DNA of 64,000 nucleotides. Origin: Scilla litardierei. Its lineage: Eukaryota; Streptophyta; Magnoliopsida; Asparagales; Asparagaceae. Position numbers and translations under genes: made by a program. Below the pieces are notes generated by a model. That model saw only the letters and a program-made list of their open reading frames with translations, ran no database searches and was not told the origin of the DNA. Location of the stretch: contig CM061130.1 of the NCBI GenBank assembly GCA_030789695.1, forward strand, positions 14,685,860 through 14,749,859, written 5' to 3'. This document shows positions 1-64,000 of this stretch, piece after piece. Every line of letters begins with the position of its first letter. Position 1 is the stretch's first letter.

Positions 1-826
1 CGAGTGACACTGACATGCAAATTCCAGCACTGCAGCATCAACTTGCAGAAATTCCCCAGATTTCATCCGACCTCCGATTTGCGCGTTCTTGGCGGCGTTG
101 GAACCGTCATGAAGTCTACTATCCATAAAAAATATGAGAAAAATACTTTGATTGCTGGAATGATAGTAGATTTCAAAAGAGTGAGAGGCTGTCTGAAAAT
201 CTGGGCGCTGCATGTCCTCGGCATCACTCGGTCGAGTGGCAAATGTCACTCGGCCGAGGGGCATTTGATACTCGGGTGGACGGCTTTCGTCACTCGGCCG
301 AGTCGGGCTTCTGGGGCAGACTGACGGATTACAGTAAGTTGGACATTTTGGCTTGCCGTCGTCTGGGTGCCACTCGGGCGGACGGAGTCTCCGCACTCGG
401 CCGAGTCGACGTGCGATGCTCGGCCGAGTGCACGCTGATACATCTCTGTTGCGTGTCCGATCTGGCCGGCCGAGCGGGGTCTCAATGCTCGGCCGAGTGA
501 CTCCTTCACTCGGCCGAGTGGCATGCTGAAAATGCCCAATCTTCATCTTTTCGCTCCCCCGTCGCTCCTACAGCGTTCTTTCTTCTTCCACTCCTCTTCC
601 ATCGCAGAATAACCCTCAAAAGGGCCATGGTTGACACTCCGGAGTGGGCGCAAATCCTCTCGATCTCACAATCGATCAAAATCGCTCCATATTTCCTGAA
701 ATACGACAAAAACAAGAAATAGTGAAAAGTAACGCAATATCGTCGAATAATCGTGAAAAGCGTGATATGGGCGATCGAAGTGGCATGCAAATATGCAGAA
801 AAAAGGTGTAAAATATGGACCGATCA
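1..826 (-). repeat. 3' LTR of E1 (partial)
   Basis: Aligns base for base with 5916-6741. It ends CGATCA where other family members end TGATCA. The U3 palindrome array is present; the TATA and R/U5 part lies left of the window. Short ORFs in both directions here come from the GC-rich palindromes, not genes. Confidence 0.88.
227..518 (-). promoter_or_regulatory. Phased CTCGGCCGAG palindrome array in U3 of E1 LTR
   Basis: CTCGGCCGAG-like decamers start at 227, 249, 271, 293 (spacing 22,22,22), then 373, 396, 419 (23,23), then 465, 488, 509 (23,21). The arms CTCG and CGAG are mostly kept while the two central bases vary. Regulatory function is inferred from its place in U3. Confidence 0.6.
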
Positions 827-841
827 AAATCCCCCAAGCTT
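827..841 (-). promoter_or_regulatory. Polypurine tract of E1
   Basis: Read on the minus strand this is AAGCTTGGGGGATTT directly before the LTR, the position of the primer for plus-strand DNA synthesis. The same tract borders element A, element B and E3. Confidence 0.8.
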
Positions 842-2802
842 ACCTCTTACTCGTCCTCGAGGAAGACAAGTAGAAGGCGAACCCGAAGGGTAAAAATAAG
901 GAAAAAAAATGAAAAAGAATACGAAGTGGAAGGGGTCGCTAGATTATTCTCTCAGATCTCAAGCCATAAGCTACACATCACGATAACTTTGGAAATACGA
1001 ATCACATGCTATAAAGATTTCATATCTTACTTAAACATGGCACTTGCAAGCTTTTCAGATCAACAAAAGGGATTCTCTAAATTCATACAATCAATTCATA
1101 TCCACATCATGCATTTCATAGAATTTAATATACAAATGTTGGCGATGCACTTTTCAATCAAGAGTCATAAATGAAGCATATAAGATACACACCAAGCATG
1201 CAATAGAGAATAGAATAAAAGTCATGGCATTCACATATTTATTTCAAATCATGAAAAATCTCCATATCTAATATATTTTGCAAAGTCTAAGCATTATCGA
1301 ATATTCCCATTCATGCACGTCTCCACTCTAATGTCATACTCACTCATATGGTCAAATGAATTCACCCCCCAAGCTTAGCTTGAGGCGTCGCATCCAAAGG
1401 AATATAATAGTGGAAAATGGGATTTTTGCCTTGGTTTTCCCAAGTGTTTTGTGGCTCCAATAATAAGATAGAGAAACATTTTTCTTCTTTTTTTTCTTTT
1501 TGAACTATTTGTTTCTCATTTTTCTTTTTGGATTTTTGTAGGAGCTATATGATTTGTATTTTTGGCTTTTGGCTCCTTTTTGGCTTTTTGGACTTTTTGG
1601 AGCTAACTTTTCTTTTGTGGGGATTGTCGGGAAATATATGCGATATAAGTAGCTTTAGGAGGTGAACTCAAGTGACATGTAGAGAATAAAAAGATATATG
1701 TGGAGAAAGAAATAATGTAACACTCGGTTCACTCTAAGATGTGCACGAACGGTTCAATAAAATAATGCTTCAACTAAAACTCATATGTAAGCATGGATAT
1801 TCTCAATCATTTCAATAAATAGTGAAGTCAAGCAGTAAGTTTACAATCATATCAAGCATGCAACAGGGGGTGAATAAGACAATAAAACTGATGCTTCAGA
1901 TATACTAATGATGCGTGAATCTTGGTGCATTTCCAACAAAAGCATACTAAACACTAATCCATACATTCAGTTTCAATTAATATCATGCATTCATATATAT
2001 AGAAATCATCAAAAGAATATATAAGCAAGCACATGGATAGCAGGATACTGAAATACCCGAAGTAGCATGGTAATGAATAATAAGCATCGTGATGGTTGCT
2101 AAAGCAATAAGAGATATCATCATAAGGAACGCATCTAGCAAAAGAAGAGAAAGGAAAATAAAGAAATAAAAAATAAAAGAGAGGAAAGAAAAGAAAATCA
2201 AGCACACAATATGATGCATGAACACACATAAAAGGAAAATAAGATGGAAAAATCAAAAAGATGATGCGAGAATTTTGAAATTTTTTTTTTTAAAAAAAAC
2301 CCTAAAATAAAGTAAAAAATGCAACTAGATGGCATGGAAATGTACTCCCCCAAGCTTAAACTTCACATTGTCCTCAATGTGATCATAGTGGAAGAATATG
2401 AGGAACAACGATAATAATAAGGGGGTGAATGAAAAATGATGAAATGGATGACATGAAATCCTAATGCAACTACATGCACGTACAATGATGCATGAGAGCG
2501 CTTTCCCCCAAGCTTATACCAAACAATCCTATTCAAGTGACTCAATCAAAAATGTCATGGCTTTGTAAAGCGTGATCAGGTGAAATGAATAAGAAAGTGA
2601 GTATTCACTTGAAAGAAATGCTCGATGGTGGTGAGCAAAAGGATGTGGCGTATCAAAATATGGAGAGGGGAATTAATATATATAATGGGTTTGGGGTGTA
2701 AAAGATTTTTGTTGCCATCATATGAGGTGATATTTATTCAAGCAAATCTATACGGTCCTCTCGCTGTCGAGAGAATTCGTGTTTATTTAAAGCATAAAAT
2801 TT
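842..2802 (-). other. 3' untranslated region of E1
   Basis: AT-rich with no coding signal. It is about 90% alike to 31790-33758 of element A by eye. It holds further PPT-like AAGCTTGGGGG tracts on the minus strand near 1366, 2346 and 2503. An inverted repeat CACATTG-TCCT-CAATGTG lies near 2367. Confidence 0.7.
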
Positions 2803-4428
2803 CTACACTACTGGATTGATATCACCTATAGAAAAAGGCGGATCCAGTATCTTTGCTGGTGCAGGCAACTGCTCCAACTGCTCCTTCCGTGGCTCTGCCA
2901 GGCGCACATGTCCACGGACACCAACGAACTCTAGCAATGCATCCTCCAGCATTCCCACAAGGACTCCACCTGTACCCTGCAGAGAATAGGATGCATCAGT
3001 TCGCTGTAAAAATTTCACCCTCATAATAAAAGTATTCCAAAGAGGATCGTCAATAGAAATATATGAAATAAATAGTGGTGGACGATACTTCCCTGGAAAT
3101 AATCCAATATCCTCACGTGCCGTGATAGCTGTCTCCACGGTGTCTTCTCTATGCTGCTCAGGTAAATCTAGATCATAGGTGTGGACCCCATCAAGATGCT
3201 CCTCATCATCGTCGGACTCATCCCAGTGCACCCCTTGATCATATTCATATGTGTCCATGGGTGCTAACTCCTCGCTCTCCTCCACATATACGTCCCATCG
3301 TACCTCTTGATCGTATGTACATGAATCCTGCAAAAGGCACGATGAATCATAAAAAACATCATACACTGGAGGGAAATCAAAGATAAAGGGCGAGGGAGTA
3401 AAGAGATCTCCTTGAAGGGGGGCCAAAAGCTCTGTGGGGTAGTCCTCTGCGTCAGTGGGAGGATGAGGTGGCTGCGGAAGCTCTAATGGAGGAGGATAGT
3501 GCTCGGGATCCTCATGAATGGCTGTGTCCTCGTCCCGATGCACGACCTCCTCGGTGATAAGCTCTGGCTCTGTGTGTAAGGCCTCCTCAAAAGCATGCTC
3601 TGACTCCGTATGTGAGGCCTCCTCGGCAATATGCTCTGGCTCGATAGTGTGCTCCTTTGCCTTCTCATCAACTATCAATGTAGGCTCTCTCTGGGATGGT
3701 GATGCTGGCTGCTCATGTGTGTCAGCTTGTGGGGATGTATCATGTGGAGGGGAACGCCCGCAAGAAATCTGAAAATATAGTCTATCCCCCTCAAGTCTGA
3801 CATGGATGTCCTCCTCAATTGTTCCTGCAGCTGAAACACGGTTCATAACAAAATCTGCAAATCGTAGCTCAAATGCATCACCTGCTGTAATGCTCTCTGA
3901 ACCGGTGAACCTCGCTGACTCCAAGAGACCCTCCAATAATCTCTGAAATGCGTCCTCCTCTGGCTGCACATATGACTCAGTTTCTGCTTCCTTCACTACC
4001 TCTTCGTCCATCCACTCTTCATATGCAATAGATGTATCGTAGAAAGTGGGATCGACGACGGCACATTCTGGCTCTGGTAGTAAGTCTGGCGATGCTTCTT
4101 GCCCATAAAATGAAGAAGCAGAACTGATATCTTTGGAAATCCCTTCAACCTTAAGCATGAGCATATTCATTTCAAGTTGACTCTTCACCCGTTCCAATAG
4201 AAGGTTACCCTTTTCAAGCCCGGCTTGCACTTCAACCTGGTGTGCATGCATCTCATCAAAAAAGATCCTTTGTCTCTCATCAAGCTCGGGCCAGTGCATC
4301 TCCTCAAAAAGGTATTCGCCCATCTGAGCACTCTCCTCAAAATAGTATTCTCCCATCTCCGCACGAAAATACGCAAATATGCGCGGAATACGTTTCCGTA
4401 TATGCCCGCTCCGCCAGCGCAAGGCCAC
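2803..4428 (-). CDS. Acidic ORF of non-autonomous Athila-type element (541 aa)
   Basis: An uninterrupted 541-residue ORF and the only gene of E1. Residues about 1-100 are charged and helical-looking. A module at about 172-222 (ITAGDAFEL...FVM...GTI...LEGDRLYF) also occurs twice in element A's ORF and once in element B. A long Pro/Glu/Asp-rich region follows with repeats around YDQEVRWD. The last ~80 residues (from about DDPLWNTFI to the end DINPVV) are nearly shared with element A. There is no zinc knuckle, protease or RT motif. Unlike A, the N-terminus has no gag-like segment. I do not recognise the family; a structural or gag-accessory role is a guess. The first Met is used; its codons fall in an inverted-repeat region, so the true start is uncertain. 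Confidence 0.6.
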   Translation of the reverse strand: MALRWRSGHIRKRIPRIFAYFRAEMGEYYFEESAQMGEYLFEEMHWPELDERQRIFFDEMHAHQVEVQAGLEKGNLLLERVKSQLEMNMLMLKVEGISKDISSASSFYGQEASPDLLPEPECAVVDPTFYDTSIAYEEWMDEEVVKEAETESYVQPEEDAFQRLLEGLLESARFTGSESITAGDAFELRFADFVMNRVSAAGTIEEDIHVRLEGDRLYFQISCGRSPPHDTSPQADTHEQPASPSQREPTLIVDEKAKEHTIEPEHIAEEASHTESEHAFEEALHTEPELITEEVVHRDEDTAIHEDPEHYPPPLELPQPPHPPTDAEDYPTELLAPLQGDLFTPSPFIFDFPPVYDVFYDSSCLLQDSCTYDQEVRWDVYVEESEELAPMDTYEYDQGVHWDESDDDEEHLDGVHTYDLDLPEQHREDTVETAITAREDIGLFPGKYRPPLFISYISIDDPLWNTFIMRVKFLQRTDASYSLQGTGGVLVGMLEDALLEFVGVRGHVRLAEPRKEQLEQLPAPAKILDPPFSIGDINPVV

Positions 4429-4662
4429 GTCGCTACTATTTCTTTGCCGTTGGATTCGTTAGCAACCTCTCGATTGAGCCACGTTGCTAAGCCATTTTCA
4501 TCCGCGATTTCGAATTTGGGATGCAGTTGGGCCGTAGGATCTCGATCGGACGGTTATTAAGCGGTCGCGTCTCCGCTTGATCATGCACTGCTCGATTGAG
4601 CGGGCGACGTTGCGATTGTGCAACGTGGCCAAGCGCTGGCAGAGCGGGTGGTCGCTTCGGGA
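4429..4662. other. Repeat-rich segment replacing the E1 leader and PBS
   Basis: Between the ORF start and recognisable LTR sequence there is no tRNA-Asp PBS. Instead there are GC-richer direct repeats (CTCGATTGAG near 4472 and 4592). There is also an inverted repeat: minus-strand 4412-4440 resembles plus-strand 4620-4648 around GCGCTGGC. Origin unknown. Confidence 0.5.
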
Positions 4663-5783
4663 TGTGACCCAAAGAACGGTTGTAGTTTTATCGCAAGCGC
4701 ACGGCAAAGTGGCGAGCGGGTTATCGAACACAGGGAGGTGGTGTTGTGCTCCAATCTATCCTAGGTTGTTTTGACTACGAATGTTTTATTGGTGGAGATG
4801 GCTATGGTATGATATAATGGGAATGGTGGTGGATGTCGGTGTCGATGATAAAGAAATCGGTTCGAATATCGATTCAAATACAATATAATGAAAGAGGGAA
4901 TTTGCCTTGCGACGATCCTGTCACAATCGTCGGGCAAAGTATGGGGATATAAAATCAAATAAAGACGTCTAGGGCTAGGGAATTCCCACTACGGATCGTC
5001 ATACATCATCGTAAATAGTGAATCTCAATATTACTAGACTTGCATTGAGGTGAACTAGTCGTAACTGAATATAGAACCAAGCTCACGCTCTCGCGCTATT
5101 GCCGGTCTATAGCAACCTAGATTAGAGCCCAATCTCTTGCAAACCCTAACCTAAGCCACTAGCATGAAGATCGACGTCATCGTTCAATCGCTCCTCGAGC
5201 CCACTCTCGTGCAAACTCGAGTTACGATCTAGGTTGTGATAGTTCGTATTCGTCCAATCTCTTGCAAACGAATATGTGTATAGATTTACAATTAAAAATC
5301 CTAGCTTTGGTCCAATCTCTTGCAAACAAATCTAGAGAAACCCAATTGTAAACCTAAATCGAATATCTAGGCCTTCCCATCGATTAGAATCCAATCTCTT
5401 GCAAATCCCAAATCGATGGAAATCCCTAGCTATCCGTAGGAAATCAATCACAACCTAACCTCCTAGCAATTCTAGCAATTTAGAATTCATTCTTCACAAA
5501 TATGAAATTAGATCCATAGGGTTCATCCCCAAACCCTAGAACAACAAATCTACTCAAGCATAGCAATAAGGATATAAGAATCAATAAAAACCATTGCTTG
5601 CATATGGAAAGATAGAAAATCAAAGATTCAAATAATAAGAATAGAAATACTTAGCTTAGATGAAGAATTCCAATCCAAATACAAGCTTTTTGATCCAAGA
5701 GGGGAGCCTAGGGCATGGCCTAACCTCTAAAATAATCCTCCTAAAACATCTTGGGAACCCCCTCTAATGGTGGCTACAAACCC

Positions 5784-5791
5784 CTTAAATA
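5784..5791 (-). promoter_or_regulatory. TATA box of E1 5' LTR
   Basis: Minus-strand TATTTAAG, about 95 bp downstream of the palindrome array. Two AAACCCTA motifs (5803-5830) lie between array and TATA. The equivalent TATTTAAG is present in the A, B and E3 LTRs. Confidence 0.6.
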
Positions 5792-5886
5792 CTCCCCCAA
5801 AACCCTAGCAAGAAACCCTAGAAAACCCCTCAAATTCGTGCCCAAAAACAGCCCAAACCGCAACTTAAAATCTGGGCCCAGGCCGC

Positions 5887-6433
5887 ACTCGGCCGAGTGG
5901 AATATGTGACCCGGCCGAGTGACACTGACATGCAAATTCCAGCACTGCAGCATCAACTTGAAGAAATTCCCCAGATTTCATCCGACCTACGATTTGGGCG
6001 TTCTTGGTGGCGTTGGAACCGTCATGAAGTCTACTATCCATAAAAAATATGAGAAAAATACTTTGATTGCTGGAATGATAGCAGATTTCAAAAGAGTGAG
6101 AGGCTGTCTGAAAATCTGGGCGCTGCATGTCCTCGGCATCACTCGGTCGAGTGGCAAATGTCACTCGGCCGAGGGGCATTTGATACTCGGGCGGACGGCT
6201 TTCGTCACTCGGCCGAGTCGGGCTTCTGGGGCAGACTGACGGATTACAGTAAGTTGGACATTTTGGCTTGCCGTCGTCTGGGTGCCACTCGGGCGGACGG
6301 AGTCTCCGCACTCGGCCGAGTCGACGTGCGATGCTCGGCCGAGTGCACGCTGATACATCTCTGTTGCGTGTCCGATCTGGCCGGCCGAGCGGGGTCTCAA
6401 TGCTCGGCCGAGTGACTCCTTCACTCGGCCGAG
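5887..6433 (-). promoter_or_regulatory. Phased CTCGGCCGAG array in U3 of E1 5' LTR
   Basis: Copy of the array at 227-518 (here 6142-6433) plus two further motifs at 5887 and 5911, upstream of the TATA box in transcription direction. Confidence 0.6.
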
Positions 6434-7090
6434 TGGCATGCTGAAAATGCCCAATCTTCATCTTTTCGCTCCCCCGTCGCTCCTACAGCGTTCTTTCTTC
6501 TTCCACTCCTCTTCCATCGCAGAATAACCCTCAAAAGGGCCATGGTTGACACTCCGGAGTGGGCGCAAATCCTCTCGATCTCACAATCGATCAAAATCGC
6601 TCCATATTTCCTGAAATACGACAAAAACAAGAAATAGTGAAAAGTAACGCAATATCGTCGAATAATCGTGAAAAGCGTGATATGGGCGATCGAAGTGGCA
6701 TGCAAATATGCAGAAAAAAGGTGTAAAATATGGACCGATCAGCGGGCATGTACGGAAACGTATTCCGCGCGTATTTACGCATTTTCGTGCGTATTTCTCC
6801 ATTTAAAGTGTATTCTGCATTCAAAAATTCACAGTAATTAGCATAGATCTAGAAAAATATAAATAAATAGTCGTTGGAATTGTGAGATCGAGATCTAGTA
6901 TGAAAAATATATAAAGTGCAGAATTACTCAGTTTATTACTGTTTTGTGCTCAAATTAAGTGATTTCTCTAATAAATGATGATATACAAAATACGAACGTA
7001 TTAGAGACCCATTAAGCATCATATAAGCACAAAATAGGGTAAATAGGGTGTTAAATATACAATATTCAACCCGAATCACTCTCCCAACGA

Positions 7091-7321
7091 GAGTGATCTC
7101 CGTGTTACAAAAAGCCTTCGGTCGTTTCAGGTGCTCTCCATGCGGGAGTGATCTCTGTGTTACCAAAAAGCCTGCGGGCGTTTCAGGTGCTCTCTCTGCG
7201 AGAGTGATATCCGTGTTCCAAAAAGCCTTCGGGCATTTTAGGTGCTCTCCCCACGAGAGTGATCTCCGTGTTACAAAAAGCCTACGGACGTTTCAGGTGC
7301 TCTCCATGCGAGAGTGATCTC
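7091..7321 (+). repeat. 55-bp tandem repeat, about 4.2 copies
   Basis: GAGTGAT recurs at 7091, 7146, 7202, 7257 and 7312, so the period is 55-56 bp. Each unit contains CCGTGTTACAAAAAGCC and GTTTCAGGTGCTCTC variants. The period is not a multiple of three, so it is not a protein repeat. Confidence 0.9.
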
Positions 7322-7686
7322 TGGTTGTCTTGTCTTGAGCACTTGCGTTTGGGGTAGGGTTGAGCGGTCGAACAGGGAGAGGGTCTGGCCGTCCTCAAAC
7401 TATAAGGCGTGAACCCTTTGAGTCACACGTGTCTTGTCTTGTTTTGTATTGTCTTGTCCAGTCTAGGTTAGTCCCGTAGTCGATATCACACGCTACGGCT
7501 ACTGTCTGTCGCGTTTACTTTTTCTACACCGTGTTACTTTCTACTTAATATAACTGCCATATCATAACCCCAGCATGTTAATCAACCAGTAAAATGTTAC
7601 TCTTCATTACATTACACTTGCAGTAGAGTCTAACCCTTCTTTGTAGAATTTACCTGACGTACAGTTCCTTTTCTCTTGGGTGCTAT

Positions 7687-7791
7687 ATGTCAGGTGTCGA
7701 GCCAGAGTACTTGGACGAGCCAGACATTCCAGAGTACGTGGAGCCAGAGGGCGTCGACCCGGAGTACGTGCCTGAGGAGGACCAGAGCTAA
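7687..7791 (+). CDS. Possible 34-residue acidic micro-ORF inside LTR
   Basis: Starts ATG at 7687 and stops TAA at 7789. The peptide is strikingly patterned, with EPEYL, IPEYV and DPEYV recurring every 8-10 residues, rich in Glu, Asp and Pro. It resembles the acidic tail of a larger protein more than chance sequence, but no upstream exon is visible and no family is recognised. It may be a captured host 3' exon or coincidence. Confidence 0.25.
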   Translation: MSGVEPEYLDEPDIPEYVEPEGVDPEYVPEEDQS

Positions 7792-8138
7792 ATTTTCCTC
7801 ACGTTGATGAGTCAGAGTTTTTACTGCTTTCTAGTTGGGTGCGTAGCACCGTTTACTTTTCTGCCTAGGTTGGGTGCTTGCACCATTAGTTTACTTTCAG
7901 CTGCTTGTAGCCGTGTTGGGCATTTGTTTAGACTCTCTGTACTTTCTGGATATCTGTTGGAATAAAATGAATGCATTTCCTGTTTCGTACTTTCGTTGTT
8001 CTATACTTTTCTGCAGGGACCTATTTTATTGTCTTGGAGTACCTCACAGATGCTTATTGGGTCCGAGCCTCACAGCTCAGACCCAAGTGGGTCTTAGTCA
8101 CGCTTTGCCTCTGTAGTTTTGGGTAGCAGGGCGTGACA

Positions 8139-8364
8139 CTTCTTGGTGTGGTCAGACCCACCCAAGTCGGCATAGATCTTGGCTAGGTTCTGGCTCGCCT
8201 TAGGGCCTTAGCTAAAGTGTTTACCTATATGTTTTTTCGCTGCGATTTTTAATCACTCTGTTGTCCGTTCGACGTAGGATGTGCACAGATCTGAGCCCTA
8301 AGGGTCCCCCAAAACCCTTCACATGTCAGCATCTCAATTGTTTCGGTCATTTTTGGCCTTAACA
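8139..8364 (+). repeat. Tat-type LTR, right end
   Basis: The last ~40 bases (GTCAGCATCTCAATTG through GGCCTTAACA) match the LTR end at 50891-50936, and a PBS follows at once. The remaining LTR is interrupted on the left by the chromovirus-like LTR. Sequence upstream of the last ~65 bases diverges from the right LTR, so the two may come from related subfamilies. Confidence 0.65.
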
Positions 8365-8365
8365 G

Positions 8366-8384
8366 TTTGGCGTCGTCTGTGGAA
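8366..8384 (+). promoter_or_regulatory. Primer-binding site of the Tat-type element
   Basis: TTTGGCGTCGTCTGTGGAA directly after the LTR end. It fits the TGGCGCCGTCTGTGGG-type PBS seen in Tat-lineage elements, with one CpG-type change. The exact tRNA is not assigned. 8385-8564 after it is leader and possible gag start. Confidence 0.6.
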
Positions 8385-9622
8385 AACGTTCATAAGTTCG
8401 ACATCCCAAAGAAATAAACAAGCTACATCGGCTGGGCCCAGCAACGTCGGACCAAACCCAGGTCCAAGCGAGAAACAAAAAGCACATCGTCCAAGTGGAT
8501 GATTCCTCAGATTTTACATCCTCATCAAAAAGACCCAGGAGGGCCACCAAAGTACATAAGGTGTTGATCGTTCCCGGATATACACCTGGAAAACAATGTA
8601 GGTTTACCACAAATGCATGGTTAAGTGGCAAGCGGATATCGAATCACAGGGAGGACGAATGACAGTACTCTATTTCAATTACTAAGCTATTGGGTGGAAA
8701 ATCGTTTAAGAGGGGATGGTGCAACGATCGTTCGAGTATTAATGCAAAATCAATATAATAAAGTCGTCTATGGCTAGGGAATCCCCACTATGGTTTTTCA
8801 AGTTATCAATGTGAGTTATGAACAACCATGCAATTAAACTTGGTTAAAGGTGAACTTGCCGCAACTCTATGGAGAACCGACTCACGCTGTCATGCTATTG
8901 TAGGTCTATAGCAATCTAAATTAGAGCCTCGCTGTTGCGCAAGCCTAACTCAAACCGCTAGCATTAAGATCAACAATTATGTCCAATCCCAACTCAAGCT
9001 CGCTGTCACACAATTTGGGTTCGGATCTAGATCATGATAGTTCGTATTCGTTCACCATCGTGCAACGAGTATGAGTATAGTAAAATAATAAAAAATGCTA
9101 GCTTTGGTCGCTGTCGCGCACCAAATCTAAGGAATTTCGATTATAAACCTAAATCGAATATCTAGGGCTACCTTAGATCAAGATCCTCTGTCGAGCTCAC
9201 GAGATCCAAGAGAAATCCATATCTATTCGTAGTAAATCAATCAAGATCTAACCTTTCCAACAAGCCTAATAAATAGTATGGCAATTCGATAGATCTCACA
9301 ATTCAAACATTAGATCCATAGGTTCATCCCTTTGCCCTAGAGCAAAAGAACTACTCACAATTCATATTAGAAATCGATAGAGAGATAAGATCAACAATAG
9401 AATTCATCATGCAATCAAGATTCAACAAGAGATATGGCATATAAATCAAAACTTGCAAGAGATTAAGATAAACCAATGTCGCAAAAGAAGCTTTCAATAG
9501 AAAATTAAGATCCAATATTCAATATCTTACCAATATAAAAGCTAAAAATCTAATTAGAAACTAAGAAAAAATAGTTCTAAGAAGTCTATCTGGTCTCCCC
9601 TCGGGCTGGAGACAAAACTGGG

Positions 9623-9630
9623 CTTAAATA
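9623..9630 (-). promoter_or_regulatory. TATA box of E3 3' LTR
   Basis: Minus-strand TATTTAAG, 86 bp downstream of the palindrome array. One AAACCCTA motif lies between them at about 9682. The partner LTR has the same at 39921-39928. Confidence 0.55.
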
Positions 9631-9715
9631 CATGCCCAAAAGAACCAAAAAACGTAGACCAAACTGCATTTGCACCGCCAGAAACCCTACTTTTCCCGAC
9701 TGGGTATCTGCGCCA

Positions 9716-9990
9716 CTCGACTGAGTGGAAATCTTACTCGGTCGAGTGATAATTCTACTCGACCAAGTATGACAGTCTGCATATCATCCCAAAAAAACAG
9801 AGAAGTCAGCCTGGCTCTCTTCGAAATCTTGGCCTCCACTCGGGTGAGTCGAGTTCTTGCTCGGCCGAGTGGAATTCACCACTCGGCCGAGTACATTGTG
9901 GTACACAGGCTGGCAGGTGTTGTCGTGTCAGTTTTGCTCGGCCGAGTAGGCTGATTCACTCGGTCGAGTGAGCTACCTTGCTCGGTCGAG
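9716..9990 (-). promoter_or_regulatory. Phased palindrome array, three triplets
   Basis: Decamers start at 9716, 9737, 9758 (21,21); 9839, 9860, 9882 (21,22); 9937, 9959, 9981 (22,22). This is the clearest three-by-three arrangement in the window. Centres vary (CTCGACTGAG, CTCGGTCGAG, CTCGGCCGAG). Confidence 0.65.
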
Positions 9991-10547
9991 AGGCCTGTTT
10001 CAGTGCTCAGTTCTTCTCCTCATTGCTTAGTCGATTCCTTCGACGTCCTTCTTCTTACACTCATCCTCACGCATCGTTAACTCTCCGATATGATCATGAT
10101 CGATGCTCCGGCACACGTGCATGTCCTATAGGCTCCAAATTGCAACCGATTGCTACATATATCCTGAAATCAAACGAAAAATGAGAAATAGTGAAAATTA
10201 TCGAAATATCATCAAATAATCGTGAAAATTGCGATATGAGTGATCACTCCATATTTAATACCTTTTTTCTGCATGTTTTCATGATGTTTTGATCGCCCAT
10301 ATTGCATTTTTCACGATTATTCGACAATATTGCGATGTTTTTCACTATTTCTTGTTTTTGTCGAATTTCAGGAAATATGGAGCGATTTGGAGCGAAAATG
10401 ATATCAAATGAGTTTCACGCACTTTGGAGTGTCACCCACGACTTATTTGAGTATTTATCAGCAATGGAGGATGAGCGGAAGAAGGAGGAATTCGATAGGA
10501 GCGACGAGGAAGCAAAAAGGAGAAGGAATAAGCTCAGGAGCACTTCA

Positions 10548-10896
10548 TTCGGCCGAGCAATACTGCTCATTCGGCCGAGTGGCGGATCACACTCGCCCGA
10601 GTAGAACTGATACGCAACGAAGATTTCAGACGTTCACTCGGCCGAGCAAGGAATTCTGTTCGGCCGAGTACAAAAGTTCACTCGCCCGAGTCAGTCAGGG
10701 AATTCAGACAGGAAAGAGTCGAAGCTACTGGAAAATCTAAGGAAAGCTCACTTGGCCGAGCAAGATTGCTACTTGGCCAAATGAAGAAGCCTACTCGGCT
10801 GAGCCACCCCGAGCGACGGACCCCTGAAAACCCCAAAGTTTCTGTTATTTTACAGGGTTTGTTACTCGGGCGAGTGACAAGGGTCACTCGGCCGAG
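10548..10896 (+). promoter_or_regulatory. Phased palindrome array in U3 of B 5' LTR
   Basis: Triplets starting with 10548, 10570, 10592 (22,22), then near 10638-10692 and 10744-10797, and a doublet 10865, 10887 (22). Most motifs are CTCGGCCGAG, TTCGGCCGAG or CTCGCCCGAG; some have decayed to CTTGGCCAAA. Confidence 0.62.
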
Positions 10897-10982
10897 TGAC
10901 CCTCTCTGCATGCTGCTAGGATTGCGAATTATGGGCTGCGCAGGGACAGTTTTGTCACGATTTTTTGGACGATTTTGGCTTG

Positions 10983-10990
10983 TATTTAAG
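10983..10990 (+). promoter_or_regulatory. TATA box of B 5' LTR
   Basis: TATTTAAG within TTGTATTTAAGCCC, 87 bp downstream of the array. The copy in the 3' LTR is at 21843-21850. Confidence 0.6.
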
Positions 10991-12025
10991 CCCTGTTTTT
11001 ACCCTAGTTTTAGGAGAGACTTGAATTATTTTTTTAGATATTTATTTTAGGTTTTTGACGGCTACTCTTTGGAGAAATCTCAGCTGGAGATCAATGGCTA
11101 CACCTTTGGTTTATTCTTTCTTGTTAAAAACTCAATTTTTATGAATTGTTTCTCTATTGAAATGAATTGTGCCATAATTATTATCATTATTTCTGAGATT
11201 TGCATGATGATTAGTGAGTAGTTCCCTTGTTCTAGGGCCTAGGGATGAACCCTATGGACCCGACCTTTTGAATTGTGATGAATTTATGGATTTGTTGCTA
11301 GAATTGATAATGGTTAGGTTGTGATCGATATATTACAAGTAGCTAGGAATTCATATCGATTAGGATTTGGAAGAGATTGGATCCCAATTGATAGGAAGGC
11401 CTAGATATTCAATTTAGATTGATAATTGAATTTCTCTAGACTTGGTTTGCAAGAGATTGGACCAAAGCTAGGATTTTTAATTATGGGTCTATATTAATAT
11501 TCGTTTGCAAGAGATTGGACGAATAGGAATTATCATAACCTAGATCATAGCTCGAGTTTGCACGAGAGTGGGCTCGAGATGCGATTGGACAATGATGTCG
11601 TTCTTCATGCTAGCGGCTTAGGCTAGGGTTTGCACGAGAGTGGGCCCTAACCTAGGTTTGCTATAGACCGGCAATAACGTGAGAGCGTGAGCTTGGTTCT
11701 ACATTAAGTTGCGACTAGTTCACCTATATTCAAGCTTAGCAACAATGAAATTTAGGATTCACAAGGATGAGAGACGGTCCGTAGTGGGGATTTCCTATCC
11801 CTAGACGCTTTATTATATTGATATTTATCTGTTATTGAACGATTGTGACGATACACCAAATTACTCTTATTCTCTTGATAGCTAGGTAATTAAAGTGTGA
11901 TACTGTCAATTGTCCTCCCTGTGTTCGATACCTACTCGCCACTACACCGTGCGCTTGCGGTAAAACTACAAGTCGTTTTTTGGGTCGGTTTTTTTGGGTT
12001 TTATATCCGGACGCGATCAAGTTTT

Positions 12026-12043
12026 TAGTGCCATTGCCGGGGA
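12026..12043 (+). promoter_or_regulatory. tRNA-Asp primer-binding site of B (decayed)
   Basis: TAGTGCCATTGCCGGGGA against the consensus TGGCGCCGTTGCCGGGGA, the complement of the plant tRNA-Asp 3' end. All three changes are CpG-type transitions, consistent with methylation decay. Confidence 0.85.
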
Positions 12044-12175
12044 AACTACTTGACAGTGTTCGACTTTTCTTACCCGGTTATACCTCATTTTCTTTCTTTC
12101 TTATTCCTTTTTGACTTTGTTTGATGCCCAATTTACGTGCTCCCAGTATTTTCCATATAATCTTAAGCAGGTAAC

Positions 12176-12814
12176 ATGGGAGACGTGATCATGAGAACTG
12201 AGTCCAGTCCGAGAGATGAGGATTCCTTCGCATTTCTTTTGAAGGAGCTTGTGGATGAGGTCCAAACCACATGGGCTTTTGCCATTAATATCGAGGACCC
12301 CATTGAGCAACTATTTGCAAGCTTTGTGATGGATCAAGTCTCCCCGGAAGGGACTATCGAGGGCAACATCAAGGTCGGTGTGAGTGAAGGCATGTTACAT
12401 TTTGAAGACAGTAAATCATGCATCGAAGAGTACTACACTCCTGAGGAGCCCACTTGGCATGCCGAGATTCTGGGAAGTACACTATATGACCCTCTCTCTG
12501 ATATTTGTGAACTCACTAACACATCCCTTGATCTCAGGTGTGGACCGAAGCAGAGTGGTAACCCCATCAATGTCAACATAGAGCTGTGCAGTGTCTACTC
12601 CGATGCGCCATCCTCACCAAGAAGCGAATCTGAGCACACATGCGAGAACCCAGACGTCGCGGAAGAGGCCAAGCTTTCACAAGAAGAGGAAATAGGGGGT
12701 ACAGCGCCTCCCAAGGAAGAACTTAAACAATTACCTCCAAATTTAAGGTATGCTTTCTTGGGCAATAAATTGACATATCCGGTAATTGTTAATGCCGCTC
12801 TCAACCATGACTGA
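12176..12814 (+). pseudogene. Short N-terminal region fused to Athila pol linker (212 aa)
   Basis: Residues about 28-78 match the module found in the E1 and A ORFs (FVMDQVSPEGTIEGN...HFED). Residues about 178-212 (LPPNLRYAFLGNKLTYPVIV) are the standard Athila linker just before RT. The ORF ends at a TGA after NHD where intact Athila pol continues into the LERLLDVL segment, so the stop is a lesion and the RT frame runs on. Gag and protease are absent; the module appears to have replaced them. It is the first ORF after the PBS. Conclusion: a rearranged pol N-terminus, probably made from recombination with a non-autonomous relative. Confidence 0.65.
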
Positions 12815-13996
12815 CTTGAAAGACTCTTAGATGTCCTTAGGAGTCACAAGGATGTCCTAGGCTACACCATCTCTGATCTAAAAGGAATAAGTCCTAGGCT
12901 TTGCACACATAGAATCCACTTAGAAAACACCGAAGCCACCTCTATAGAGCCTCAAAGGCGGTTAAATCCTAACATGAAGGAGGTGGTTAAGAAGGAAATT
13001 CTGAAATTGCTTGAAGTCGACATTATCTATCCTATCTCTGATAGTAGATGGGTTAGCCCTGTTAATGTCGTCCCTAAAAAGGGAGGGATGCCTGTTATAA
13101 AAAACGAAAAAGGAGAACCCATTTCTACACGTACTGTCATGGGATGGCGGATTTGCATTGATTATAAGAAATTAAATAAAGCCACCTGGAAAGACCATTA
13201 CCCATTGCCCTTCATTGATCAAATGCTAGAGCACCTTGCTAAACTTAAATACTTTTGTTATTTGGATGTGTATTCGGGATTCTTTCAGATCCCTTTGCAT
13301 GAGGATGACCAAGAAAAGACTACTTTCACATGTCCTTATGGCACATATGCCTATCGAAGAATGCCCTTCGGTCTTTGTAATGCCCCCGCCACCTTTCAAA
13401 TGTGCATGACGTCCATCTTTTCTGATTATATTGAAAATATTATGGAAGTTTTCATGGATGATTTTTCTGTTTATGGAAATGAGTTTGATTCATGTTTGGC
13501 TAACCTTACTAAAGTCCTCAAAAGATGCCAACAAAATAATCTCACTCTTAATTGGGAGAAATGTCATTTTATTGTCACCGACGGAATAGTTCTTGGGCAC
13601 CTTGTTTCCTCAAGAGGGATTGAGGTTGATAAGGTGAAAATTGAGGTAATCGAAAAACTCCCTCCTCCCATTAATGTTAAGGGCATTAGAGGCTTTCTTG
13701 GTCATGCAGGATTTTATCGCCGCTTTATCAAGGATTTTGCCTTAATTGCCCGACCTCTCACTGCCCTACTTGCTAAAGATGCTCCATTTGTCTTTTCAGG
13801 AGAGTGCTTGCAAGCATTTAATACATTGAAGGCAGCTCTCATTTCCGCACCCATTATACAACAGCCGGACTGGAGTCTTCCCTTCGAGCTCATGTGTGAT
13901 GCGAGTGATCAAGCTATTGGAGCGATGTTAGGCCAAATGAAGGAAAAGAAGCTTCATGCAATATTCTATGCAAGCAAAACATTGGACGAGGCATAG
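12815..13996 (+). pseudogene. Athila reverse transcriptase and start of RNase H
   Basis: Continues in frame after the stop at 12814; the longest open part starts at 12974. Visible motifs: WVSPVNVVPKKGG, the substrate-binding block YPLPFIDQM, FCYLDVYSGFFQI, RRMPFGLCNAPATFQ and the catalytic FMDD (residues about 155-158 from the Met at 12974). The thumb/connection GFLGHAGFYRRFIKDF and the RNase H start FELMCDASD follow. These are strongly Athila-like. It ends at a TAG (13994-13996) inside RNase H, after SKTLDEA; the same frame resumes immediately. Role: copies element RNA to DNA in virus-like particles. The family call is secure; activity is unlikely because of the stops. Confidence 0.9.
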
Positions 13997-15788
13997 AAAA
14001 ATTACGCCACAACCGAGAAAGAGCTCTTGGCGGTTGTCTACTCCATTGAGAAGTTTCGTTCCTACCTCCTTGGCTCCAAAGTAATTGTGCACACCGACCA
14101 TGCGGCATTGAAGTATCTATTAAGAAAAAAGGAGGCCAAGCCACGGTTAATAAGATGGATACTTTTGTTGCAAGAATTCGACTTGGAGATTAGAGACAAG
14201 AAGGGCACGAACAACGTTGTGGCGGATCACTTGTCTAAGCTTGTTCGTGACAAGGAGGATGACAGCCTACCAATCGATGACACTTTCGCTGATGAGAGGC
14301 TATTCGCCATAAGACCTGGAGAGCCTTGGTATGCGGATTTCGTCAATTATTTGGCTTGTGTGATTAAACCTTGTGGAATGCCCACACAACAAAAAAGGAT
14401 ATTTATGCACGAAGTCCGAAACTATTTCTGGGAAGATCTGTATCTCTTCAAGATATGCAAGGACGGTATTATATGGAGGTGTGTTTCCAAGGAGGAAGCA
14501 ACTTCTATCATTATGCATTTCCATAGCATGCCTTGCGGTGGACATCACGCCTCCTCCAAAACCACCGCAAAGATATTGCAGTGCGGGTTCTTTTGGCCAA
14601 CCATGTTCAAAGATACGCATGACTTCGTCAAGCATTGCGATAGATGCCAACGGACCGGAAATATATCGAAATGGAATGAGATGCCAATGAAGCCCATTTT
14701 GAAAATTGAGCTATTCGATTTTTGGGGAGTGGATTTCATGGGACCTTTTCTGTCAAGCAAGGAAACAAGTATATTTTATTAGCGGTGGACTACGTCTCAA
14801 AATGGGTGGAAGCCATTGCCACCCCAACTAATGATGCAAGAGTGGTATCCAAACTCTTCAAGCAAAACATCTTCCCACGCTTTGGAGTGCCACGAACTTT
14901 GATAAGCGATGGAGGGAGGCATTTTATAGAAAACAAGTTTGAGGCCATGTTGAAAAAGTACGGGGTGAATCATAGAATTGGCATGGCATACCACCCTCAA
15001 ACGAGTGGACAAGTGGAGGTGTCGAACCGGAAAATCAAACAAATTCTAGAAAAGACAGTCGATAGATCTAGAAAGGATTGGTCCATGAAATTGAATGATG
15101 CACTATGGGCATATCGCACGGCCTTCCACACTCCCATTGGCACCACACCATACCGACTTGTTTACGGGAAAGCTTGTCACTTGCCGGTAGAGTTGGAACA
15201 CCGCGCATATTGTCTATCAAGACCTTTAATTATGACTACAAGAGTGCGACGGTGAGGCGACTCTTAGACATTAATGAGCTTGACGAGATTAGGCGAGATG
15301 CTTACGAGAGCTCAAGAAGTTACAAAGAAAGGACTAGAATCCTCCACGACGCATGCATCCCCGTTACGGATTTCAAGGTTGGAGACAAAGTCCTCCTATA
15401 CAATTCTAGACTCTGACTCTTTCCCGAAAAGCTAAGATCGCGATGGTCCGGACCATTCACCATCAAGCACATACAACCAGGAGGAGCCTTTGAGTTGGAA
15501 GGAAAGGACGGAGCCACATTCAAAGTAAATGGACAACGGCTCAAGCATTATTTCAAAGGAGCCCCTACCGGTGAAGTGAATCGCATATATCTACTCAAGG
15601 GGCGGTCCTATGATCTTTCACACCCCCTTGATGAGGTAATCGATGAAGCTATTCCACACTCCATTGGAGACCTACACGATGACGGCCTTGAAGAAGGCCA
15701 ATCTTCTAGTGGTGAAGAGAAGTTGAAAGACCCCCGGATGGCTCTATGGGTGATGACAAAGAAGACGACACTGATGTCGCGAGAATAA
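13997..15788 (+). pseudogene. Athila RNase H C-terminus and integrase, several lesions
   Basis: RNase H end: [21 protein letters not shown] and VADHLSKL. Integrase: zinc-binding H/H near HSMPCGGHH with CDRCQ, then the catalytic Asp in [10 protein letters not shown]. The second Asp is in LISDGGRHF and the Glu in [11 protein letters not shown]. The C-terminal fold GPFTIKHIQPGGAFEL...VNGQRLKHYF is that of Athila, without a chromodomain. Frameshifts lie near 14760 and 15220, and a TGA near 15415 interrupts NSRL/LFPEKL. A hydrophilic tail (DEVIDEA...IRELCKL) follows and is also present in E3. Role: inserts element cDNA into the chromosome; surely inactive here. Confidence 0.9.
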
Positions 15789-16360
15789 GGGAGCTATGCA
15801 AGCTCTCCACGACCAACAATTTGAAGAAAGCTCCGCCGGATAAGAAAGCATCATCATCGACAAAGAAAAAGATTGGTACAAGCTCAAGCTTGAGGGACAT
15901 ATCCCCCAACACTACCTATGATGAGGGGAAGCCAAGGAATGACCACGGATATCAACAACCAAATCCAAGAGGCCTTCCCGACAAATTTAACGGGCGCATC
16001 TCGTATGCGCCAAATATCACGCACTAAACGAAAAATCATAAGGGGTCGAGCTCAAGACCTTAAACGAGGGCTTGTCGGGAGGCAACCCGACGGTTTTATA
16101 TTGATTTTAATTGAATTCTCTTTTTTGTTTTAGATTTTTCTTAGTGTTAGAGTCTAGAGTCAATAAAAATCGTGACGACAGGCTCTATTTTTCATGATAG
16201 GAGATGGAGAACGAGAAATCATTCATATGGAGGATGACCATGGCAAGGGAGAGCTCTCCAGGAACGCTCTCAGGCCTTAGGAAGAGGAAGAAACTGACGG
16301 GAGCGAGAAAAACAGAGATTAGAGCAAAAACAGAGAGCCGAGGCTGAAAATTGCAAGCCA
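15789..16360 (+). other. Post-pol spacer of B with conserved hairpin
   Basis: Remains of the integrase tail, then non-coding. At 16074-16091 lies the hairpin GTCGGGAGGCAACCCGAC (6-bp arms), present also in E3 at 27925-27942 with surrounding bases conserved. Confidence 0.6.
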
Positions 16361-16671
16361 CTCGGCTGAGTGTACATGTCACTCGGCCGAATGAAGACTC
16401 TACTCGGCCGAGTAGAGTACCGATCAGGGATGATTCTACAGACCCAATCTCTGTTATTTTTTGTAGTTTATAGTACTATTTCCACTCGGCCAAATGACTA
16501 TGTTACTCAGCCGAGTGAATCAGATACCTTACACGCTTCAAAAATCGTCGAGTGGAACTTGTCCATTCAGACGAGTGGAAAAAGTTACTCGGCCGAGTCG
16601 TATGTTTTGAGAGATTTTGAAATTTTTTATCGACAAGCTGTTCGGCCGAGTGAACGCGTCACTCGGTCGAG
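16361..16671 (+). promoter_or_regulatory. Internal phased palindrome array of B, upstream of ORF3
   Basis: Decamers start at 16361, 16382, 16403 (21,21); 16485, 16506 (21); about 16543, 16566, 16588; 16641, 16662 (21). Same motif as the LTR arrays but located between pol and ORF3. A TATA-like CATATATAC lies 10 bp downstream. Confidence 0.6.
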
Positions 16672-16681
16672 TCACTACATC

Positions 16682-16690
16682 CATATATAC
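16682..16690 (+). promoter_or_regulatory. Possible internal TATA box before ORF3
   Basis: CATATATAC right after the internal array, about 530 bases upstream of the ORF3 start. A second AT run, TATATATAT, is near 16979. Promoter activity is inferred. Confidence 0.4.
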
Positions 16691-17217
16691 TCAGCAGGCA
16701 CGGCACGCAACCCGAAACCCCCAAATTTCCAATACTCCTTTGCAATCGCCCGCTGTCGCTTCAACTCCTAGCGCCCGAATCGCCTGCTCATCACCCGAGC
16801 CGCCACTGACCGGTCGCCATGCACCCCGCCATCGACCGTCGACCTCCTTCCCGCCGCCGGTCACTGCCGACGCCGTCGCCCTACTCCACTTCGCCTCCAT
16901 TACGCCCCAAATTCCTCGTTTCTCGAACATTTCTCCAATCCGTATGCCCATTGTGCCCTAAATTCAAATTAATTCATATATATATCTATTATCCTCTATC
17001 TTCCCTATGTATATTGATTATCATTTGCTGATTTGATTGTTTGTGTTTCAGGTTAGCTTGGGGGAGCTTGGGGGAGATTCTGGACGCTCCAGTGCTTCGC
17101 AGAGGAGGCGATTTATTCTCACTCTACATATTTTACACTCGCGTCGTGCTCAGGTATACTCGTTTCATTATATAGCACTTCGCATTTTCATTTGGGTGGG
17201 CACGTCTCACGGCGCAC
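16691..17217 (+). other. Putative ORF3 leader of B
   Basis: C-rich first half, then an AT-rich part. A splice-acceptor-like TTTGTGTTTCAG lies at about 17041-17052, directly before a G-rich PPT-like stretch (AGCTTGGGGGAGCTTGGGG). A leader intron is possible but not shown. Confidence 0.4.
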
Positions 17218-19140
17218 ATGCCGCTACGCCTTAGGCCACGCACTCGGGAGCCCGCTTCCAAGCGGAAGAAGTCAGGTGATCCTGGCTCCTCTTCCACTAG
17301 GGTAGACTCCCCTCTGCCTAGCCCACCACCACCCACACAGCCGCCTCCTACCGCACCCATTCCACCACCTGCACAGCCTGGCCCCGCGTTCGATGCGATG
17401 GGGATCACGTTTCGAGATGACGCCCAGCACGTCAGATTCGAGCGTATCTCCCATTGCTCGATCGTACCCACTAGGTTTGCACACCTTGCTGACTTAGAGT
17501 GCCTAGGGGTCCTCGAGGGGCTACTCCAGTTGTATGATAACGTGGGGTGGCGTGATTTCTTGTCGGTGTCGGCGGACACTTACATCCCCCGACACTAGAG
17601 GTCCTTAGTTCCATTGACCGGACCCCTGGAGGATGCTCCTTTCGCCTGATGGATCAGGAGTACGAGGTCACTCTTGACAAGCTCCGAGCATTCTTCCAGT
17701 GGCCCGCCGTCCCGGACCCAGACAGTGCCTACAGTCCCACGTACATCCCATTACCATCATTTGACACCCACGCTTTCTGGACACGGATCATGGGATGCCC
17801 CCTTACCTTTGACCCTAGTCGGGCCAAGGCCTCTGCCGTCCTCCACCCATGCCTCCGCATTGCACAGCGCCTTATGGCGACCACTTTTCTTGCGAGGTAC
17901 GAGCCCGGGACGTTGTCGACGCCAGAGCTCTACATGCTCTATGTGATGACACGTTCTAGGGTCTTTGATGGTGGAGATGTTTGGGTCCGGCCATAGAGAT
18001 TGATATCACCAGTTGGTACATCGACCGCATCATTATTTCTGTCGGCGCTCGGACGCCTATCTGTTGCGACTGTCTGATTACCCTCTTGGCCCTATTGTGC
18101 GGAGTTGACCTTCCAGCTGGCTTGCTGAGACCACCGGGGCCCACCTCACTCTCCAAAGATGTCATGGCCCGGATGAGGATGTTGCGTCCTCATGGTCAGC
18201 GCCACTGGGTGTGGTTGCACGGTCCCCACGGTGCCGATTTCATGATTCTCTCGAGCCCTGCTCGGACACATATTGGACCTACGGGCGGTGAGTGGATTCC
18301 ACCGATGGATCTCCTTATCCCCGTCGTATACGTGCTAGAGCCTGAGGGTGCTCAGCAGGAGCCCCTCCTTCCATCGCTTGACCCCGTGATCCCTCAGTCT
18401 GCACTTGCTTTGTCTGCGCCTCCTGATACCTCTGTCCACACTTCTGTTAGTGTCGGGAGCAATTTAGCTGAGTCCACCCACACCATCACACCACTGTGCC
18501 CATGTCGATAGATCACATTTCTGCTGCTAGCCCCAAGCGTCCCCCCACTATAGTTGAGTGCGGCGAGCCTTCTTTTGCTTCAGCGGTAGAGACCCATTCC
18601 TCATTGTTGTTCTCGACTCCTGGGGAGTCATTTTCTACACATTTCACGAACTCCCCAGTCGTGGACCTCACTGTCTACACCGCCGTTGTATTCTCCGAGA
18701 GTGTCGTGACGTCTGTCCCCACGTCTATGTCACTGACCTCTCTGCCTGCCTCGTCGCTTGCCACCGCTGCCGTTTCTGCTGCTGCTCCCTCCTCTTCGAC
18801 CATTCCCGCGTCTCAGCCTCCCACAGAGGCTGAGCGACACTTAGCGAGCACATCACCTCCGCACCACCCCACTGTAGCACCCATCCTTTACAGTAGCCGA
18901 GCGAGACAGCCCCGTTCTCCACCTGTTCGTCCTACTCGACCCTCTGCTCCACCTCCCCCCAACACCTTAGTTCAGCACCTACGTGCTCTTGAGGGGACGA
19001 TGAGTGGACTTAGAGCAGATTTTCGGGCTCTCTCTGCTACTGTCAGTGCTGTCCAGACCCGCGTCGTATTGCTTTCTGGTATTCAGGCCTGCCTGAACCA
19101 AATTCTTCAGCGTCTGCCTCAGCCACCCACCCCCACCTAG
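17218..19140 (+). pseudogene. Athila ORF3 (env-like / ATHILA ORF1-family protein)
   Basis: Starts MPLRLRPRTREPASKRKK, a basic N-terminus, then a Pro-rich stretch. The conserved body follows: VRFERISHCSIVPTRF, then MDQEYEVTLDKLRAFFQW, ARYEPGTLSTPELYMLY and MRMLRPHGQRHWVWL. It continues into a long Ser/Thr/Pro-rich part and a C-terminal coiled-coil-like LRADFRALSATVSAVQ segment. The reading frame is broken: stops near 17596-17648 and frameshifts near 17985 and 18500. The same protein is encoded by E3 (minus, 24807-26783), so the order of parts is confirmed by comparison. Plant Athila elements carry such an extra gene after pol; env-like is the traditional label but function is unknown. No clear signal peptide or transmembrane segment is visible. 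Confidence 0.75.
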
Positions 19141-21086
19141 CAGCCTCCACGACCACCACCTCCACCACAGGACGGTGTTGGTGCACCCCTACCCACCTAG
19201 GCACACACTGTATGCCTTCAATATTTTTGCTGTTGTTACGCTGGATATTTTTTTAGCCTGCTAATTTTGCACCCCTTCTCCACACACATTTTGGTCACTT
19301 TTTGGTCATATCTATCTATATCTTTTTGGGAGTGAGGAAGTACTTTTGGGGACACCTATCTGACACTATTTTGATCTCTACATGCATCACTTGCATTCCC
19401 ATCGCATACTTTTTTGATTGTTTGCTTTCTTTCTTTCTTTTATTTTCATGCATGCATCCTCACCCTCCCCACCCACATTTTTGCCTCTCGGTGTGCCACA
19501 CTTTACACATTGAGGACACTGTGTACTTTAGCTTGAGGGTGTGAGTTCTCACGCACTTTTTATTTTTGTCGCCTTTTATTTACTTTTTTCCACATTTCTT
19601 CGTTTTATACGCTTATTTTCACCTACTTTTCATTTTTTCCATGCATCACGTTTTCTTACTTTTTGAGTATGTTGCATATGTACAGTTTTTATTCTCTTTT
19701 ATCCTTATCTCTTTTACCTCTTTTTGCTAGTGATGAATTTTCTGTGATGATGATGACGTGGTGTTAGCTTATCTCTATATGCATGTTATCCTGTCATGAC
19801 ATAGTCTTTATTTCAGATATCATATGCTATGTCTTGCTGTGCATTTGAGATAGTAACCCGCACTTTCATGTATGTATATGGATGAAATTCTTTTATTATC
19901 TGAGTCTGATGATTTTTACCATATACTCTTCATAGAAAACACACAAGCTTCACGCAGTGATTGCTTATATCTGGAGTACTGCTTTCTTTTCTTATATCAC
20001 TTCTTATTGCATGAAAATTGTACGCTTCACTTTCAGGTTGATTGAATGTATGATAGGTTGATATAACTGGATTAGCTTACTTTCTGGGATTAAACTGAGT
20101 AGATTACATTACTCTGCTGAAAGTTGTCGTGCACATCATATAGAGTGAATCGAGTGTTACATATATTTCTTTCTCCACATATCTTGAGCATAATTTCTGT
20201 ACTTAAAATCATTGGTGAATCTCCCTTTAGCAATTCTTATATTGTCATTTTCCCCCGCTACAAAAATCTATGCTCCATACCCCCAAAATCAAAAAGAAAA
20301 AAATTATTATTGTATATCTTTCTATCTTTTGATTTGGGTTCACAGTTGTATATATGATTGAAAAAAACAAAACAAAAAAAGAGAAGAAAAGAAAAGAAAA
20401 GAGAAAAGAAGTTCATATATGATCCCATCTCATACTCTTTCTCTCTTTCTCCCCTCTTTTATTTTATATTTTTGGAGCTTCAAAAATGGGGAATAAGCTT
20501 ATTGATTTATCTTATGCCACCACGCTTATAAATAAGCTTGGGGGAGAGGATCCAATGATGTGTGAGAGAGTGACTACTTGATTGTGCATGACAACCTAAG
20601 CTAGGTAATTTTCTATACTCGGTGAGATTACTAAATTTTTTTACGAAATTCAGGAATTGAAACTTAGCATGCATTTCATGAAGACCATACCTTTCTATTC
20701 TTATTGATCCATATTGTGTGATATCTCTTATACTCCAAATAGAAAGCATTCAATTGCAAACTGTGTGGTCTATGATTATGTATGCCGCTTTAGATGCTTC
20801 AGACGATGTTAATCGTAGAATGATTCCATATTTCATACTATTTTGCTATTCTTGGGATTGTATTTTGAATGCATCCATATGATTACGATATCGAGATAAA
20901 AATCTTTGGCATGAGTTTTATATTCGTTGTGTGCTATATAAGTAAGCAAAACCCACGTCCTGAGAAAATGATCTAGCACCTCCCTCTTTGTTTTCCTTCC
21001 TATCTTCTATCTCTTTCATTTTCACTTTTTTATTTTTTTCGCCGGGTTTGCCTTTTGCTTGTCTTCCTCGAGGACGAGTAAGAGGT
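19141..21086 (+). other. 3' untranslated region of B
   Basis: T-rich, no coding signal. It contains ACACATTGAGGACA near 19506, a purine tract of AAAAG repeats at about 20360-20410 and an extra PPT-like AAGCTTGGGGGAGAGG near 20532. Confidence 0.7.
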
Positions 21087-21100
21087 AAGCTTGGGGATTT
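21087..21100 (+). promoter_or_regulatory. Polypurine tract of B
   Basis: AAGCTTGGGGATTT directly before TGATCACTCC of the 3' LTR. Confidence 0.85.
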
Positions 21101-22864
21101 TGATCACTCCATATTTTATACCTTTTTTCTGCATGTTTTCATGATGTTTTGATCGCCCATATTGCGTTTTTCACGATTATTCGACAATATTGTGATGCTT
21201 TTCACTATTTTTTGTTTTTCTCGAATTTCAGGAAATATTGAGCGATTTGGAGCGAAAATGAGATCAAATGAGTTTCACGCACTTTGGAGTGTCACACACG
21301 ACTTATTTGAGGATTTATCAGCGATGGAGGATGAGCAGAAGAAGAAGGAATTCGATAGGAGTGACGAGGAAGCAAAAAGGAGAAGGAATAAGCTCAGGAG
21401 CACCTCACTCGGCCGAGCAGGACTGCTCATTCGGCCGAGTGACGGATCACACTCGCCCGAGTAGAACTGATACACAACGAAGATTTCAGACGTTCACTCG
21501 ACCGAGCAAGGAATTCCGTTCGGCCGAGTATGAAAGTTCACGAGCCCGAGTCAGTCAGGGAATTCAGACAGGAAAGAGCCGAAGCTACTGGAAAATCTAA
21601 GGAAAGCTCACTCGGCCGAGCAAGATTGCTACTCGGTCGAATGAAGAAGCCTACTCGGCCGAGCCACCCCGAGAGACGGACCACTGAAAATCCCAAAGTT
21701 ACTGTTATTTTACAGGGTTTGTCACTCTGGCGAGTGACAAGGGTCACTCGGTCGAGTGACCCTCTCCGCCTGCTGCTAGGATTGCGAATTCCGGGCTGCG
21801 CAGGGGCAGTTTTGTCACCATTTTTTGGACGATTTTGGCTTGTATTTAAGCCCTGTTTTTACCCTAGTTTTAGGAGAGACTTGAATTATTTTTTAGAGAC
21901 TTCTTTTAGGTTTTTGACGGCTACTCTTTGGAGAAATCTCAGCTGGAGATCATTGGCTACACCTTTGGTTTGTTCTTTCTTATTAAAAACTCAATTTTTA
22001 TGAATTGTTTCTCTATTGCAATGAATTGTGCCAGGATTATTATCAATATTTCTGAGATTTGCATGATGATTAGTGAGTAGTTCCGTTGTTCTAGGGCATA
22101 GGGATGAAACCTATGGACCCGATCTTTTGGATTGTGATGAATTTATGGATTTGTTGCTAGAATTGATAATGGTTAGGTTGTGATCGATATATTACGAGTA
22201 GCTAGGAATTCATATCGATTCGGATTTGCAAGAGATTGGATCCCAATTGATAGGAAGGCCTAGATATTCGATTTAGATTGATAATTGAATTTCTCTAGAC
22301 TTGGTTTGCAAGGGATTGGACCAAAGCTAGGATTTTTAATTATGGGTCTATATTAATATTCGTTTGCAAGAGATTGGACGAATAGGAATTATCACAACCT
22401 AGATCGTAGCTCGAGTTTGCACGAGAGTGGGCTGGAGATGCGATTGGACAATGATGTCGTTCTTCACGCTAGCGGCTCAGGCTAGGGTTTACACGAGAGT
22501 GTGCCCTAACCTAGGTTTGCTATAGACCGGAAATAGCGCGAGAGCGTGAGCTTGGTTCTACTTTAAGTTGCGACTAGTTAACTTATATCCAAGCTTAGCA
22601 ACAATGAAATTTAGGTTTCACAAGGATGAGAGACGGTCCGTAGTGGGGATTTCCTATCCCTAGATGCTTTATTATATTGATATTTCTCTGGTATTGAACG
22701 ATTGTGATGATACACCAAATTACTCTTATTCTCTTGATAGCTAGGTAATTAAAGTGAGATACTGTGAATTGTCCTCCCTGTGTTCAATACCCGCTCGTCA
22801 CTACACCGTGCGCTTGCGGTAAAACTACAAGTCGTTTTTTCGGGTGTATATCCGGATGCGATCA
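21101..22864 (+). repeat. 3' LTR of B
   Basis: 1764 bp copy of 10241-12019 with scattered substitutions. It ends GCGATCA, followed by TSD ATGAG. TATTTAAG at 21843-21850. Confidence 0.92.
21408..21756 (+). promoter_or_regulatory. Phased palindrome array in U3 of B 3' LTR
   Basis: Same positions relative to the LTR start as in the 5' LTR. Some motifs decayed in the 5' LTR are intact here (CTCGGCCGAG at 21408). Confidence 0.62.
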
Positions 22865-22869
22865 ATGAG

Positions 22870-22923
22870 CAATCGAAATGGCATGCAAATATGAAGAAAA
22901 AGGTGTAAAATATGATCCTATCA
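22870..22923 (-). repeat. 3' LTR of E3, U3 terminal piece
   Basis: 54 bases that complete the E3 LTR to the right of element B, ending CTATCA next to the PPT. Confidence 0.82.
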
Positions 22924-22938
22924 AAATCCCCCAAGCTT
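22924..22938 (-). promoter_or_regulatory. Polypurine tract of E3
   Basis: Minus-strand AAGCTTGGGGGATTT adjoining the LTR. Confidence 0.8.
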
Positions 22939-24806
22939 ACCTCTTACTCGTCCTCAAAGAAGATGAGTAGAAAGGTGAACTCGGTGAATAAAAATAAAGA
23001 AAAAGGGATGAACGAAAAAGAAGATGAAGAGGTGGAGATGCTAGATCATTCTCTCAGATCTTGGAGTTACATACTAAAATCGCACGACCAATGAATATAA
23101 ACATGCTAAAGCTTTTCACTTCGATACCATTTCATATAGATGCTTTTGATAGAAAAACTAAGAACATCAAAAATCATATGAAATATGAAATCATTTTTAG
23201 AATCAACATCGTCAAGGGCATGTAAAATGATATACACAACCATAGATCACACATTTTTCAATTGACTGCTTTCTACTTGGAGTATAAGAGATATCACACA
23301 TTTCAAATCAATAAGAATAGAAAAAGATGGTTTTCATGAATTTCATGCCGATATTCAATTCATAGACGTCATTATATTCTAAGTAGTCTCCCTAAGTATC
23401 AAAAATTACCTAGATTAGGTTGTCATACACATATAGGTAGTCATTCTCTCACACGTCATTAGATCCCCTCCCCCAAGCTCATCTATAAGCGTGGTGGCAT
23501 CAAATATATAAATACGTCTTTTCCCTAATTTTTTCTTTTTGTGGCTCCAAAGAAAAATAAGAAGAAAGAAAGGAGAAAAGATGGGATTGTGTATATACAA
23601 TGGAACTTCCATTTCTCTCTTTTTTCTCTTTTTTCTCTTTTTTAATACACAAGAACAATCCCAAATAAGATAGAAGGATATAAATATTTATTTATTTATT
23701 TATTTTGGGATTTATGGAGCTTATTCTTTTTAGCATGTGGAAGATGCAAATATATGATTCACTAAGGGGAGATTCACCAATGGATATAAGTATAGAAATG
23801 ATGTTCAGGATATGTAGAGAAAGAAATATACATAATGCTTGGTTCACTCTTTGTATGTGCACAACAACTTCATCAGGGTAATTTAATCTACTCAGTTTGA
23901 TAACAAAAAGGTAAACTAATCCAAATATATCAAATGGCAATCATTCATTCAACCTGGAAGTTTAAAGTATATTATATGCAAAAAGAAGTGATAATAGAAA
24001 GGCAAAGCAGTACTCCAAGTATAGGCAATCAATACGTGAAGCTTGGTGTGTTTTCTATGAAGAGTATACAATAATAGTTCGCAGAATCAGTTAACGCTAA
24101 AATTTTCATTCAAATTCATATAACAAGCTATGTAAGTTCTTGTTTCTTAAATGCAAATCAATGTACCGCATATGATATTAGAAATGAAAATAATTGCATG
24201 GCAAGAGAATACATGCATATGAGTAAAGCAAACTCCGAGATATAGTCATCATATGGAATTCATCTCTAGCAAAGAAAGTAAACGAAATAAAAAGAAAATG
24301 AATAAAAAAACTGGCTATTCATATCCAAAAGTAAGAAAACGTGATGCATGGCAAGAAAATGAAAAAGTGAGTGAAAATAAGTGAAAAATAAAGAAAGGTG
24401 AAAAATAAATGCAAAATGAAGAATAATAATAAAAAAGTGCGTGTACGAACACATTCTCCAAGCTAAACATCATATTGTCCTCAATGTACTAAGTGTGCCA
24501 CGAGGATGCACAAAATAGGGGAGGGTGGGTGTGGATGCATGCATGATACGAAATAAAAGAGAAAGTAAAGAAAGTAAAATATTGCATGATGTATGCAAAT
24601 GATGAATGCAGCATGCATGCAAATAATCGATGGAAAATGCAAAATGCAGATGAGATGTGGACCAGAAGGGCAAACTGCCCCCCAGAATGATATGTATAAT
24701 GGTGCCCTGCAAAAAGTGATCAAAACATTGGGTAAGCAAAATAATGGAAAAATGATGGGGCGGGAGCTGGATCAGTGATAATATGTCATGCATCAGGTGT
24801 ACGTGC
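22939..24806 (-). other. 3' untranslated region of E3
   Basis: AT-rich, non-coding, similar in content to the 3' UTR of B read in reverse. PPT-like tracts lie near 23469 (GAGCTTGGGGGAGGGG on minus) and 24455. An ATTT microsatellite lies at about 23687-23702. Confidence 0.65.
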
Positions 24807-26783
24807 CTAGGCTGGTGGTGGATCGCCATCACCTCCCTGTGGTGGGGACGGTGGTGTTGGATCCTGAGGGATGGGCTTGGGTGCTGGTGGTGGAAGCTGA
24901 GGCAGGCGCTCAAGAATCTGGTTCAGCGTGTACTGAATACCAGGTAGAATGGCGACACAAGTCTGCACGGAGATAATGGTGGTGGTGAGAGCCCTAAAAT
25001 CTGCTCTGAGTCCACTCACGGCCCCCTCGACAGTATAAAGATGATGGACAAGGGCATCGGGAGCCAGAGCAGCAGGTCGCACAGGAGGAGGACGTGGCTG
25101 TCGTGCACGGACACCGTAAACCAGTGGGGCCACCAGTGGGTAAGGGTGTGAGGGCAGTGCTCGCTAGAAGATGCTTGGCCTCAGTGAGAGGCTGAGACGT
25201 AGGAATACTCTCAGAAGTACGAGCAGAGGCAGAGGGGGATGAGACAGGTAGAGAGATCGTGGACACAAAAATGGGGAAAGACGTCACGACACTCTTGGTG
25301 AAAACGGCAGCTGCGAAGACAGAAGGGTCGACAACTGGGGAGGTCGTGAAAGCAGCAGAAAATGACTTCCCAGGGGTCAAGAAATCGGGTGAGGATTGGG
25401 TCTCGACAGTCGCAAATGAGGAAGGCTCGCCTCTCTCAAGGGCTGCGGGTGCGGTGCTCTCAAGGCTCATGTAGGAAATGGGATCAACACTCAGCTGCAC
25501 AGAGGTGGTGGTTGGGACAGAAACAACTACAGACGAGCACTCAGCACGAATAGTGGTGGGGACATATGTCTCGAGCTCAGGAATCAGATCAGGTGCAGGC
25601 TGTGGAATGGAGATCTTCGGGGCCAGAGGGCCAAGAAGGGGCTCTTGCTGGGCGTCCTTGGGCTCGAGTACATATGCAGCTGGGATAAGGAGCTCCATCT
25701 CTGGTCTCCACTCCCCACCTGCAGGTCCAATGTGGGTCCGAGCAGGGCTCGAAAGCACCATATAATCCGCAGAATATGGACAGTATAGCCAAACCCAGTG
25801 GTGCTGACCATGAGGATGCAGCATCCTCATACGGGCCATAACATCTATATATAGAGAAGTGGAGCCCATAGGTCAGAGCAAGCCAGCAGGAAGCTCAATT
25901 CCACACATAGGAGCAAGCAAGGTGATCAGACCGCCACAACAAATCATCTTCTTGGCGATGATTGAGGAAACAATACGGTCAAGATACTAGCTAGCTTCAT
26001 CAATAGAAATAGCAGGGACTAAGACGTCCCCGTTGCCCTTGAAGGCTCTCGCTCTAGTCATCGTGTAGAGCATATAGAGCTCTGGCGTAGACATCGTCCC
26101 AGGCTCATACCTCGCCAGAATGGTGGTCGCCAAAAGGCACTGAGCAATCTGTAGGCAAGGGTGGATGATAGAGGAGGCCTTGGCTCGGCTAGGGTCAAAG
26201 GGAAGTGGGGATCCAGTGATCATGGTCCACAATGTGTGAGGATCAAAGGAAGCAGGGGTGTGGTGCGTGGGACCATAAGCGCGGTCGGGGTCAGGGTCAG
26301 GGGACCAATGGAAGTAGGCACAGAGCATATCGAGAGTGATCTCGCACTCTCGATCCATCAATCAAAAGGTGCACCCCCTGAGAGTCCTATGAATAGAACT
26401 TAAAACCTCGAGGGTCTGACGGACGTTGGTGCCTGCCAACACTGAAAGAAAATCATGCCACCCTACATTTTCGTATAACTGGAGTAGCCCTTGAAGTACC
26501 CCTAGGCAATCAAGGTCATCTAAGTGTACGAACCTAGAGGGTACGATCGAGCGCTGTCAAATTTGAAGCGGTGTGCATCATCTCTGAAAGTGATCCTAAA
26601 TGTATCGATCACTATGTCGGGCTATACTGGTCGGGGTGGAATGAGTGAAGTGGGTGCTGGGAGTGTGGGAGGTGGATCGCTAGGAGGCGGGGAGTCCGCT
26701 CTAGAGGAAGAGGGACCGAGGTCATCAGTCCTCTTTCGCTTGGAAGCGGGCTTGCCGTGCACGAGACCTAGTGCGTAGGGCAT
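24807..26783 (-). pseudogene. Athila ORF3 of E3
   Basis: Starts MPYALGLVHGKPASKRKR and follows the B protein segment by segment: RECEITLDMLCAYFHW, ARYEPGTMSTPELYMLY, MRMLHPHGQHHWVWL, a Ser/Thr/Pro-rich middle, LRADFRALTTTIISVQ, and a Pro-rich end. The frame is broken at several places: a stop near 25987 after ISIDEAS, and frame changes near 25130 and 26370-26600. It is preceded by an internal palindrome array and TATA-like box. Function unknown. Confidence 0.72.
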
Positions 26784-27276
26784 CGTGGTGCCGTGAAATG
26801 TGTGGATAATCACAATGTGCTCAAAATAAAATAGGAAACGAGTGTACCAAGCATGATGCGACTCCTCGTAAGCGACCTGGACGAGAGACGCCTCCCCTGC
26901 AGCTCCAAATCACCGTGGGATCCCCCCCAGATATTCTGAAGCACAAAAACAATGGATCAGTAATGAATATCACATAATCGAGGGGTTGATTAACAAAATA
27001 AGGCGTAAATAGTGTTCAATTTCAGATTCGGGGTGAATTGGGCTTACGAAATGGGAAAAAGGAGAATAGGGGCGATTATGGGCATGGAGGACTGCCGATC
27101 GTCGACCGACGATGAGGGGTGTGATGGTGGATGTAGCTCCGACAACGACGGGGTCGCGCCGCTCGGGCGAGTCGACAGCGGCTCGGGCGAATGGGGATGG
27201 GGGTTCGGGCGAGTCGGGAGAGAGATTGTGGGATTTTGGGATTTGGGGCGAATGATCCGAGCAGCCCTCGATTCGA

Positions 27277-27284
27277 ATTAAATA
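27277..27284 (-). promoter_or_regulatory. Possible internal TATA box before E3 ORF3
   Basis: Minus-strand TATTTAAT about 21 bp downstream of the internal array and 490 bases upstream of the ORF3 start at 26783. Inference only. Confidence 0.4.
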
Positions 27285-27305
27285 GTGTTAAGTCGGTTTG
27301 AGTCA

Positions 27306-27649
27306 CTCGGCCGAGTGACAAAGTCACTCGGCCGAGTGACAAAGTCACTCGACCGAGTCACAATTAGAAATAGAGTAGGGTATTTTCAAAAATTTTACGT
27401 CAGTCTCCGACTCGGCCGAGTAGAACTTGTTACTCGGTCGAGTAGACTAGGTTACTCGGCCGAGTAGACATGCCTCTTAGTGCATTTTAAGAGCTAATGG
27501 TGTCAAATTCACTCGGTCGAGTGACAAAGTCACTCGGTCGAGTGGCATATAATTTCCAGAGAGGGGGGGTTTCGAGACTTCCCTTTATAGTACCCTACAC
27601 GGTCGAGTAGGATCTTCGCTCGGCCGAGTGAACAAGGCACTCGGTCGAG
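27306..27649 (-). promoter_or_regulatory. Internal phased palindrome array of E3
   Basis: Decamers start at 27306, 27327, 27348 (21,21); 27411, 27433, 27455 (22,22); 27512, 27533 (21); 27598, 27619, 27640 (21,21). Triplet, triplet, doublet, triplet, with CTCGGCCGAG, CTCGGTCGAG and CTCGACCGAG variants. 27650-27924 is a spacer with no coding signal. Confidence 0.65.
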
Positions 27650-27924
27650 TGGGCTGCTCTTTTCATCTCCAGACTCTCTGTTTTGAGATGCTTTCTGTTT
27701 CTTCCTCTCCCATTAGTTTCTTCCTTCCTATGGCAGTTAAGCGCATTCCTGGAGTGCTCTCCATCGCCATGCACATCCTCCATTCATATGGACTCCTGTC
27801 ATCTTCTTCCTGAAATGAAAATGTAGCCCATTGTCAAATTCTTCCTAGACTCTTGACTCTATAGACTAATAAAGATATAAAACAAAAATGAAAGTAAAAT
27901 TCAACTAAAACCTAAGATAGAATC

Positions 27925-27942
27925 GTCGGGTTGCCTCCCGAC
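27925..27942 (-). other. Conserved post-pol hairpin
   Basis: GTCGGGTTGCCTCCCGAC, the reverse complement of the hairpin at 16074-16091 in B. The flanking GAGCTCGACCCCTTA is also conserved. Confidence 0.6.
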
Positions 27943-28201
27943 AAGCGCTCGTTTAAGGTCTTGAGCTCGACCCCTTACGGTATGGCGTTTAGTGCATGAT
28001 GTTCGGCGCATAGGAGATACGCATGTCGAACTTCGCAGTGAGGCCTTGAGGGTTCAGATGTAGCGTTAGCTCTTCTCTTGTCTCCCTAGTGTGCATCTCA
28101 TCTCCAATGGTGTTGGGGGATGACTCCCCCAAGCTTGTGTTCTCGATATCTTTCTTCTTTTTCGGTGGTGGAGATGTGTTCGCCGGTGACGCTTTCTCCC
28201 C

Positions 28202-28916
28202 TCACTTCACCGTAAAGAGCTTGCAGAGCTCTCTAATCCTTTCAACATTAGCGTCGTTCTTCTCTTCATCGGTGATCTTGATTACTTCGTCAATGGGGGG
28301 ATCCGATGGATCTTCAATCGTAGTGCCGTCCTCGGTATTTGGGACACCATCAAGGCTCTCCGTGTGTAAGGCTCCAACAGCATAAGACATGGCTTCATTT
28401 ATTACCTCATCAAGGTGGTCCACGTAGTCTGCTTCTTCGGGCCAAGGTCTTTGCTTCATTGTCTTGGGAAGATGGAATTCAACCGCGATGTTGCCAACAT
28501 TGAGGGATAATGTTCCTTCCCTCACATCCACTATGACTCTGACAGTTCACAAGAAGGGGTGTCCAAGTATGAGTGATGTATCACCCTCCTCTTTTATGTC
28601 CATGACGACGAAGTCGCATGGTACACAAAGACCTCCCGGTATTTGCAGTGGCACGTTCTTGGCAATCCCCATCGGCCTAATAATTCTCCCATCAGCGAGT
28701 TTGATCTTCATATCAGTGGCTTTGAGGTCGGTCCCCGTGTTGAGCTTCTTAAACATAGTGAGCGGCTTGAGGCTTAAGCTTGCTCCCAAGTCTACCAAAG
28801 CTTTTTGGAGGGGGATTCCGCCAAGGGTGCATGGAATCCGAAAGCTTTTGGGGTCTTTCATCTTCTTTGGCATCTTCTCCTTATTGGCGAACAAGTTCCT
28901 TGCTCGGCTAGCATGA
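28202..28916 (-). pseudogene. Athila aspartic protease joined to integrase tail (RT/IN deleted)
   Basis: Upstream half (28894-28547): FRIPCTLGG, the catalytic ALVDLGASLSLKP (DLGAS, the usual Athila form), LADGRIIRPMGI and the second protease block LILGHPFL. A stop (28547-28549) interrupts, then the normal Athila continuation DVREGTLSLNVGN follows. After about 50 residues the sequence jumps to HLDEVINEA...RIRELCKL, which in B lies behind integrase. RT, RNase H and the integrase core are therefore deleted in frame-like fashion. The protease would mature Gag-Pol. Its stop argues for inactivity. Confidence 0.8.
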
Positions 28917-29053
28917 TCTTCTCCATTCGCTTCTTACCCGTGATTAAATCCTAGAGGAACTTGGCGTATGACGGGATTTCAATTATCACATCTAAGAACG
29001 GTATGTTTAGGCTAATCCCTTGCAAGTACTCCAGAAATTTGGCGAACCTCTTT

Positions 29054-29695
29054 CTATCTTAGCCTTCGCCAACCGTTGAGGAAACGGTATGGGTGGCATG
29101 TAGGTTCTCTCCTTTTAAGGTTCGTCCGCTTCATATTTTTCTTCGTTATTTGCCTTCTTGGGGCTATCTTCTTCATTAATTTGCTCCTTTTCAACCAGAA
29201 TTTCCTCCATTGGGCCTTTAGCTTGACCATAATGGGAGTGGTGTCCTTCCCGCCTCTCGTAGTCACTGCAACTACCACATTGATGCGGCCGGTGTTACTC
29301 CTCGGATTTTGCTTCGGTTGAGCCGGCAATTGTTGTTGAGTCTTGTTGAGCAAGGTGATTTGCTCCACCAATTTTGCCACAATGGTATGAGAGAGTCTTG
29401 GCTCGCCGTCAATTGTGCATTGTTCTTCTTTTGCTCAGCCATGAACTCCTCAACTCTAGCTTCATGCTCGAAATTTGTTGGTGCCGGTGGTGGGTTTTGT
29501 GGTCTCCATCCTTGATTATATCTGGGGTCTATAAGGCCCCGCTTGTTGCCTTTGTTGATATTGTCGTTGTTGGGACGGTCTTTGTTGATACGATTGTTGT
29601 TGTTGAGGGGGCCGGGCTTGTTGTTATTGAGGTGGTGTTTTATGATGCGGGGGAGTCAAGGCTCCCTCATTATTGACATATGAAAATCCGGGGTG
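29054..29695 (-). pseudogene. Athila gag, C-terminal part of E3
   Basis: Continues the gag broken at 37649 by element A: GFSYVNNEGALTPPHH reads on from NPATKG once A and one TSD copy are removed. A Gln/Asn-rich segment follows, with an EEFMAEQKKN-like helix and the AKLVEQITLLNKTQQQ stretch before the protease region. No CCHC zinc knuckle is seen. Several frame changes. Confidence 0.65.
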
Positions 29696-29762
29696 ACCCT
29701 TGATCGCTCCAAAATGCAACCCAAGAGCACAACCTAGTATGGCGCAAATACACAGAGATAAA

Positions 29763-29780
29763 TCCCCGGCAACGGCGCCA
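29763..29780 (-). promoter_or_regulatory. tRNA-Asp PBS sequence trapped inside the 3' LTR
   Basis: TCCCCGGCAACGGCGCCA on plus, a perfect PBS in minus orientation, located 62 bases inside the LTR. The LTR end has moved outward past an older PBS. Confidence 0.85.
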
Positions 29781-30959
29781 AAAACTTGATCGGCCCCGGA
29801 TATACACCCAAAGAACGATTGCAGTTTTACCGCAAGCGCACGGTCGAGTGGCGAGCGGGTATCGAACACGAGGAGGTGGTGTTGGTTCCAATCTATCCTA
29901 GGTTTGTTTGACTACGAATGTTTTATTGGTGGAGATGGTTATGGTATGATGTAATGACAATAGTGGTGGATGTCGGTGTCGGTGATAAAGATGTTGGGTA
30001 AAATATCGATTCAGATATAATATAATAGAAGTGTCTAGGGCTAGGAAATCCCCACTACGGGTCGTCATTCATCCTTGTAAATAGTAAATCTCAATATTAC
30101 TAGACTTGTGTCGAGGTGAACTAGTCGTAACTGAATAGAGAACCAAGCTCACGCTCTCACGCTATTGCCAGTCTATAGCAACCTAGATTAGGGCCCACTC
30201 TCGTGCAAACACTAATCTAAGCCACTAGCATTAGGGTCGACATCATTGTTCAATCGCCCCTCGAGCCCACTCTCGTGCAAACTCGAGTTACGATCTAGGT
30301 TGTGATAGTTCGTATTCGTCCAATCTCTTGCAAACGAATATGTGTATAGATCTATAATAAAAATGCTAGCTTTGGTCCAATCTCTTGCAAACCAAGTCTA
30401 GTGAATCTCGATTATAAATCTAAATCAAATATCTAGGCCTTCCTATCGATAGTAATCCAATCTCTTGCAAACCCCAAATCGATGGAAATTCCTAGCTATC
30501 CGTAATAAATCAATCACAACCTAACCTCATAGAAATTCTAGCAATTTAGAACTTTATTCATTACAAATATGAAATTAGATCCGTAGGGTTCATCCCCATG
30601 CCCTAGAACATCAAATCTACTCAAGCATAGCAATAACGATAGAGAAATCGATAAAAAACATTGCTTGCATATATAAAGATATCAAAACAAAGATTCAAAC
30701 AATAAGTACAAAATACTTAGCTTGATGAAGATCTTCAATCCAAAATACAAGCTTTTAGATCGAAGAGGGGACCTAGGGCATGGCCTAACCTCTAAAACTA
30801 ACTCTAAGAAAACATATGGGAACCCCCCCCCCCCTCAATGACGGCTACAAACCCCCTTAAATAGCCCCCAAAAACCCTAGCAAAACTCCCCCAAAAAACC
30901 TCTGAAACCCACGCCTGAAACACAGTCTGCGTACAACTTGGATTCTGGGCAAGCTACGA

Positions 30960-31470
30960 CTCGACCGAGTGGGGAAAGCTAACTCGGCCGAGTGAGAATT
31001 CCAGCACTGCAGCGTCGACTTACAGAAATTCTCCAGATTTCATCCGACCTCCGATTAGCATGTTTTAGCGGCGTTGGAATCGTCATGAAGTCTACTATCC
31101 ATAAAAAATATGAGAAAAATAATTTGATGGCTGGAATGATATCAGATTTCAAAAGAGTAAGAGGTGGTCTGAAATTCTGGGAGCTGTGTGTCCTCGGCAT
31201 CACTCGGCCGAGTGGCAAATGTCACTCGGCCGAGGGGCTTTTGGTACTCGGCCGAGTCGGAGCTCGTAGTCGATTGACGGATTACAGTAAGTCTGGTCTT
31301 TTGGATGCCGTCGTTCGTGTGCCACTCGGGCGAGTGGTGTCTCCATACTCCGCCGAGTGGGATGTCGTCACTCGGTCGAGTGCATGCTAATCTTCAAGTA
31401 ATTGCGTGTCCGATCTGGCCGGCCGAGTGGGCTTCTTTCCTCGACCGAGTGAGTCCTTCACTCGGCCGAG
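30960..31470 (-). promoter_or_regulatory. Phased palindrome array in U3 of A 3' LTR
   Basis: CTCGACCGAG at 30960 through CTCGGCCGAG at 31461, in groups at about 22 bp spacing, upstream of the TATA at 30856-30863. One AAACCCTA motif lies between them near 30872. Confidence 0.6.
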
Positions 31471-31774
31471 TGGCATGCTGAATATACACAAACTTCATCT
31501 TTTTGCTTCCCCGTCGCTCCTACGACGTTCTTTCTTGTTCCACCCGTCTTCTATCGCTGATAGGTCCTCAATAAGTCCATGAGCGATGCTCCGTTATGCG
31601 TGCAAGTCCTTTAAGCTCATTTTTGCTCCCAATTGCTCATATTTCCTAAAATCCAACAAAAACAAGAAATAGTGAAAAGTAACACAATATCATCGAATAA
31701 TCATGAAAATCGCAATATGAGCAACCGAAATGGCAGGCAAATATGCAGAAAAAGGTGTAAATATGGCGTGATCA

Positions 31775-31789
31775 AAATCCCCCAAGCTT
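31775..31789 (-). promoter_or_regulatory. Polypurine tract of A
   Basis: Minus-strand AAGCTTGGGGGATTT adjoining the LTR. Confidence 0.85.
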
Positions 31790-33758
31790 ACCTCTTACTC
31801 GTCCTCGAGGAAGATAAGTAGAGAGACGAACTCGGGAGATGAAAATAAAGAAAATGAAATGAAAAAGAAAGAACACGAGGTGGAAGGGGTCGCTAGATTC
31901 TTCTTCTTAGATCTCAAGCTATAAGCTACACATCACGATAACTTGGAAAATACAAATCACATGCTATAAGGATTTCATATCTTACATAAACATGGTACTT
32001 ACAAGCTTTTAAGAACAACAAAAGGGATTCTCTAAATTCATACAATCAATTCATATCAACGTCACGCATTTCATAGGATTTAATATAAAAATGTTGGCGA
32101 TGCACTTTTCAATCAAGAGTTATAAATGAAGCATATAAGATACACACCAAGCATGCAATAGAGAATAGAATAAGAGTCATGGCATTCACATATTTATTTC
32201 AAATCATGAAAAATCTCCATATCTAATATATTTTGCAGAGTCTAAGCATTATCGAATATTCCCATTCATGCACATCTCCACTCTAATGTCATACTCACTC
32301 ATATGGTCAATTGAATTCACCCCCCAAGCTTAGCTTGAGGCATCACATCTAAAGGAATATGATAGCGAAAATGGGATTTTTGCCTTGGCTTTCCCAAGTA
32401 TTTTGTGGCTCCAATAATGAGATAGAGAAATATCTTTCTTTTTCTTTTTGACCTTTTTGTTTGTCATTTTCCTTTTTGGATTTTTGTAGGAGCAATTTGA
32501 TTTGTATTTTTTTTTGGATTTGGGCTCCTTTTTGGCTTTTTGGACTTTTTGGAGCTAACTTTTTCTTTTTGTATGGATTTTTGGGAAATAAATGCGATAT
32601 AAGTAGCTTTAGGAGGTGAACTCAAGTGACATGTAGAGAATAAAAAGATATATGTGGAGAAGGAAATGGTGCAACGCTCGGTTCACTCTAAGATGTGCAC
32701 AAATGGTTCAATAAGATAATACATCAACTAAACTTATATGTAAGCATGGATATTCTCAATCATTTCAATAAATAGTGAAGTCAAGCTGTAAAGTTTACAA
32801 TCATATCAGGCATGCAACAGAAGGTGAATAAGACAATAAAACTGATGCTTCAGATATACTAATGATGCGTGAATCTTGGTGCATTTCCAACAAAAGCATA
32901 CTAAACACTAATCCATACATTCAGTTTCAATTAATATCATGTATTCATATAGAGGAATCATCAAAAGAAATAGATTTGCAAGCACATGTGAATAGCAAGA
33001 CTATGGAATACTCTAAGTAGCATGGCAAGGAATAATAAGCATCGTGATGGCTACTAAAGCAATAAGATATATCATCATAAGGAACAAATCTAGCAAAAGG
33101 AGGAAGGAAAATAAAGAAATAAGAAAAGATAAAAGAGAGGAAAGAAAAGAAAAACAAGCACACAATATGATGCATGAACACACATAAAAGGAAAATAAGA
33201 TGGAAAATTCAAAAAGATGATGCAAAATTTTGAAAAATTCTAAAAAACCCTAAAATAAAGTAAAAATACAACTAATGCATCTAAATGGCATGGAAATGCA
33301 CTCCCCCAAGCTTAAACTTCACATTGTCCTCAATGCGATCATAATGAAAGAATATGAGGAACAACGATAATAATAAGGGGGTGAATGAAAAATGATGAAA
33401 TGAATGACATGAAATCCTAATGCAACTACATGCACATACAATGATGCATGAGAGCACCTTCCCCCAAGCTTATACCAAACAATCCTATTCAAATGACTTG
33501 ACCAAAAATGTCATGGATTTGCAAAGCGTGATCAAGTCAAACGAAAAAGAAAGTAAGGTTTCACTTGAAAGAAATGCTCGAATGTGGTGAGCAAAAGGAT
33601 GTGACACATCAAAATATGGAGAGGGCAATTAATATATATAATGGGTTTGGGGTGTAAAAATTTTTTTTGCCGTCATAAGAGGTGGAATTTATTCAATCAA
33701 ATCTATACGGTCCCCTCGCTGTCGAGAGGATTCGGGTTTATTGAAAGCATAAAAATTT
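31790..33758 (-). other. 3' untranslated region of A
   Basis: AT-rich, non-coding, clearly homologous to 842-2802 of E1. PPT-like AAGCTTGGGGG tracts lie near 32323, 33303 and 33460. Inverted repeat CACATTG-TCCT-CAATG near 33323. Confidence 0.7.
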
Positions 33759-35363
33759 CTACACTACTGGATTGATATCACCTATAGCAAAAGGCGGATC
33801 CAGTATCTTTGTCGATGCAGGCAATTTCTCCAACTGCTCCTTCTGTGGCTCTGCCAGATGCGTGTGTCCACGGACTCCATCAGACTCCAGCAATGCGGCT
33901 CCCAACACCTCTCCAAGGACTCCACCTGTACCCTGCAAGAGATAAGCCGCATCAATCTGATGTGGATAATTCTTCCGCAAAATAAATGTATTCCAAAGAG
34001 GGTCATCAACATAAGTATTTAAAATTAAAAACGGTTGACAACACTTCCCTGGAAATAAATCTCTACTCTCGTGTACCACGTCGAGCAACTCTTTGTTGTT
34101 CGCCTCAGGTTGTTCAGGTAGCTTGGGCATATAAGCGTAGGTCTCATCAGGAAGCTCCTCATCATCGTCAGACTTATCCCATCGCACCTCCTGATCATAT
34201 TCAATAGCGTCCATGGGTGCTAACTCCTCGCTCTCCTCCTCGTATACGTCCCATCGTACCTCTTGATCGTATGTACATGAATCCTGCAAAAGGCACGATG
34301 AGTCGTCAAAATCTGAATCATAAAAAACATCATACACGGGAGGAGAATCAAATGTAGGAGATGAGGGAGTAAAGAGATCTCCCTGAAGGGGAGCCATAAG
34401 CTCTGTGGGATTGTCCTTAGCATCAGTGGAAGAGTGGTCCTCTGAGGGATGCTCAGCCTCTGTAGAAGGTGGGAATGGCTGTGGTAGCTCGAAAGGAGGG
34501 GGGCACAATTCGGGCTCCATCTGTGTACAGATGTCATCGTCCAAAGTCACGTCCTCCTCGATGGTCTGCTCCACTACTGTATGCATGACCTCCATAATAA
34601 TATCCTCTGATGGTATAGGCTGCTCTGACTCAGGTGGGTGGCAGGGGGAGGCGACGACGGCATAAGGTGGCTCTATAGGTTCATGTATCTCGACCATGGT
34701 GTAAAAATGGGTCTTGTGCCCCTCAATTAGAGCGTAGACTCCATCATCAATTGTGCCTGTGGAAGAGATACAATGAGTAATAAAGTTTTGAAATTCAAGC
34801 TCAAAAGGATCACCTGCCGTTATTGTCAATGGACCGGAATTTCGAACTATGTTGACAATGCTTCTCAATAGGTCCGTGTACGTGTCCTCCTTTGACAGCT
34901 CAGATGTCTCTATTTGTGGAGTGTTGATGGTGTAAAGGTGGATATGATCACCTTCAAGTGAAGCATACACTCCATTTATGATAGTACATGTGCTAGAGAC
35001 ATTAGCCATAACAAAATCGATGAATACTTGGTCGTATGGTTTACTTACCGTAACGGTTAGTGAACCGGTAGATCGAGCATCATCTATCATTTGCTCCAAG
35101 GCTGCTGCCAACTGTAGATCACTGAACTTCCCCACTTGCATCCTCTTCAAAAACTCACGTGAGGGTCCCTTTAGCCTTCTAGTGAAGATATCATATAGCG
35201 TGGAGTCATTCCACTCATGGTCTGACTCCGTCTGGAACATTTCTAACATTCCTTCAAACCTAGACAAGGCTTCCCCGAAGGATTCTCCATCAGCCTGATA
35301 GAATGCAGCGAGATATATGTAGGATTGTATAGAGCCCGCTCGCATTTTCTTTGGAAACACCAT
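33759..35363 (-). CDS. Gag-like acidic ORF of element A (534 aa)
   Basis: Intact ORF. Residues about 20-95 (FYQADGESFGEALSRFEG then FTRRLKGPSREFLKRM) look like a diverged retrotransposon Gag capsid segment. Two copies of a ~50-residue module follow at about 98-146 and 175-224 (TITAGDPFELEF...STGTIDDGVYALIEG), the module also seen in E1 and B. An acidic Pro/Glu/Asp region with YDQEVRWD repeats follows, then a C-terminus nearly identical in pattern to E1 (DDPLWNTFI...QGTGGVL...DINPVV). No zinc knuckle, protease or RT. It starts 189 bases from the PBS, as expected for the first gene. Likely structural Gag-type protein for trans-mobilised RNA; the module and tail are unknown to me. Confidence 0.65.
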   Translation of the reverse strand: MVFPKKMRAGSIQSYIYLAAFYQADGESFGEALSRFEGMLEMFQTESDHEWNDSTLYDIFTRRLKGPSREFLKRMQVGKFSDLQLAAALEQMIDDARSTGSLTVTVSKPYDQVFIDFVMANVSSTCTIINGVYASLEGDHIHLYTINTPQIETSELSKEDTYTDLLRSIVNIVRNSGPLTITAGDPFELEFQNFITHCISSTGTIDDGVYALIEGHKTHFYTMVEIHEPIEPPYAVVASPCHPPESEQPIPSEDIIMEVMHTVVEQTIEEDVTLDDDICTQMEPELCPPPFELPQPFPPSTEAEHPSEDHSSTDAKDNPTELMAPLQGDLFTPSSPTFDSPPVYDVFYDSDFDDSSCLLQDSCTYDQEVRWDVYEEESEELAPMDAIEYDQEVRWDKSDDDEELPDETYAYMPKLPEQPEANNKELLDVVHESRDLFPGKCCQPFLILNTYVDDPLWNTFILRKNYPHQIDAAYLLQGTGGVLGEVLGAALLESDGVRGHTHLAEPQKEQLEKLPASTKILDPPFAIGDINPVV

Positions 35364-35551
35364 CGCTGCAACAACTGTACCTGATCAATCAAAGTAAACA
35401 ACCTGGAAAAGACTCCAGTGGTACAAAGAGAGATAAAGATAATAATAGCAGGTGGTGGGCAAAAATCTCTCTGAATGTTTTTTTTGATTTTGTTTTTTGT
35501 TTTTTTGTGTAATCTAATCAACCTAATTGTGACAAATTGGCACCCAACACC

Positions 35552-35569
35552 TCCCCGGCAACGGCGCCA
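35552..35569 (-). promoter_or_regulatory. tRNA-Asp primer-binding site of A
   Basis: TCCCCGGCAACGGCGCCA on plus, exact complement-of-primer match to the plant tRNA-Asp 3' end, 6 bases from the LTR. 35364-35551 between it and the ORF is a T-rich leader. Confidence 0.9.
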
Positions 35570-35637
35570 AAAACTTGATCGCTCCAAAATGCAACCCAAG
35601 AGCACAACCTAGTATGGCGCAAATACACGGAGATAAA

Positions 35638-35655
35638 TCCCCGGCAACGGCGCCA
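35638..35655 (-). promoter_or_regulatory. Trapped PBS inside the 5' LTR of A
   Basis: Second perfect tRNA-Asp PBS, 68 bases beyond the functional one and within U5, followed by an inner TGATC LTR-like start. Confidence 0.85.
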
Positions 35656-36826
35656 AAAACTTGATCGGCCCCGGATATACACCCGAAGAACAATTGTAGT
35701 TTTACCGCAAGCACACGGTCGAGTGGCGAGCGGGTATCGAACACAAGGAAGTGGTGTTGGTTCCAATCTATCCTAGGTTGGTTTGACTACGAATGTTTTA
35801 TTGGTGGAGATGGTTATGGTATGATGTAATGACAATGGTGGTGGATGTCGGTGTCGGTGATAAAGATGTTGGGTAAAATATCGATTCAGATATAATATAA
35901 TAGAAGTGTCTAGGGCTAGGAAATCCCCACTACGGGTCGTCATTCATCCTTGTAAATAGTAAATCTCAATATTACTAGACTTGTGTCAAGGTGAACTAGT
36001 CGTAACTGAATAGAGAACCAAGCTCACGCTCTCGCGCTATTGCCGGTCTATAGCAACCTAGATTAGGGCCCACTCTCGTGCAAACCCTAATCTAAGCCAC
36101 TAGCATTAGGGTCGACATCATTGTTCAATCGCCCCTCGAGCCCACTCTCGTGCAAACTCGAGTTACGATCTAAGTTGTGATAGTTCGTATTCGTCCAATC
36201 TCTTGCAAATGAATATGTGTATAGATCTATAATAAAAATGCTAGCTTTGGTCCAATCTCTTGCAAACCAAGTCTAGCGAATCTCGATTATAAATCTAAAT
36301 CGAATATCTAGGCCTTGCCATCGATAGTAATCCAATCTCTTGCAAACCCCAAATCGATGGAAATTCCTAGCTATCCGTAATAAATCAATCACAACCTAAC
36401 CTCATAGAAATTCTAGCAATTTAGAAATTTATTCATTACAAATATGAAATTACATCCGTAGGGTTCATCCCCATGCCCTAGAACATCAAATCTACTCAAG
36501 CATAGCAATAACGATAGAGAAATCGATAAAAACATTGCTTGTATATATAAAGATATCAAAACAAAGATTCAAACAATAAGAACAAAATACTTAGCTTGAT
36601 GAAGATCTTCAATCCAACATACAAGCTTTTAGATCTAAGAGGGGGCCTAGGGCATGGCCTAACCTCTAAAAATAACTCTAAGAAAACATATGGGAACCCC
36701 CCTCAATGACGGCTACAAACCCCCTTAAATAGCCCCCAAAACCCTAGCAAAACTCCCCCAAAAAACCTCTGAAACCCGCACCCGAAACACAGTCTGCGTA
36801 CGACTTGGATTCTGGGCAAGCTACGA

Positions 36827-37338
36827 CTCAGCCGAGTGGGGAAAGCTCACTCGGCCGAGTGAGAATTCCAGCACTGCAGCGTCGACTTACAGAAATTCCC
36901 CAGATTTCATCCGACCTCCGATTTGCGTGTTCTTGGCGGCGTTGGAATCGACATGAAGTCTACTATCCATAAACAATATGAGAAAAATACTTTTATGGCT
37001 GGAATGATATCAGATTTCAAAAGAGTAAGAGGCGGTCTGAAATTCTGGGCGATGTGTGTCCTCGGCATCACTCGGTCGAGTGGCAAATGTCACTCGGCCG
37101 AGGGGCTTTTGGTACTCGGCCAAGTCGGAGCTCGTAGTCGACTGACAGATTACAGTAAGTCTGGTCTTTTGGATGCCGTCGTTCGTGTGCCACTTGGGCG
37201 AGTGGTGTCTTCATACTCGGCCGAGTGGGATGTCGTCACTCGGCCGAGTGCACGCTAATCTTCAAGTAATTGCGTGTCCAATCTGGCCGGCCGAGTGGGC
37301 TCCTTTCCTCGACCGAGTGAGTCCTTCACTCGGCCGAG
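36827..37338 (-). promoter_or_regulatory. Phased palindrome array in U3 of A 5' LTR
   Basis: Motifs from CTCAGCCGAG at 36827 to CTCGGCCGAG at 37329, same layout as the 3' LTR; telo-box-like AAACCCTA near 36740 and TATA further downstream. Confidence 0.6.
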
Positions 37339-37648
37339 TGGCATGCTGAAAATACCCAAACTTCATCTTTTCGCTTCCCCGTCGCTCCTACGACGTTCTT
37401 TCTTGTTCCACCCGTCTTCTATCGCTGATAGGTCCTCAATAAGTCCATGAGCGATGCTCCGTTATGTGTGCAAGTCCTTTAAGCTCATTTTTGCTCCCAA
37501 TTGCTCATATTTCCTGAAATCCGACAAAAACAAGAAATAGTGAAAAGTAACACAATATCATCGAATAATCATGAAAATCGCAATATGAGCAACCGAAATG
37601 GCAGGGAAATATGCAGAAAAAGGTGTAAAATATGGAGTGATCAACCCT

Positions 37649-38733
37649 TGGTAGCAGGGTTCACCTAATAACCGTTGTTACTCCCACCGGCAACGTATTG
37701 CACTTGCTCTATGGCTCCTTCATTTTGCTCGCTCCCAACAAACATGGCTTGGCCTTGGTCTTGCCAATCACTCATGCTCCCTCCAGATGTCGACATGTTG
37801 GGCACTCCATATGACTCGCACATCCTCTTTACAATCCTCTCTACAACTTTGGAGAGTGAGCCAAACGTTATGGTTAAATCTGCCACTGCTTTTGCTTCAT
37901 AGATACTTGTCGGCTTCGAAGATGATGATGATTGGCCTCTCTCATCGGTCCATTGTTGATTGTTGGAAACCATCTCCTCTAGCAATGTCTTGGCATCCTC
38001 TCGTATTTTTGATAGAATGGCTCTGTTGGCCATGGCATCAATTATCATCTTTGTGTCCGGCCGTAATCCATTGTAGAAACTGTGAACAAGCTCCCAATAT
38101 TCGATGCTATGAAGGGGGCATTGATGTTGGAGATCTTTGAACCGCTCCCACGCTTCATAGAGAGACTCTTGGGACCCTTGCTTGAAAGACATTAATGAGT
38201 CTCTTATCTTCACGGTCTTGGATGGCGGGTAAAATTTATTGACAAACGCACTCGCTAGCGTGTCCCAAGTAGTGAATGTCCCATGAGCTTGTGTCCTTAG
38301 CCAATATAAAGCTTTGTCACGAAGAGTGGAAGGGAAGAGATGCAACCGGATAGCATCCTTCGGCACATTCGGCATCTGAAAGGTGGCGCACTTCGCCAAG
38401 AACATTTATAGGTGGTAATGCGGGTTCTCTTGAGAATTCCCATGAAAGGGATCTTGTTGCATCCGTACAATAAACCTCGTCTTTAGTTCAAAGTTCTTGT
38501 CGGCTGCCAACTCCGGCATAAGTATGGAAGATGTAGTAGCCTAATTGTTCGGGGTTAGCTTATCCCAGATGAAGACAAGCCTAGCGGTCTACTGTAACCG
38601 CTCATCTCTAGTTTCTTCCACCATTTGATTCTCCTCTATAATTGATCTTTTTTGCTCTCAGTTTTCTTGCCGTGCGCTCGATCTCAGGATCAAATAATAT
38701 GTCTTCTTCGGATGCCTTCGATCTCGTGTTCAT
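37649..38733 (-). pseudogene. Athila gag, N-terminal and capsid part of E3
   Basis: Starts at 38733 (MNTRSKASEEDILFDPEIER, a typical Athila gag start). An early stop follows after SNGGRN, and another lies just before MFLAKCATFQ at 38405. The 246-residue open part shows the capsid signature RLHLFPSTLRDKALYWL, WDTLASAFVNKFYPP, SLYEAWERFKDLQHQCP and VHSFYNGLRPDTKMIIDAM. Gag packages element RNA. Element A interrupts it after NPATKG; the C-terminus is at 29054-29695. Stops make it a pseudogene. Confidence 0.85.
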
Positions 38734-38842
38734 GTGCAGAAAAAGAGAAACTAGAAAGAATTGTGAGCACAATAGAGGAATAAAATAAAATAAAAATAAA
38801 GAAAGAGAACTAGCTAAGTAAGGAAAATAAAATACCGTCGCC

Positions 38843-38860
38843 TTCTCGGCAACGGCGCGA
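38843..38860 (-). promoter_or_regulatory. tRNA-Asp primer-binding site of E3 (decayed)
   Basis: TTCTCGGCAACGGCGCGA on plus, three mismatches to the consensus, six bases from the LTR start at 38867. Confidence 0.75.
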
Positions 38861-38866
38861 AAAACT

Positions 38867-40122
38867 TGATCGCTCTCAGATATACACCCAAAAAAATGTA
38901 GCTTTACCGCAAATGCACGGTTAAGTGGCAAGTGGGTATCGAATCACAAGGAGGATGAATGATGGTACTCTATTTCAATTACTAAGCTATTTGGTGGAAA
39001 ATCGTTTAAAAGTAGATGGTGCAACGATCGTTCGAGTATTAATGCAAATTCAATATAATAAAGTCATCTAGGACTAGGGAATCCCCATTGTGGATTTTCA
39101 AGTTATCAATGTGAGTTATGAATAACCATGCAATCAAATTTGGTTAAAGGTGAACTTGGCGTAACTCTATGGAGAACCGACTCACGTTGTCGCGCTATTG
39201 TAGGTCTATAGCAATCTAAATTAGAGCACTGCTATCGTGCAAGCCTAACTCAAAACCACTAGCATTAAGCTCGGCAATTATGTTCAATCCCAACTCAAGC
39301 TCGCTGTCGTGCAACTTGGATTCGGATCTAGATCATGATAGTTCGTAATCCTTCACCGTCGTGAAACAAGTATGAGTATAGGAAAACAATAAAAACGCTA
39401 TCTTTGGTCGCTGTCGCGCACCAAATCTAGGAAATTTCGATTGTAAACCTAAATCGAACATCTAGGGCTTACCTTAGATCAAGATCCTCTGTCAAGCTCA
39501 CGAGATCCAAGAGAAATCCCTATATATTCGCATTAAATCAATCAAGATATAACCTTTCCAACAAGCCTAATAGAATGGAAATTCGATATATCTCACAATT
39601 CAAACATTAGATCCATAGGGTTCATCCCTTTGCCCTAGAGCAAAGGAACTACTCACAATTCATATTATAAATCGATAGAGAGACAAGATCAACAATAGAA
39701 TTCATCATGCAATCAAGATTCAACAAGAAATATAGCATAAAAATCAAAACTTGCAAGAGATTAAGATAAACCAATGTCGCCAAAGAAGCTTTCAATAGGA
39801 AATTAAGATCCAATCTTCAATCTCTCGCCAATACAAAAGATAAAAATCTGATTAGAAACTAAGGAAAAATAGTTCTAAGAAGTCTATCTGGTCTCTCCTT
39901 GGGCTAGAGACAAAACTGGGCTTAAATACATACCCAAAAGAACCAAAAAACACAGACCAAACTGCCATTGCACTTCCAGAAACCCTAGTTTTCCCGATGG
40001 GTGTATGTGCCACTCGCACGAGTGGAAATCTTACTCGGTCGAGTGATAATTCTACTCGGCCGAGTATGACAGTCTGCAGATCATCCCAAAAAAGAAAGAA
40101 GTCGGCCTGGTTGTCTTCAAAA
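38867..40122 (-). repeat. 5' LTR of E3, truncated
   Basis: Aligns with 8565-9820 and then stops. The U3 end with most of the palindrome array is lost; only one triplet remains (about 40014-40065). TATA on minus at 39921-39928. Tat gag sequence starts directly after the break. Confidence 0.8.
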
Positions 40123-40738
40123 TGGGGAACGATAACCGTACCTTCGGTTTCCAGGGAGGACCCGATCCCCCCAACTATAGGCGCACGACTCGCAGTATCC
40201 TGGATTAGGTAATAAATGGGGTTTCTCCAGGATACAACCCTCTCGATTTTGCTGGTGGGTATGGGAGGATAGAGGTGAAGGAAATTTCCAACCGTTCCTC
40301 GGGAGCTACATACGTGCAAGGCAGGATGGGCAATTCCAGATCATCCATTCCGAACTTCGGCAGACCCCATTGAAGGAGAACATCACGTTTTCTCCTTTTC
40401 TCCCAAAATTCAAACTCCCCGCCTTGCCAACATATGATGGCAAAGGCTACCCGTGGGTACACATCCGCAAATACCTAAAAGTGATGTTGCTTCATGGGGC
40501 CGACGAGCCATACATTTATCGAGCTTTCCACACTACGCTAATTAAGACCGCAGAGGGCTGGTACAATGGATTACCCGACGGCTATTCGGGCCATTCGACA
40601 AATTGGTCGATTTATTTTGCAGGAAATTTGTTGCGGGTCGACGTCCCAAGAGAAAGTCCACCCACCTCTTTACGTTCAAACAGAAGGATAAGATCCAATC
40701 AGAGCCCTCGTCCAATGATTCAACGACGAAAGGCTCAA
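40123..40738 (+). pseudogene. Tat-type gag, N-terminal part
   Basis: Typical Tat/Ogre-lineage capsid sequence: FSPFLPKFKLPALPTYDGKG, HIRKYLKVMLLHGADEP, RAFHTTLIKTAEGWYNGLP, then in the next frame FAGNF...RPKRKSTHLFTFKQKD and RALVQ-FNDERLNVK. At least two frame changes and stops. It is cut by the LTR insertion at 40738 and resumes at 45343. The 5' end is lost with the truncated E3 LTR. Confidence 0.75.
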
Positions 40739-41572
40739 TGTCAAGGTCGCTTTTCGATCGTATGTTTTCGTGCGCGTACCTTCTTGTTTGTACGCATATT
40801 TTTGTCACCTCCTCTTGTATCCCAAACGTGCGAAGTTATATGTCGTTGTGACCCTCTTAGAGAGTACTTATTTTTGGAATTTTTAGTGAATGTCATTTCA
40901 TGGGTCGTTCTCCCACAAATTAGCTTTGTTTGAAGAGGTGTCACAACTTTAGACTTCGACGTTTAACCTCTTTATTTTTAGTGCCATTTTTCGTTGACCT
41001 AGCTCGTGACCGATCATTGTAGTCCCGATCATCTCGTCGACACGATCGTCCCGATATTTTTCTTATAATTATCGGACACCGTTAGACCGATCTTTCACAC
41101 TAATCATCTTTTAACCTCTAATTATCTTAATTCATTCGAATTTCAAACCTTAATCAAACCTTAATCAAATCACTTAGGATTACATACGTATCATGATATA
41201 TCTTTCCATAGCTACTTGCCACACTAGTTGCACCCTCCCCCTCTCACACACTCTCTCTCCAATCAAGCCAAACTCTACCCCTTTTCTACCCTAATTAGTA
41301 ACATCAACATAAACTCATGCATGATACCCTATGTTTTCTATCAGCCGTCGCCATCTACCCTTGGAACCCACGCATCCCCTAGGTTGTCGGCCTCATCCTC
41401 TCCCTTGCCATCGACTCCCTCTCCAGCCACCTCAGGTCAACATACACCAGGCCGCAAGCCCTCAGCCCCTCCTCCTCATGTACCGCACAAACTTCCCATC
41501 TCCTCTTAAAACTACCCATCCATCCCCACACCAGCTGTCGTATCTCCCCATGGACAACCACACTGTAAGGAT

Positions 41573-43348
41573 TGCCTTACCCTTGCAATACTAACAGCAC
41601 ACACTAGAGGGGGGAGGGGGTGAATAGTGTAATGTCAATAAAATTGTTCAATTAAAATTAAACTTGCAAATGCGGAATTATAAATGCAAGAGGAAATAAT
41701 TGACACAATCAATCCAAATGCAAACACAAGATTTTACCCTGGTTCTCCAAACTTAAGTACATCCAGCCACACCAATATTCACTATATTCCCACAAAGAGA
41801 AGTGAATACAAATCTCACAAGGAGATACCCCACCAAGAGGATTTTGCCCTACACAAGGACCCAACCAACCCTACACGAGATTCAAGACTCCCACCAAGAG
41901 AATCACTAACTCCCACTCAGAGAATTAGAGTTAGCCCTACACTAGGACACTAAACTCCCACAAAGAGAGTTACTCCCACAAAGAGAGTTATTCCTACTAA
42001 AAGAATATCCTAATCCCACAAAGAGATAAACTCTCACAAAGAGAGAAAGACTAATTCCCACAAAGAGAATTAGAGTAACAAATTCACCAATTAAAATAAA
42101 TACTCTTACCTATGCCTTGAGATGCTTACTCATATATGAATGCAAGGCATGGAAGAGGATCTCCAAGTGTTGAGATTGGCTTGAAAGCACTTGGATGAAT
42201 TCCCTTGAGCTGGACTTCAATGCATGAAGAGGAATGAGAGCTCAAATAAGGGAATTGAGAGAGTTTATGAGTGGCTTAAAGATCTCCTGTGATTTTCAAT
42301 AGCATCAAGAATTTCTAGAGATATCAGCACACCCATATATATATGAACCCTATATCAACCCTCAAAACCCAAGAAAACAGCCATCAGCCCAAAGCTGCAA
42401 CGGCTAGAAACTAGGCAAAAATGACATCAACAGTCGACTGATGATCAAAAGACAGTCGACTAATCAACAGCTAGAAAATATCCAACGGCTATAATCTGAG
42501 CCAGGACAGTCGACTGATGAAGTCGATACAGTCGACTGTAAATAGGACAGGCGCCTGTTAAACCTTCAGTAGGCGACTGCTGCAGGGGATGGAATGAAAC
42601 AGAGAGCTGCACTCTTTCTCCAGAAAAACATACAGGCGACTGATGTCAATAATACAGTCGACTGTCAAATAGTCAGAAAGATGTAGAGATTGCACTTACG
42701 CTTCTCAGACGACTGTTGGCTAATTCCCAGGCGACTGCAAATCTACAGGCGACTGTTAACTGAGTAGCAGTCGACTATGCGTAAATCTCAAGTTTGAGTC
42801 AATTGAAATGTTGACTTGAGCAGTGCATATCATTCGACTGTAGAAGGATCTACAGGCGACTGGAAATCACCCAGTTGACTGTGTTTCCTTCAGCAGGCGA
42901 CTGATGGAAAGCCAGAGACTCCAAATGAGTCTTTGGTCAAGATGAACCTATTAGGTTGGATTCTATGATAATCCTAAGGCTCACTAAGATGGCTAAATGC
43001 ATATGCATGAATGAGTAAACCATCTATCAAGGCATTACATTAACCTAGATTCAAATGAGAGAGAAAGCAATAAAGTAAACATTACATGGATTACATTGCT
43101 TTCCTTAGAGTCTAAGTCTTCAATCTTGATGCCTTAATTTCTCTCCATCATCTCCAAGCTTTGTCATCCCTTGAGTCCAAGCTTTGGCCTTTCTCCACTT
43201 GATGGCCATCCTTGCACCAAGTGATTAGTCTCCAAGAAAGATATTCTACGAATGAAACTATGAGACTAAAACAGGAAAGTCATTAGCAACAATATAATGT
43301 TGTGATCATCATCAAAATAAGATTGGTATGAAACACCAATACTCAACA
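41573..43348 (-). repeat. Old SIRE-like copia LTR relic
   Basis: On the minus strand it starts TGTTGAGTATTGG (the young copia LTR starts TGTTGAATATTGG). It ends near TGCCTTACC with ACTAGAGGGGGG just inside, as in 51466-53214. No internal region and no clear TSD, so it is a solo LTR or recombinant. CCCACAAAGAGA-type repeats lie at 41790-42070. A TATATATATA box on minus lies at 42335-42344. Confidence 0.7.
42431..42903 (-). promoter_or_regulatory. Phased CAGTCGACTG / CAGGCGACTG array in copia LTR relic
   Basis: Pairs at 42431/42453 and 42634/42656 (spacing 22). Quartets at 42507, 42529, 42548, 42570 (22,19,22); 42706, 42728, 42746, 42768 (22,18,22); 42831, 42853, 42872, 42894 (22,19,22). Every adjacent pair is exactly 22 apart with an 18-19 step in the middle. 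It lies just upstream of the TATA box on the minus strand. Confidence 0.65.
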
Positions 43349-44217
43349 CGCACGACAGCAGCCCCCACCTCACGCACGACAGCATCCACCACCTCCCAAA
43401 CAACTGCCGGCCACCACCCTAGATTGCCGGCCAGTCCTTCCTCCTTTCGTAACCGCAAGCCCCCTTCAAACCCCAAAATAGTCCATCACTCCTCCCTTGC
43501 TCAAACTGCCATTCCCCTCTCCAAAAACCCATGGCCAGCCACCCTCTCTCCTCCCCTAGCCGGCCACCACCTCCGACGAACCCCCTAGGCCATCAGCAGG
43601 TCGAACCCCCTTGCAAACTGCAGCACAAACCAGCTACTCCCCTAAAAACTACCCACTGCCATCACCCTCATCAAATATAGCCCCCTATGAACCCACAGCT
43701 ATCCACGTACTACCGGCCAGCCCCTCTTCGTCCACTTTTCGGTCTTCCCTTGCGCAATGACCCCACGGCAGCCCCTGCCGTTCATCTTCCTCCCGCGGCC
43801 ACCTTCGCCGCTATCCGTTGCCTCTAGTTTTTTCTACAAGCCGTAGTACACCATACCCTTGCACGCAACCCGATCTAACCCCTGATGTTGCTACCCGACG
43901 TCAGTGTAGTTCTCGCGTCGTGTTGAGGTATATCTCCGATCCGTAGGAAACCCAAACACTGCATGTTTAAACAAGATAAAAATCGTAATTTTATGTTTTG
44001 GTTAAATAACTAAATGAAGTTGATAATATGGGACTGTATGTAGGATGATTAATTTGGAGCACATAGGAGATTCTGGACTGTTGATCTGAGACTTGCTGCA
44101 CATTGTTTCAAGCAAGTGAAACTTGCATAGTAAATTATTAGGCCATGCTTAGGCCATTCTGTGATTTTCATGTAAAAGAGACTAGACGGTGAAATGATAG
44201 TCGCCTAGACGCCATAT

Positions 44218-44296
44218 TTGATCTAGCTTGACAACGAAGCTAGATCTGATACCCATACTTGATCTAGCTTGACAACGAAGCTAGATCCGACATCCT
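44218..44296. repeat. Tandem pair of ~45-bp palindromic units
   Basis: GATCTAGCTT-GACAACG-AAGCTAGATC occurs twice in tandem, separated by a short TGATACCCATACTT linker. Each has 10-bp inverted arms. Confidence 0.85.
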
Positions 44297-45342
44297 TGCC
44301 ATGTCATTTCATGCATATCACATGTCATGTTTAATTTTGATAAAATGTACGCGTGCATTAACTATATGTTATACTATCATGTTGCACATTGCCATGTCAT
44401 TCCATGCATTGAATGTTTTTTCGTGAATGTGTAGCATACGCTACTATTGAAATGTAAGATGCGACGAGTAGGATTTTGACTCCTACACCATGTAATGAGG
44501 CTAGGTGCACCCCTATGCTAATAAAGAATAATTCATGGCTCGTGTTCCAGAAGCATGAACGGTATAAACACTTTCTTGCTCGTGATCCAGAAGATGGTTG
44601 CCAGTCCATATACACGTAGATAGGTAGGGTTAAGCGGTCACGCAGTATAGAAGTGTGCCAGTACAGCAACTTCAGCTGCAAGATATAAACCCTGTGCATG
44701 ATGCGAACGCATGTTTTACTGCTTTTCATGAAATATTGTTTAGTAGCTTTTTGCTATGACGTGCCATTCATCGTAAAATATCATGCTCATTTTAAACTGT
44801 TGCATTCATGTAATATGCCATGTCATCATATTTAAACTGCTAAATGCATTCATTCTATAACTGCCATTACTCTTATGTTTCCTTGCACAAAAGTCTCCAT
44901 TTCCCTTTTGGAGATTAGTTTGCTGAGGACGACTAGTTTGCTGACGTTCAGTTCGTGGTTACTGGAGTTCTACCCTTAGTCTCAGCTGGCAACTTTCTCT
45001 TATTTATTGTCGTTTCCTAGTAGCTGCTGTTAGGTTGTTCAGTGCATATCACCTCATTCTTGCTGTAGTTTCGGCCATGCTGGGGCCTGTCATTTCAGAC
45101 TCTGTACTTTATTTTATGGCTGTATCTCTGGATGTTTGGGATAATAAAATGGATGTTATTTGAATTTTGGTTAATTTTATTGCCTGCTTTCAATTATTAT
45201 TGTTTTTGTTTCATTGCAATGCAAAAATCTGTAAATGGATGAATACACATACGCTTATCAGATTATAGCTTCACAGCTTCAGTCTGAGTAGACATCTTCA
45301 CGTCTCGGCTTCCGTACTTGGGAAGCGGGACGTGACACTCGA

Positions 45343-45900
45343 GTAGAGAATACACCAGATGTGATGGTCATTGCGAGTTTCACCCAAGCAATGCGGGACA
45401 AATACTTGCGGAGGGCCCTCCACTAGTTTCCACCTAATAACCTCGAGGAGATGTTCAATATAACAGATCGCTTTACCATCTCTGAAGAAGCGGATGAACC
45501 AACTGAAACTACTGAGAGAGGCACCCCTGCCTGGCGTGGAGACACCAGGTGAGAAAAGCCATCCCAAGGATACCCCTGACTAGGAATCTTGGGACAAAAG
45601 ACAGAGGGATAGGAGCCCTTAAAGCAAGGAGCACCTAGCTTATGTAAGACCAAACACGCCCAAGACGGAGGTTCTAGCTTATGCCCAATGAGAAGAACTG
45701 GTCCAGGAATCTGCTAAGAAGGGAACATATGAAAAAAGGGATGACATCAAGTTCTACAAGTACCACAATGATTACAGGCATGATACCAACGATTGCTGGA
45801 CACTCAAGAAATAAATCGACACACTGGTTAAGTGTGGGCATCCCAAGAACCCGGTTGGCGATCAACCAAGCAAAGAGGGGCCATCAAAGCAAAAAAGGGC
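45343..45900 (+). pseudogene. Tat-type gag, C-terminal part
   Basis: VMVIASFTQAMRDKYLRRAL and PPNNLEEMFNITDRFTISEE match the end of the Tat capsid region. Further on FYKYHNDYRHDTNDCWTLKK and KCGHPKNPV form the HNDxxHDTxxC block typical of Tat gag. Internal stops at several sites. No protease or RT follows; 45901-46209 is non-coding. Confidence 0.7.
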
Positions 45901-46209
45901 AAGATGACGGGGTTGCCTATCACCAAGGTGGTTGATTAGCGAGCTTCTAAGCTCAAGATCAAACAAAGGCATGGAACAAAAGCGACCCCCGACGAGATTC
46001 AAAAATGCATGTACCCTTTTTTCTTCAATAAACATGTTTTTCATCAAAATACAATTCTGCTTCCTTTTCGAAACAACTTTCTTCGATAGAGCATATATCA
46101 ATTTTATGAGAATTACCCCATCAAACTCCTCGCTACAAGGATCCGATCCTTAGGAGGATCTCGATGTGACGTATTCAATAAACAAATTACATTGATGAAA
46201 ACTCATGTG

Positions 46210-47530
46210 CACCATATCGAGCCGGCAGTCGTAATTCGAAGGGGCAACCCCTTCGCCGCTAAATGACCATATCGAGTCGTCAACCGTACGTCGAAGGGGC
46301 CACCCCTTTGACGCTGGACGACCCTACCGTGTCGTTAGCCGTAAGTCGAAGAGCCACCCCTTCGCTACTGAACGACCATATCAGTGCCATCCATAAGTCG
46401 AAGGCGCCACCATGTTGCCACTGAACGACCCTACCATGTCATCAGTTGTAAGTCGAAGGGGCCACCCCTTCACTACTGAAAGACCCTATCAGTCATTAGC
46501 CGTAAGCCGAAGGGGCCACCCCTTGGCCACTAAACGATCCTATGAGTCATTAGCCGTAAGTCAAAGGGGCCACCCCTTCGCCACTGAATGACGATACCCT
46601 GTCGTCAACTGTAAGTCAAATGGGCCACCCTTTGCCACTGAACAACCATATCTAGTCGTTAGCCGTAAGTCGAAGGGGCCACCCCTTCGCCATTGAACGA
46701 CCCTACCGTGTCCTCAGCCGTAAGTCGAAGGGGCCACCCCCTCGCCACTTAACAACCTTCCACAGTCGTCAGCTGTAAGTTGAAAGGGCCACGCATTTGC
46801 CTCTGAATGACTCTACCGTGTCGTTAGCCGTAAGTCAAAGGGACCACCCCTCCCCACTAAACGACCTTCCACCGTATCGTCAGTCTTAAGTAAAAGGGGC
46901 CACCCCTTCGCCACTGAATGACCATATCGATTTGTCAGACGTAAGTCGAAGGGGTCACCCCTTCTCCACTGAACGACCCTACCGTGTCCTCAGCAATAAG
47001 TCGAAGAGACCACCTCTCGCCACTGAACGACCCTAAAGTGTCGTCAGCCGTAAGTCGAAGGGGCCACCCCCTTGCCATTGAACGAACCTACTGTGTCGTC
47101 AGTCGTAAGTCGAAGGGGCCACCCCCTCGCCACTGAACGAACTTCCACCATGTCTTCAGCTGTAGGCCGAAGGGGCCTCCACTTCGCCACTTGACGACCC
47201 TATCAGTCGTCATCGGCAAGTCGAATGGGCCACCCCTTTTCCACTAGACGACCCTGCCATGTCGTTAGCCGTAAGTCGAAAGGGCCACCCCTTCGTCACT
47301 GAACGACCCTACCGTGTCGTCAGCCGTAAGTCGAAGGGGCCACCACCTTTCCACTGAATGACCTTGCACATTCGTCAGCTGTAAGTCGAAGGGGTCACCC
47401 CTTCACCACAGAATGACCCTACAGTGTCGTTAGCCATAAGCCAAAGGGGCCATCCCTTCTCCACTGAATGACCCTCTCGTGCTGTCAAACATAAGTCGAG
47501 GGGCCACCCCCTTACCGCTAAATGAGGTGG
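46210..47530 (+). repeat. ~55-bp tandem repeat, about 24 degenerate copies
   Basis: Repeating unit around GTAAGTCGAAGGGGCCACCC followed by CTTCGCCACTGAACGACC and a CGTGTCGTCAGCC segment. Each unit contains the hairpin CGAAGGGG-CCA-CCCCTTCG with perfect 8-bp arms when undecayed. It sits in the 3' part of the Tat element, where such repeats are well known and can seed satellites. Confidence 0.9.
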
Positions 47531-47704
47531 TCTAATTTGGACATGGTTCAACGGCTTAACCCTGACCATCTTGAGTTAGGGTTTAACCCATCGAAAGGGG
47601 CCATCAGGCATTACGACCACCCGCATGAGCGATGACAAACAAAGAGATATAAGACAACTTTTCGGGCGTTTATATTACATTACAAAATTGTCCTCGTTTA
47701 TATC

Positions 47705-50290
47705 TCAATCATCCCATCTATACATCTGAAAACTCTGGGAAAGAAGAAGAGCGTCAAGATTCTGCAACGTGTCGCAATGCCCTTGGTCTCCTTCAAGCGC
47801 AGCAACATGCTCTTGATCCCTCATAGCACCAACGTCCATAACATCACCCGTCGTAATGATGACTTTGCCAGTAGGAGCGGCCTCCACCGTCACTTGACTC
47901 AAATCATCATCGTCGATGACCGGGAACAACACGAGGGATCTAGTCGATCTCAGCAGCGATGCCAGGGAATCGATCCTTCATGTCTGATCGACATCGTTCA
48001 TAGCCTTGTATTCCTGGACCGCGCTATCTGCTATGGCCTCTGTGCCAATTCCCCAAAAGCTGTCGGCAAGTCGGGCGAGGAGCTCATTCTCCTGTATTTC
48101 CCACTTAGCTTTCTCCTCCAGCAGATCTTTTTCTGCTCGCTCCCTCGAAGCGGCTTATGAAGTGCTTCTCTCTTACGAGACTCAATTAACTCGTGCTCAA
48201 GCTCGAGTACCTGGTTTCGTCTCAGTTTGCACAGAAGCCCCAGTCTATCTAACTCTGCCTGAGACTTCTCCATGGCCAACTTAACAACCCCCAAGGTGAC
48301 TTCATGATTAGCCACCACTGACGAGCATCGACGCAGTGCAGCATTGGCCACGAGAGCCTGCGTACAAGACATGATGGTCAGCATCTGTGTCTGCATCATC
48401 CATAATGAAGGTGTGCACAGTAGTTACCTGGACTCGCATAGACGACAATCGAAGCGAGCCTCTCATTATCGAGCCTCTTTAGAACGGCCTTATCCCGTGG
48501 AAGGGTCGCGTTTTCGACAATCCGAGAGGATGTCCGACACTCCAGAAGAGCAGAATCATCTCTCTTGATTGGAAATTCCATTTGACTAAGCTCCTATATT
48601 GGACAATCAAATGGAGCCTAAGGCGATCGACTCTCCAGCAAAAGTGGTCTGAATTCATCGTGAATATCCTCATCCAGATACACTGGAGGGAACATCCCCC
48701 CAGGCCAGGAATCCTAATGTAGAAGAGGCTCTGGAGGGGGTGGTTTCCCCTGAATCTCCCTCTAGTAGAGTTCCATATTCCCGCTTGGGACTGTGGATCT
48801 CGCCAAGCAATTGACTCGCTCCGAAGCCCCAGGCCGACCCCCGACATCAGTCGACCCAGATGGGTCTGAGTCACTAAGGCAAAGTTTCCGCCTTTTCTTA
48901 TTTCCCTCAACTAAAACCACCTCAAATTTGGTAGATGGCTTTTTCTTCTTTTTTCGCTGGAGACGAGCCAGCTCAGGAGCCCCATGAGCGACAATGGGCA
49001 GTTCCACTGATGATCGAGCCGTTCCTTCCTTCGAAGAAGGCACTCGAGGAGATAACATGCTCTCCTCAGCTTCTCTGATAGAAGCCTCAACCCCTTCCCT
49101 CAGCGCATGGTCCACCTGGTACTCCAGACCAACAATGCTTGCAATAGAAAAACATGTTAGGGCATGGAACAAAGATCGAACAATTGATGTGCATGATAGA
49201 ATCGACCTTTCGTTCATACGGTCTGGCGCAGCACCAAGTCGAACCACAACCACTTCATCTTCCTTATATTCTCCAGCATGCTCAACTATGCATCGACAGC
49301 TTCCTTCTCCACTTCGGACAAAGGCATGTCCTCGGCGAGATCTAAGTCAGGCACACCCCATCTGGTGCAAAAGCTCGCCTCGCCTTGAAAGACCACAAAT
49401 AAGAACTCCTCTTTCCAACTGGAATTCGAGGAAGGGAGATCGTCGAAGAGCTTTCTGCCTCGGTGGGCCGTTATCATACACCAGCCTGGGTTCTTGAGGG
49501 GAGGGATCGAGAAGAAGTAATTAATCAACCCATCGACGGTTCAACTTTCTTCATCACGCACTGAGCGATGAAGCCAACCAATACACCAATGGCGTTAGGC
49601 ATCGGCTGACAAAGGGAAAGGTTCAATGTACCCATCACATAACACATGAAAGGGTGCATGGGGAATCGAAGCCCTCGTTGGAAGGGTTTGACTTAAACCC
49701 CGACCTCCAGATCATCATGACGATGAACCCTTTCGTCCCTCCCCAGCAACCGGATCTGATAATCGAGTCGGACATATTTTTTCTAGAGTTCAGGAATTTT
49801 ATTGGCTCCAACTTTAAATATCTAGTTGACGACCAGAGCAGGTACCATGGATCCATCTTTGTTTTTCTGCGTGACAGGAACCAAGCACCTTCCAGAGGCA
49901 TGGATGGATGATGAAGCCATTTTCAAGAGGAGAAAATCTGAATCAAGAATGATGGATACGATAGATTCAAATTTCCACTCCGGAACCTTCTTATATCGAC
50001 TAGACGACCACGACGTGATGCGACACATGTTGAAGATCCGAGCCTCTTAGCATCTTGGATTCGAACCGGCGAATCATCCAAATCAGTAAAGCGGGCGCTT
50101 TGGTGCCTAAAACTTGAGTATTAATTCCTCGACTACCATGCCCCATTAATGGGATGTAACGTCGCTTGACCCCAACATGCAAACTGTCTGAGGTCGAGCG
50201 ACTAAGGGCCATTGTTGAGTCATCGGACAGACAGTCGAGGGGACTCGTTCGGCGAGCGACTAAGGCCAACAGAGCCCACGAGAGAAACAA
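47705..50290 (-). pseudogene. Antisense extra ORF of the Tat-type element
   Basis: Minus-strand remnant of a protein oriented against gag. Visible in pieces: GLRFPMHPFMCYVMG, LSLCQPMPNAIGVLVGFI and PPLKNPGWCMITAHRGRKL are near 49720-49430. FDDLPSSNSSWKEEFLFV follows, then a Lys-rich segment with KKKKKPSTKFEVVLVEGNKK (48762-49253) and a coiled-coil-like EKSQAELDRLG...LELEHELIESRKREA part (48031-48399). This matches the antisense ORF type known from Tat-lineage elements, whose function is unknown. Many frame changes. Confidence 0.6.
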
Positions 50291-50936
50291 GAAACTGACT
50301 TAGTCATGGCCCATATGCCACTCGCCTGTTGCTCTTCAACCAATTGAACGTGGGATTGAAACAGAGCTCATAAATAGCAGAGACATGGGTGGAGGTTATC
50401 CCCATTAAAGGGAAAAGATCGTGACCGTTACCCTTCCAACGTCACTTAAAAGACCCCGGTGGTATATAAATATAGGAAGATGGACATAATAAGGAGGTAC
50501 GAGATCTGATACTTTGAGATCACATATTTTATCCTATATTTCTTTCACAAACGAGCTTGCGATGTCAGACCTGAGACGAGCCTCTGTAGGTCGATCTCAG
50601 CGGCTCTAAGCACCTTCACTCTCTTAAGTTCCATTCTAACTTAAGCATCAGATGGAATCTGGGTCGAGACCTAGATTTGACCTCCCCTAACGCTTCCTTG
50701 TGGTGCAGATCATTGAGTCTCGATCCTACGAGAGGTTGCACCTGAGCTTCTCTACATTGATCGACCGATGCTCGATCCATTCGAGAGTCGAACAAGCCTC
50801 GCAATTCAACCACGATCTACCAACAACCTCGGTTCTTCCAACTTAGGGTCCCCCTCAATCGACTGACGAGGCTCAAACTCAGCAAGAAAAGATCCACGTC
50901 AGCATCTCAATTGTTTCGGTCATTTTTGGCCTTAAC
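50213..50936 (+). repeat. Tat-type 3' LTR (left boundary tentative)
   Basis: Ends GGCCTTAACA at 50936, matching 8364. A likely start is TGTTGAGTC at 50213, after a short purine-rich run. TATATAAA at about 50463. 47531-47704, between repeats and antisense ORF, holds nothing recognisable. Confidence 0.5.
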
Positions 50937-51465
50937 AAATATATTTAAGATATTTCATTTCAGGCATAATTCAAGAAGTTATAGATCATGGATATCGAAT
51001 TCTCCACACATATGATATGAAACGCATAGTTGCTAAGATCCTTAAAAATGGTAGACGGAGAAACAATGACATTTGTGGACAACAAAAGGGAAAAATCATT
51101 GGCATCGGCAAAGTCGGTAATCCATCAAAACCCATTATTGAGCATGTTAGTTTAGTTAGTGGACTTAAACACAGTTTAATTAGCATTAGCCAATTATGCG
51201 ATAAGGGCTACAAAGTCCTCTTTACTCATGGCACATGCTTAGTATATGACAATGCTATTGAAAATGTGTTAGTGCAAGGTAACCGCTTAGAAAACATCTA
51301 TACACTTTCTTGCAATGATAATGATTCAAACACATGCTTGATTGTTTCATATAATGACCCATTATTATGGCATAGACCCATTATTATGAAATATGGATTT
51401 AGATTTTACCTTGCCACTTCAGGCCATGAATCATGTCCCGTTGTTAGTCTTCCCATCATCTGTAA
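50937..51465 (+). pseudogene. SIRE-like copia pol fragment
   Basis: [45 protein letters not shown] and LLWHR correspond to the region between protease and the integrase zinc finger of SIRE-like copia pol, on the plus strand. It diverges clearly from the copia element to its right. Truncated left by the Tat LTR and right by the copia LTR at 51466. No catalytic residues remain. Confidence 0.75.
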
Positions 51466-52213
51466 TGCCCTACCAGCTACTGCACAAGTACTAGAGGGGG
51501 GGGTGAATAGTACTTTAAAATAATAAGGAGTATAATTCCAAATTAAATTGCAAACAACTACCAAATCAATTTGCGGAAGCTTAAATTGAATGACAACAAC
51601 AAAATTAACAATGCAAACAAATGATGTTAATGGGTTCGGATCCACCCAAGTCTCCCCGACTTGTTCCCGGTGATCCTACGTCCCAACCACCCGGATCCCC
51701 TCCGGATACTTGAGTTAGAAACCCTAACTCAAGATTTCCACTATGAATATCTTGTGAAAAACCTTCACAAGATCAAATCATACATGCAATAGCAAACGTG
51801 AATCCCACAACCCGGGATCACAACCTTCTCTCACAGCCGAGAGAATCACAAAGCAATATTAAAGAGTTTAATATGAAATAAACAATCTTACCACAAAATC
51901 CTATACCTTGAGTTTTTCTTACCCAAATGGTGAAATGAAGGATTTGAGGAAGATGAAGTCACCAAGACCTAGCACCAAGGAAATGACCAGCAATCGGTGC
52001 CTAGGGATGATTTGGAGACTTGGATCAAGCAATAGATTGAAGAGCTCACCAAGAACAACCTTCTCTCTAGATGGATTCTAGATCTAGAAATGAGAGAGAA
52101 TGGGTTTCTTGTGAGGAAGAGAGCTTTAGATTTGAGTGAGAATGGCTATCTCTTTTGATCTCAATGAATCTCTGAATGGAAGCTCTTACCTAGATAGAAA
52201 TGACCTAGGTTCG

Positions 52214-52221
52214 TATTTATA
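52214..52221 (-). promoter_or_regulatory. TATA box of copia 3' LTR
   Basis: Minus-strand TATAAATA, 56 bp downstream of the last hairpin. The copy in the other LTR is at 62967-62974. Confidence 0.65.
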
Positions 52222-52276
52222 AGGTCCCATAAAAACAAGTTAGGTCATTATCCAACGGATAGAAATCTGTGAGAAT

Positions 52277-52813
52277 TAGTCGGTCAAAGAACAATCACTG
52301 ACCGACTAGTTCATCAACTAGTCGGTCAGTCAAACAGCATGGACCGACTAAGTGAAGATCTGAGAAGAGATAGAATTTCAGACCTAGAAATCTAGTCGGT
52401 CCAAGAAGACTTTCTGACCGACTAGTTTCACAACTAGTCGGTCAGTCAGTGAACGTAGACCGACTAAGAGGCAAAATGAAATAGTCTGAACACAAGTTGA
52501 CTTAGTCGGTCCAAGAACAAAAGTTGACCGACTAGATTGTCAACTAGTTGGTCACCAAACGTTCTTAGACCGACTAACGATAAACAGTAGCTTGGGAGAA
52601 ATTTAGCATGAACAGTAAGTCACAACTAGTCGGTCAAAGAAGCATCACTGACCGACTAGTTCACAAACTAGTCGGTCGGTGAGTCAACGTAGACCGACTA
52701 ACTGTAAACAGTAAAGTCCAAGAAATTAAGGAATCAAACTAGTCGGTCCAAGAAGAGTTACCGACCGACTAGATCACCATCTAGTCGGTCAGTACTTGTT
52801 CTTGTACCAACTA
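52277..52813 (-). promoter_or_regulatory. Five 74-nt AGTCGGTC/GACCGACT hairpin units in U3
   Basis: Units at 52277-52350, 52393-52466, 52503-52576, 52627-52700 and 52740-52813, each exactly 74 nt: a 33-nt arm, an 8-nt loop and a 33-nt arm. Arm ends TAGTCGGTC and GACCGACTAG are almost invariant; the 14 bases between them vary. Unit spacing is 110-124 bp. Confidence 0.75.
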
Positions 52814-53214
52814 ACATGCACAATAAAGTCCGAATCGAAGCGCGATGCTTCGAGGAAGTTAGAATGAACTTGTGCAAGGATCCTAGAGCTACGAAATGAG
52901 CGTAATGAAGATAGAAACGTAAGATATACTCAAGGCTTAACATTCTATATATCGAAGCTAAAAGACTATAAATAAAACCTTAATAAACGGTCTTCGAGAG
53001 CTTCGATTGAATCTTCATAACTTCCAAAACGGCGCAAGAGCTTCAACGAAGCTTTAGGCATGAATACGAGCTTTGGGAAGTGTTGAGATGTCGCTTTGAA
53101 TGTTCTCGTGAAATTGGCGACGATCTCCAATACTACGCTCACAAATTGTTAGTTCATGGATTGTTTATGTTTGCTCATCATCAAAACCAAATCCGGGGAG
53201 TCCAATATTCAACA

Positions 53215-53230
53215 TTCTCCCCCTTTTTGG
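53215..53230 (-). promoter_or_regulatory. Polypurine tract of copia element
   Basis: Minus-strand CCAAAAAGGGGGAGAA adjoining the LTR start. Confidence 0.9.
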
Positions 53231-54170
53231 TGATGACAAACCAACATAAATAATAATCAAAAATAATGATTCAAATGTAAAATACTTACTCCCCCTGCAT
53301 TGATGACACGTTAATTCCAAAATGAATATATATGAATTGCATCAAGCAGACGAGTAAGATAAATAAAGAGAATCGATTTTTGAAATATCGGATTTTGAAA
53401 ATCCTTATATATATCTTAACTCCCCCTGAATCTAACATATCAAACTAGATTCTTGGAAATTGAGTTAAATTTTCATTTGCGCTATTTATTATCATTATCT
53501 CTCCCCCTTTGGCATTATCCCAAAAATGGGGGGCATACAACGACAACAACTAGGAAATGGAAAATCCAACATCGGGAGTCGTAGACAATGACGATGGACC
53601 AAATTGACACCAAGGGAAAAATGATGAAATCAAATCAAGGTGTGCCAAATTGTCCATTATCAAAAAAAATAATCAAAATCATCAAAATAAAATACCAAAT
53701 GTTTATTCATTTCTTGAATAAAGAAACATACTCTCCAATATTCAATAATCTTGGCTAAATTTGTGCATGGAAAACAATTCTATACAATTATAGAATTTAA
53801 ATCTATTTAACCAAGTTTGCATGCGTCGAGCGACGAATTCACACATCACATGCATTGAACGAATATTAAATGTGCACGACGAATTAAGACAAAGAGAACG
53901 ACGATGTATATATATAAATGATAACATCATGAGTACATCCAGCAAAAATATCGATACATCAAATGCAACATACCCATCAAAAAGAAATACATCATCATCA
54001 TCCACATCAAAATAAATACAACATCATCATCCACATCAAAATATAACAACATCATCGACATCATCCAAAATACATCAAAATATCATAACCCTCATACTCT
54101 ATCCTAACCCAAAATACTCTCACTACGATATATCATCCAAAGCGTAGTGGAGAGTCCTCGGAACAAACGA
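53231..54170 (-). other. 3' untranslated region of copia element
   Basis: AT-rich, non-coding. It holds a second purine-rich tract on minus near 53505 and a degenerate CATCATCCACATCAAAATA repeat at about 53990-54085. Confidence 0.7.
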
Positions 54171-55891
54171 TCACGAGGAAGTGGCTGGATCTGCAGTGTC
54201 CGTGGGTCCAGTCGACGGAGTGGACTCAGGCTCTGCAGGGAGAAGAGGCGTCTCAACAGATGGAATCGTCGGGGTAGGTGTGGAAACAACTGGCTCAACA
54301 GCTGGGATCTGAACAGCAGCAGGGGTCTCAACAGCAGCAGGGTCAGCAGCAGGAGATAGATGTGAAGGCTCGACAGCAGGGTCAGCAACAGGCTCAGAGG
54401 TCTGAAGTGCTGAAGCAGAAGTCTCTGGAGCACCGGAAGTGGTGCCATCTCCAGGAGCTGAAGTGGTAGCAGCAGCAGCAGCAGCAGTGGCCTCATCGCC
54501 ACGGGCTAAGGAAGTGACAAGCTCGTCAAGCTCCTCATCGTCCATCTCCTCGGCCTCAGAAACTGAAGGAGGAAGATCAATCCCCATCATACGAGCCATA
54601 CGGCAGACTACCTCCTCAGTGGGAGCCAAACGTGAGTCGTGCTGACGGAGAAGGCGTACGACATCGTCTAATGTGGCAGGAGGAGCGGGGGCTGCAGCAG
54701 CTGACGGAGAAGCCTGGGAAGCAGATGCGGTAGACCTCTGCACGTGACGAAGCGCCGCTAGAGATTTCTTCACGGCCGTCGCGTTTAGAGGAGTACCCAA
54801 GGGACGCTCATCGTCAGGAGGGAGAGGGACTCGGAAATGACGAAACACGAGGGTCAACAGACACGGATATGGAATATGCGCAGATTTATTGGTCTTGCGT
54901 ATACACTCGAAAGAGTCCATCTTATCGAGTATCACGCGAGCCCAATTAATCTCGCACCCCAAGAAAAGAGCGTAGATCAATTTCAAGAACGGCTGGGATG
55001 GAAGTGAAGATGATCCATACTTAGGGAGTAGGCAAGACTTCAAGATCAGGTTAAGGACCCACGCATTCGGCTTGAAAGATTTCGATGGAACACCAATGAA
55101 TGCGGAGGGGATAACCTGGAAGAAATCTGAAAGAACTGACTGATCCAAGGAAGAAATATCGTCGACGGAAATGTCCGAAGGAAGGAGACCACACGACGAA
55201 CAGCCAAGGATCTCCCCCAAGATTTCTGCCGTGAGAACTATAGGAGTTCCCAAGACAGTAGTCTCAATGGAGTGACTGACATCGTACTGGCCTCAAACGC
55301 GATTGGCATAGAACAATTTCACAAGGCGATGATATGGTTTAGGATTGGCCTTAAGATCATAACGGAGATAATCAAGGAGACCACTATAAGAGAGGAGATC
55401 GGCTAAGCCAAGGAAATCTGAAAACTGGACGTAGTGCTTCAATAGCATCGGGCAGTGTTCAATACGGTTGTAGGCCGCGAGACACATAGGGTCATCGCGA
55501 CACAACGATATGTCAACACCACCCGCTGGCATTGGGCCCTTTCCCTTTGGCTGGCGAGTCCTAGGACGAAGTGGAGGAGTGGGTTCCTTAGTGCTAGGCT
55601 CATCCTCAGGGATAAATTCAGTGTCGGAATCGGGAGGAGTAGAGGGTGAGTGGAGAATAACCTTTTGTTCTTAGATTTGCGGGGTTTTACGGTCGCCGTC
55701 CTCTGCTTCTTCAGAGGAGGCGAAGACGGAGAAGCTTGGGTTGATTTGGCACGACGTTTAGGCTTAGGGGGATTCCTAGGGTCGGAAGGCCCTATAGACA
55801 TAGGAGAAGCCCCAGAAGAGGCGATAGGAATCCTCGTCTTTGCTATGGTCGTGGCACGACGAGCACAAGCAACTGAAACAACGGGCAACAC
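54171..55891 (-). pseudogene. ORF3 of copia element (env-like / plant transposon-protein domain)
   Basis: N-terminus Pro/Lys-rich (PRNPPKPKRRAKST, PPLKKQRTATVKPRKSK). After a frameshift near 55670 come DSDTEFIPEDEPSTKEPTPP and the globular part VDISLCRDDPMCLAAYN, VKLFYANRV, a TGA at 55293-55295, VLGTPIVLTAEILGEIL, LIYALFLGCEINWARVILD and IPYPCLLTLVFRHFRV. It ends in an Ala/Thr/Pro/Glu-rich tail with an ALRHVQ...VVRLLRQHDSRL helix. The core matches the plant retroelement domain annotated as putative plant transposon protein. SIRE elements carry an extra ORF at this place, often called env-like. One frameshift plus one CGA-to-TGA-type stop separate it from an intact gene of about 570 residues. 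Function unknown. Confidence 0.7.
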
Positions 55892-55994
55892 AAACCCTAG
55901 AGATCAAACCCTAGAAGCACACACAATCAAACCCTAACACACTTCTAGAAATCCGAAACCCTAGAAGCTAGAGAGAGATCTAAATCAAACCCTA
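55892..55994 (-). promoter_or_regulatory. Cluster of five telo-box motifs in ORF3 leader
   Basis: AAACCCTA on the plus strand at 55892, 55906, 55929, 55956 and 55987. Telo-boxes are known promoter and leader elements of highly expressed plant genes. Here they sit just upstream of ORF3 and downstream of the internal hairpin array. Confidence 0.55.
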
Positions 55995-56148
55995 GAGTAG
56001 GAATCGACCTAGGAGGAGGAGGGAGATACCTAGGAGGAGGAGGCGATGGCGGCGGACGGCGGCGATGGCCGGAGATCAGGCCGGAGTCGACGGGAAGTTG
56101 AAGGGGCTCGAGAGGGGTTTGGGTTTTTGCGGGCTTGAGCTGAGAAAG
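55995..56148 (-). other. Proposed ORF3 transcription start region
   Basis: On minus, a C/T-rich stretch with CTCCTCCTCCTAGG repeated near 56010-56045 and GC-rich GCCGCC runs. No TATA box is seen. It could be a TATA-less core promoter and leader; inference only. Confidence 0.35.
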
Positions 56149-56533
56149 AGACCGACTAAAATGAGTTTTAGTCGACTGAAAAATAGATTAAGTCGGTCGA
56201 GATCTGGAAAAGACACAAATGCCCTAACCCACTTAGTCGGTCATAGTTCAAGCACTGACCGACTAGATTACGATCTAGTCGGTCGGTCAATGAGCTTGAA
56301 CCGACTAAGTCGAAACAGAGGCAAACAGTGATTTTTAGGGCAAGATTTAGTCGGTCGCAGTATACTCACTGACCGACTAGTTTTCAATCTAGTCGGTCGG
56401 TAAATGTACTGTGACCGACTAAAGAGAGAAAATGAAAAGAGTTAGATGAAAGCTTGATCTAGTCGGTCTGAGTTCATTTGCTGACCGACTAGATGAGCAT
56501 CTAGTCGGTTGACAAATGAACTGAAACCGACTA
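56149..56533 (-). promoter_or_regulatory. Internal hairpin array of copia element
   Basis: Three units at 56234-56307, 56348-56421 and 56460-56533, again exactly 74 nt with 8-nt loops, plus a degenerate part at 56149-56207. Here the arms are complementary almost throughout (for example GTTCATTTG pairs in the last unit). Motif identical to the LTR array although the rest of the sequence is unrelated. 56534-56778 is a spacer with nothing recognised. Confidence 0.75.
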
Positions 56534-56778
56534 GAAGAGTTCAAAAATTGATAATTGATTTCTCTTCACAAACCACTTGGATGAAACATCTTAACACTCT
56601 CATTAGTCATCTAAATTACCCCATAAAACGTCGAAATCTTAAATACGACATTGAAATACGAATTCGATCATAAATTCAAACAAATCTCATAAAATTCCCA
56701 AAAATTCAACAAATCTAGCATGAACGAAATATCGCGAAATATATTAGCATGCAAGATGATTGAGTTCAAATATGAATC

Positions 56779-58263
56779 CTATATCTCGGATTCACCCATA
56801 ATCCCCAATTCTCGACGCAACCGCACAAAGGAGTCCTCCTTTAGGGGTTTCGTGAAAATATCGGCGATTTGCTTTTGGGTTTCAACGTACACTAAAATGA
56901 TGTCCTTTTTAGCAACATGATCATCTAAGAAATGGTGTCGGACATCTATGTGTTTTGATCGGGAATGGTGCACCGGATTCTTTGAAAGAAAGATAGCACT
57001 TTGGTTATCCACCATGATAGTGCTAGTATCACAGTGAATACCAAAATCCTTCAAAGTGTGTCTCATCCAAAGAACCTGGGCACAAGCGGCACCGGCGGCA
57101 ATATATTCCGCCTCGGTGGTTGAAAGTGATACGGAATTTTGCTTCTTGGAAAACCAAGAGACAAGAGAATTTCCTAGAAAATGGCAAGTGCCACTAGTAC
57201 TTTTCCTATTGGATTTGCATCCCGCATAATCGGCATCACTGTATGAGACTAACTCATACGTGCTAGATTTCGGATAAAGTAATCTAAAATCTAAAGTGTA
57301 ACTTAGATAACGGAAAATACGCTTTACCGCTACTAAGTGAGACTCCTTAGGTTGAGACTGATAACGAGCACATACGCATACGGCAAACATAATATCGGGC
57401 CTACTTGCGGTAAGATAAAGTAAACTACCTATCATACCTCGATATAGACGAATGTCTACATCCTTACCGCCCGTATCCTTGTCAAGATGCGTAGTCGTGC
57501 TCATTGGAGTCTTTTTCCCGGAAGCACTTTCCATTCCAAATCGCTTAAGCAACTCCACCGTATACTTCGTTTGGTGGATGAAGATTGCATCGTTCAATTG
57601 GCGAATTTGGAGACCTAAGAAATATTTGAGTTCGCCCATGTGGCTCATCTCAAATTGGTCCTTCATAACATTAGAAAACTCTTCGCAAAGAGTGAAGTTA
57701 GTAGCACCAAAAATGATATCATCAACATAAATTTGAACTAATAAAATATCATTATTCGCATGCTTAACAAAAAGTGTAGAATCGGCTTCGCCCATTTTAA
57801 AATTCAAATCCAAAAGAAAATTCTTTAGGCGATCATACCAAGCTCGAGGAGCTTGTCTCAAACCATAAAGAGCTTTCTTTAGTTTAAAAACATGATTTGG
57901 AAATTTTTCATTTATGAAGCCCGGAGGTTGAGAAACGTAAACTTCCTCAACAACATCTCCGTTTAAAAATGCACTTTTAACATCCATTTGAAATAACTTC
58001 AAATTTGTATGGCATGCATAAGACAATAAAAGTCTAATTGATTCTAATCTAGCTACCGGAGCGAAGGATTCTTCGAAATCGATACCTTCCTCTTGGCGAT
58101 AGCCTTGAGCTACTAACCTTGCTTTGTTCCGGACGACGACTTGATTTTCGTCGGTTTTGTTCTTGAAGATCCACTTTGTCCCTATGACGGTGTGGTTCTT
58201 CAATGGCAAAGGAACAAGCTCCCATACCTCATTCCTCTCGAATTGAATGAGTTCCTCCTCCAT
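56779..58263 (-). CDS. Copia reverse transcriptase and RNase H
   Basis: 494-residue open frame forming the C-terminal part of pol. RT motifs: WELVPLP and [25 protein letters not shown] (about 48-63), [12 protein letters not shown] (91-102), [14 protein letters not shown] (131-144) and the catalytic YVDD (179-182). RNase [21 protein letters not shown] and [13 protein letters not shown]; end of pol: [11 protein letters not shown]. All catalytic blocks are present and intact. It is in the same frame as the upstream integrase ORF, separated by one TAA (58396-58398) and 45 readable codons, so natively one polyprotein. The listed Met is internal, not a real start. Synthesises element DNA in cytoplasmic particles. 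Confidence 0.93.
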
Positions 58264-58395
58264 GGCAAGGATCCAAGCACTATCTTCGCACGCTTCAACG
58301 ATATTCTTTGGCTCTATCGATGAGGCAAAGGCACAATTGGCGAAGTGGTGGACTTGAGATCTCGTCTTGACACTATCATTAATATTGCCAATAAC

Positions 58396-59850
58396 TTACT
58401 CATGGGGATGGTCGCGAACGGTATGAAGCCGCTTGGGAATACCTTGATCACTAGGCACATTCTCAACAACTTCATTAGTCGGGTTAATCTCAATAGAATC
58501 AATTGATTCAATAGACTTAGAATTTTCAAACGAATCACATAAAACATCCATAGAATCATTATCATTTGAAATTCTAGAAGTAGTAAAATTCTCATTAAAA
58601 GAGACATGAAGTGATTCCTCGATCGTAGAGGATCTTTTGTTGTATATCCGGTAGGCTTTGCTACGTGAGGAATACCCAACAAATATCCCCTCATCCGATC
58701 TCGGATCAAACTTGTCCAAATTATCATATGTGTTTTTAATGAAACATTTTGCGCCGAAAACACGAAAATGTTTAACTTGAGGCAATCTACCAAACAACAA
58801 TTCATAGCAAGTTTGTTTGGTGCCGGGCCTCAAAAGTATTCTATTAAACACATAACAAGCGGTGTGTACCGCTTCCGCCCAAAATTGATAACCAAGTTGA
58901 CTATCTTCGAGCATAGTGCGAGCACACTCCACAAGCGTTCTATTCTTCCTCTCAACAACACCATTTTGAGGAGGTGCGCGAGGGAAAGAAAACGTGTGAG
59001 TAATTCCAAGATCATCACAAAAATTTGAGAAAGACTCATTCTCAAATTCACCCCCATGATCACTACGAATAGTGACAATGGTGGTTCCGATGAGATTTTG
59101 TACTTTCTTTACAAATATTGTGAAGTTTTCAAAAGCTTCATTTTTATTACATAAGAAAAATACCCATGTAAATCTTGAATAATCATCAACGATGACTAGT
59201 CCATATCTTGCATTTCCTAAGGAAGCAACTCTAGTTGGCCCAAATAAATCTAGATGTAATAGCTCTAGTGGCCGTTTTGTAGAAATGCTTTTCTTAGGTT
59301 TAAATGAAGATTTAGGAAGCTTGCCACGTTGACAAGAATCACAAAAACTTTTCTTTTCGAAAACGAGCTTCGGAAAACCTTTAATGGAATTTAATTTCGA
59401 AAGTTTATAAAGTGTTCCAAAGTTCACATGTCCAAAGCGTCGATGCCATAAGTGTTGTTCACTTGTGTGGGCAACGAGACATTGTTCATATGACTTAGGA
59501 AGATCCAAAATATAAATATCTTTATGGCGTGTGCCTGAAAATAATAATTTATTATTATCATTTGAAATATGACACAATCCTTTCGCAAAGCTAACTTTGT
59601 AACCTTTGTCACAAAGTTGACTTATTGAAATAAGATTATGATTTAAACCATTAACTAGATAGACATCACTAATTAAGGGTTTAGAAGGGTTACCCACTTT
59701 ACCAACACTGACGATGGTTCCGCTCTCGTTGCCTCCAAATACGACGCGATTTCCATTTGCAATGGGAACCACTCCGGAGAGCAATTGAGCGTCACCCGTC
59801 ATGTGTTTTGAACACCCGCTATCGAGTATCCAATTCCCTTTGGAGCTAAA
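58396..59850 (-). pseudogene. Copia protease and integrase, ended by one stop
   Basis: Protease: WILDSGCSKHMTGD, with the catalytic DSG, lies just upstream of the Met at 59802, followed by [10 protein letters not shown] and [11 protein letters not shown]. Integrase, numbered from that Met: zinc-binding H120, H125, C154, C157 (LWHRRFGH, FCDSCQ), then the catalytic triad D185 (LDLFGP), D248 (SDHGGEF) and E284 (ERKNRTL), spacing 62 and 35 residues. Its C-terminal part is the usual copia VFGAKCFI, DPRSDEGIFVGYS. A single TAA (58396-58398) after DHPHE interrupts an otherwise open pol. Gag lies upstream in the same frame but four stops lie in the 98-base linker. Integrase inserts the cDNA. Confidence 0.9.
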
Positions 59851-59946
59851 TTTAAATTTGTTGATCCTCTTCTTTTTCTTTTCCTTGAGTACCTAAAGAT
59901 AGAAACTTTCATATCATGGTACCCAAGGTCATTGGGTCCTCAAAAG

Positions 59947-62187
59947 TTAGACCTTTGGAAGCCAAGTCCAATTGGACTTTGACTTCCCCACATAATCTCT
60001 ACTATGCACAACATCCGAAAAATAAGCATTCATATATACTTGTTTTTCATCCATGCTTTTGTCCTTTGGGCTCCAAATAGTGAAAATTTTGGGAGCCATC
60101 ATCCTATTGGGTGCATGCATGCGTTGTTGGTTTCTACGTGATGCATGACGTGGATAGGCATACGGAACATGATGGAATGGTGCATGACGAGAATTATTCA
60201 TACGATGAGGTGGGTGAACATATGCATGTGTGGGAACACGTGCGTGAGGGTGTCTCACATGGTGTGCACGTGCCCGTGAACGTGTAGCATAGAAATCATC
60301 ATATGTGTGAGATGGTGGAGTAGGACGTGTGTTCCTACGTGGCATGGTATTTGTGTACATATAAGCATGCCCCTTCTTTGGAGGTCCACCCAAAGTGGGT
60401 TTCTTTCCAAAAGAGGGTGTGGACGAGGTGAAAGCACCATTGGTAGATGAACTACCAATAGAGTGTTTGCTACCACTCGTAGAGTCACCGGAAGTTGGCC
60501 TAACAAAAGTAGTGGCCGCTTTGGATGGACATCCCATCGTATACCCCAAACCAATGTGGTGATTGGCCGGAAGTAAGTCACTTAGGATTTTATCCAAATG
60601 GTCCTTACCCTTATTGAATCTATTGATTCGGCCTAATGTGTTCTCATATTTCTCTTTGAGAGAACGCATAGAAGTATCTAATGTGGATACTTGCGATGTG
60701 AGCACATAAACACGAGATTTAAGATTCTCGTTCTCAATACTCAAAGTCGAGTTTTGAGAAGTTAAATCCGCTATCCTATGTTCTTCCGGATCATCAATGC
60801 TAACATGTTCAAGTTTAGATTTGAGATTAACAATCTCATTTCTTAACTCTTCAACAACGGTGTCGTAGTTGGTGATGATAGTCTTAGGCGAGGTTTGAAT
60901 GCTAGCTAGGTCATCTTTTACTTTAGTATATCGATTTACTAATTTTGTATATTTAGACCATAAGTGAGAGTTAGCATCCCTAAGATCATCCATAGTTACC
61001 TCATCGCCTTCGTCGTCGCTATCATCGGAGGAGGAAGATCCTTGATCATGCTCCTCTCTTGCCATGAAGCACATGTGCGCTTGCTCCACTTTCTCATCAT
61101 CCGACTCTCCGCTTGAGGAATCCTCGGAGTCGGTGAATGTTGTTCCGACAAGTCCCTTTTTGTACCCCTTTTTGTACTTCTTTGACTTGTCGAACTTCGG
61201 CGCCTTCCACTTCTCCTTTTGCTTGTTTTGAGGACAATCCGCTTTGATGTGTCCCGGTTTATTGCATTTAAAGCACAAAGGTGGAGAGGCGTTAGTAGAA
61301 GTAAACTTAGATTTTTGTTTGAAGTTACCCTTTCGGAAGAAGCGATTGAACTTCTTTGCCATGAGTGCAATGGATTCCATGTCCATTTCTTCTTCCGAGT
61401 CCTCATCATCGGTAGAGGTGGATGAAGCCGCCTTGAATGCAATCGCCTTCTTCTTAGGCGCATCTAGGTTCAAATATGACTTCATATTTTCTTGTAACTT
61501 CACCTTGCTATCTTTGCGTACCTCGTATGACATCAAAGTACCCATTAGTTGAACTACGGTATATTTGTTCATGTCATTACCTTCCTCGATGGCGAAGGTA
61601 CGTTTTTCCCAAGAAGAGGGAAGTCCTTCAATAAGCTTTGAGCACTTCTCCTTTTGAGTGTAGGACTTGCCGAGGGCCTCTAACTCGTTTATTATGTCAA
61701 CAAAGCGAGCGTAATATTCTTTCATCTTCTCGCCCTGTTGCATATGAAACATTTCGTAATCTTTGTTTACGACTACGAGTTTAGAGTCTCTTACCCTACT
61801 CGTCCCTTCATGAAGTATGAGGAGGGAGTTCCAAATTTGATATGCACTCTTACATGTGCATATCTTATTGAAATCCTCGGGCTCCAATGTGCATTGCAAG
61901 GCGTTCATTGCCTTGGCATTGCTTACCTCCGCGGCGACCTCCGCGGTAGTCCATTTCTCAAAGTCTTCTTCTTTGGGTTCGATGTATTCCTTCATTGTAG
62001 TCCTCCATAAGGATGCACTTCGGAGGAAGGTTTCCATCCGGCATTTCCAATACCCATAGTTGGTACCGTTGAAGAATGGAGGCCTCGTAGAGGAATGTCC
62101 TTCCATCACTGATGACGCTCCTTCACGATTCCTGAAGGTGTCATAGTTGGAGGGTGGAGGCACGGTCTTGTTGTCGTTGGCAGACAT
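59947..62187 (-). CDS. Copia gag (746 aa)
   Basis: Intact ORF. Residues about 35-225 are the SIRE-type capsid part: PPFFNGTNYGYWKCRMETFL, AYQIWNSLLILHEGT, YYARFVDIINELEALG and KLIEGLPSSWE. A Ser/Glu/Asp-rich linker follows, then a CCHC zinc knuckle C305-x2-C308-x4-H313-x4-C318 and a Lys-rich stretch. A coiled-coil-like segment spans about 420-560, and a basic His/Arg/Pro-rich C-terminus holds repeated HxH and RxH pairs. At 746 residues it is long, as in the SIRE group. The start at 62187 lies only seven bases from the PBS, an unusually short leader. Builds the virus-like particle and binds element RNA. Ends with TAA; pol follows in the same frame. Confidence 0.93.
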   Translation of the reverse strand: MSANDNKTVPPPSNYDTFRNREGASSVMEGHSSTRPPFFNGTNYGYWKCRMETFLRSASLWRTTMKEYIEPKEEDFEKWTTAEVAAEVSNAKAMNALQCTLEPEDFNKICTCKSAYQIWNSLLILHEGTSRVRDSKLVVVNKDYEMFHMQQGEKMKEYYARFVDIINELEALGKSYTQKEKCSKLIEGLPSSWEKRTFAIEEGNDMNKYTVVQLMGTLMSYEVRKDSKVKLQENMKSYLNLDAPKKKAIAFKAASSTSTDDEDSEEEMDMESIALMAKKFNRFFRKGNFKQKSKFTSTNASPPLCFKCNKPGHIKADCPQNKQKEKWKAPKFDKSKKYKKGYKKGLVGTTFTDSEDSSSGESDDEKVEQAHMCFMAREEHDQGSSSSDDSDDEGDEVTMDDLRDANSHLWSKYTKLVNRYTKVKDDLASIQTSPKTIITNYDTVVEELRNEIVNLKSKLEHVSIDDPEEHRIADLTSQNSTLSIENENLKSRVYVLTSQVSTLDTSMRSLKEKYENTLGRINRFNKGKDHLDKILSDLLPANHHIGLGYTMGCPSKAATTFVRPTSGDSTSGSKHSIGSSSTNGAFTSSTPSFGKKPTLGGPPKKGHAYMYTNTMPRRNTRPTPPSHTYDDFYATRSRARAHHVRHPHARVPTHAYVHPPHRMNNSRHAPFHHVPYAYPRHASRRNQQRMHAPNRMMAPKIFTIWSPKDKSMDEKQVYMNAYFSDVVHSRDYVGKSKSNWTWLPKV

Positions 62188-62194
62188 AGCTAAG

Positions 62195-62212
62195 TATCTG
62201 GCTCTGATACCA
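62195..62212 (-). promoter_or_regulatory. Primer-binding site of copia element (tRNA-iMet)
   Basis: Minus-strand TGGTATCAGAGCCAGATA, the standard copia PBS complementary to initiator tRNA-Met, seven bases from the LTR. Confidence 0.93.
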
Positions 62213-62219
62213 AATTGAA

Positions 62220-63967
62220 TGCCCTACCAGCTACTGCACAAGTACTAGAGGGGGGGTGAATAGTACTTTAAAATAATAAGGAGTATAATTCCAAATTAAA
62301 TTGCAAACAACTACCAAATCAATTTGTGGAAGCTTAAATTGAATGACAACAACAAAATTAACAATGCAAACAAATGATGTTAATGGGTTCGGATCCACCC
62401 AAGTCTCCCCGACTTGTTCCCGGTGATCCTACGTCCCAACCACCCGGATCCCCTCCGGATACTTGAGTTAGAAACCCTAACTCAAGATTTCCACTATGAA
62501 TATCTTGTGAAAAACCTTCACAAGATCAAATCATACATGCAATAGCAAACGTGAATCCCACAACCCGGGATCACAACCTTCTCTCACAGCCGAGAGAATC
62601 ACAAAGCAATATTAAAGAGTTTAATATGAAATAAACAATCTTACCACAAAATCCTATACCTTGAGTTTTTCTTACCCAAATGGTGAAATGAAGGATTTGA
62701 GGAAGATGAAGTCACCAAGACCTAGCACCAAGGAAATGACCAGCAATCGGTGCCTAGGGATGATTTGGAGACTTGGATCAAGCAATAGCTTGAAGAGCTC
62801 ACCAAGAACAACCTTCTCTCTAGATGGATTCTAGATCTAGAAATGAGAGAGAATGGGTTTCTTGTGAGGAAGAGAGCTTTAGATTTGAGTGAGAATGGCT
62901 ATCTCTTTTGATCTCAATGAATCTCTGAATGGAAGCTCTTACCTAGATAGAAATGACCTAGGTTCGTATTTATAGGGTCCCATAAAAACAAGTTAGGTCA
63001 TTCTCCAACGGATAGAAATCTGTGAGAATTAGTCGGTCAAAGAACAATCACTGACCGACTAGTTCATCAACTAGTCGGTCAGTCAAACAGCATGGACCGA
63101 CTAAGTGAAGATCTGAGAAGAGATAGAATTTCAGACCTAGAAATCTAGTCGGTCCAAGAAGACTTTCTGACCGACTAGTTTCACAACTAGTCGGTCAGTC
63201 AGTGAACGTAGACCGACTAAGAGGCAAAATGAAATAGTCTGAACACAAGTTGACTTAGTCGGTCCAAGAACAAAAGTTGACCGACTAGATTGTCAACTAG
63301 TCGGTCACCAAACGTTCTTAGACCGACTAACGATAAACAGTAGCTTGGGAGAAATTTAGCATGAACAGTAAGTCACAACTAGTCGGTCAAAGAAGCATCC
63401 CTGACCGACTAGTTCACAAACTAGTCGGTCGGTGAGTCAACGTAGACCGACTAACTGTAAACAGTAAAGTCCAAGAAATTAAGGAATCAAACTAGTCGGT
63501 CCAAGAAGAGTTACCGACCGACTAGATCACCATCTAGTCGGTCAGTACTTGTTCTTGTACCAACTAACATGCACAATAAAGTCCGAATCGAAGCGCGATG
63601 CTTCGAGGAAGTTAGAATGAACTTGTGCAAGGATCCTAGAGCTACGAAATGAGCGTAATGAAGATAGAAACGTAAGATATACTCAAGGCTTAACATTCTA
63701 TATATCGAAGCTAAAAGACTATAAATAAAACCTTAATAAACGGTCTTCGAGAGCTTCGATTGAATCTTCATAACTTCCAAAACGGCGCAAGAGCTTCAAC
63801 GAAGCTTTAGGCATGAATACGAGCTTTGGGAAGTGTTGAGATGTCGCTTTGAATGTTCTCGTGAAATTGGCGACGATCTCCAATACTACGCTCACAAATT
63901 GTTAGTTCATGGATTGTTTATGTTTGCTCATCATCAAAACCAAATCCGGGGAGTCCAATATTCAACA
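62220..63967 (-). repeat. 5' LTR of young copia element
   Basis: Full-length copy of 51466-53214 (TGCCCTACC to TTCAACA on plus). It shares its outer end with a further internal region to the right. Confidence 0.93.
63030..63566 (-). promoter_or_regulatory. Five 74-nt hairpin units in U3 of the 5' LTR
   Basis: Units at 63030, 63146, 63256, 63380 and 63493, 74 nt each, differing from the other LTR by two bases. TATA at 62967-62974. Confidence 0.75.
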
Positions 63968-64000
63968 TTCTCCCCCTTTTTGGTGATGACAAACCAACAT
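63968..64000 (-). mobile_element. Start of a second copia internal region
   Basis: 33 bases identical to 53215-53247 (PPT and start of 3' UTR), where flanking host DNA and a TSD would be expected. The LTR at 62220-63967 therefore serves two internal regions. Confidence 0.85.

What the first reader, a model, noticed from the sequence alone, without database searches (positions are those of the whole stretch)
227..63566. Same promoter syntax in unrelated Athila and copia LTRs: phased CpG palindromes just upstream of TATA
Seen directly: Athila LTRs (E1, A, B, E3), an old copia LTR (41573-43348) and a young copia LTR (51466-53214) each carry a ~275-550 bp cluster of 10-bp CpG palindromes. Each cluster begins about 300-450 bp from the U3 end and stops about 55-105 bp before a TATA box. 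Motif sequences differ (CTCGGCCGAG, CAGTCGACTG, CTAGTCGGTC with its complement), but the neighbour spacing is 21-24 bp throughout, two DNA helical turns. Copia and Athila share no LTR homology, so convergence or recruitment of a shared host factor is suggested. Inference: homodimeric transcription factor sites on one DNA face. Alternatives: RNA structure, or templates for 21-22 nt small RNAs. I know of no description of this, but cannot search.
Basis: partly seen in the sequence, partly recalled or inferred. Interest (0 to 1): 0.88.

Follow-up and report, generated by a model that had tools for sequence, protein, structure and literature searches.

The report
Phased promoter arrays in plant retrotransposons
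Two unrelated kinds of plant retrotransposon in the genome of a bulb plant related to Muscari carry, in front of their promoters, arrays of a short DNA motif whose copies sit about two turns of the helix apart; such arrays were already reported for one of the two kinds, and here they appear in the other as well, with strict spacing and a likely second promoter.

Summary
The arrays are real. Athila LTRs carry CACTCGGCCGAGTG palindromes: 70 copies with at most 2 mismatches in the window, 0 in each of 20 shuffles, mostly in triads at 21-23 bp pitch. Both copia LTRs look like Sireviruses and carry quartets. In the young copia, CGG cores within a quartet are 21 bp apart: 37 of 37 gaps in the window, 94 of 94 in a 200-kb sample. 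Genome-wide, 481,374 of 483,106 half-site pairs have 14 spacer bases (by subtraction).

For copia this is known: palindromic "RM boxes" upstream of TATA and of ENV were described in 2010 as Sirevirus-specific (PMC2829016). I did not find in print (i) the same architecture in Athila (Ty3/Gypsy), (ii) the module grammar and phasing, (iii) a second Athila array before the env-like region followed by a TATA-like box 10-19 bp downstream (8 of 9 loci; the ninth has TATAAG).

Motif cores are conserved while spacers diverge, and the halves do not covary, which favours protein binding to DNA over RNA stems. The factor, and whether Athila and Sireviruses share one, is unknown. New variant of a known kind.

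The parts
10546..10898 (+). Athila A 5' LTR array: triads 10546/10568/10590, 10635/10657/10679, 10749/10770/10792, pair 10863/10885; TATTTAA at 10983
21406..21758 (+). Athila A 3' LTR array, same layout; TATTTAA at 21843
9714..9992 (-). Athila E3 3' LTR array, three triads; TATTTAA about 9624-9630
37069..37340 (-). Athila-type B 5' LTR, three triads; further pair at 36825/36848; TATTTAA about 36725-36731
31201..31472 (-). Athila-type B 3' LTR, three triads; further pair at 30958/30981; TATTTAA about 30857-30863
6140..6435 (-). Athila-type E1 5' LTR, three groups (one extra 22-bp unit in the last); further pair 5886/5908; TATTTAA about 5785-5791
225..520 (-). Athila-type E1 3' LTR array (the LTR is cut by the window start, TATA not visible)
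40011..40066 (-). one triad in the truncated E3 5' LTR
16359..16673 (+). Athila A internal array between integrase and the env-like region; TATATA at about 16684
27304..27651 (-). Athila E3 internal array before the env-like region; TATTTAA about 27278-27284
52277..52813 (-). young Sirevirus-type 3' LTR (LTR 51464-53214): five quartets of half-sites, CGG cores 21 bp apart; TATAAA about 52216-52221
63030..63566 (-). the same five quartets in the other LTR; TATAAA about 62969-62974
56234..56534 (-). young Sirevirus-type internal array (three quartets) between pol and the env-like ORF; no TATA-like box found downstream
42431..42903 (-). old solo Sirevirus-type LTR (about 41590-43348): CAGTCGACTG-type sites, three quartets 22-18/19-22 and two pairs; TATATA about 42338-42343
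12815..13996 (+). Athila A reverse transcriptase and RNase H
   Evidence: PF00078, PF17919, PF17917
54171..62223 (-). young copia coding region: gag 59947-62223, integrase 58396-59892, RT 56779-58395, PF20167 env-like ORF 54171-55292; iMet-type PBS at 62201

Best explanation
The arrays are upstream promoter elements: modules of three or four binding positions, about two helical turns apart, on which a sequence-specific, probably dimeric or multimeric, DNA-binding protein assembles on one face of the DNA to drive the LTR promoter. In Athila a second array plus its own TATA-like box sits in front of the env-like region and probably acts as an internal promoter. The Sireviruses have an array at the same place, but no TATA-like box was found there. 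Shown: sites, geometry, abundance, position, conservation. Inferred: protein binding, promoter activity, direction of effect. Whether the factor is one host protein for both superfamilies, different host proteins, or element-encoded is open.
For: Spacing is constrained more than spacer letters: 481,374 of 483,106 TAGTCGGTC...GACCGACTA pairs found with 2-31 spacer bases have 14 (99.64%, by subtraction; the tool calls its counts lower bounds), yet 60 such spacers from twenty 10-kb stretches hold 48 different sequences with mean pairwise identity 0.39. CGG-core gaps under 40 bp are all 21: 37 of 37 in the window, 94 of 94 in the sample, while the longer gaps run 42-61; in two more loci 14 of 15 are 21 and one is 20. 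Athila pairs: 89,890 at 8-16 spacer bases (the roughly 100 listed are all 11-13, read by eye), 551 at 2-10, 19,359 at 17-46; in the sample 35 of 37 gaps under 40 bp are 21-23. Athila cores differ less between families than spacers do (A-B and E1-E3 differences 21 core: 48 spacer; LTR-pair differences 14: 7; odds ratio 0.22, p 0.0045). Halves of 65 sites do not covary (351 Watson-Crick pairs, 348.7 +/- 4.8 shuffled). Internal and LTR arrays of an element share only the motif: no BLAST match with E below 0.3 after masking sites (A, E3, young copia). Athila internal arrays are followed by a box matching TATAWA, TATATA or TATTTAA after 10-12 bp in 7 of 9 loci and after 19 bp in E3; L038 has TATAAG at 13 (L037 and L038 read by eye). 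Random 40-mers of the same loci have such a box in 5.9%. In the twenty stretches 11 of 16 arrays have one within 130 bp, in each case on one side only; Athila offsets 84 (four) or 10-11 (two).
Against: No binding, TSS, small-RNA or methylation data. No factor identified. Five of 16 arrays in the sample (1 of 7 Athila, 4 of 9 young-copia type) have no TATA-like box in reach, and 0 of 3 Sirevirus internal arrays have one downstream. Seven of the nine Athila internal loci were chosen because their linker matched that of A, so they are related copies, not independent cases; their pitches are mostly 21-23 but include 20, 30 and 37. Arrays also fold strongly as RNA (mononucleotide-shuffle z -5.6 to -13.6, two control stretches -3.1 and -6.4). 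Old-copia sites lack the CGG core, and L051 holds a run of 20-bp steps. The conservation test is small, uses pairs that are not fully independent and aligns spacers without gaps. Young-copia spacers are not wholly free: G stands at spacer position 4 next to the outer half-site in 98% of 70.
Confidence: 0.7

Rival explanations
1. The arrays work as RNA: palindromes in the transcribed U3 and internal region fold into hairpins that feed small RNAs or serve packaging or dimerisation; promoter position is incidental.
For: Strong predicted folding. Published for maize Sireviruses: excess small RNAs over the palindrome region (Genome Res 2016, as cited in PMC10760457). All arrays would lie in the genomic RNA (inference).
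Against: Left and right halves of 65 Athila sites show no compensatory pairing beyond shuffles (not tested for the copia arrays). A near-fixed 14-base loop and 21-bp phasing have no clear reason in an RNA hairpin. Folding may be a by-product of the motif.
Confidence: 0.15
2. Neutral tandem duplication: units multiplied by slippage or unequal exchange and the spacing is just the unit length.
For: Young-copia spacers are more alike within an LTR than shuffled ones (0.48-0.64 vs 0.25-0.33; 0 of 500 shuffles); Athila A and E3 spacers slightly so (11 and 13 of 500 shuffles reach the observed value). E1 has one extra 22-bp unit relative to B.
Against: Athila B and E1 spacers are not clearly more alike than shuffled ones (107 and 139 of 500, in which two E1 sites were mis-registered). 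Core letters are kept between families while spacer identity falls to 0.39-0.67. Gaps between modules vary while gaps within do not. The two arrays of an element share only the motif. Duplication probably made the modules; it does not explain their upkeep.
Confidence: 0.08
3. An element-encoded protein, in the manner of the VANC anti-silencing proteins of VANDAL transposons (recalled), binds the element's own array to open chromatin.
For: Motifs differ between element families but are alike within one, including the internal array.
Against: Among the ORFs scanned, the young copia shows gag, pol and a PF20167 ORF and no recognisable DNA-binding ORF. The env-like ORFs of copia and Athila do not match each other (no other proteins were compared). 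OPIE-2 and PREM-2 have arrays without ENV (PMC2829016). The 541-aa ORF of B has no detectable relatives, so it cannot be excluded as such a factor for E1 and B.
Confidence: 0.1

Closest known systems
Sirevirus repeated-motif (RM) boxes, Bousios et al. 2010, BMC Genomics 11:89 (PMC2829016)
   Same: Arrays of dyad-symmetric motifs with a CGG-CCG core, 200-400 bp into the LTR and 300-500 bp long, shortly upstream of TATA, with further copies upstream of the ENV gene. The young copia here matches position and ENV copies; the old copia motif resembles the CGG-less Tnd-1 exception.
   Different: Reported there as Sirevirus-specific; here also in Athila (Ty3/Gypsy). Module grammar, 21-bp phasing and an internal TATA-like box are not in the passages I read (a text search for spaced, spacing, interval, helical and periodic found nothing relevant; supplements not seen).
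[quoted passage not shown] 2016 (not held; seen only as cited in PMC10760457)
   Same: Palindrome clusters in the LTR cis region; hairpin potential.
   Different: Small-RNA focus; CACCGGAC...GTCCGGTG motif; maize. Whether it reports spacing I could not check.
Dyad or repeat activator boxes of Tnt1 and similar LTR retrotransposons (as mentioned in PMC2829016 and PMC10760457)
   Same: Repeated, partly palindromic U3 activators.
   Different: Few copies and no helical phasing known to me (recalled).
Athila4 / Calypso endogenous plant retroviruses (Wright and Voytas 2002; not read)
   Same: Env-like gene after pol; Asp-type PBS (recalled).
   Different: Splice acceptor sites were predicted for Athila env (as cited in PMC2829016), not an internal promoter with its own array.

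Membership tests
Sirevirus RM-box array | Dyad-symmetric motif in many LTR copies (at least 8 copies per element) | tested here: met
   Athila 9-11 palindromes per complete LTR array, old copia 16 sites (a 17th at 3 mismatches left out), young copia 20 half-sites in inverted pairs
Sirevirus RM-box array | CGG-CCG core | tested here: inconclusive
   Met in Athila (CTCGGCCGAG) and, as split half-sites, in the young copia; not met in the old copia (CAGTCGACTG), as in the published Tnd-1 exception
Sirevirus RM-box array | Starts 200-400 bp into the LTR, shortly upstream of TATA | tested here: met
   About 300 (A, B, E1) and 400 bp (young copia); old copia about 445, slightly beyond; TATA-like box 55-94 bp past the last site in 9 of 9 LTRs that could be looked at, but over 300 bp past the main triads in B and E1
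Sirevirus RM-box array | Extra copies upstream of the ENV gene | tested here: met
   A 16359-16673, E3 27304-27651, young copia 56234-56534, seven further Athila loci; in Athila the env-like region is assigned by position, without a Pfam hit
Sirevirus RM-box array | Array forms a CpG island | tested here: inconclusive
   CpG o/e 0.82-1.36 in seven arrays, 0.36 and 0.46 in two control stretches, 0.81 for the window; no island caller run
Sirevirus RM-box array | Carried by a Sirevirus | tested here: not met
   Not met for the Athila arrays (RVT_1-type RT in A, Asp-type PBS)
Sirevirus (young copia) | Copia RT, iMet-type PBS, several PPT copies before the 3' LTR, polyC signal near the LTR end, ENV-like ORF | tested here: met
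   PF07727; GCTCTGATACCA at 62201; four GGGGGAG motifs about 53213-53510; CCCCCCCC near 51500; PF20167 ORF
Sirevirus (young and old copia) | Place in an RT phylogeny | not tested
   No tree built; the old copia is a solo LTR without RT found
Athila lineage | Gypsy RT-RH-IN order, Asp-type PBS, env-like gene after pol | tested here: inconclusive
   RVT_1, RNase H and integrase domains in A; PBS exact in B, 3 mismatches in A and E3; A and E3 share an ORF stretch after pol (72% over 87 aa) without Pfam hit; no RT tree

The most novel reading that the evidence does not exclude
Two LTR-retrotransposon superfamilies, Athila and Sireviruses, have converged on one host transcription platform: modules of CGG-type half-sites set two helical turns apart, used twice per element, once for the genomic RNA and once for an internal env promoter. 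The host factor would face over half a million phased site pairs in this one 3.7 Gb genome.
Probability: 0.33. Interest if true: 0.8.

Novelty: new variant of a known kind. Interest (0 to 1): 0.64.

Why it matters
In 2010 no common binding factor could be named for the Sirevirus boxes (PMC2829016), and I found none since in the papers searched. Near-exact spacing, module size and the appearance of the same layout in an unrelated superfamily give a defined probe (a 75-bp module) for finding it. If Athila env-like genes have their own promoter, the open question of how and whether they are expressed in plants becomes directly testable by 5'-end mapping.

Tried and rejected
Relatives outside the host: a scan of viral contigs for paired CTCGGCCGAG gave 8 loci, none with an array (at most two neighbouring sites within 3 mismatches), taken as chance. 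No plant genome other than the window's own was available, so Athila arrays in other plants are untested.

Shared half-site between families (YASTCGR): similarity is not beyond chance, not used as evidence. LBD factors as candidates: one paper search gave nothing usable. Homology between the copia env-like ORF and two Athila ORFs: none found. The B ORF (541 aa): none of 8,000 scored candidates reached E 0.001. The copia gag search gave 27 relatives at 34% identity or less, the named ones from plants, and no host name.

The first RNA-folding script timed out; a smaller one with mononucleotide instead of dinucleotide shuffles replaced it. In one search two E1 sites were mis-registered; one search corrects them. 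The helical relation of array-TATA distances (84 vs 93-94; 44-45 vs 55, about one turn apart) is suggestive only.

Literature searches: (one search failed). Read: section 9 and passages of PMC2829016; passages only of PMC10760457, PMC11302176, PMC4977677, PMC7264820, PMC1142308, PMC5738225, PMC3414828, PMC11963269, PMC8282616. "Not found in print" means not found in these.
Full report
Setting. The window lies at 14.69-14.75 Mb of contig C1 of a 3.68 Gb assembly. A matK frame from that assembly is 97% identical to Muscari racemosum (Merwilla 95%, Brimeura 93%), so the host is probably a monocot near Muscari in the Scilloideae (placement partly recalled). The window is a nest of LTR retrotransposons: Athila A (plus strand, LTRs about 10240-12018 and 21100-22862), Athila E3 (minus, interrupted by A and B), two short Athila-type elements E1 and B in which no pol was recognised among the ORFs scanned, a young copia (minus, LTRs 51464-53214 and from 62218) and an old solo copia LTR. 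LTR distances (K2P): A 0.054, B 0.032, E1 0.007, young copia 0.003, E3 0.098 on the part that aligns.

Which copia. The young copia has a copia RT, an iMet-type primer site, four GGGGGAG tracts before the 3' LTR, a polyC run near the LTR end and an env-like ORF with PF20167. These are marks given for Sireviruses in PMC2829016. The old LTR shows a polyC run and a similar LTR start. No RT tree was made.

The observation. Within 2 mismatches of CACTCGGCCGAGTG there are 70 sites in the window and none in any of 20 dinucleotide shuffles; within 4 mismatches 110 against 7-17. The Athila sites form triads. In the order of transcription the LTR reads triad, 45-55 bp, triad, 70-81 bp, triad, then in A, B and E1 a pair, then TATTTAA; in B and E1 the pair stands more than 200 bp from the third triad, and E1 has an extra unit in that triad. 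All 24 within-triad pitches of four LTRs are 21 (6), 22 (13) or 23 (5). The old copia has CAGTCGACTG-type sites in quartets 22-18/19-22; over it and six further loci the short gaps are 22 (51), 19 (13), 20 (4) and 18 (2), with a run of 20s in L051. The young copia has single half-sites in quartets 23-19-23, five in each LTR and three before env. Taken from the middle of CGG or CCG, gaps under 40 bp are all 21: 37 of 37 in the window and 94 of 94 in the sample, while the others are 42-61. In L044 and L045 14 of 15 are 21 and one is 20.

Genome-wide. The tool calls its counts lower bounds. TAGTCGGTC and GACCGACTA with 2-31 bases between occur at 483,106 places (reversed-pattern control 1), of which 1,021 have 2-13 and 711 have 15-31 bases, leaving 481,374 with 14. 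CTCGGCCGAG pairs: 89,890 at 8-16 bases (control 1), 551 at 2-10 (control 2), 19,359 at 17-46 (control 23); the 14-16 count was not obtained. CAGTCGACTG pairs: 41,107 at 2-31 bases (control 14); of 50 listed plus-strand places, counted by eye, 32 have pitch 22, seven 20, one 19, ten 40-41. The sample is twenty 10-kb stretches at round coordinates (5, 25, 55 Mb) of contigs C1-C7, chosen before looking. There, a search for inverted or palindromic 8-mer arrays returned these three motif types plus groups of other 8-mers without the phasing. A motif-based recount found 7 Athila and 9 young-copia-type arrays. Half-sites within 1 mismatch number 150 (31 in one mononucleotide shuffle), Athila sites within 3 mismatches 74 (3).

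Selection. Between Athila families the 8-bp motif core agrees at 0.82-0.92 and the spacers at 0.39-0.67 (six family pairs). In LTR pairs, which record only decay since insertion, cores have changed at least as often as spacers (14 of 216 against 7 of 146; three pairs). Set against 21 core and 48 spacer differences in A-B and E1-E3, this gives odds ratio 0.22, p 0.0045. It is an approximation: sites are few, B and E1 are related, and spacers were aligned without gaps with the better of two anchors, which favours spacer identity.

DNA or RNA. In 65 Athila sites the two halves pair no better than when halves are exchanged at random among sites (351 against 348.7 +/- 4.8 Watson-Crick pairs). Each half is simply close to YACTCGG. 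Near-exact spacing with varied spacer letters is expected of proteins side by side on DNA, not of hairpin loops. The arrays do fold strongly, so a small-RNA role or by-product remains possible.

Two arrays per element. Athila A and E3 and the young copia have a second array between pol and the env-like region. After masking the motif, internal and LTR arrays share no sequence (best E 0.39-0.79), so the motif was not simply copied with its surroundings, or the copying is too old to see. Seven more Athila internal arrays were fetched, chosen because their linker matched that of A. Their layout is largely the same, with some pitches of 20, 30 or 37. A TATA-like box follows the last palindrome by 10-12 bp in seven of nine and by 19 bp in E3; L038 has TATAAG at 13, which the pattern used does not match (L037 and L038 read by eye). 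The sample holds two more arrays with a box at 10 and 11 bp, probably internal. Three Sirevirus internal arrays have none downstream. I read the Athila arrangement as an internal promoter; this is inference.

Prior work. PMC2829016 described the Sirevirus boxes, their CGG-CCG core, position before TATA and before ENV, and called them Sirevirus-specific; it supported an internal ENV promoter for Sireviruses without identifying one. It notes that splice acceptor sites were predicted for Athila env. Thus the copia half of the finding is known. My searches did not find the Athila arrays, the phasing or this Athila internal promoter in print. PMC4977677 speaks of an internal promoter region of Athila6A in Arabidopsis in one passage, which I did not follow up, so an internal promoter in Athila as such may not be new. 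Subscription papers are mostly absent from the library.

Verdict. Real, non-random and very abundant; best read as a phased binding platform for promoter activation; the shared factor is a good but unproven idea. New variant of a known kind.

Noticed in passing
46211-47525: About 24 copies of a 55-bp tandem repeat with an inverted repeat CGAAGGGG..CCCCTTCG in its unit.
   Followed up: no
7088-7321: 55-bp tandem repeat, about 4 copies.
   Followed up: no
2803-4458 and 33759-35384 (minus): 551- and 541-aa open frames in the two short Athila-type elements; the latter has no relative at E 0.001 among the 8,000 scored candidates and neither has a Pfam hit at E 0.01.
   Followed up: partly
63967-64000: Identity of the two young-copia LTRs runs about 33 bp beyond the LTR start into the PPT, suggesting another copy in tandem beyond the window.
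   Followed up: no
6162-6220 versus 37069-37127: E1 has one extra 22-bp palindrome unit compared with B: a single-unit gain or loss.
   Followed up: partly
55880-56120 (minus), L044, L045: Downstream of the Sirevirus internal array lies a CT-rich stretch resembling a plant 5' leader.
   Followed up: partly
young-copia quartets in the window, L017-L036, L044, L045: In 35 distinct quartets a G stands at position 4 of the 14-base spacer next to the outer half-site in 98% of 70, and inner half-sites are mostly flanked by GWT/AWC.
   Followed up: partly
LTRs of A, B, E1 and the sampled copia arrays: Array-to-TATA distances differ by about one helical turn (84 vs 93-94; 44-45 vs 55).
   Followed up: partly
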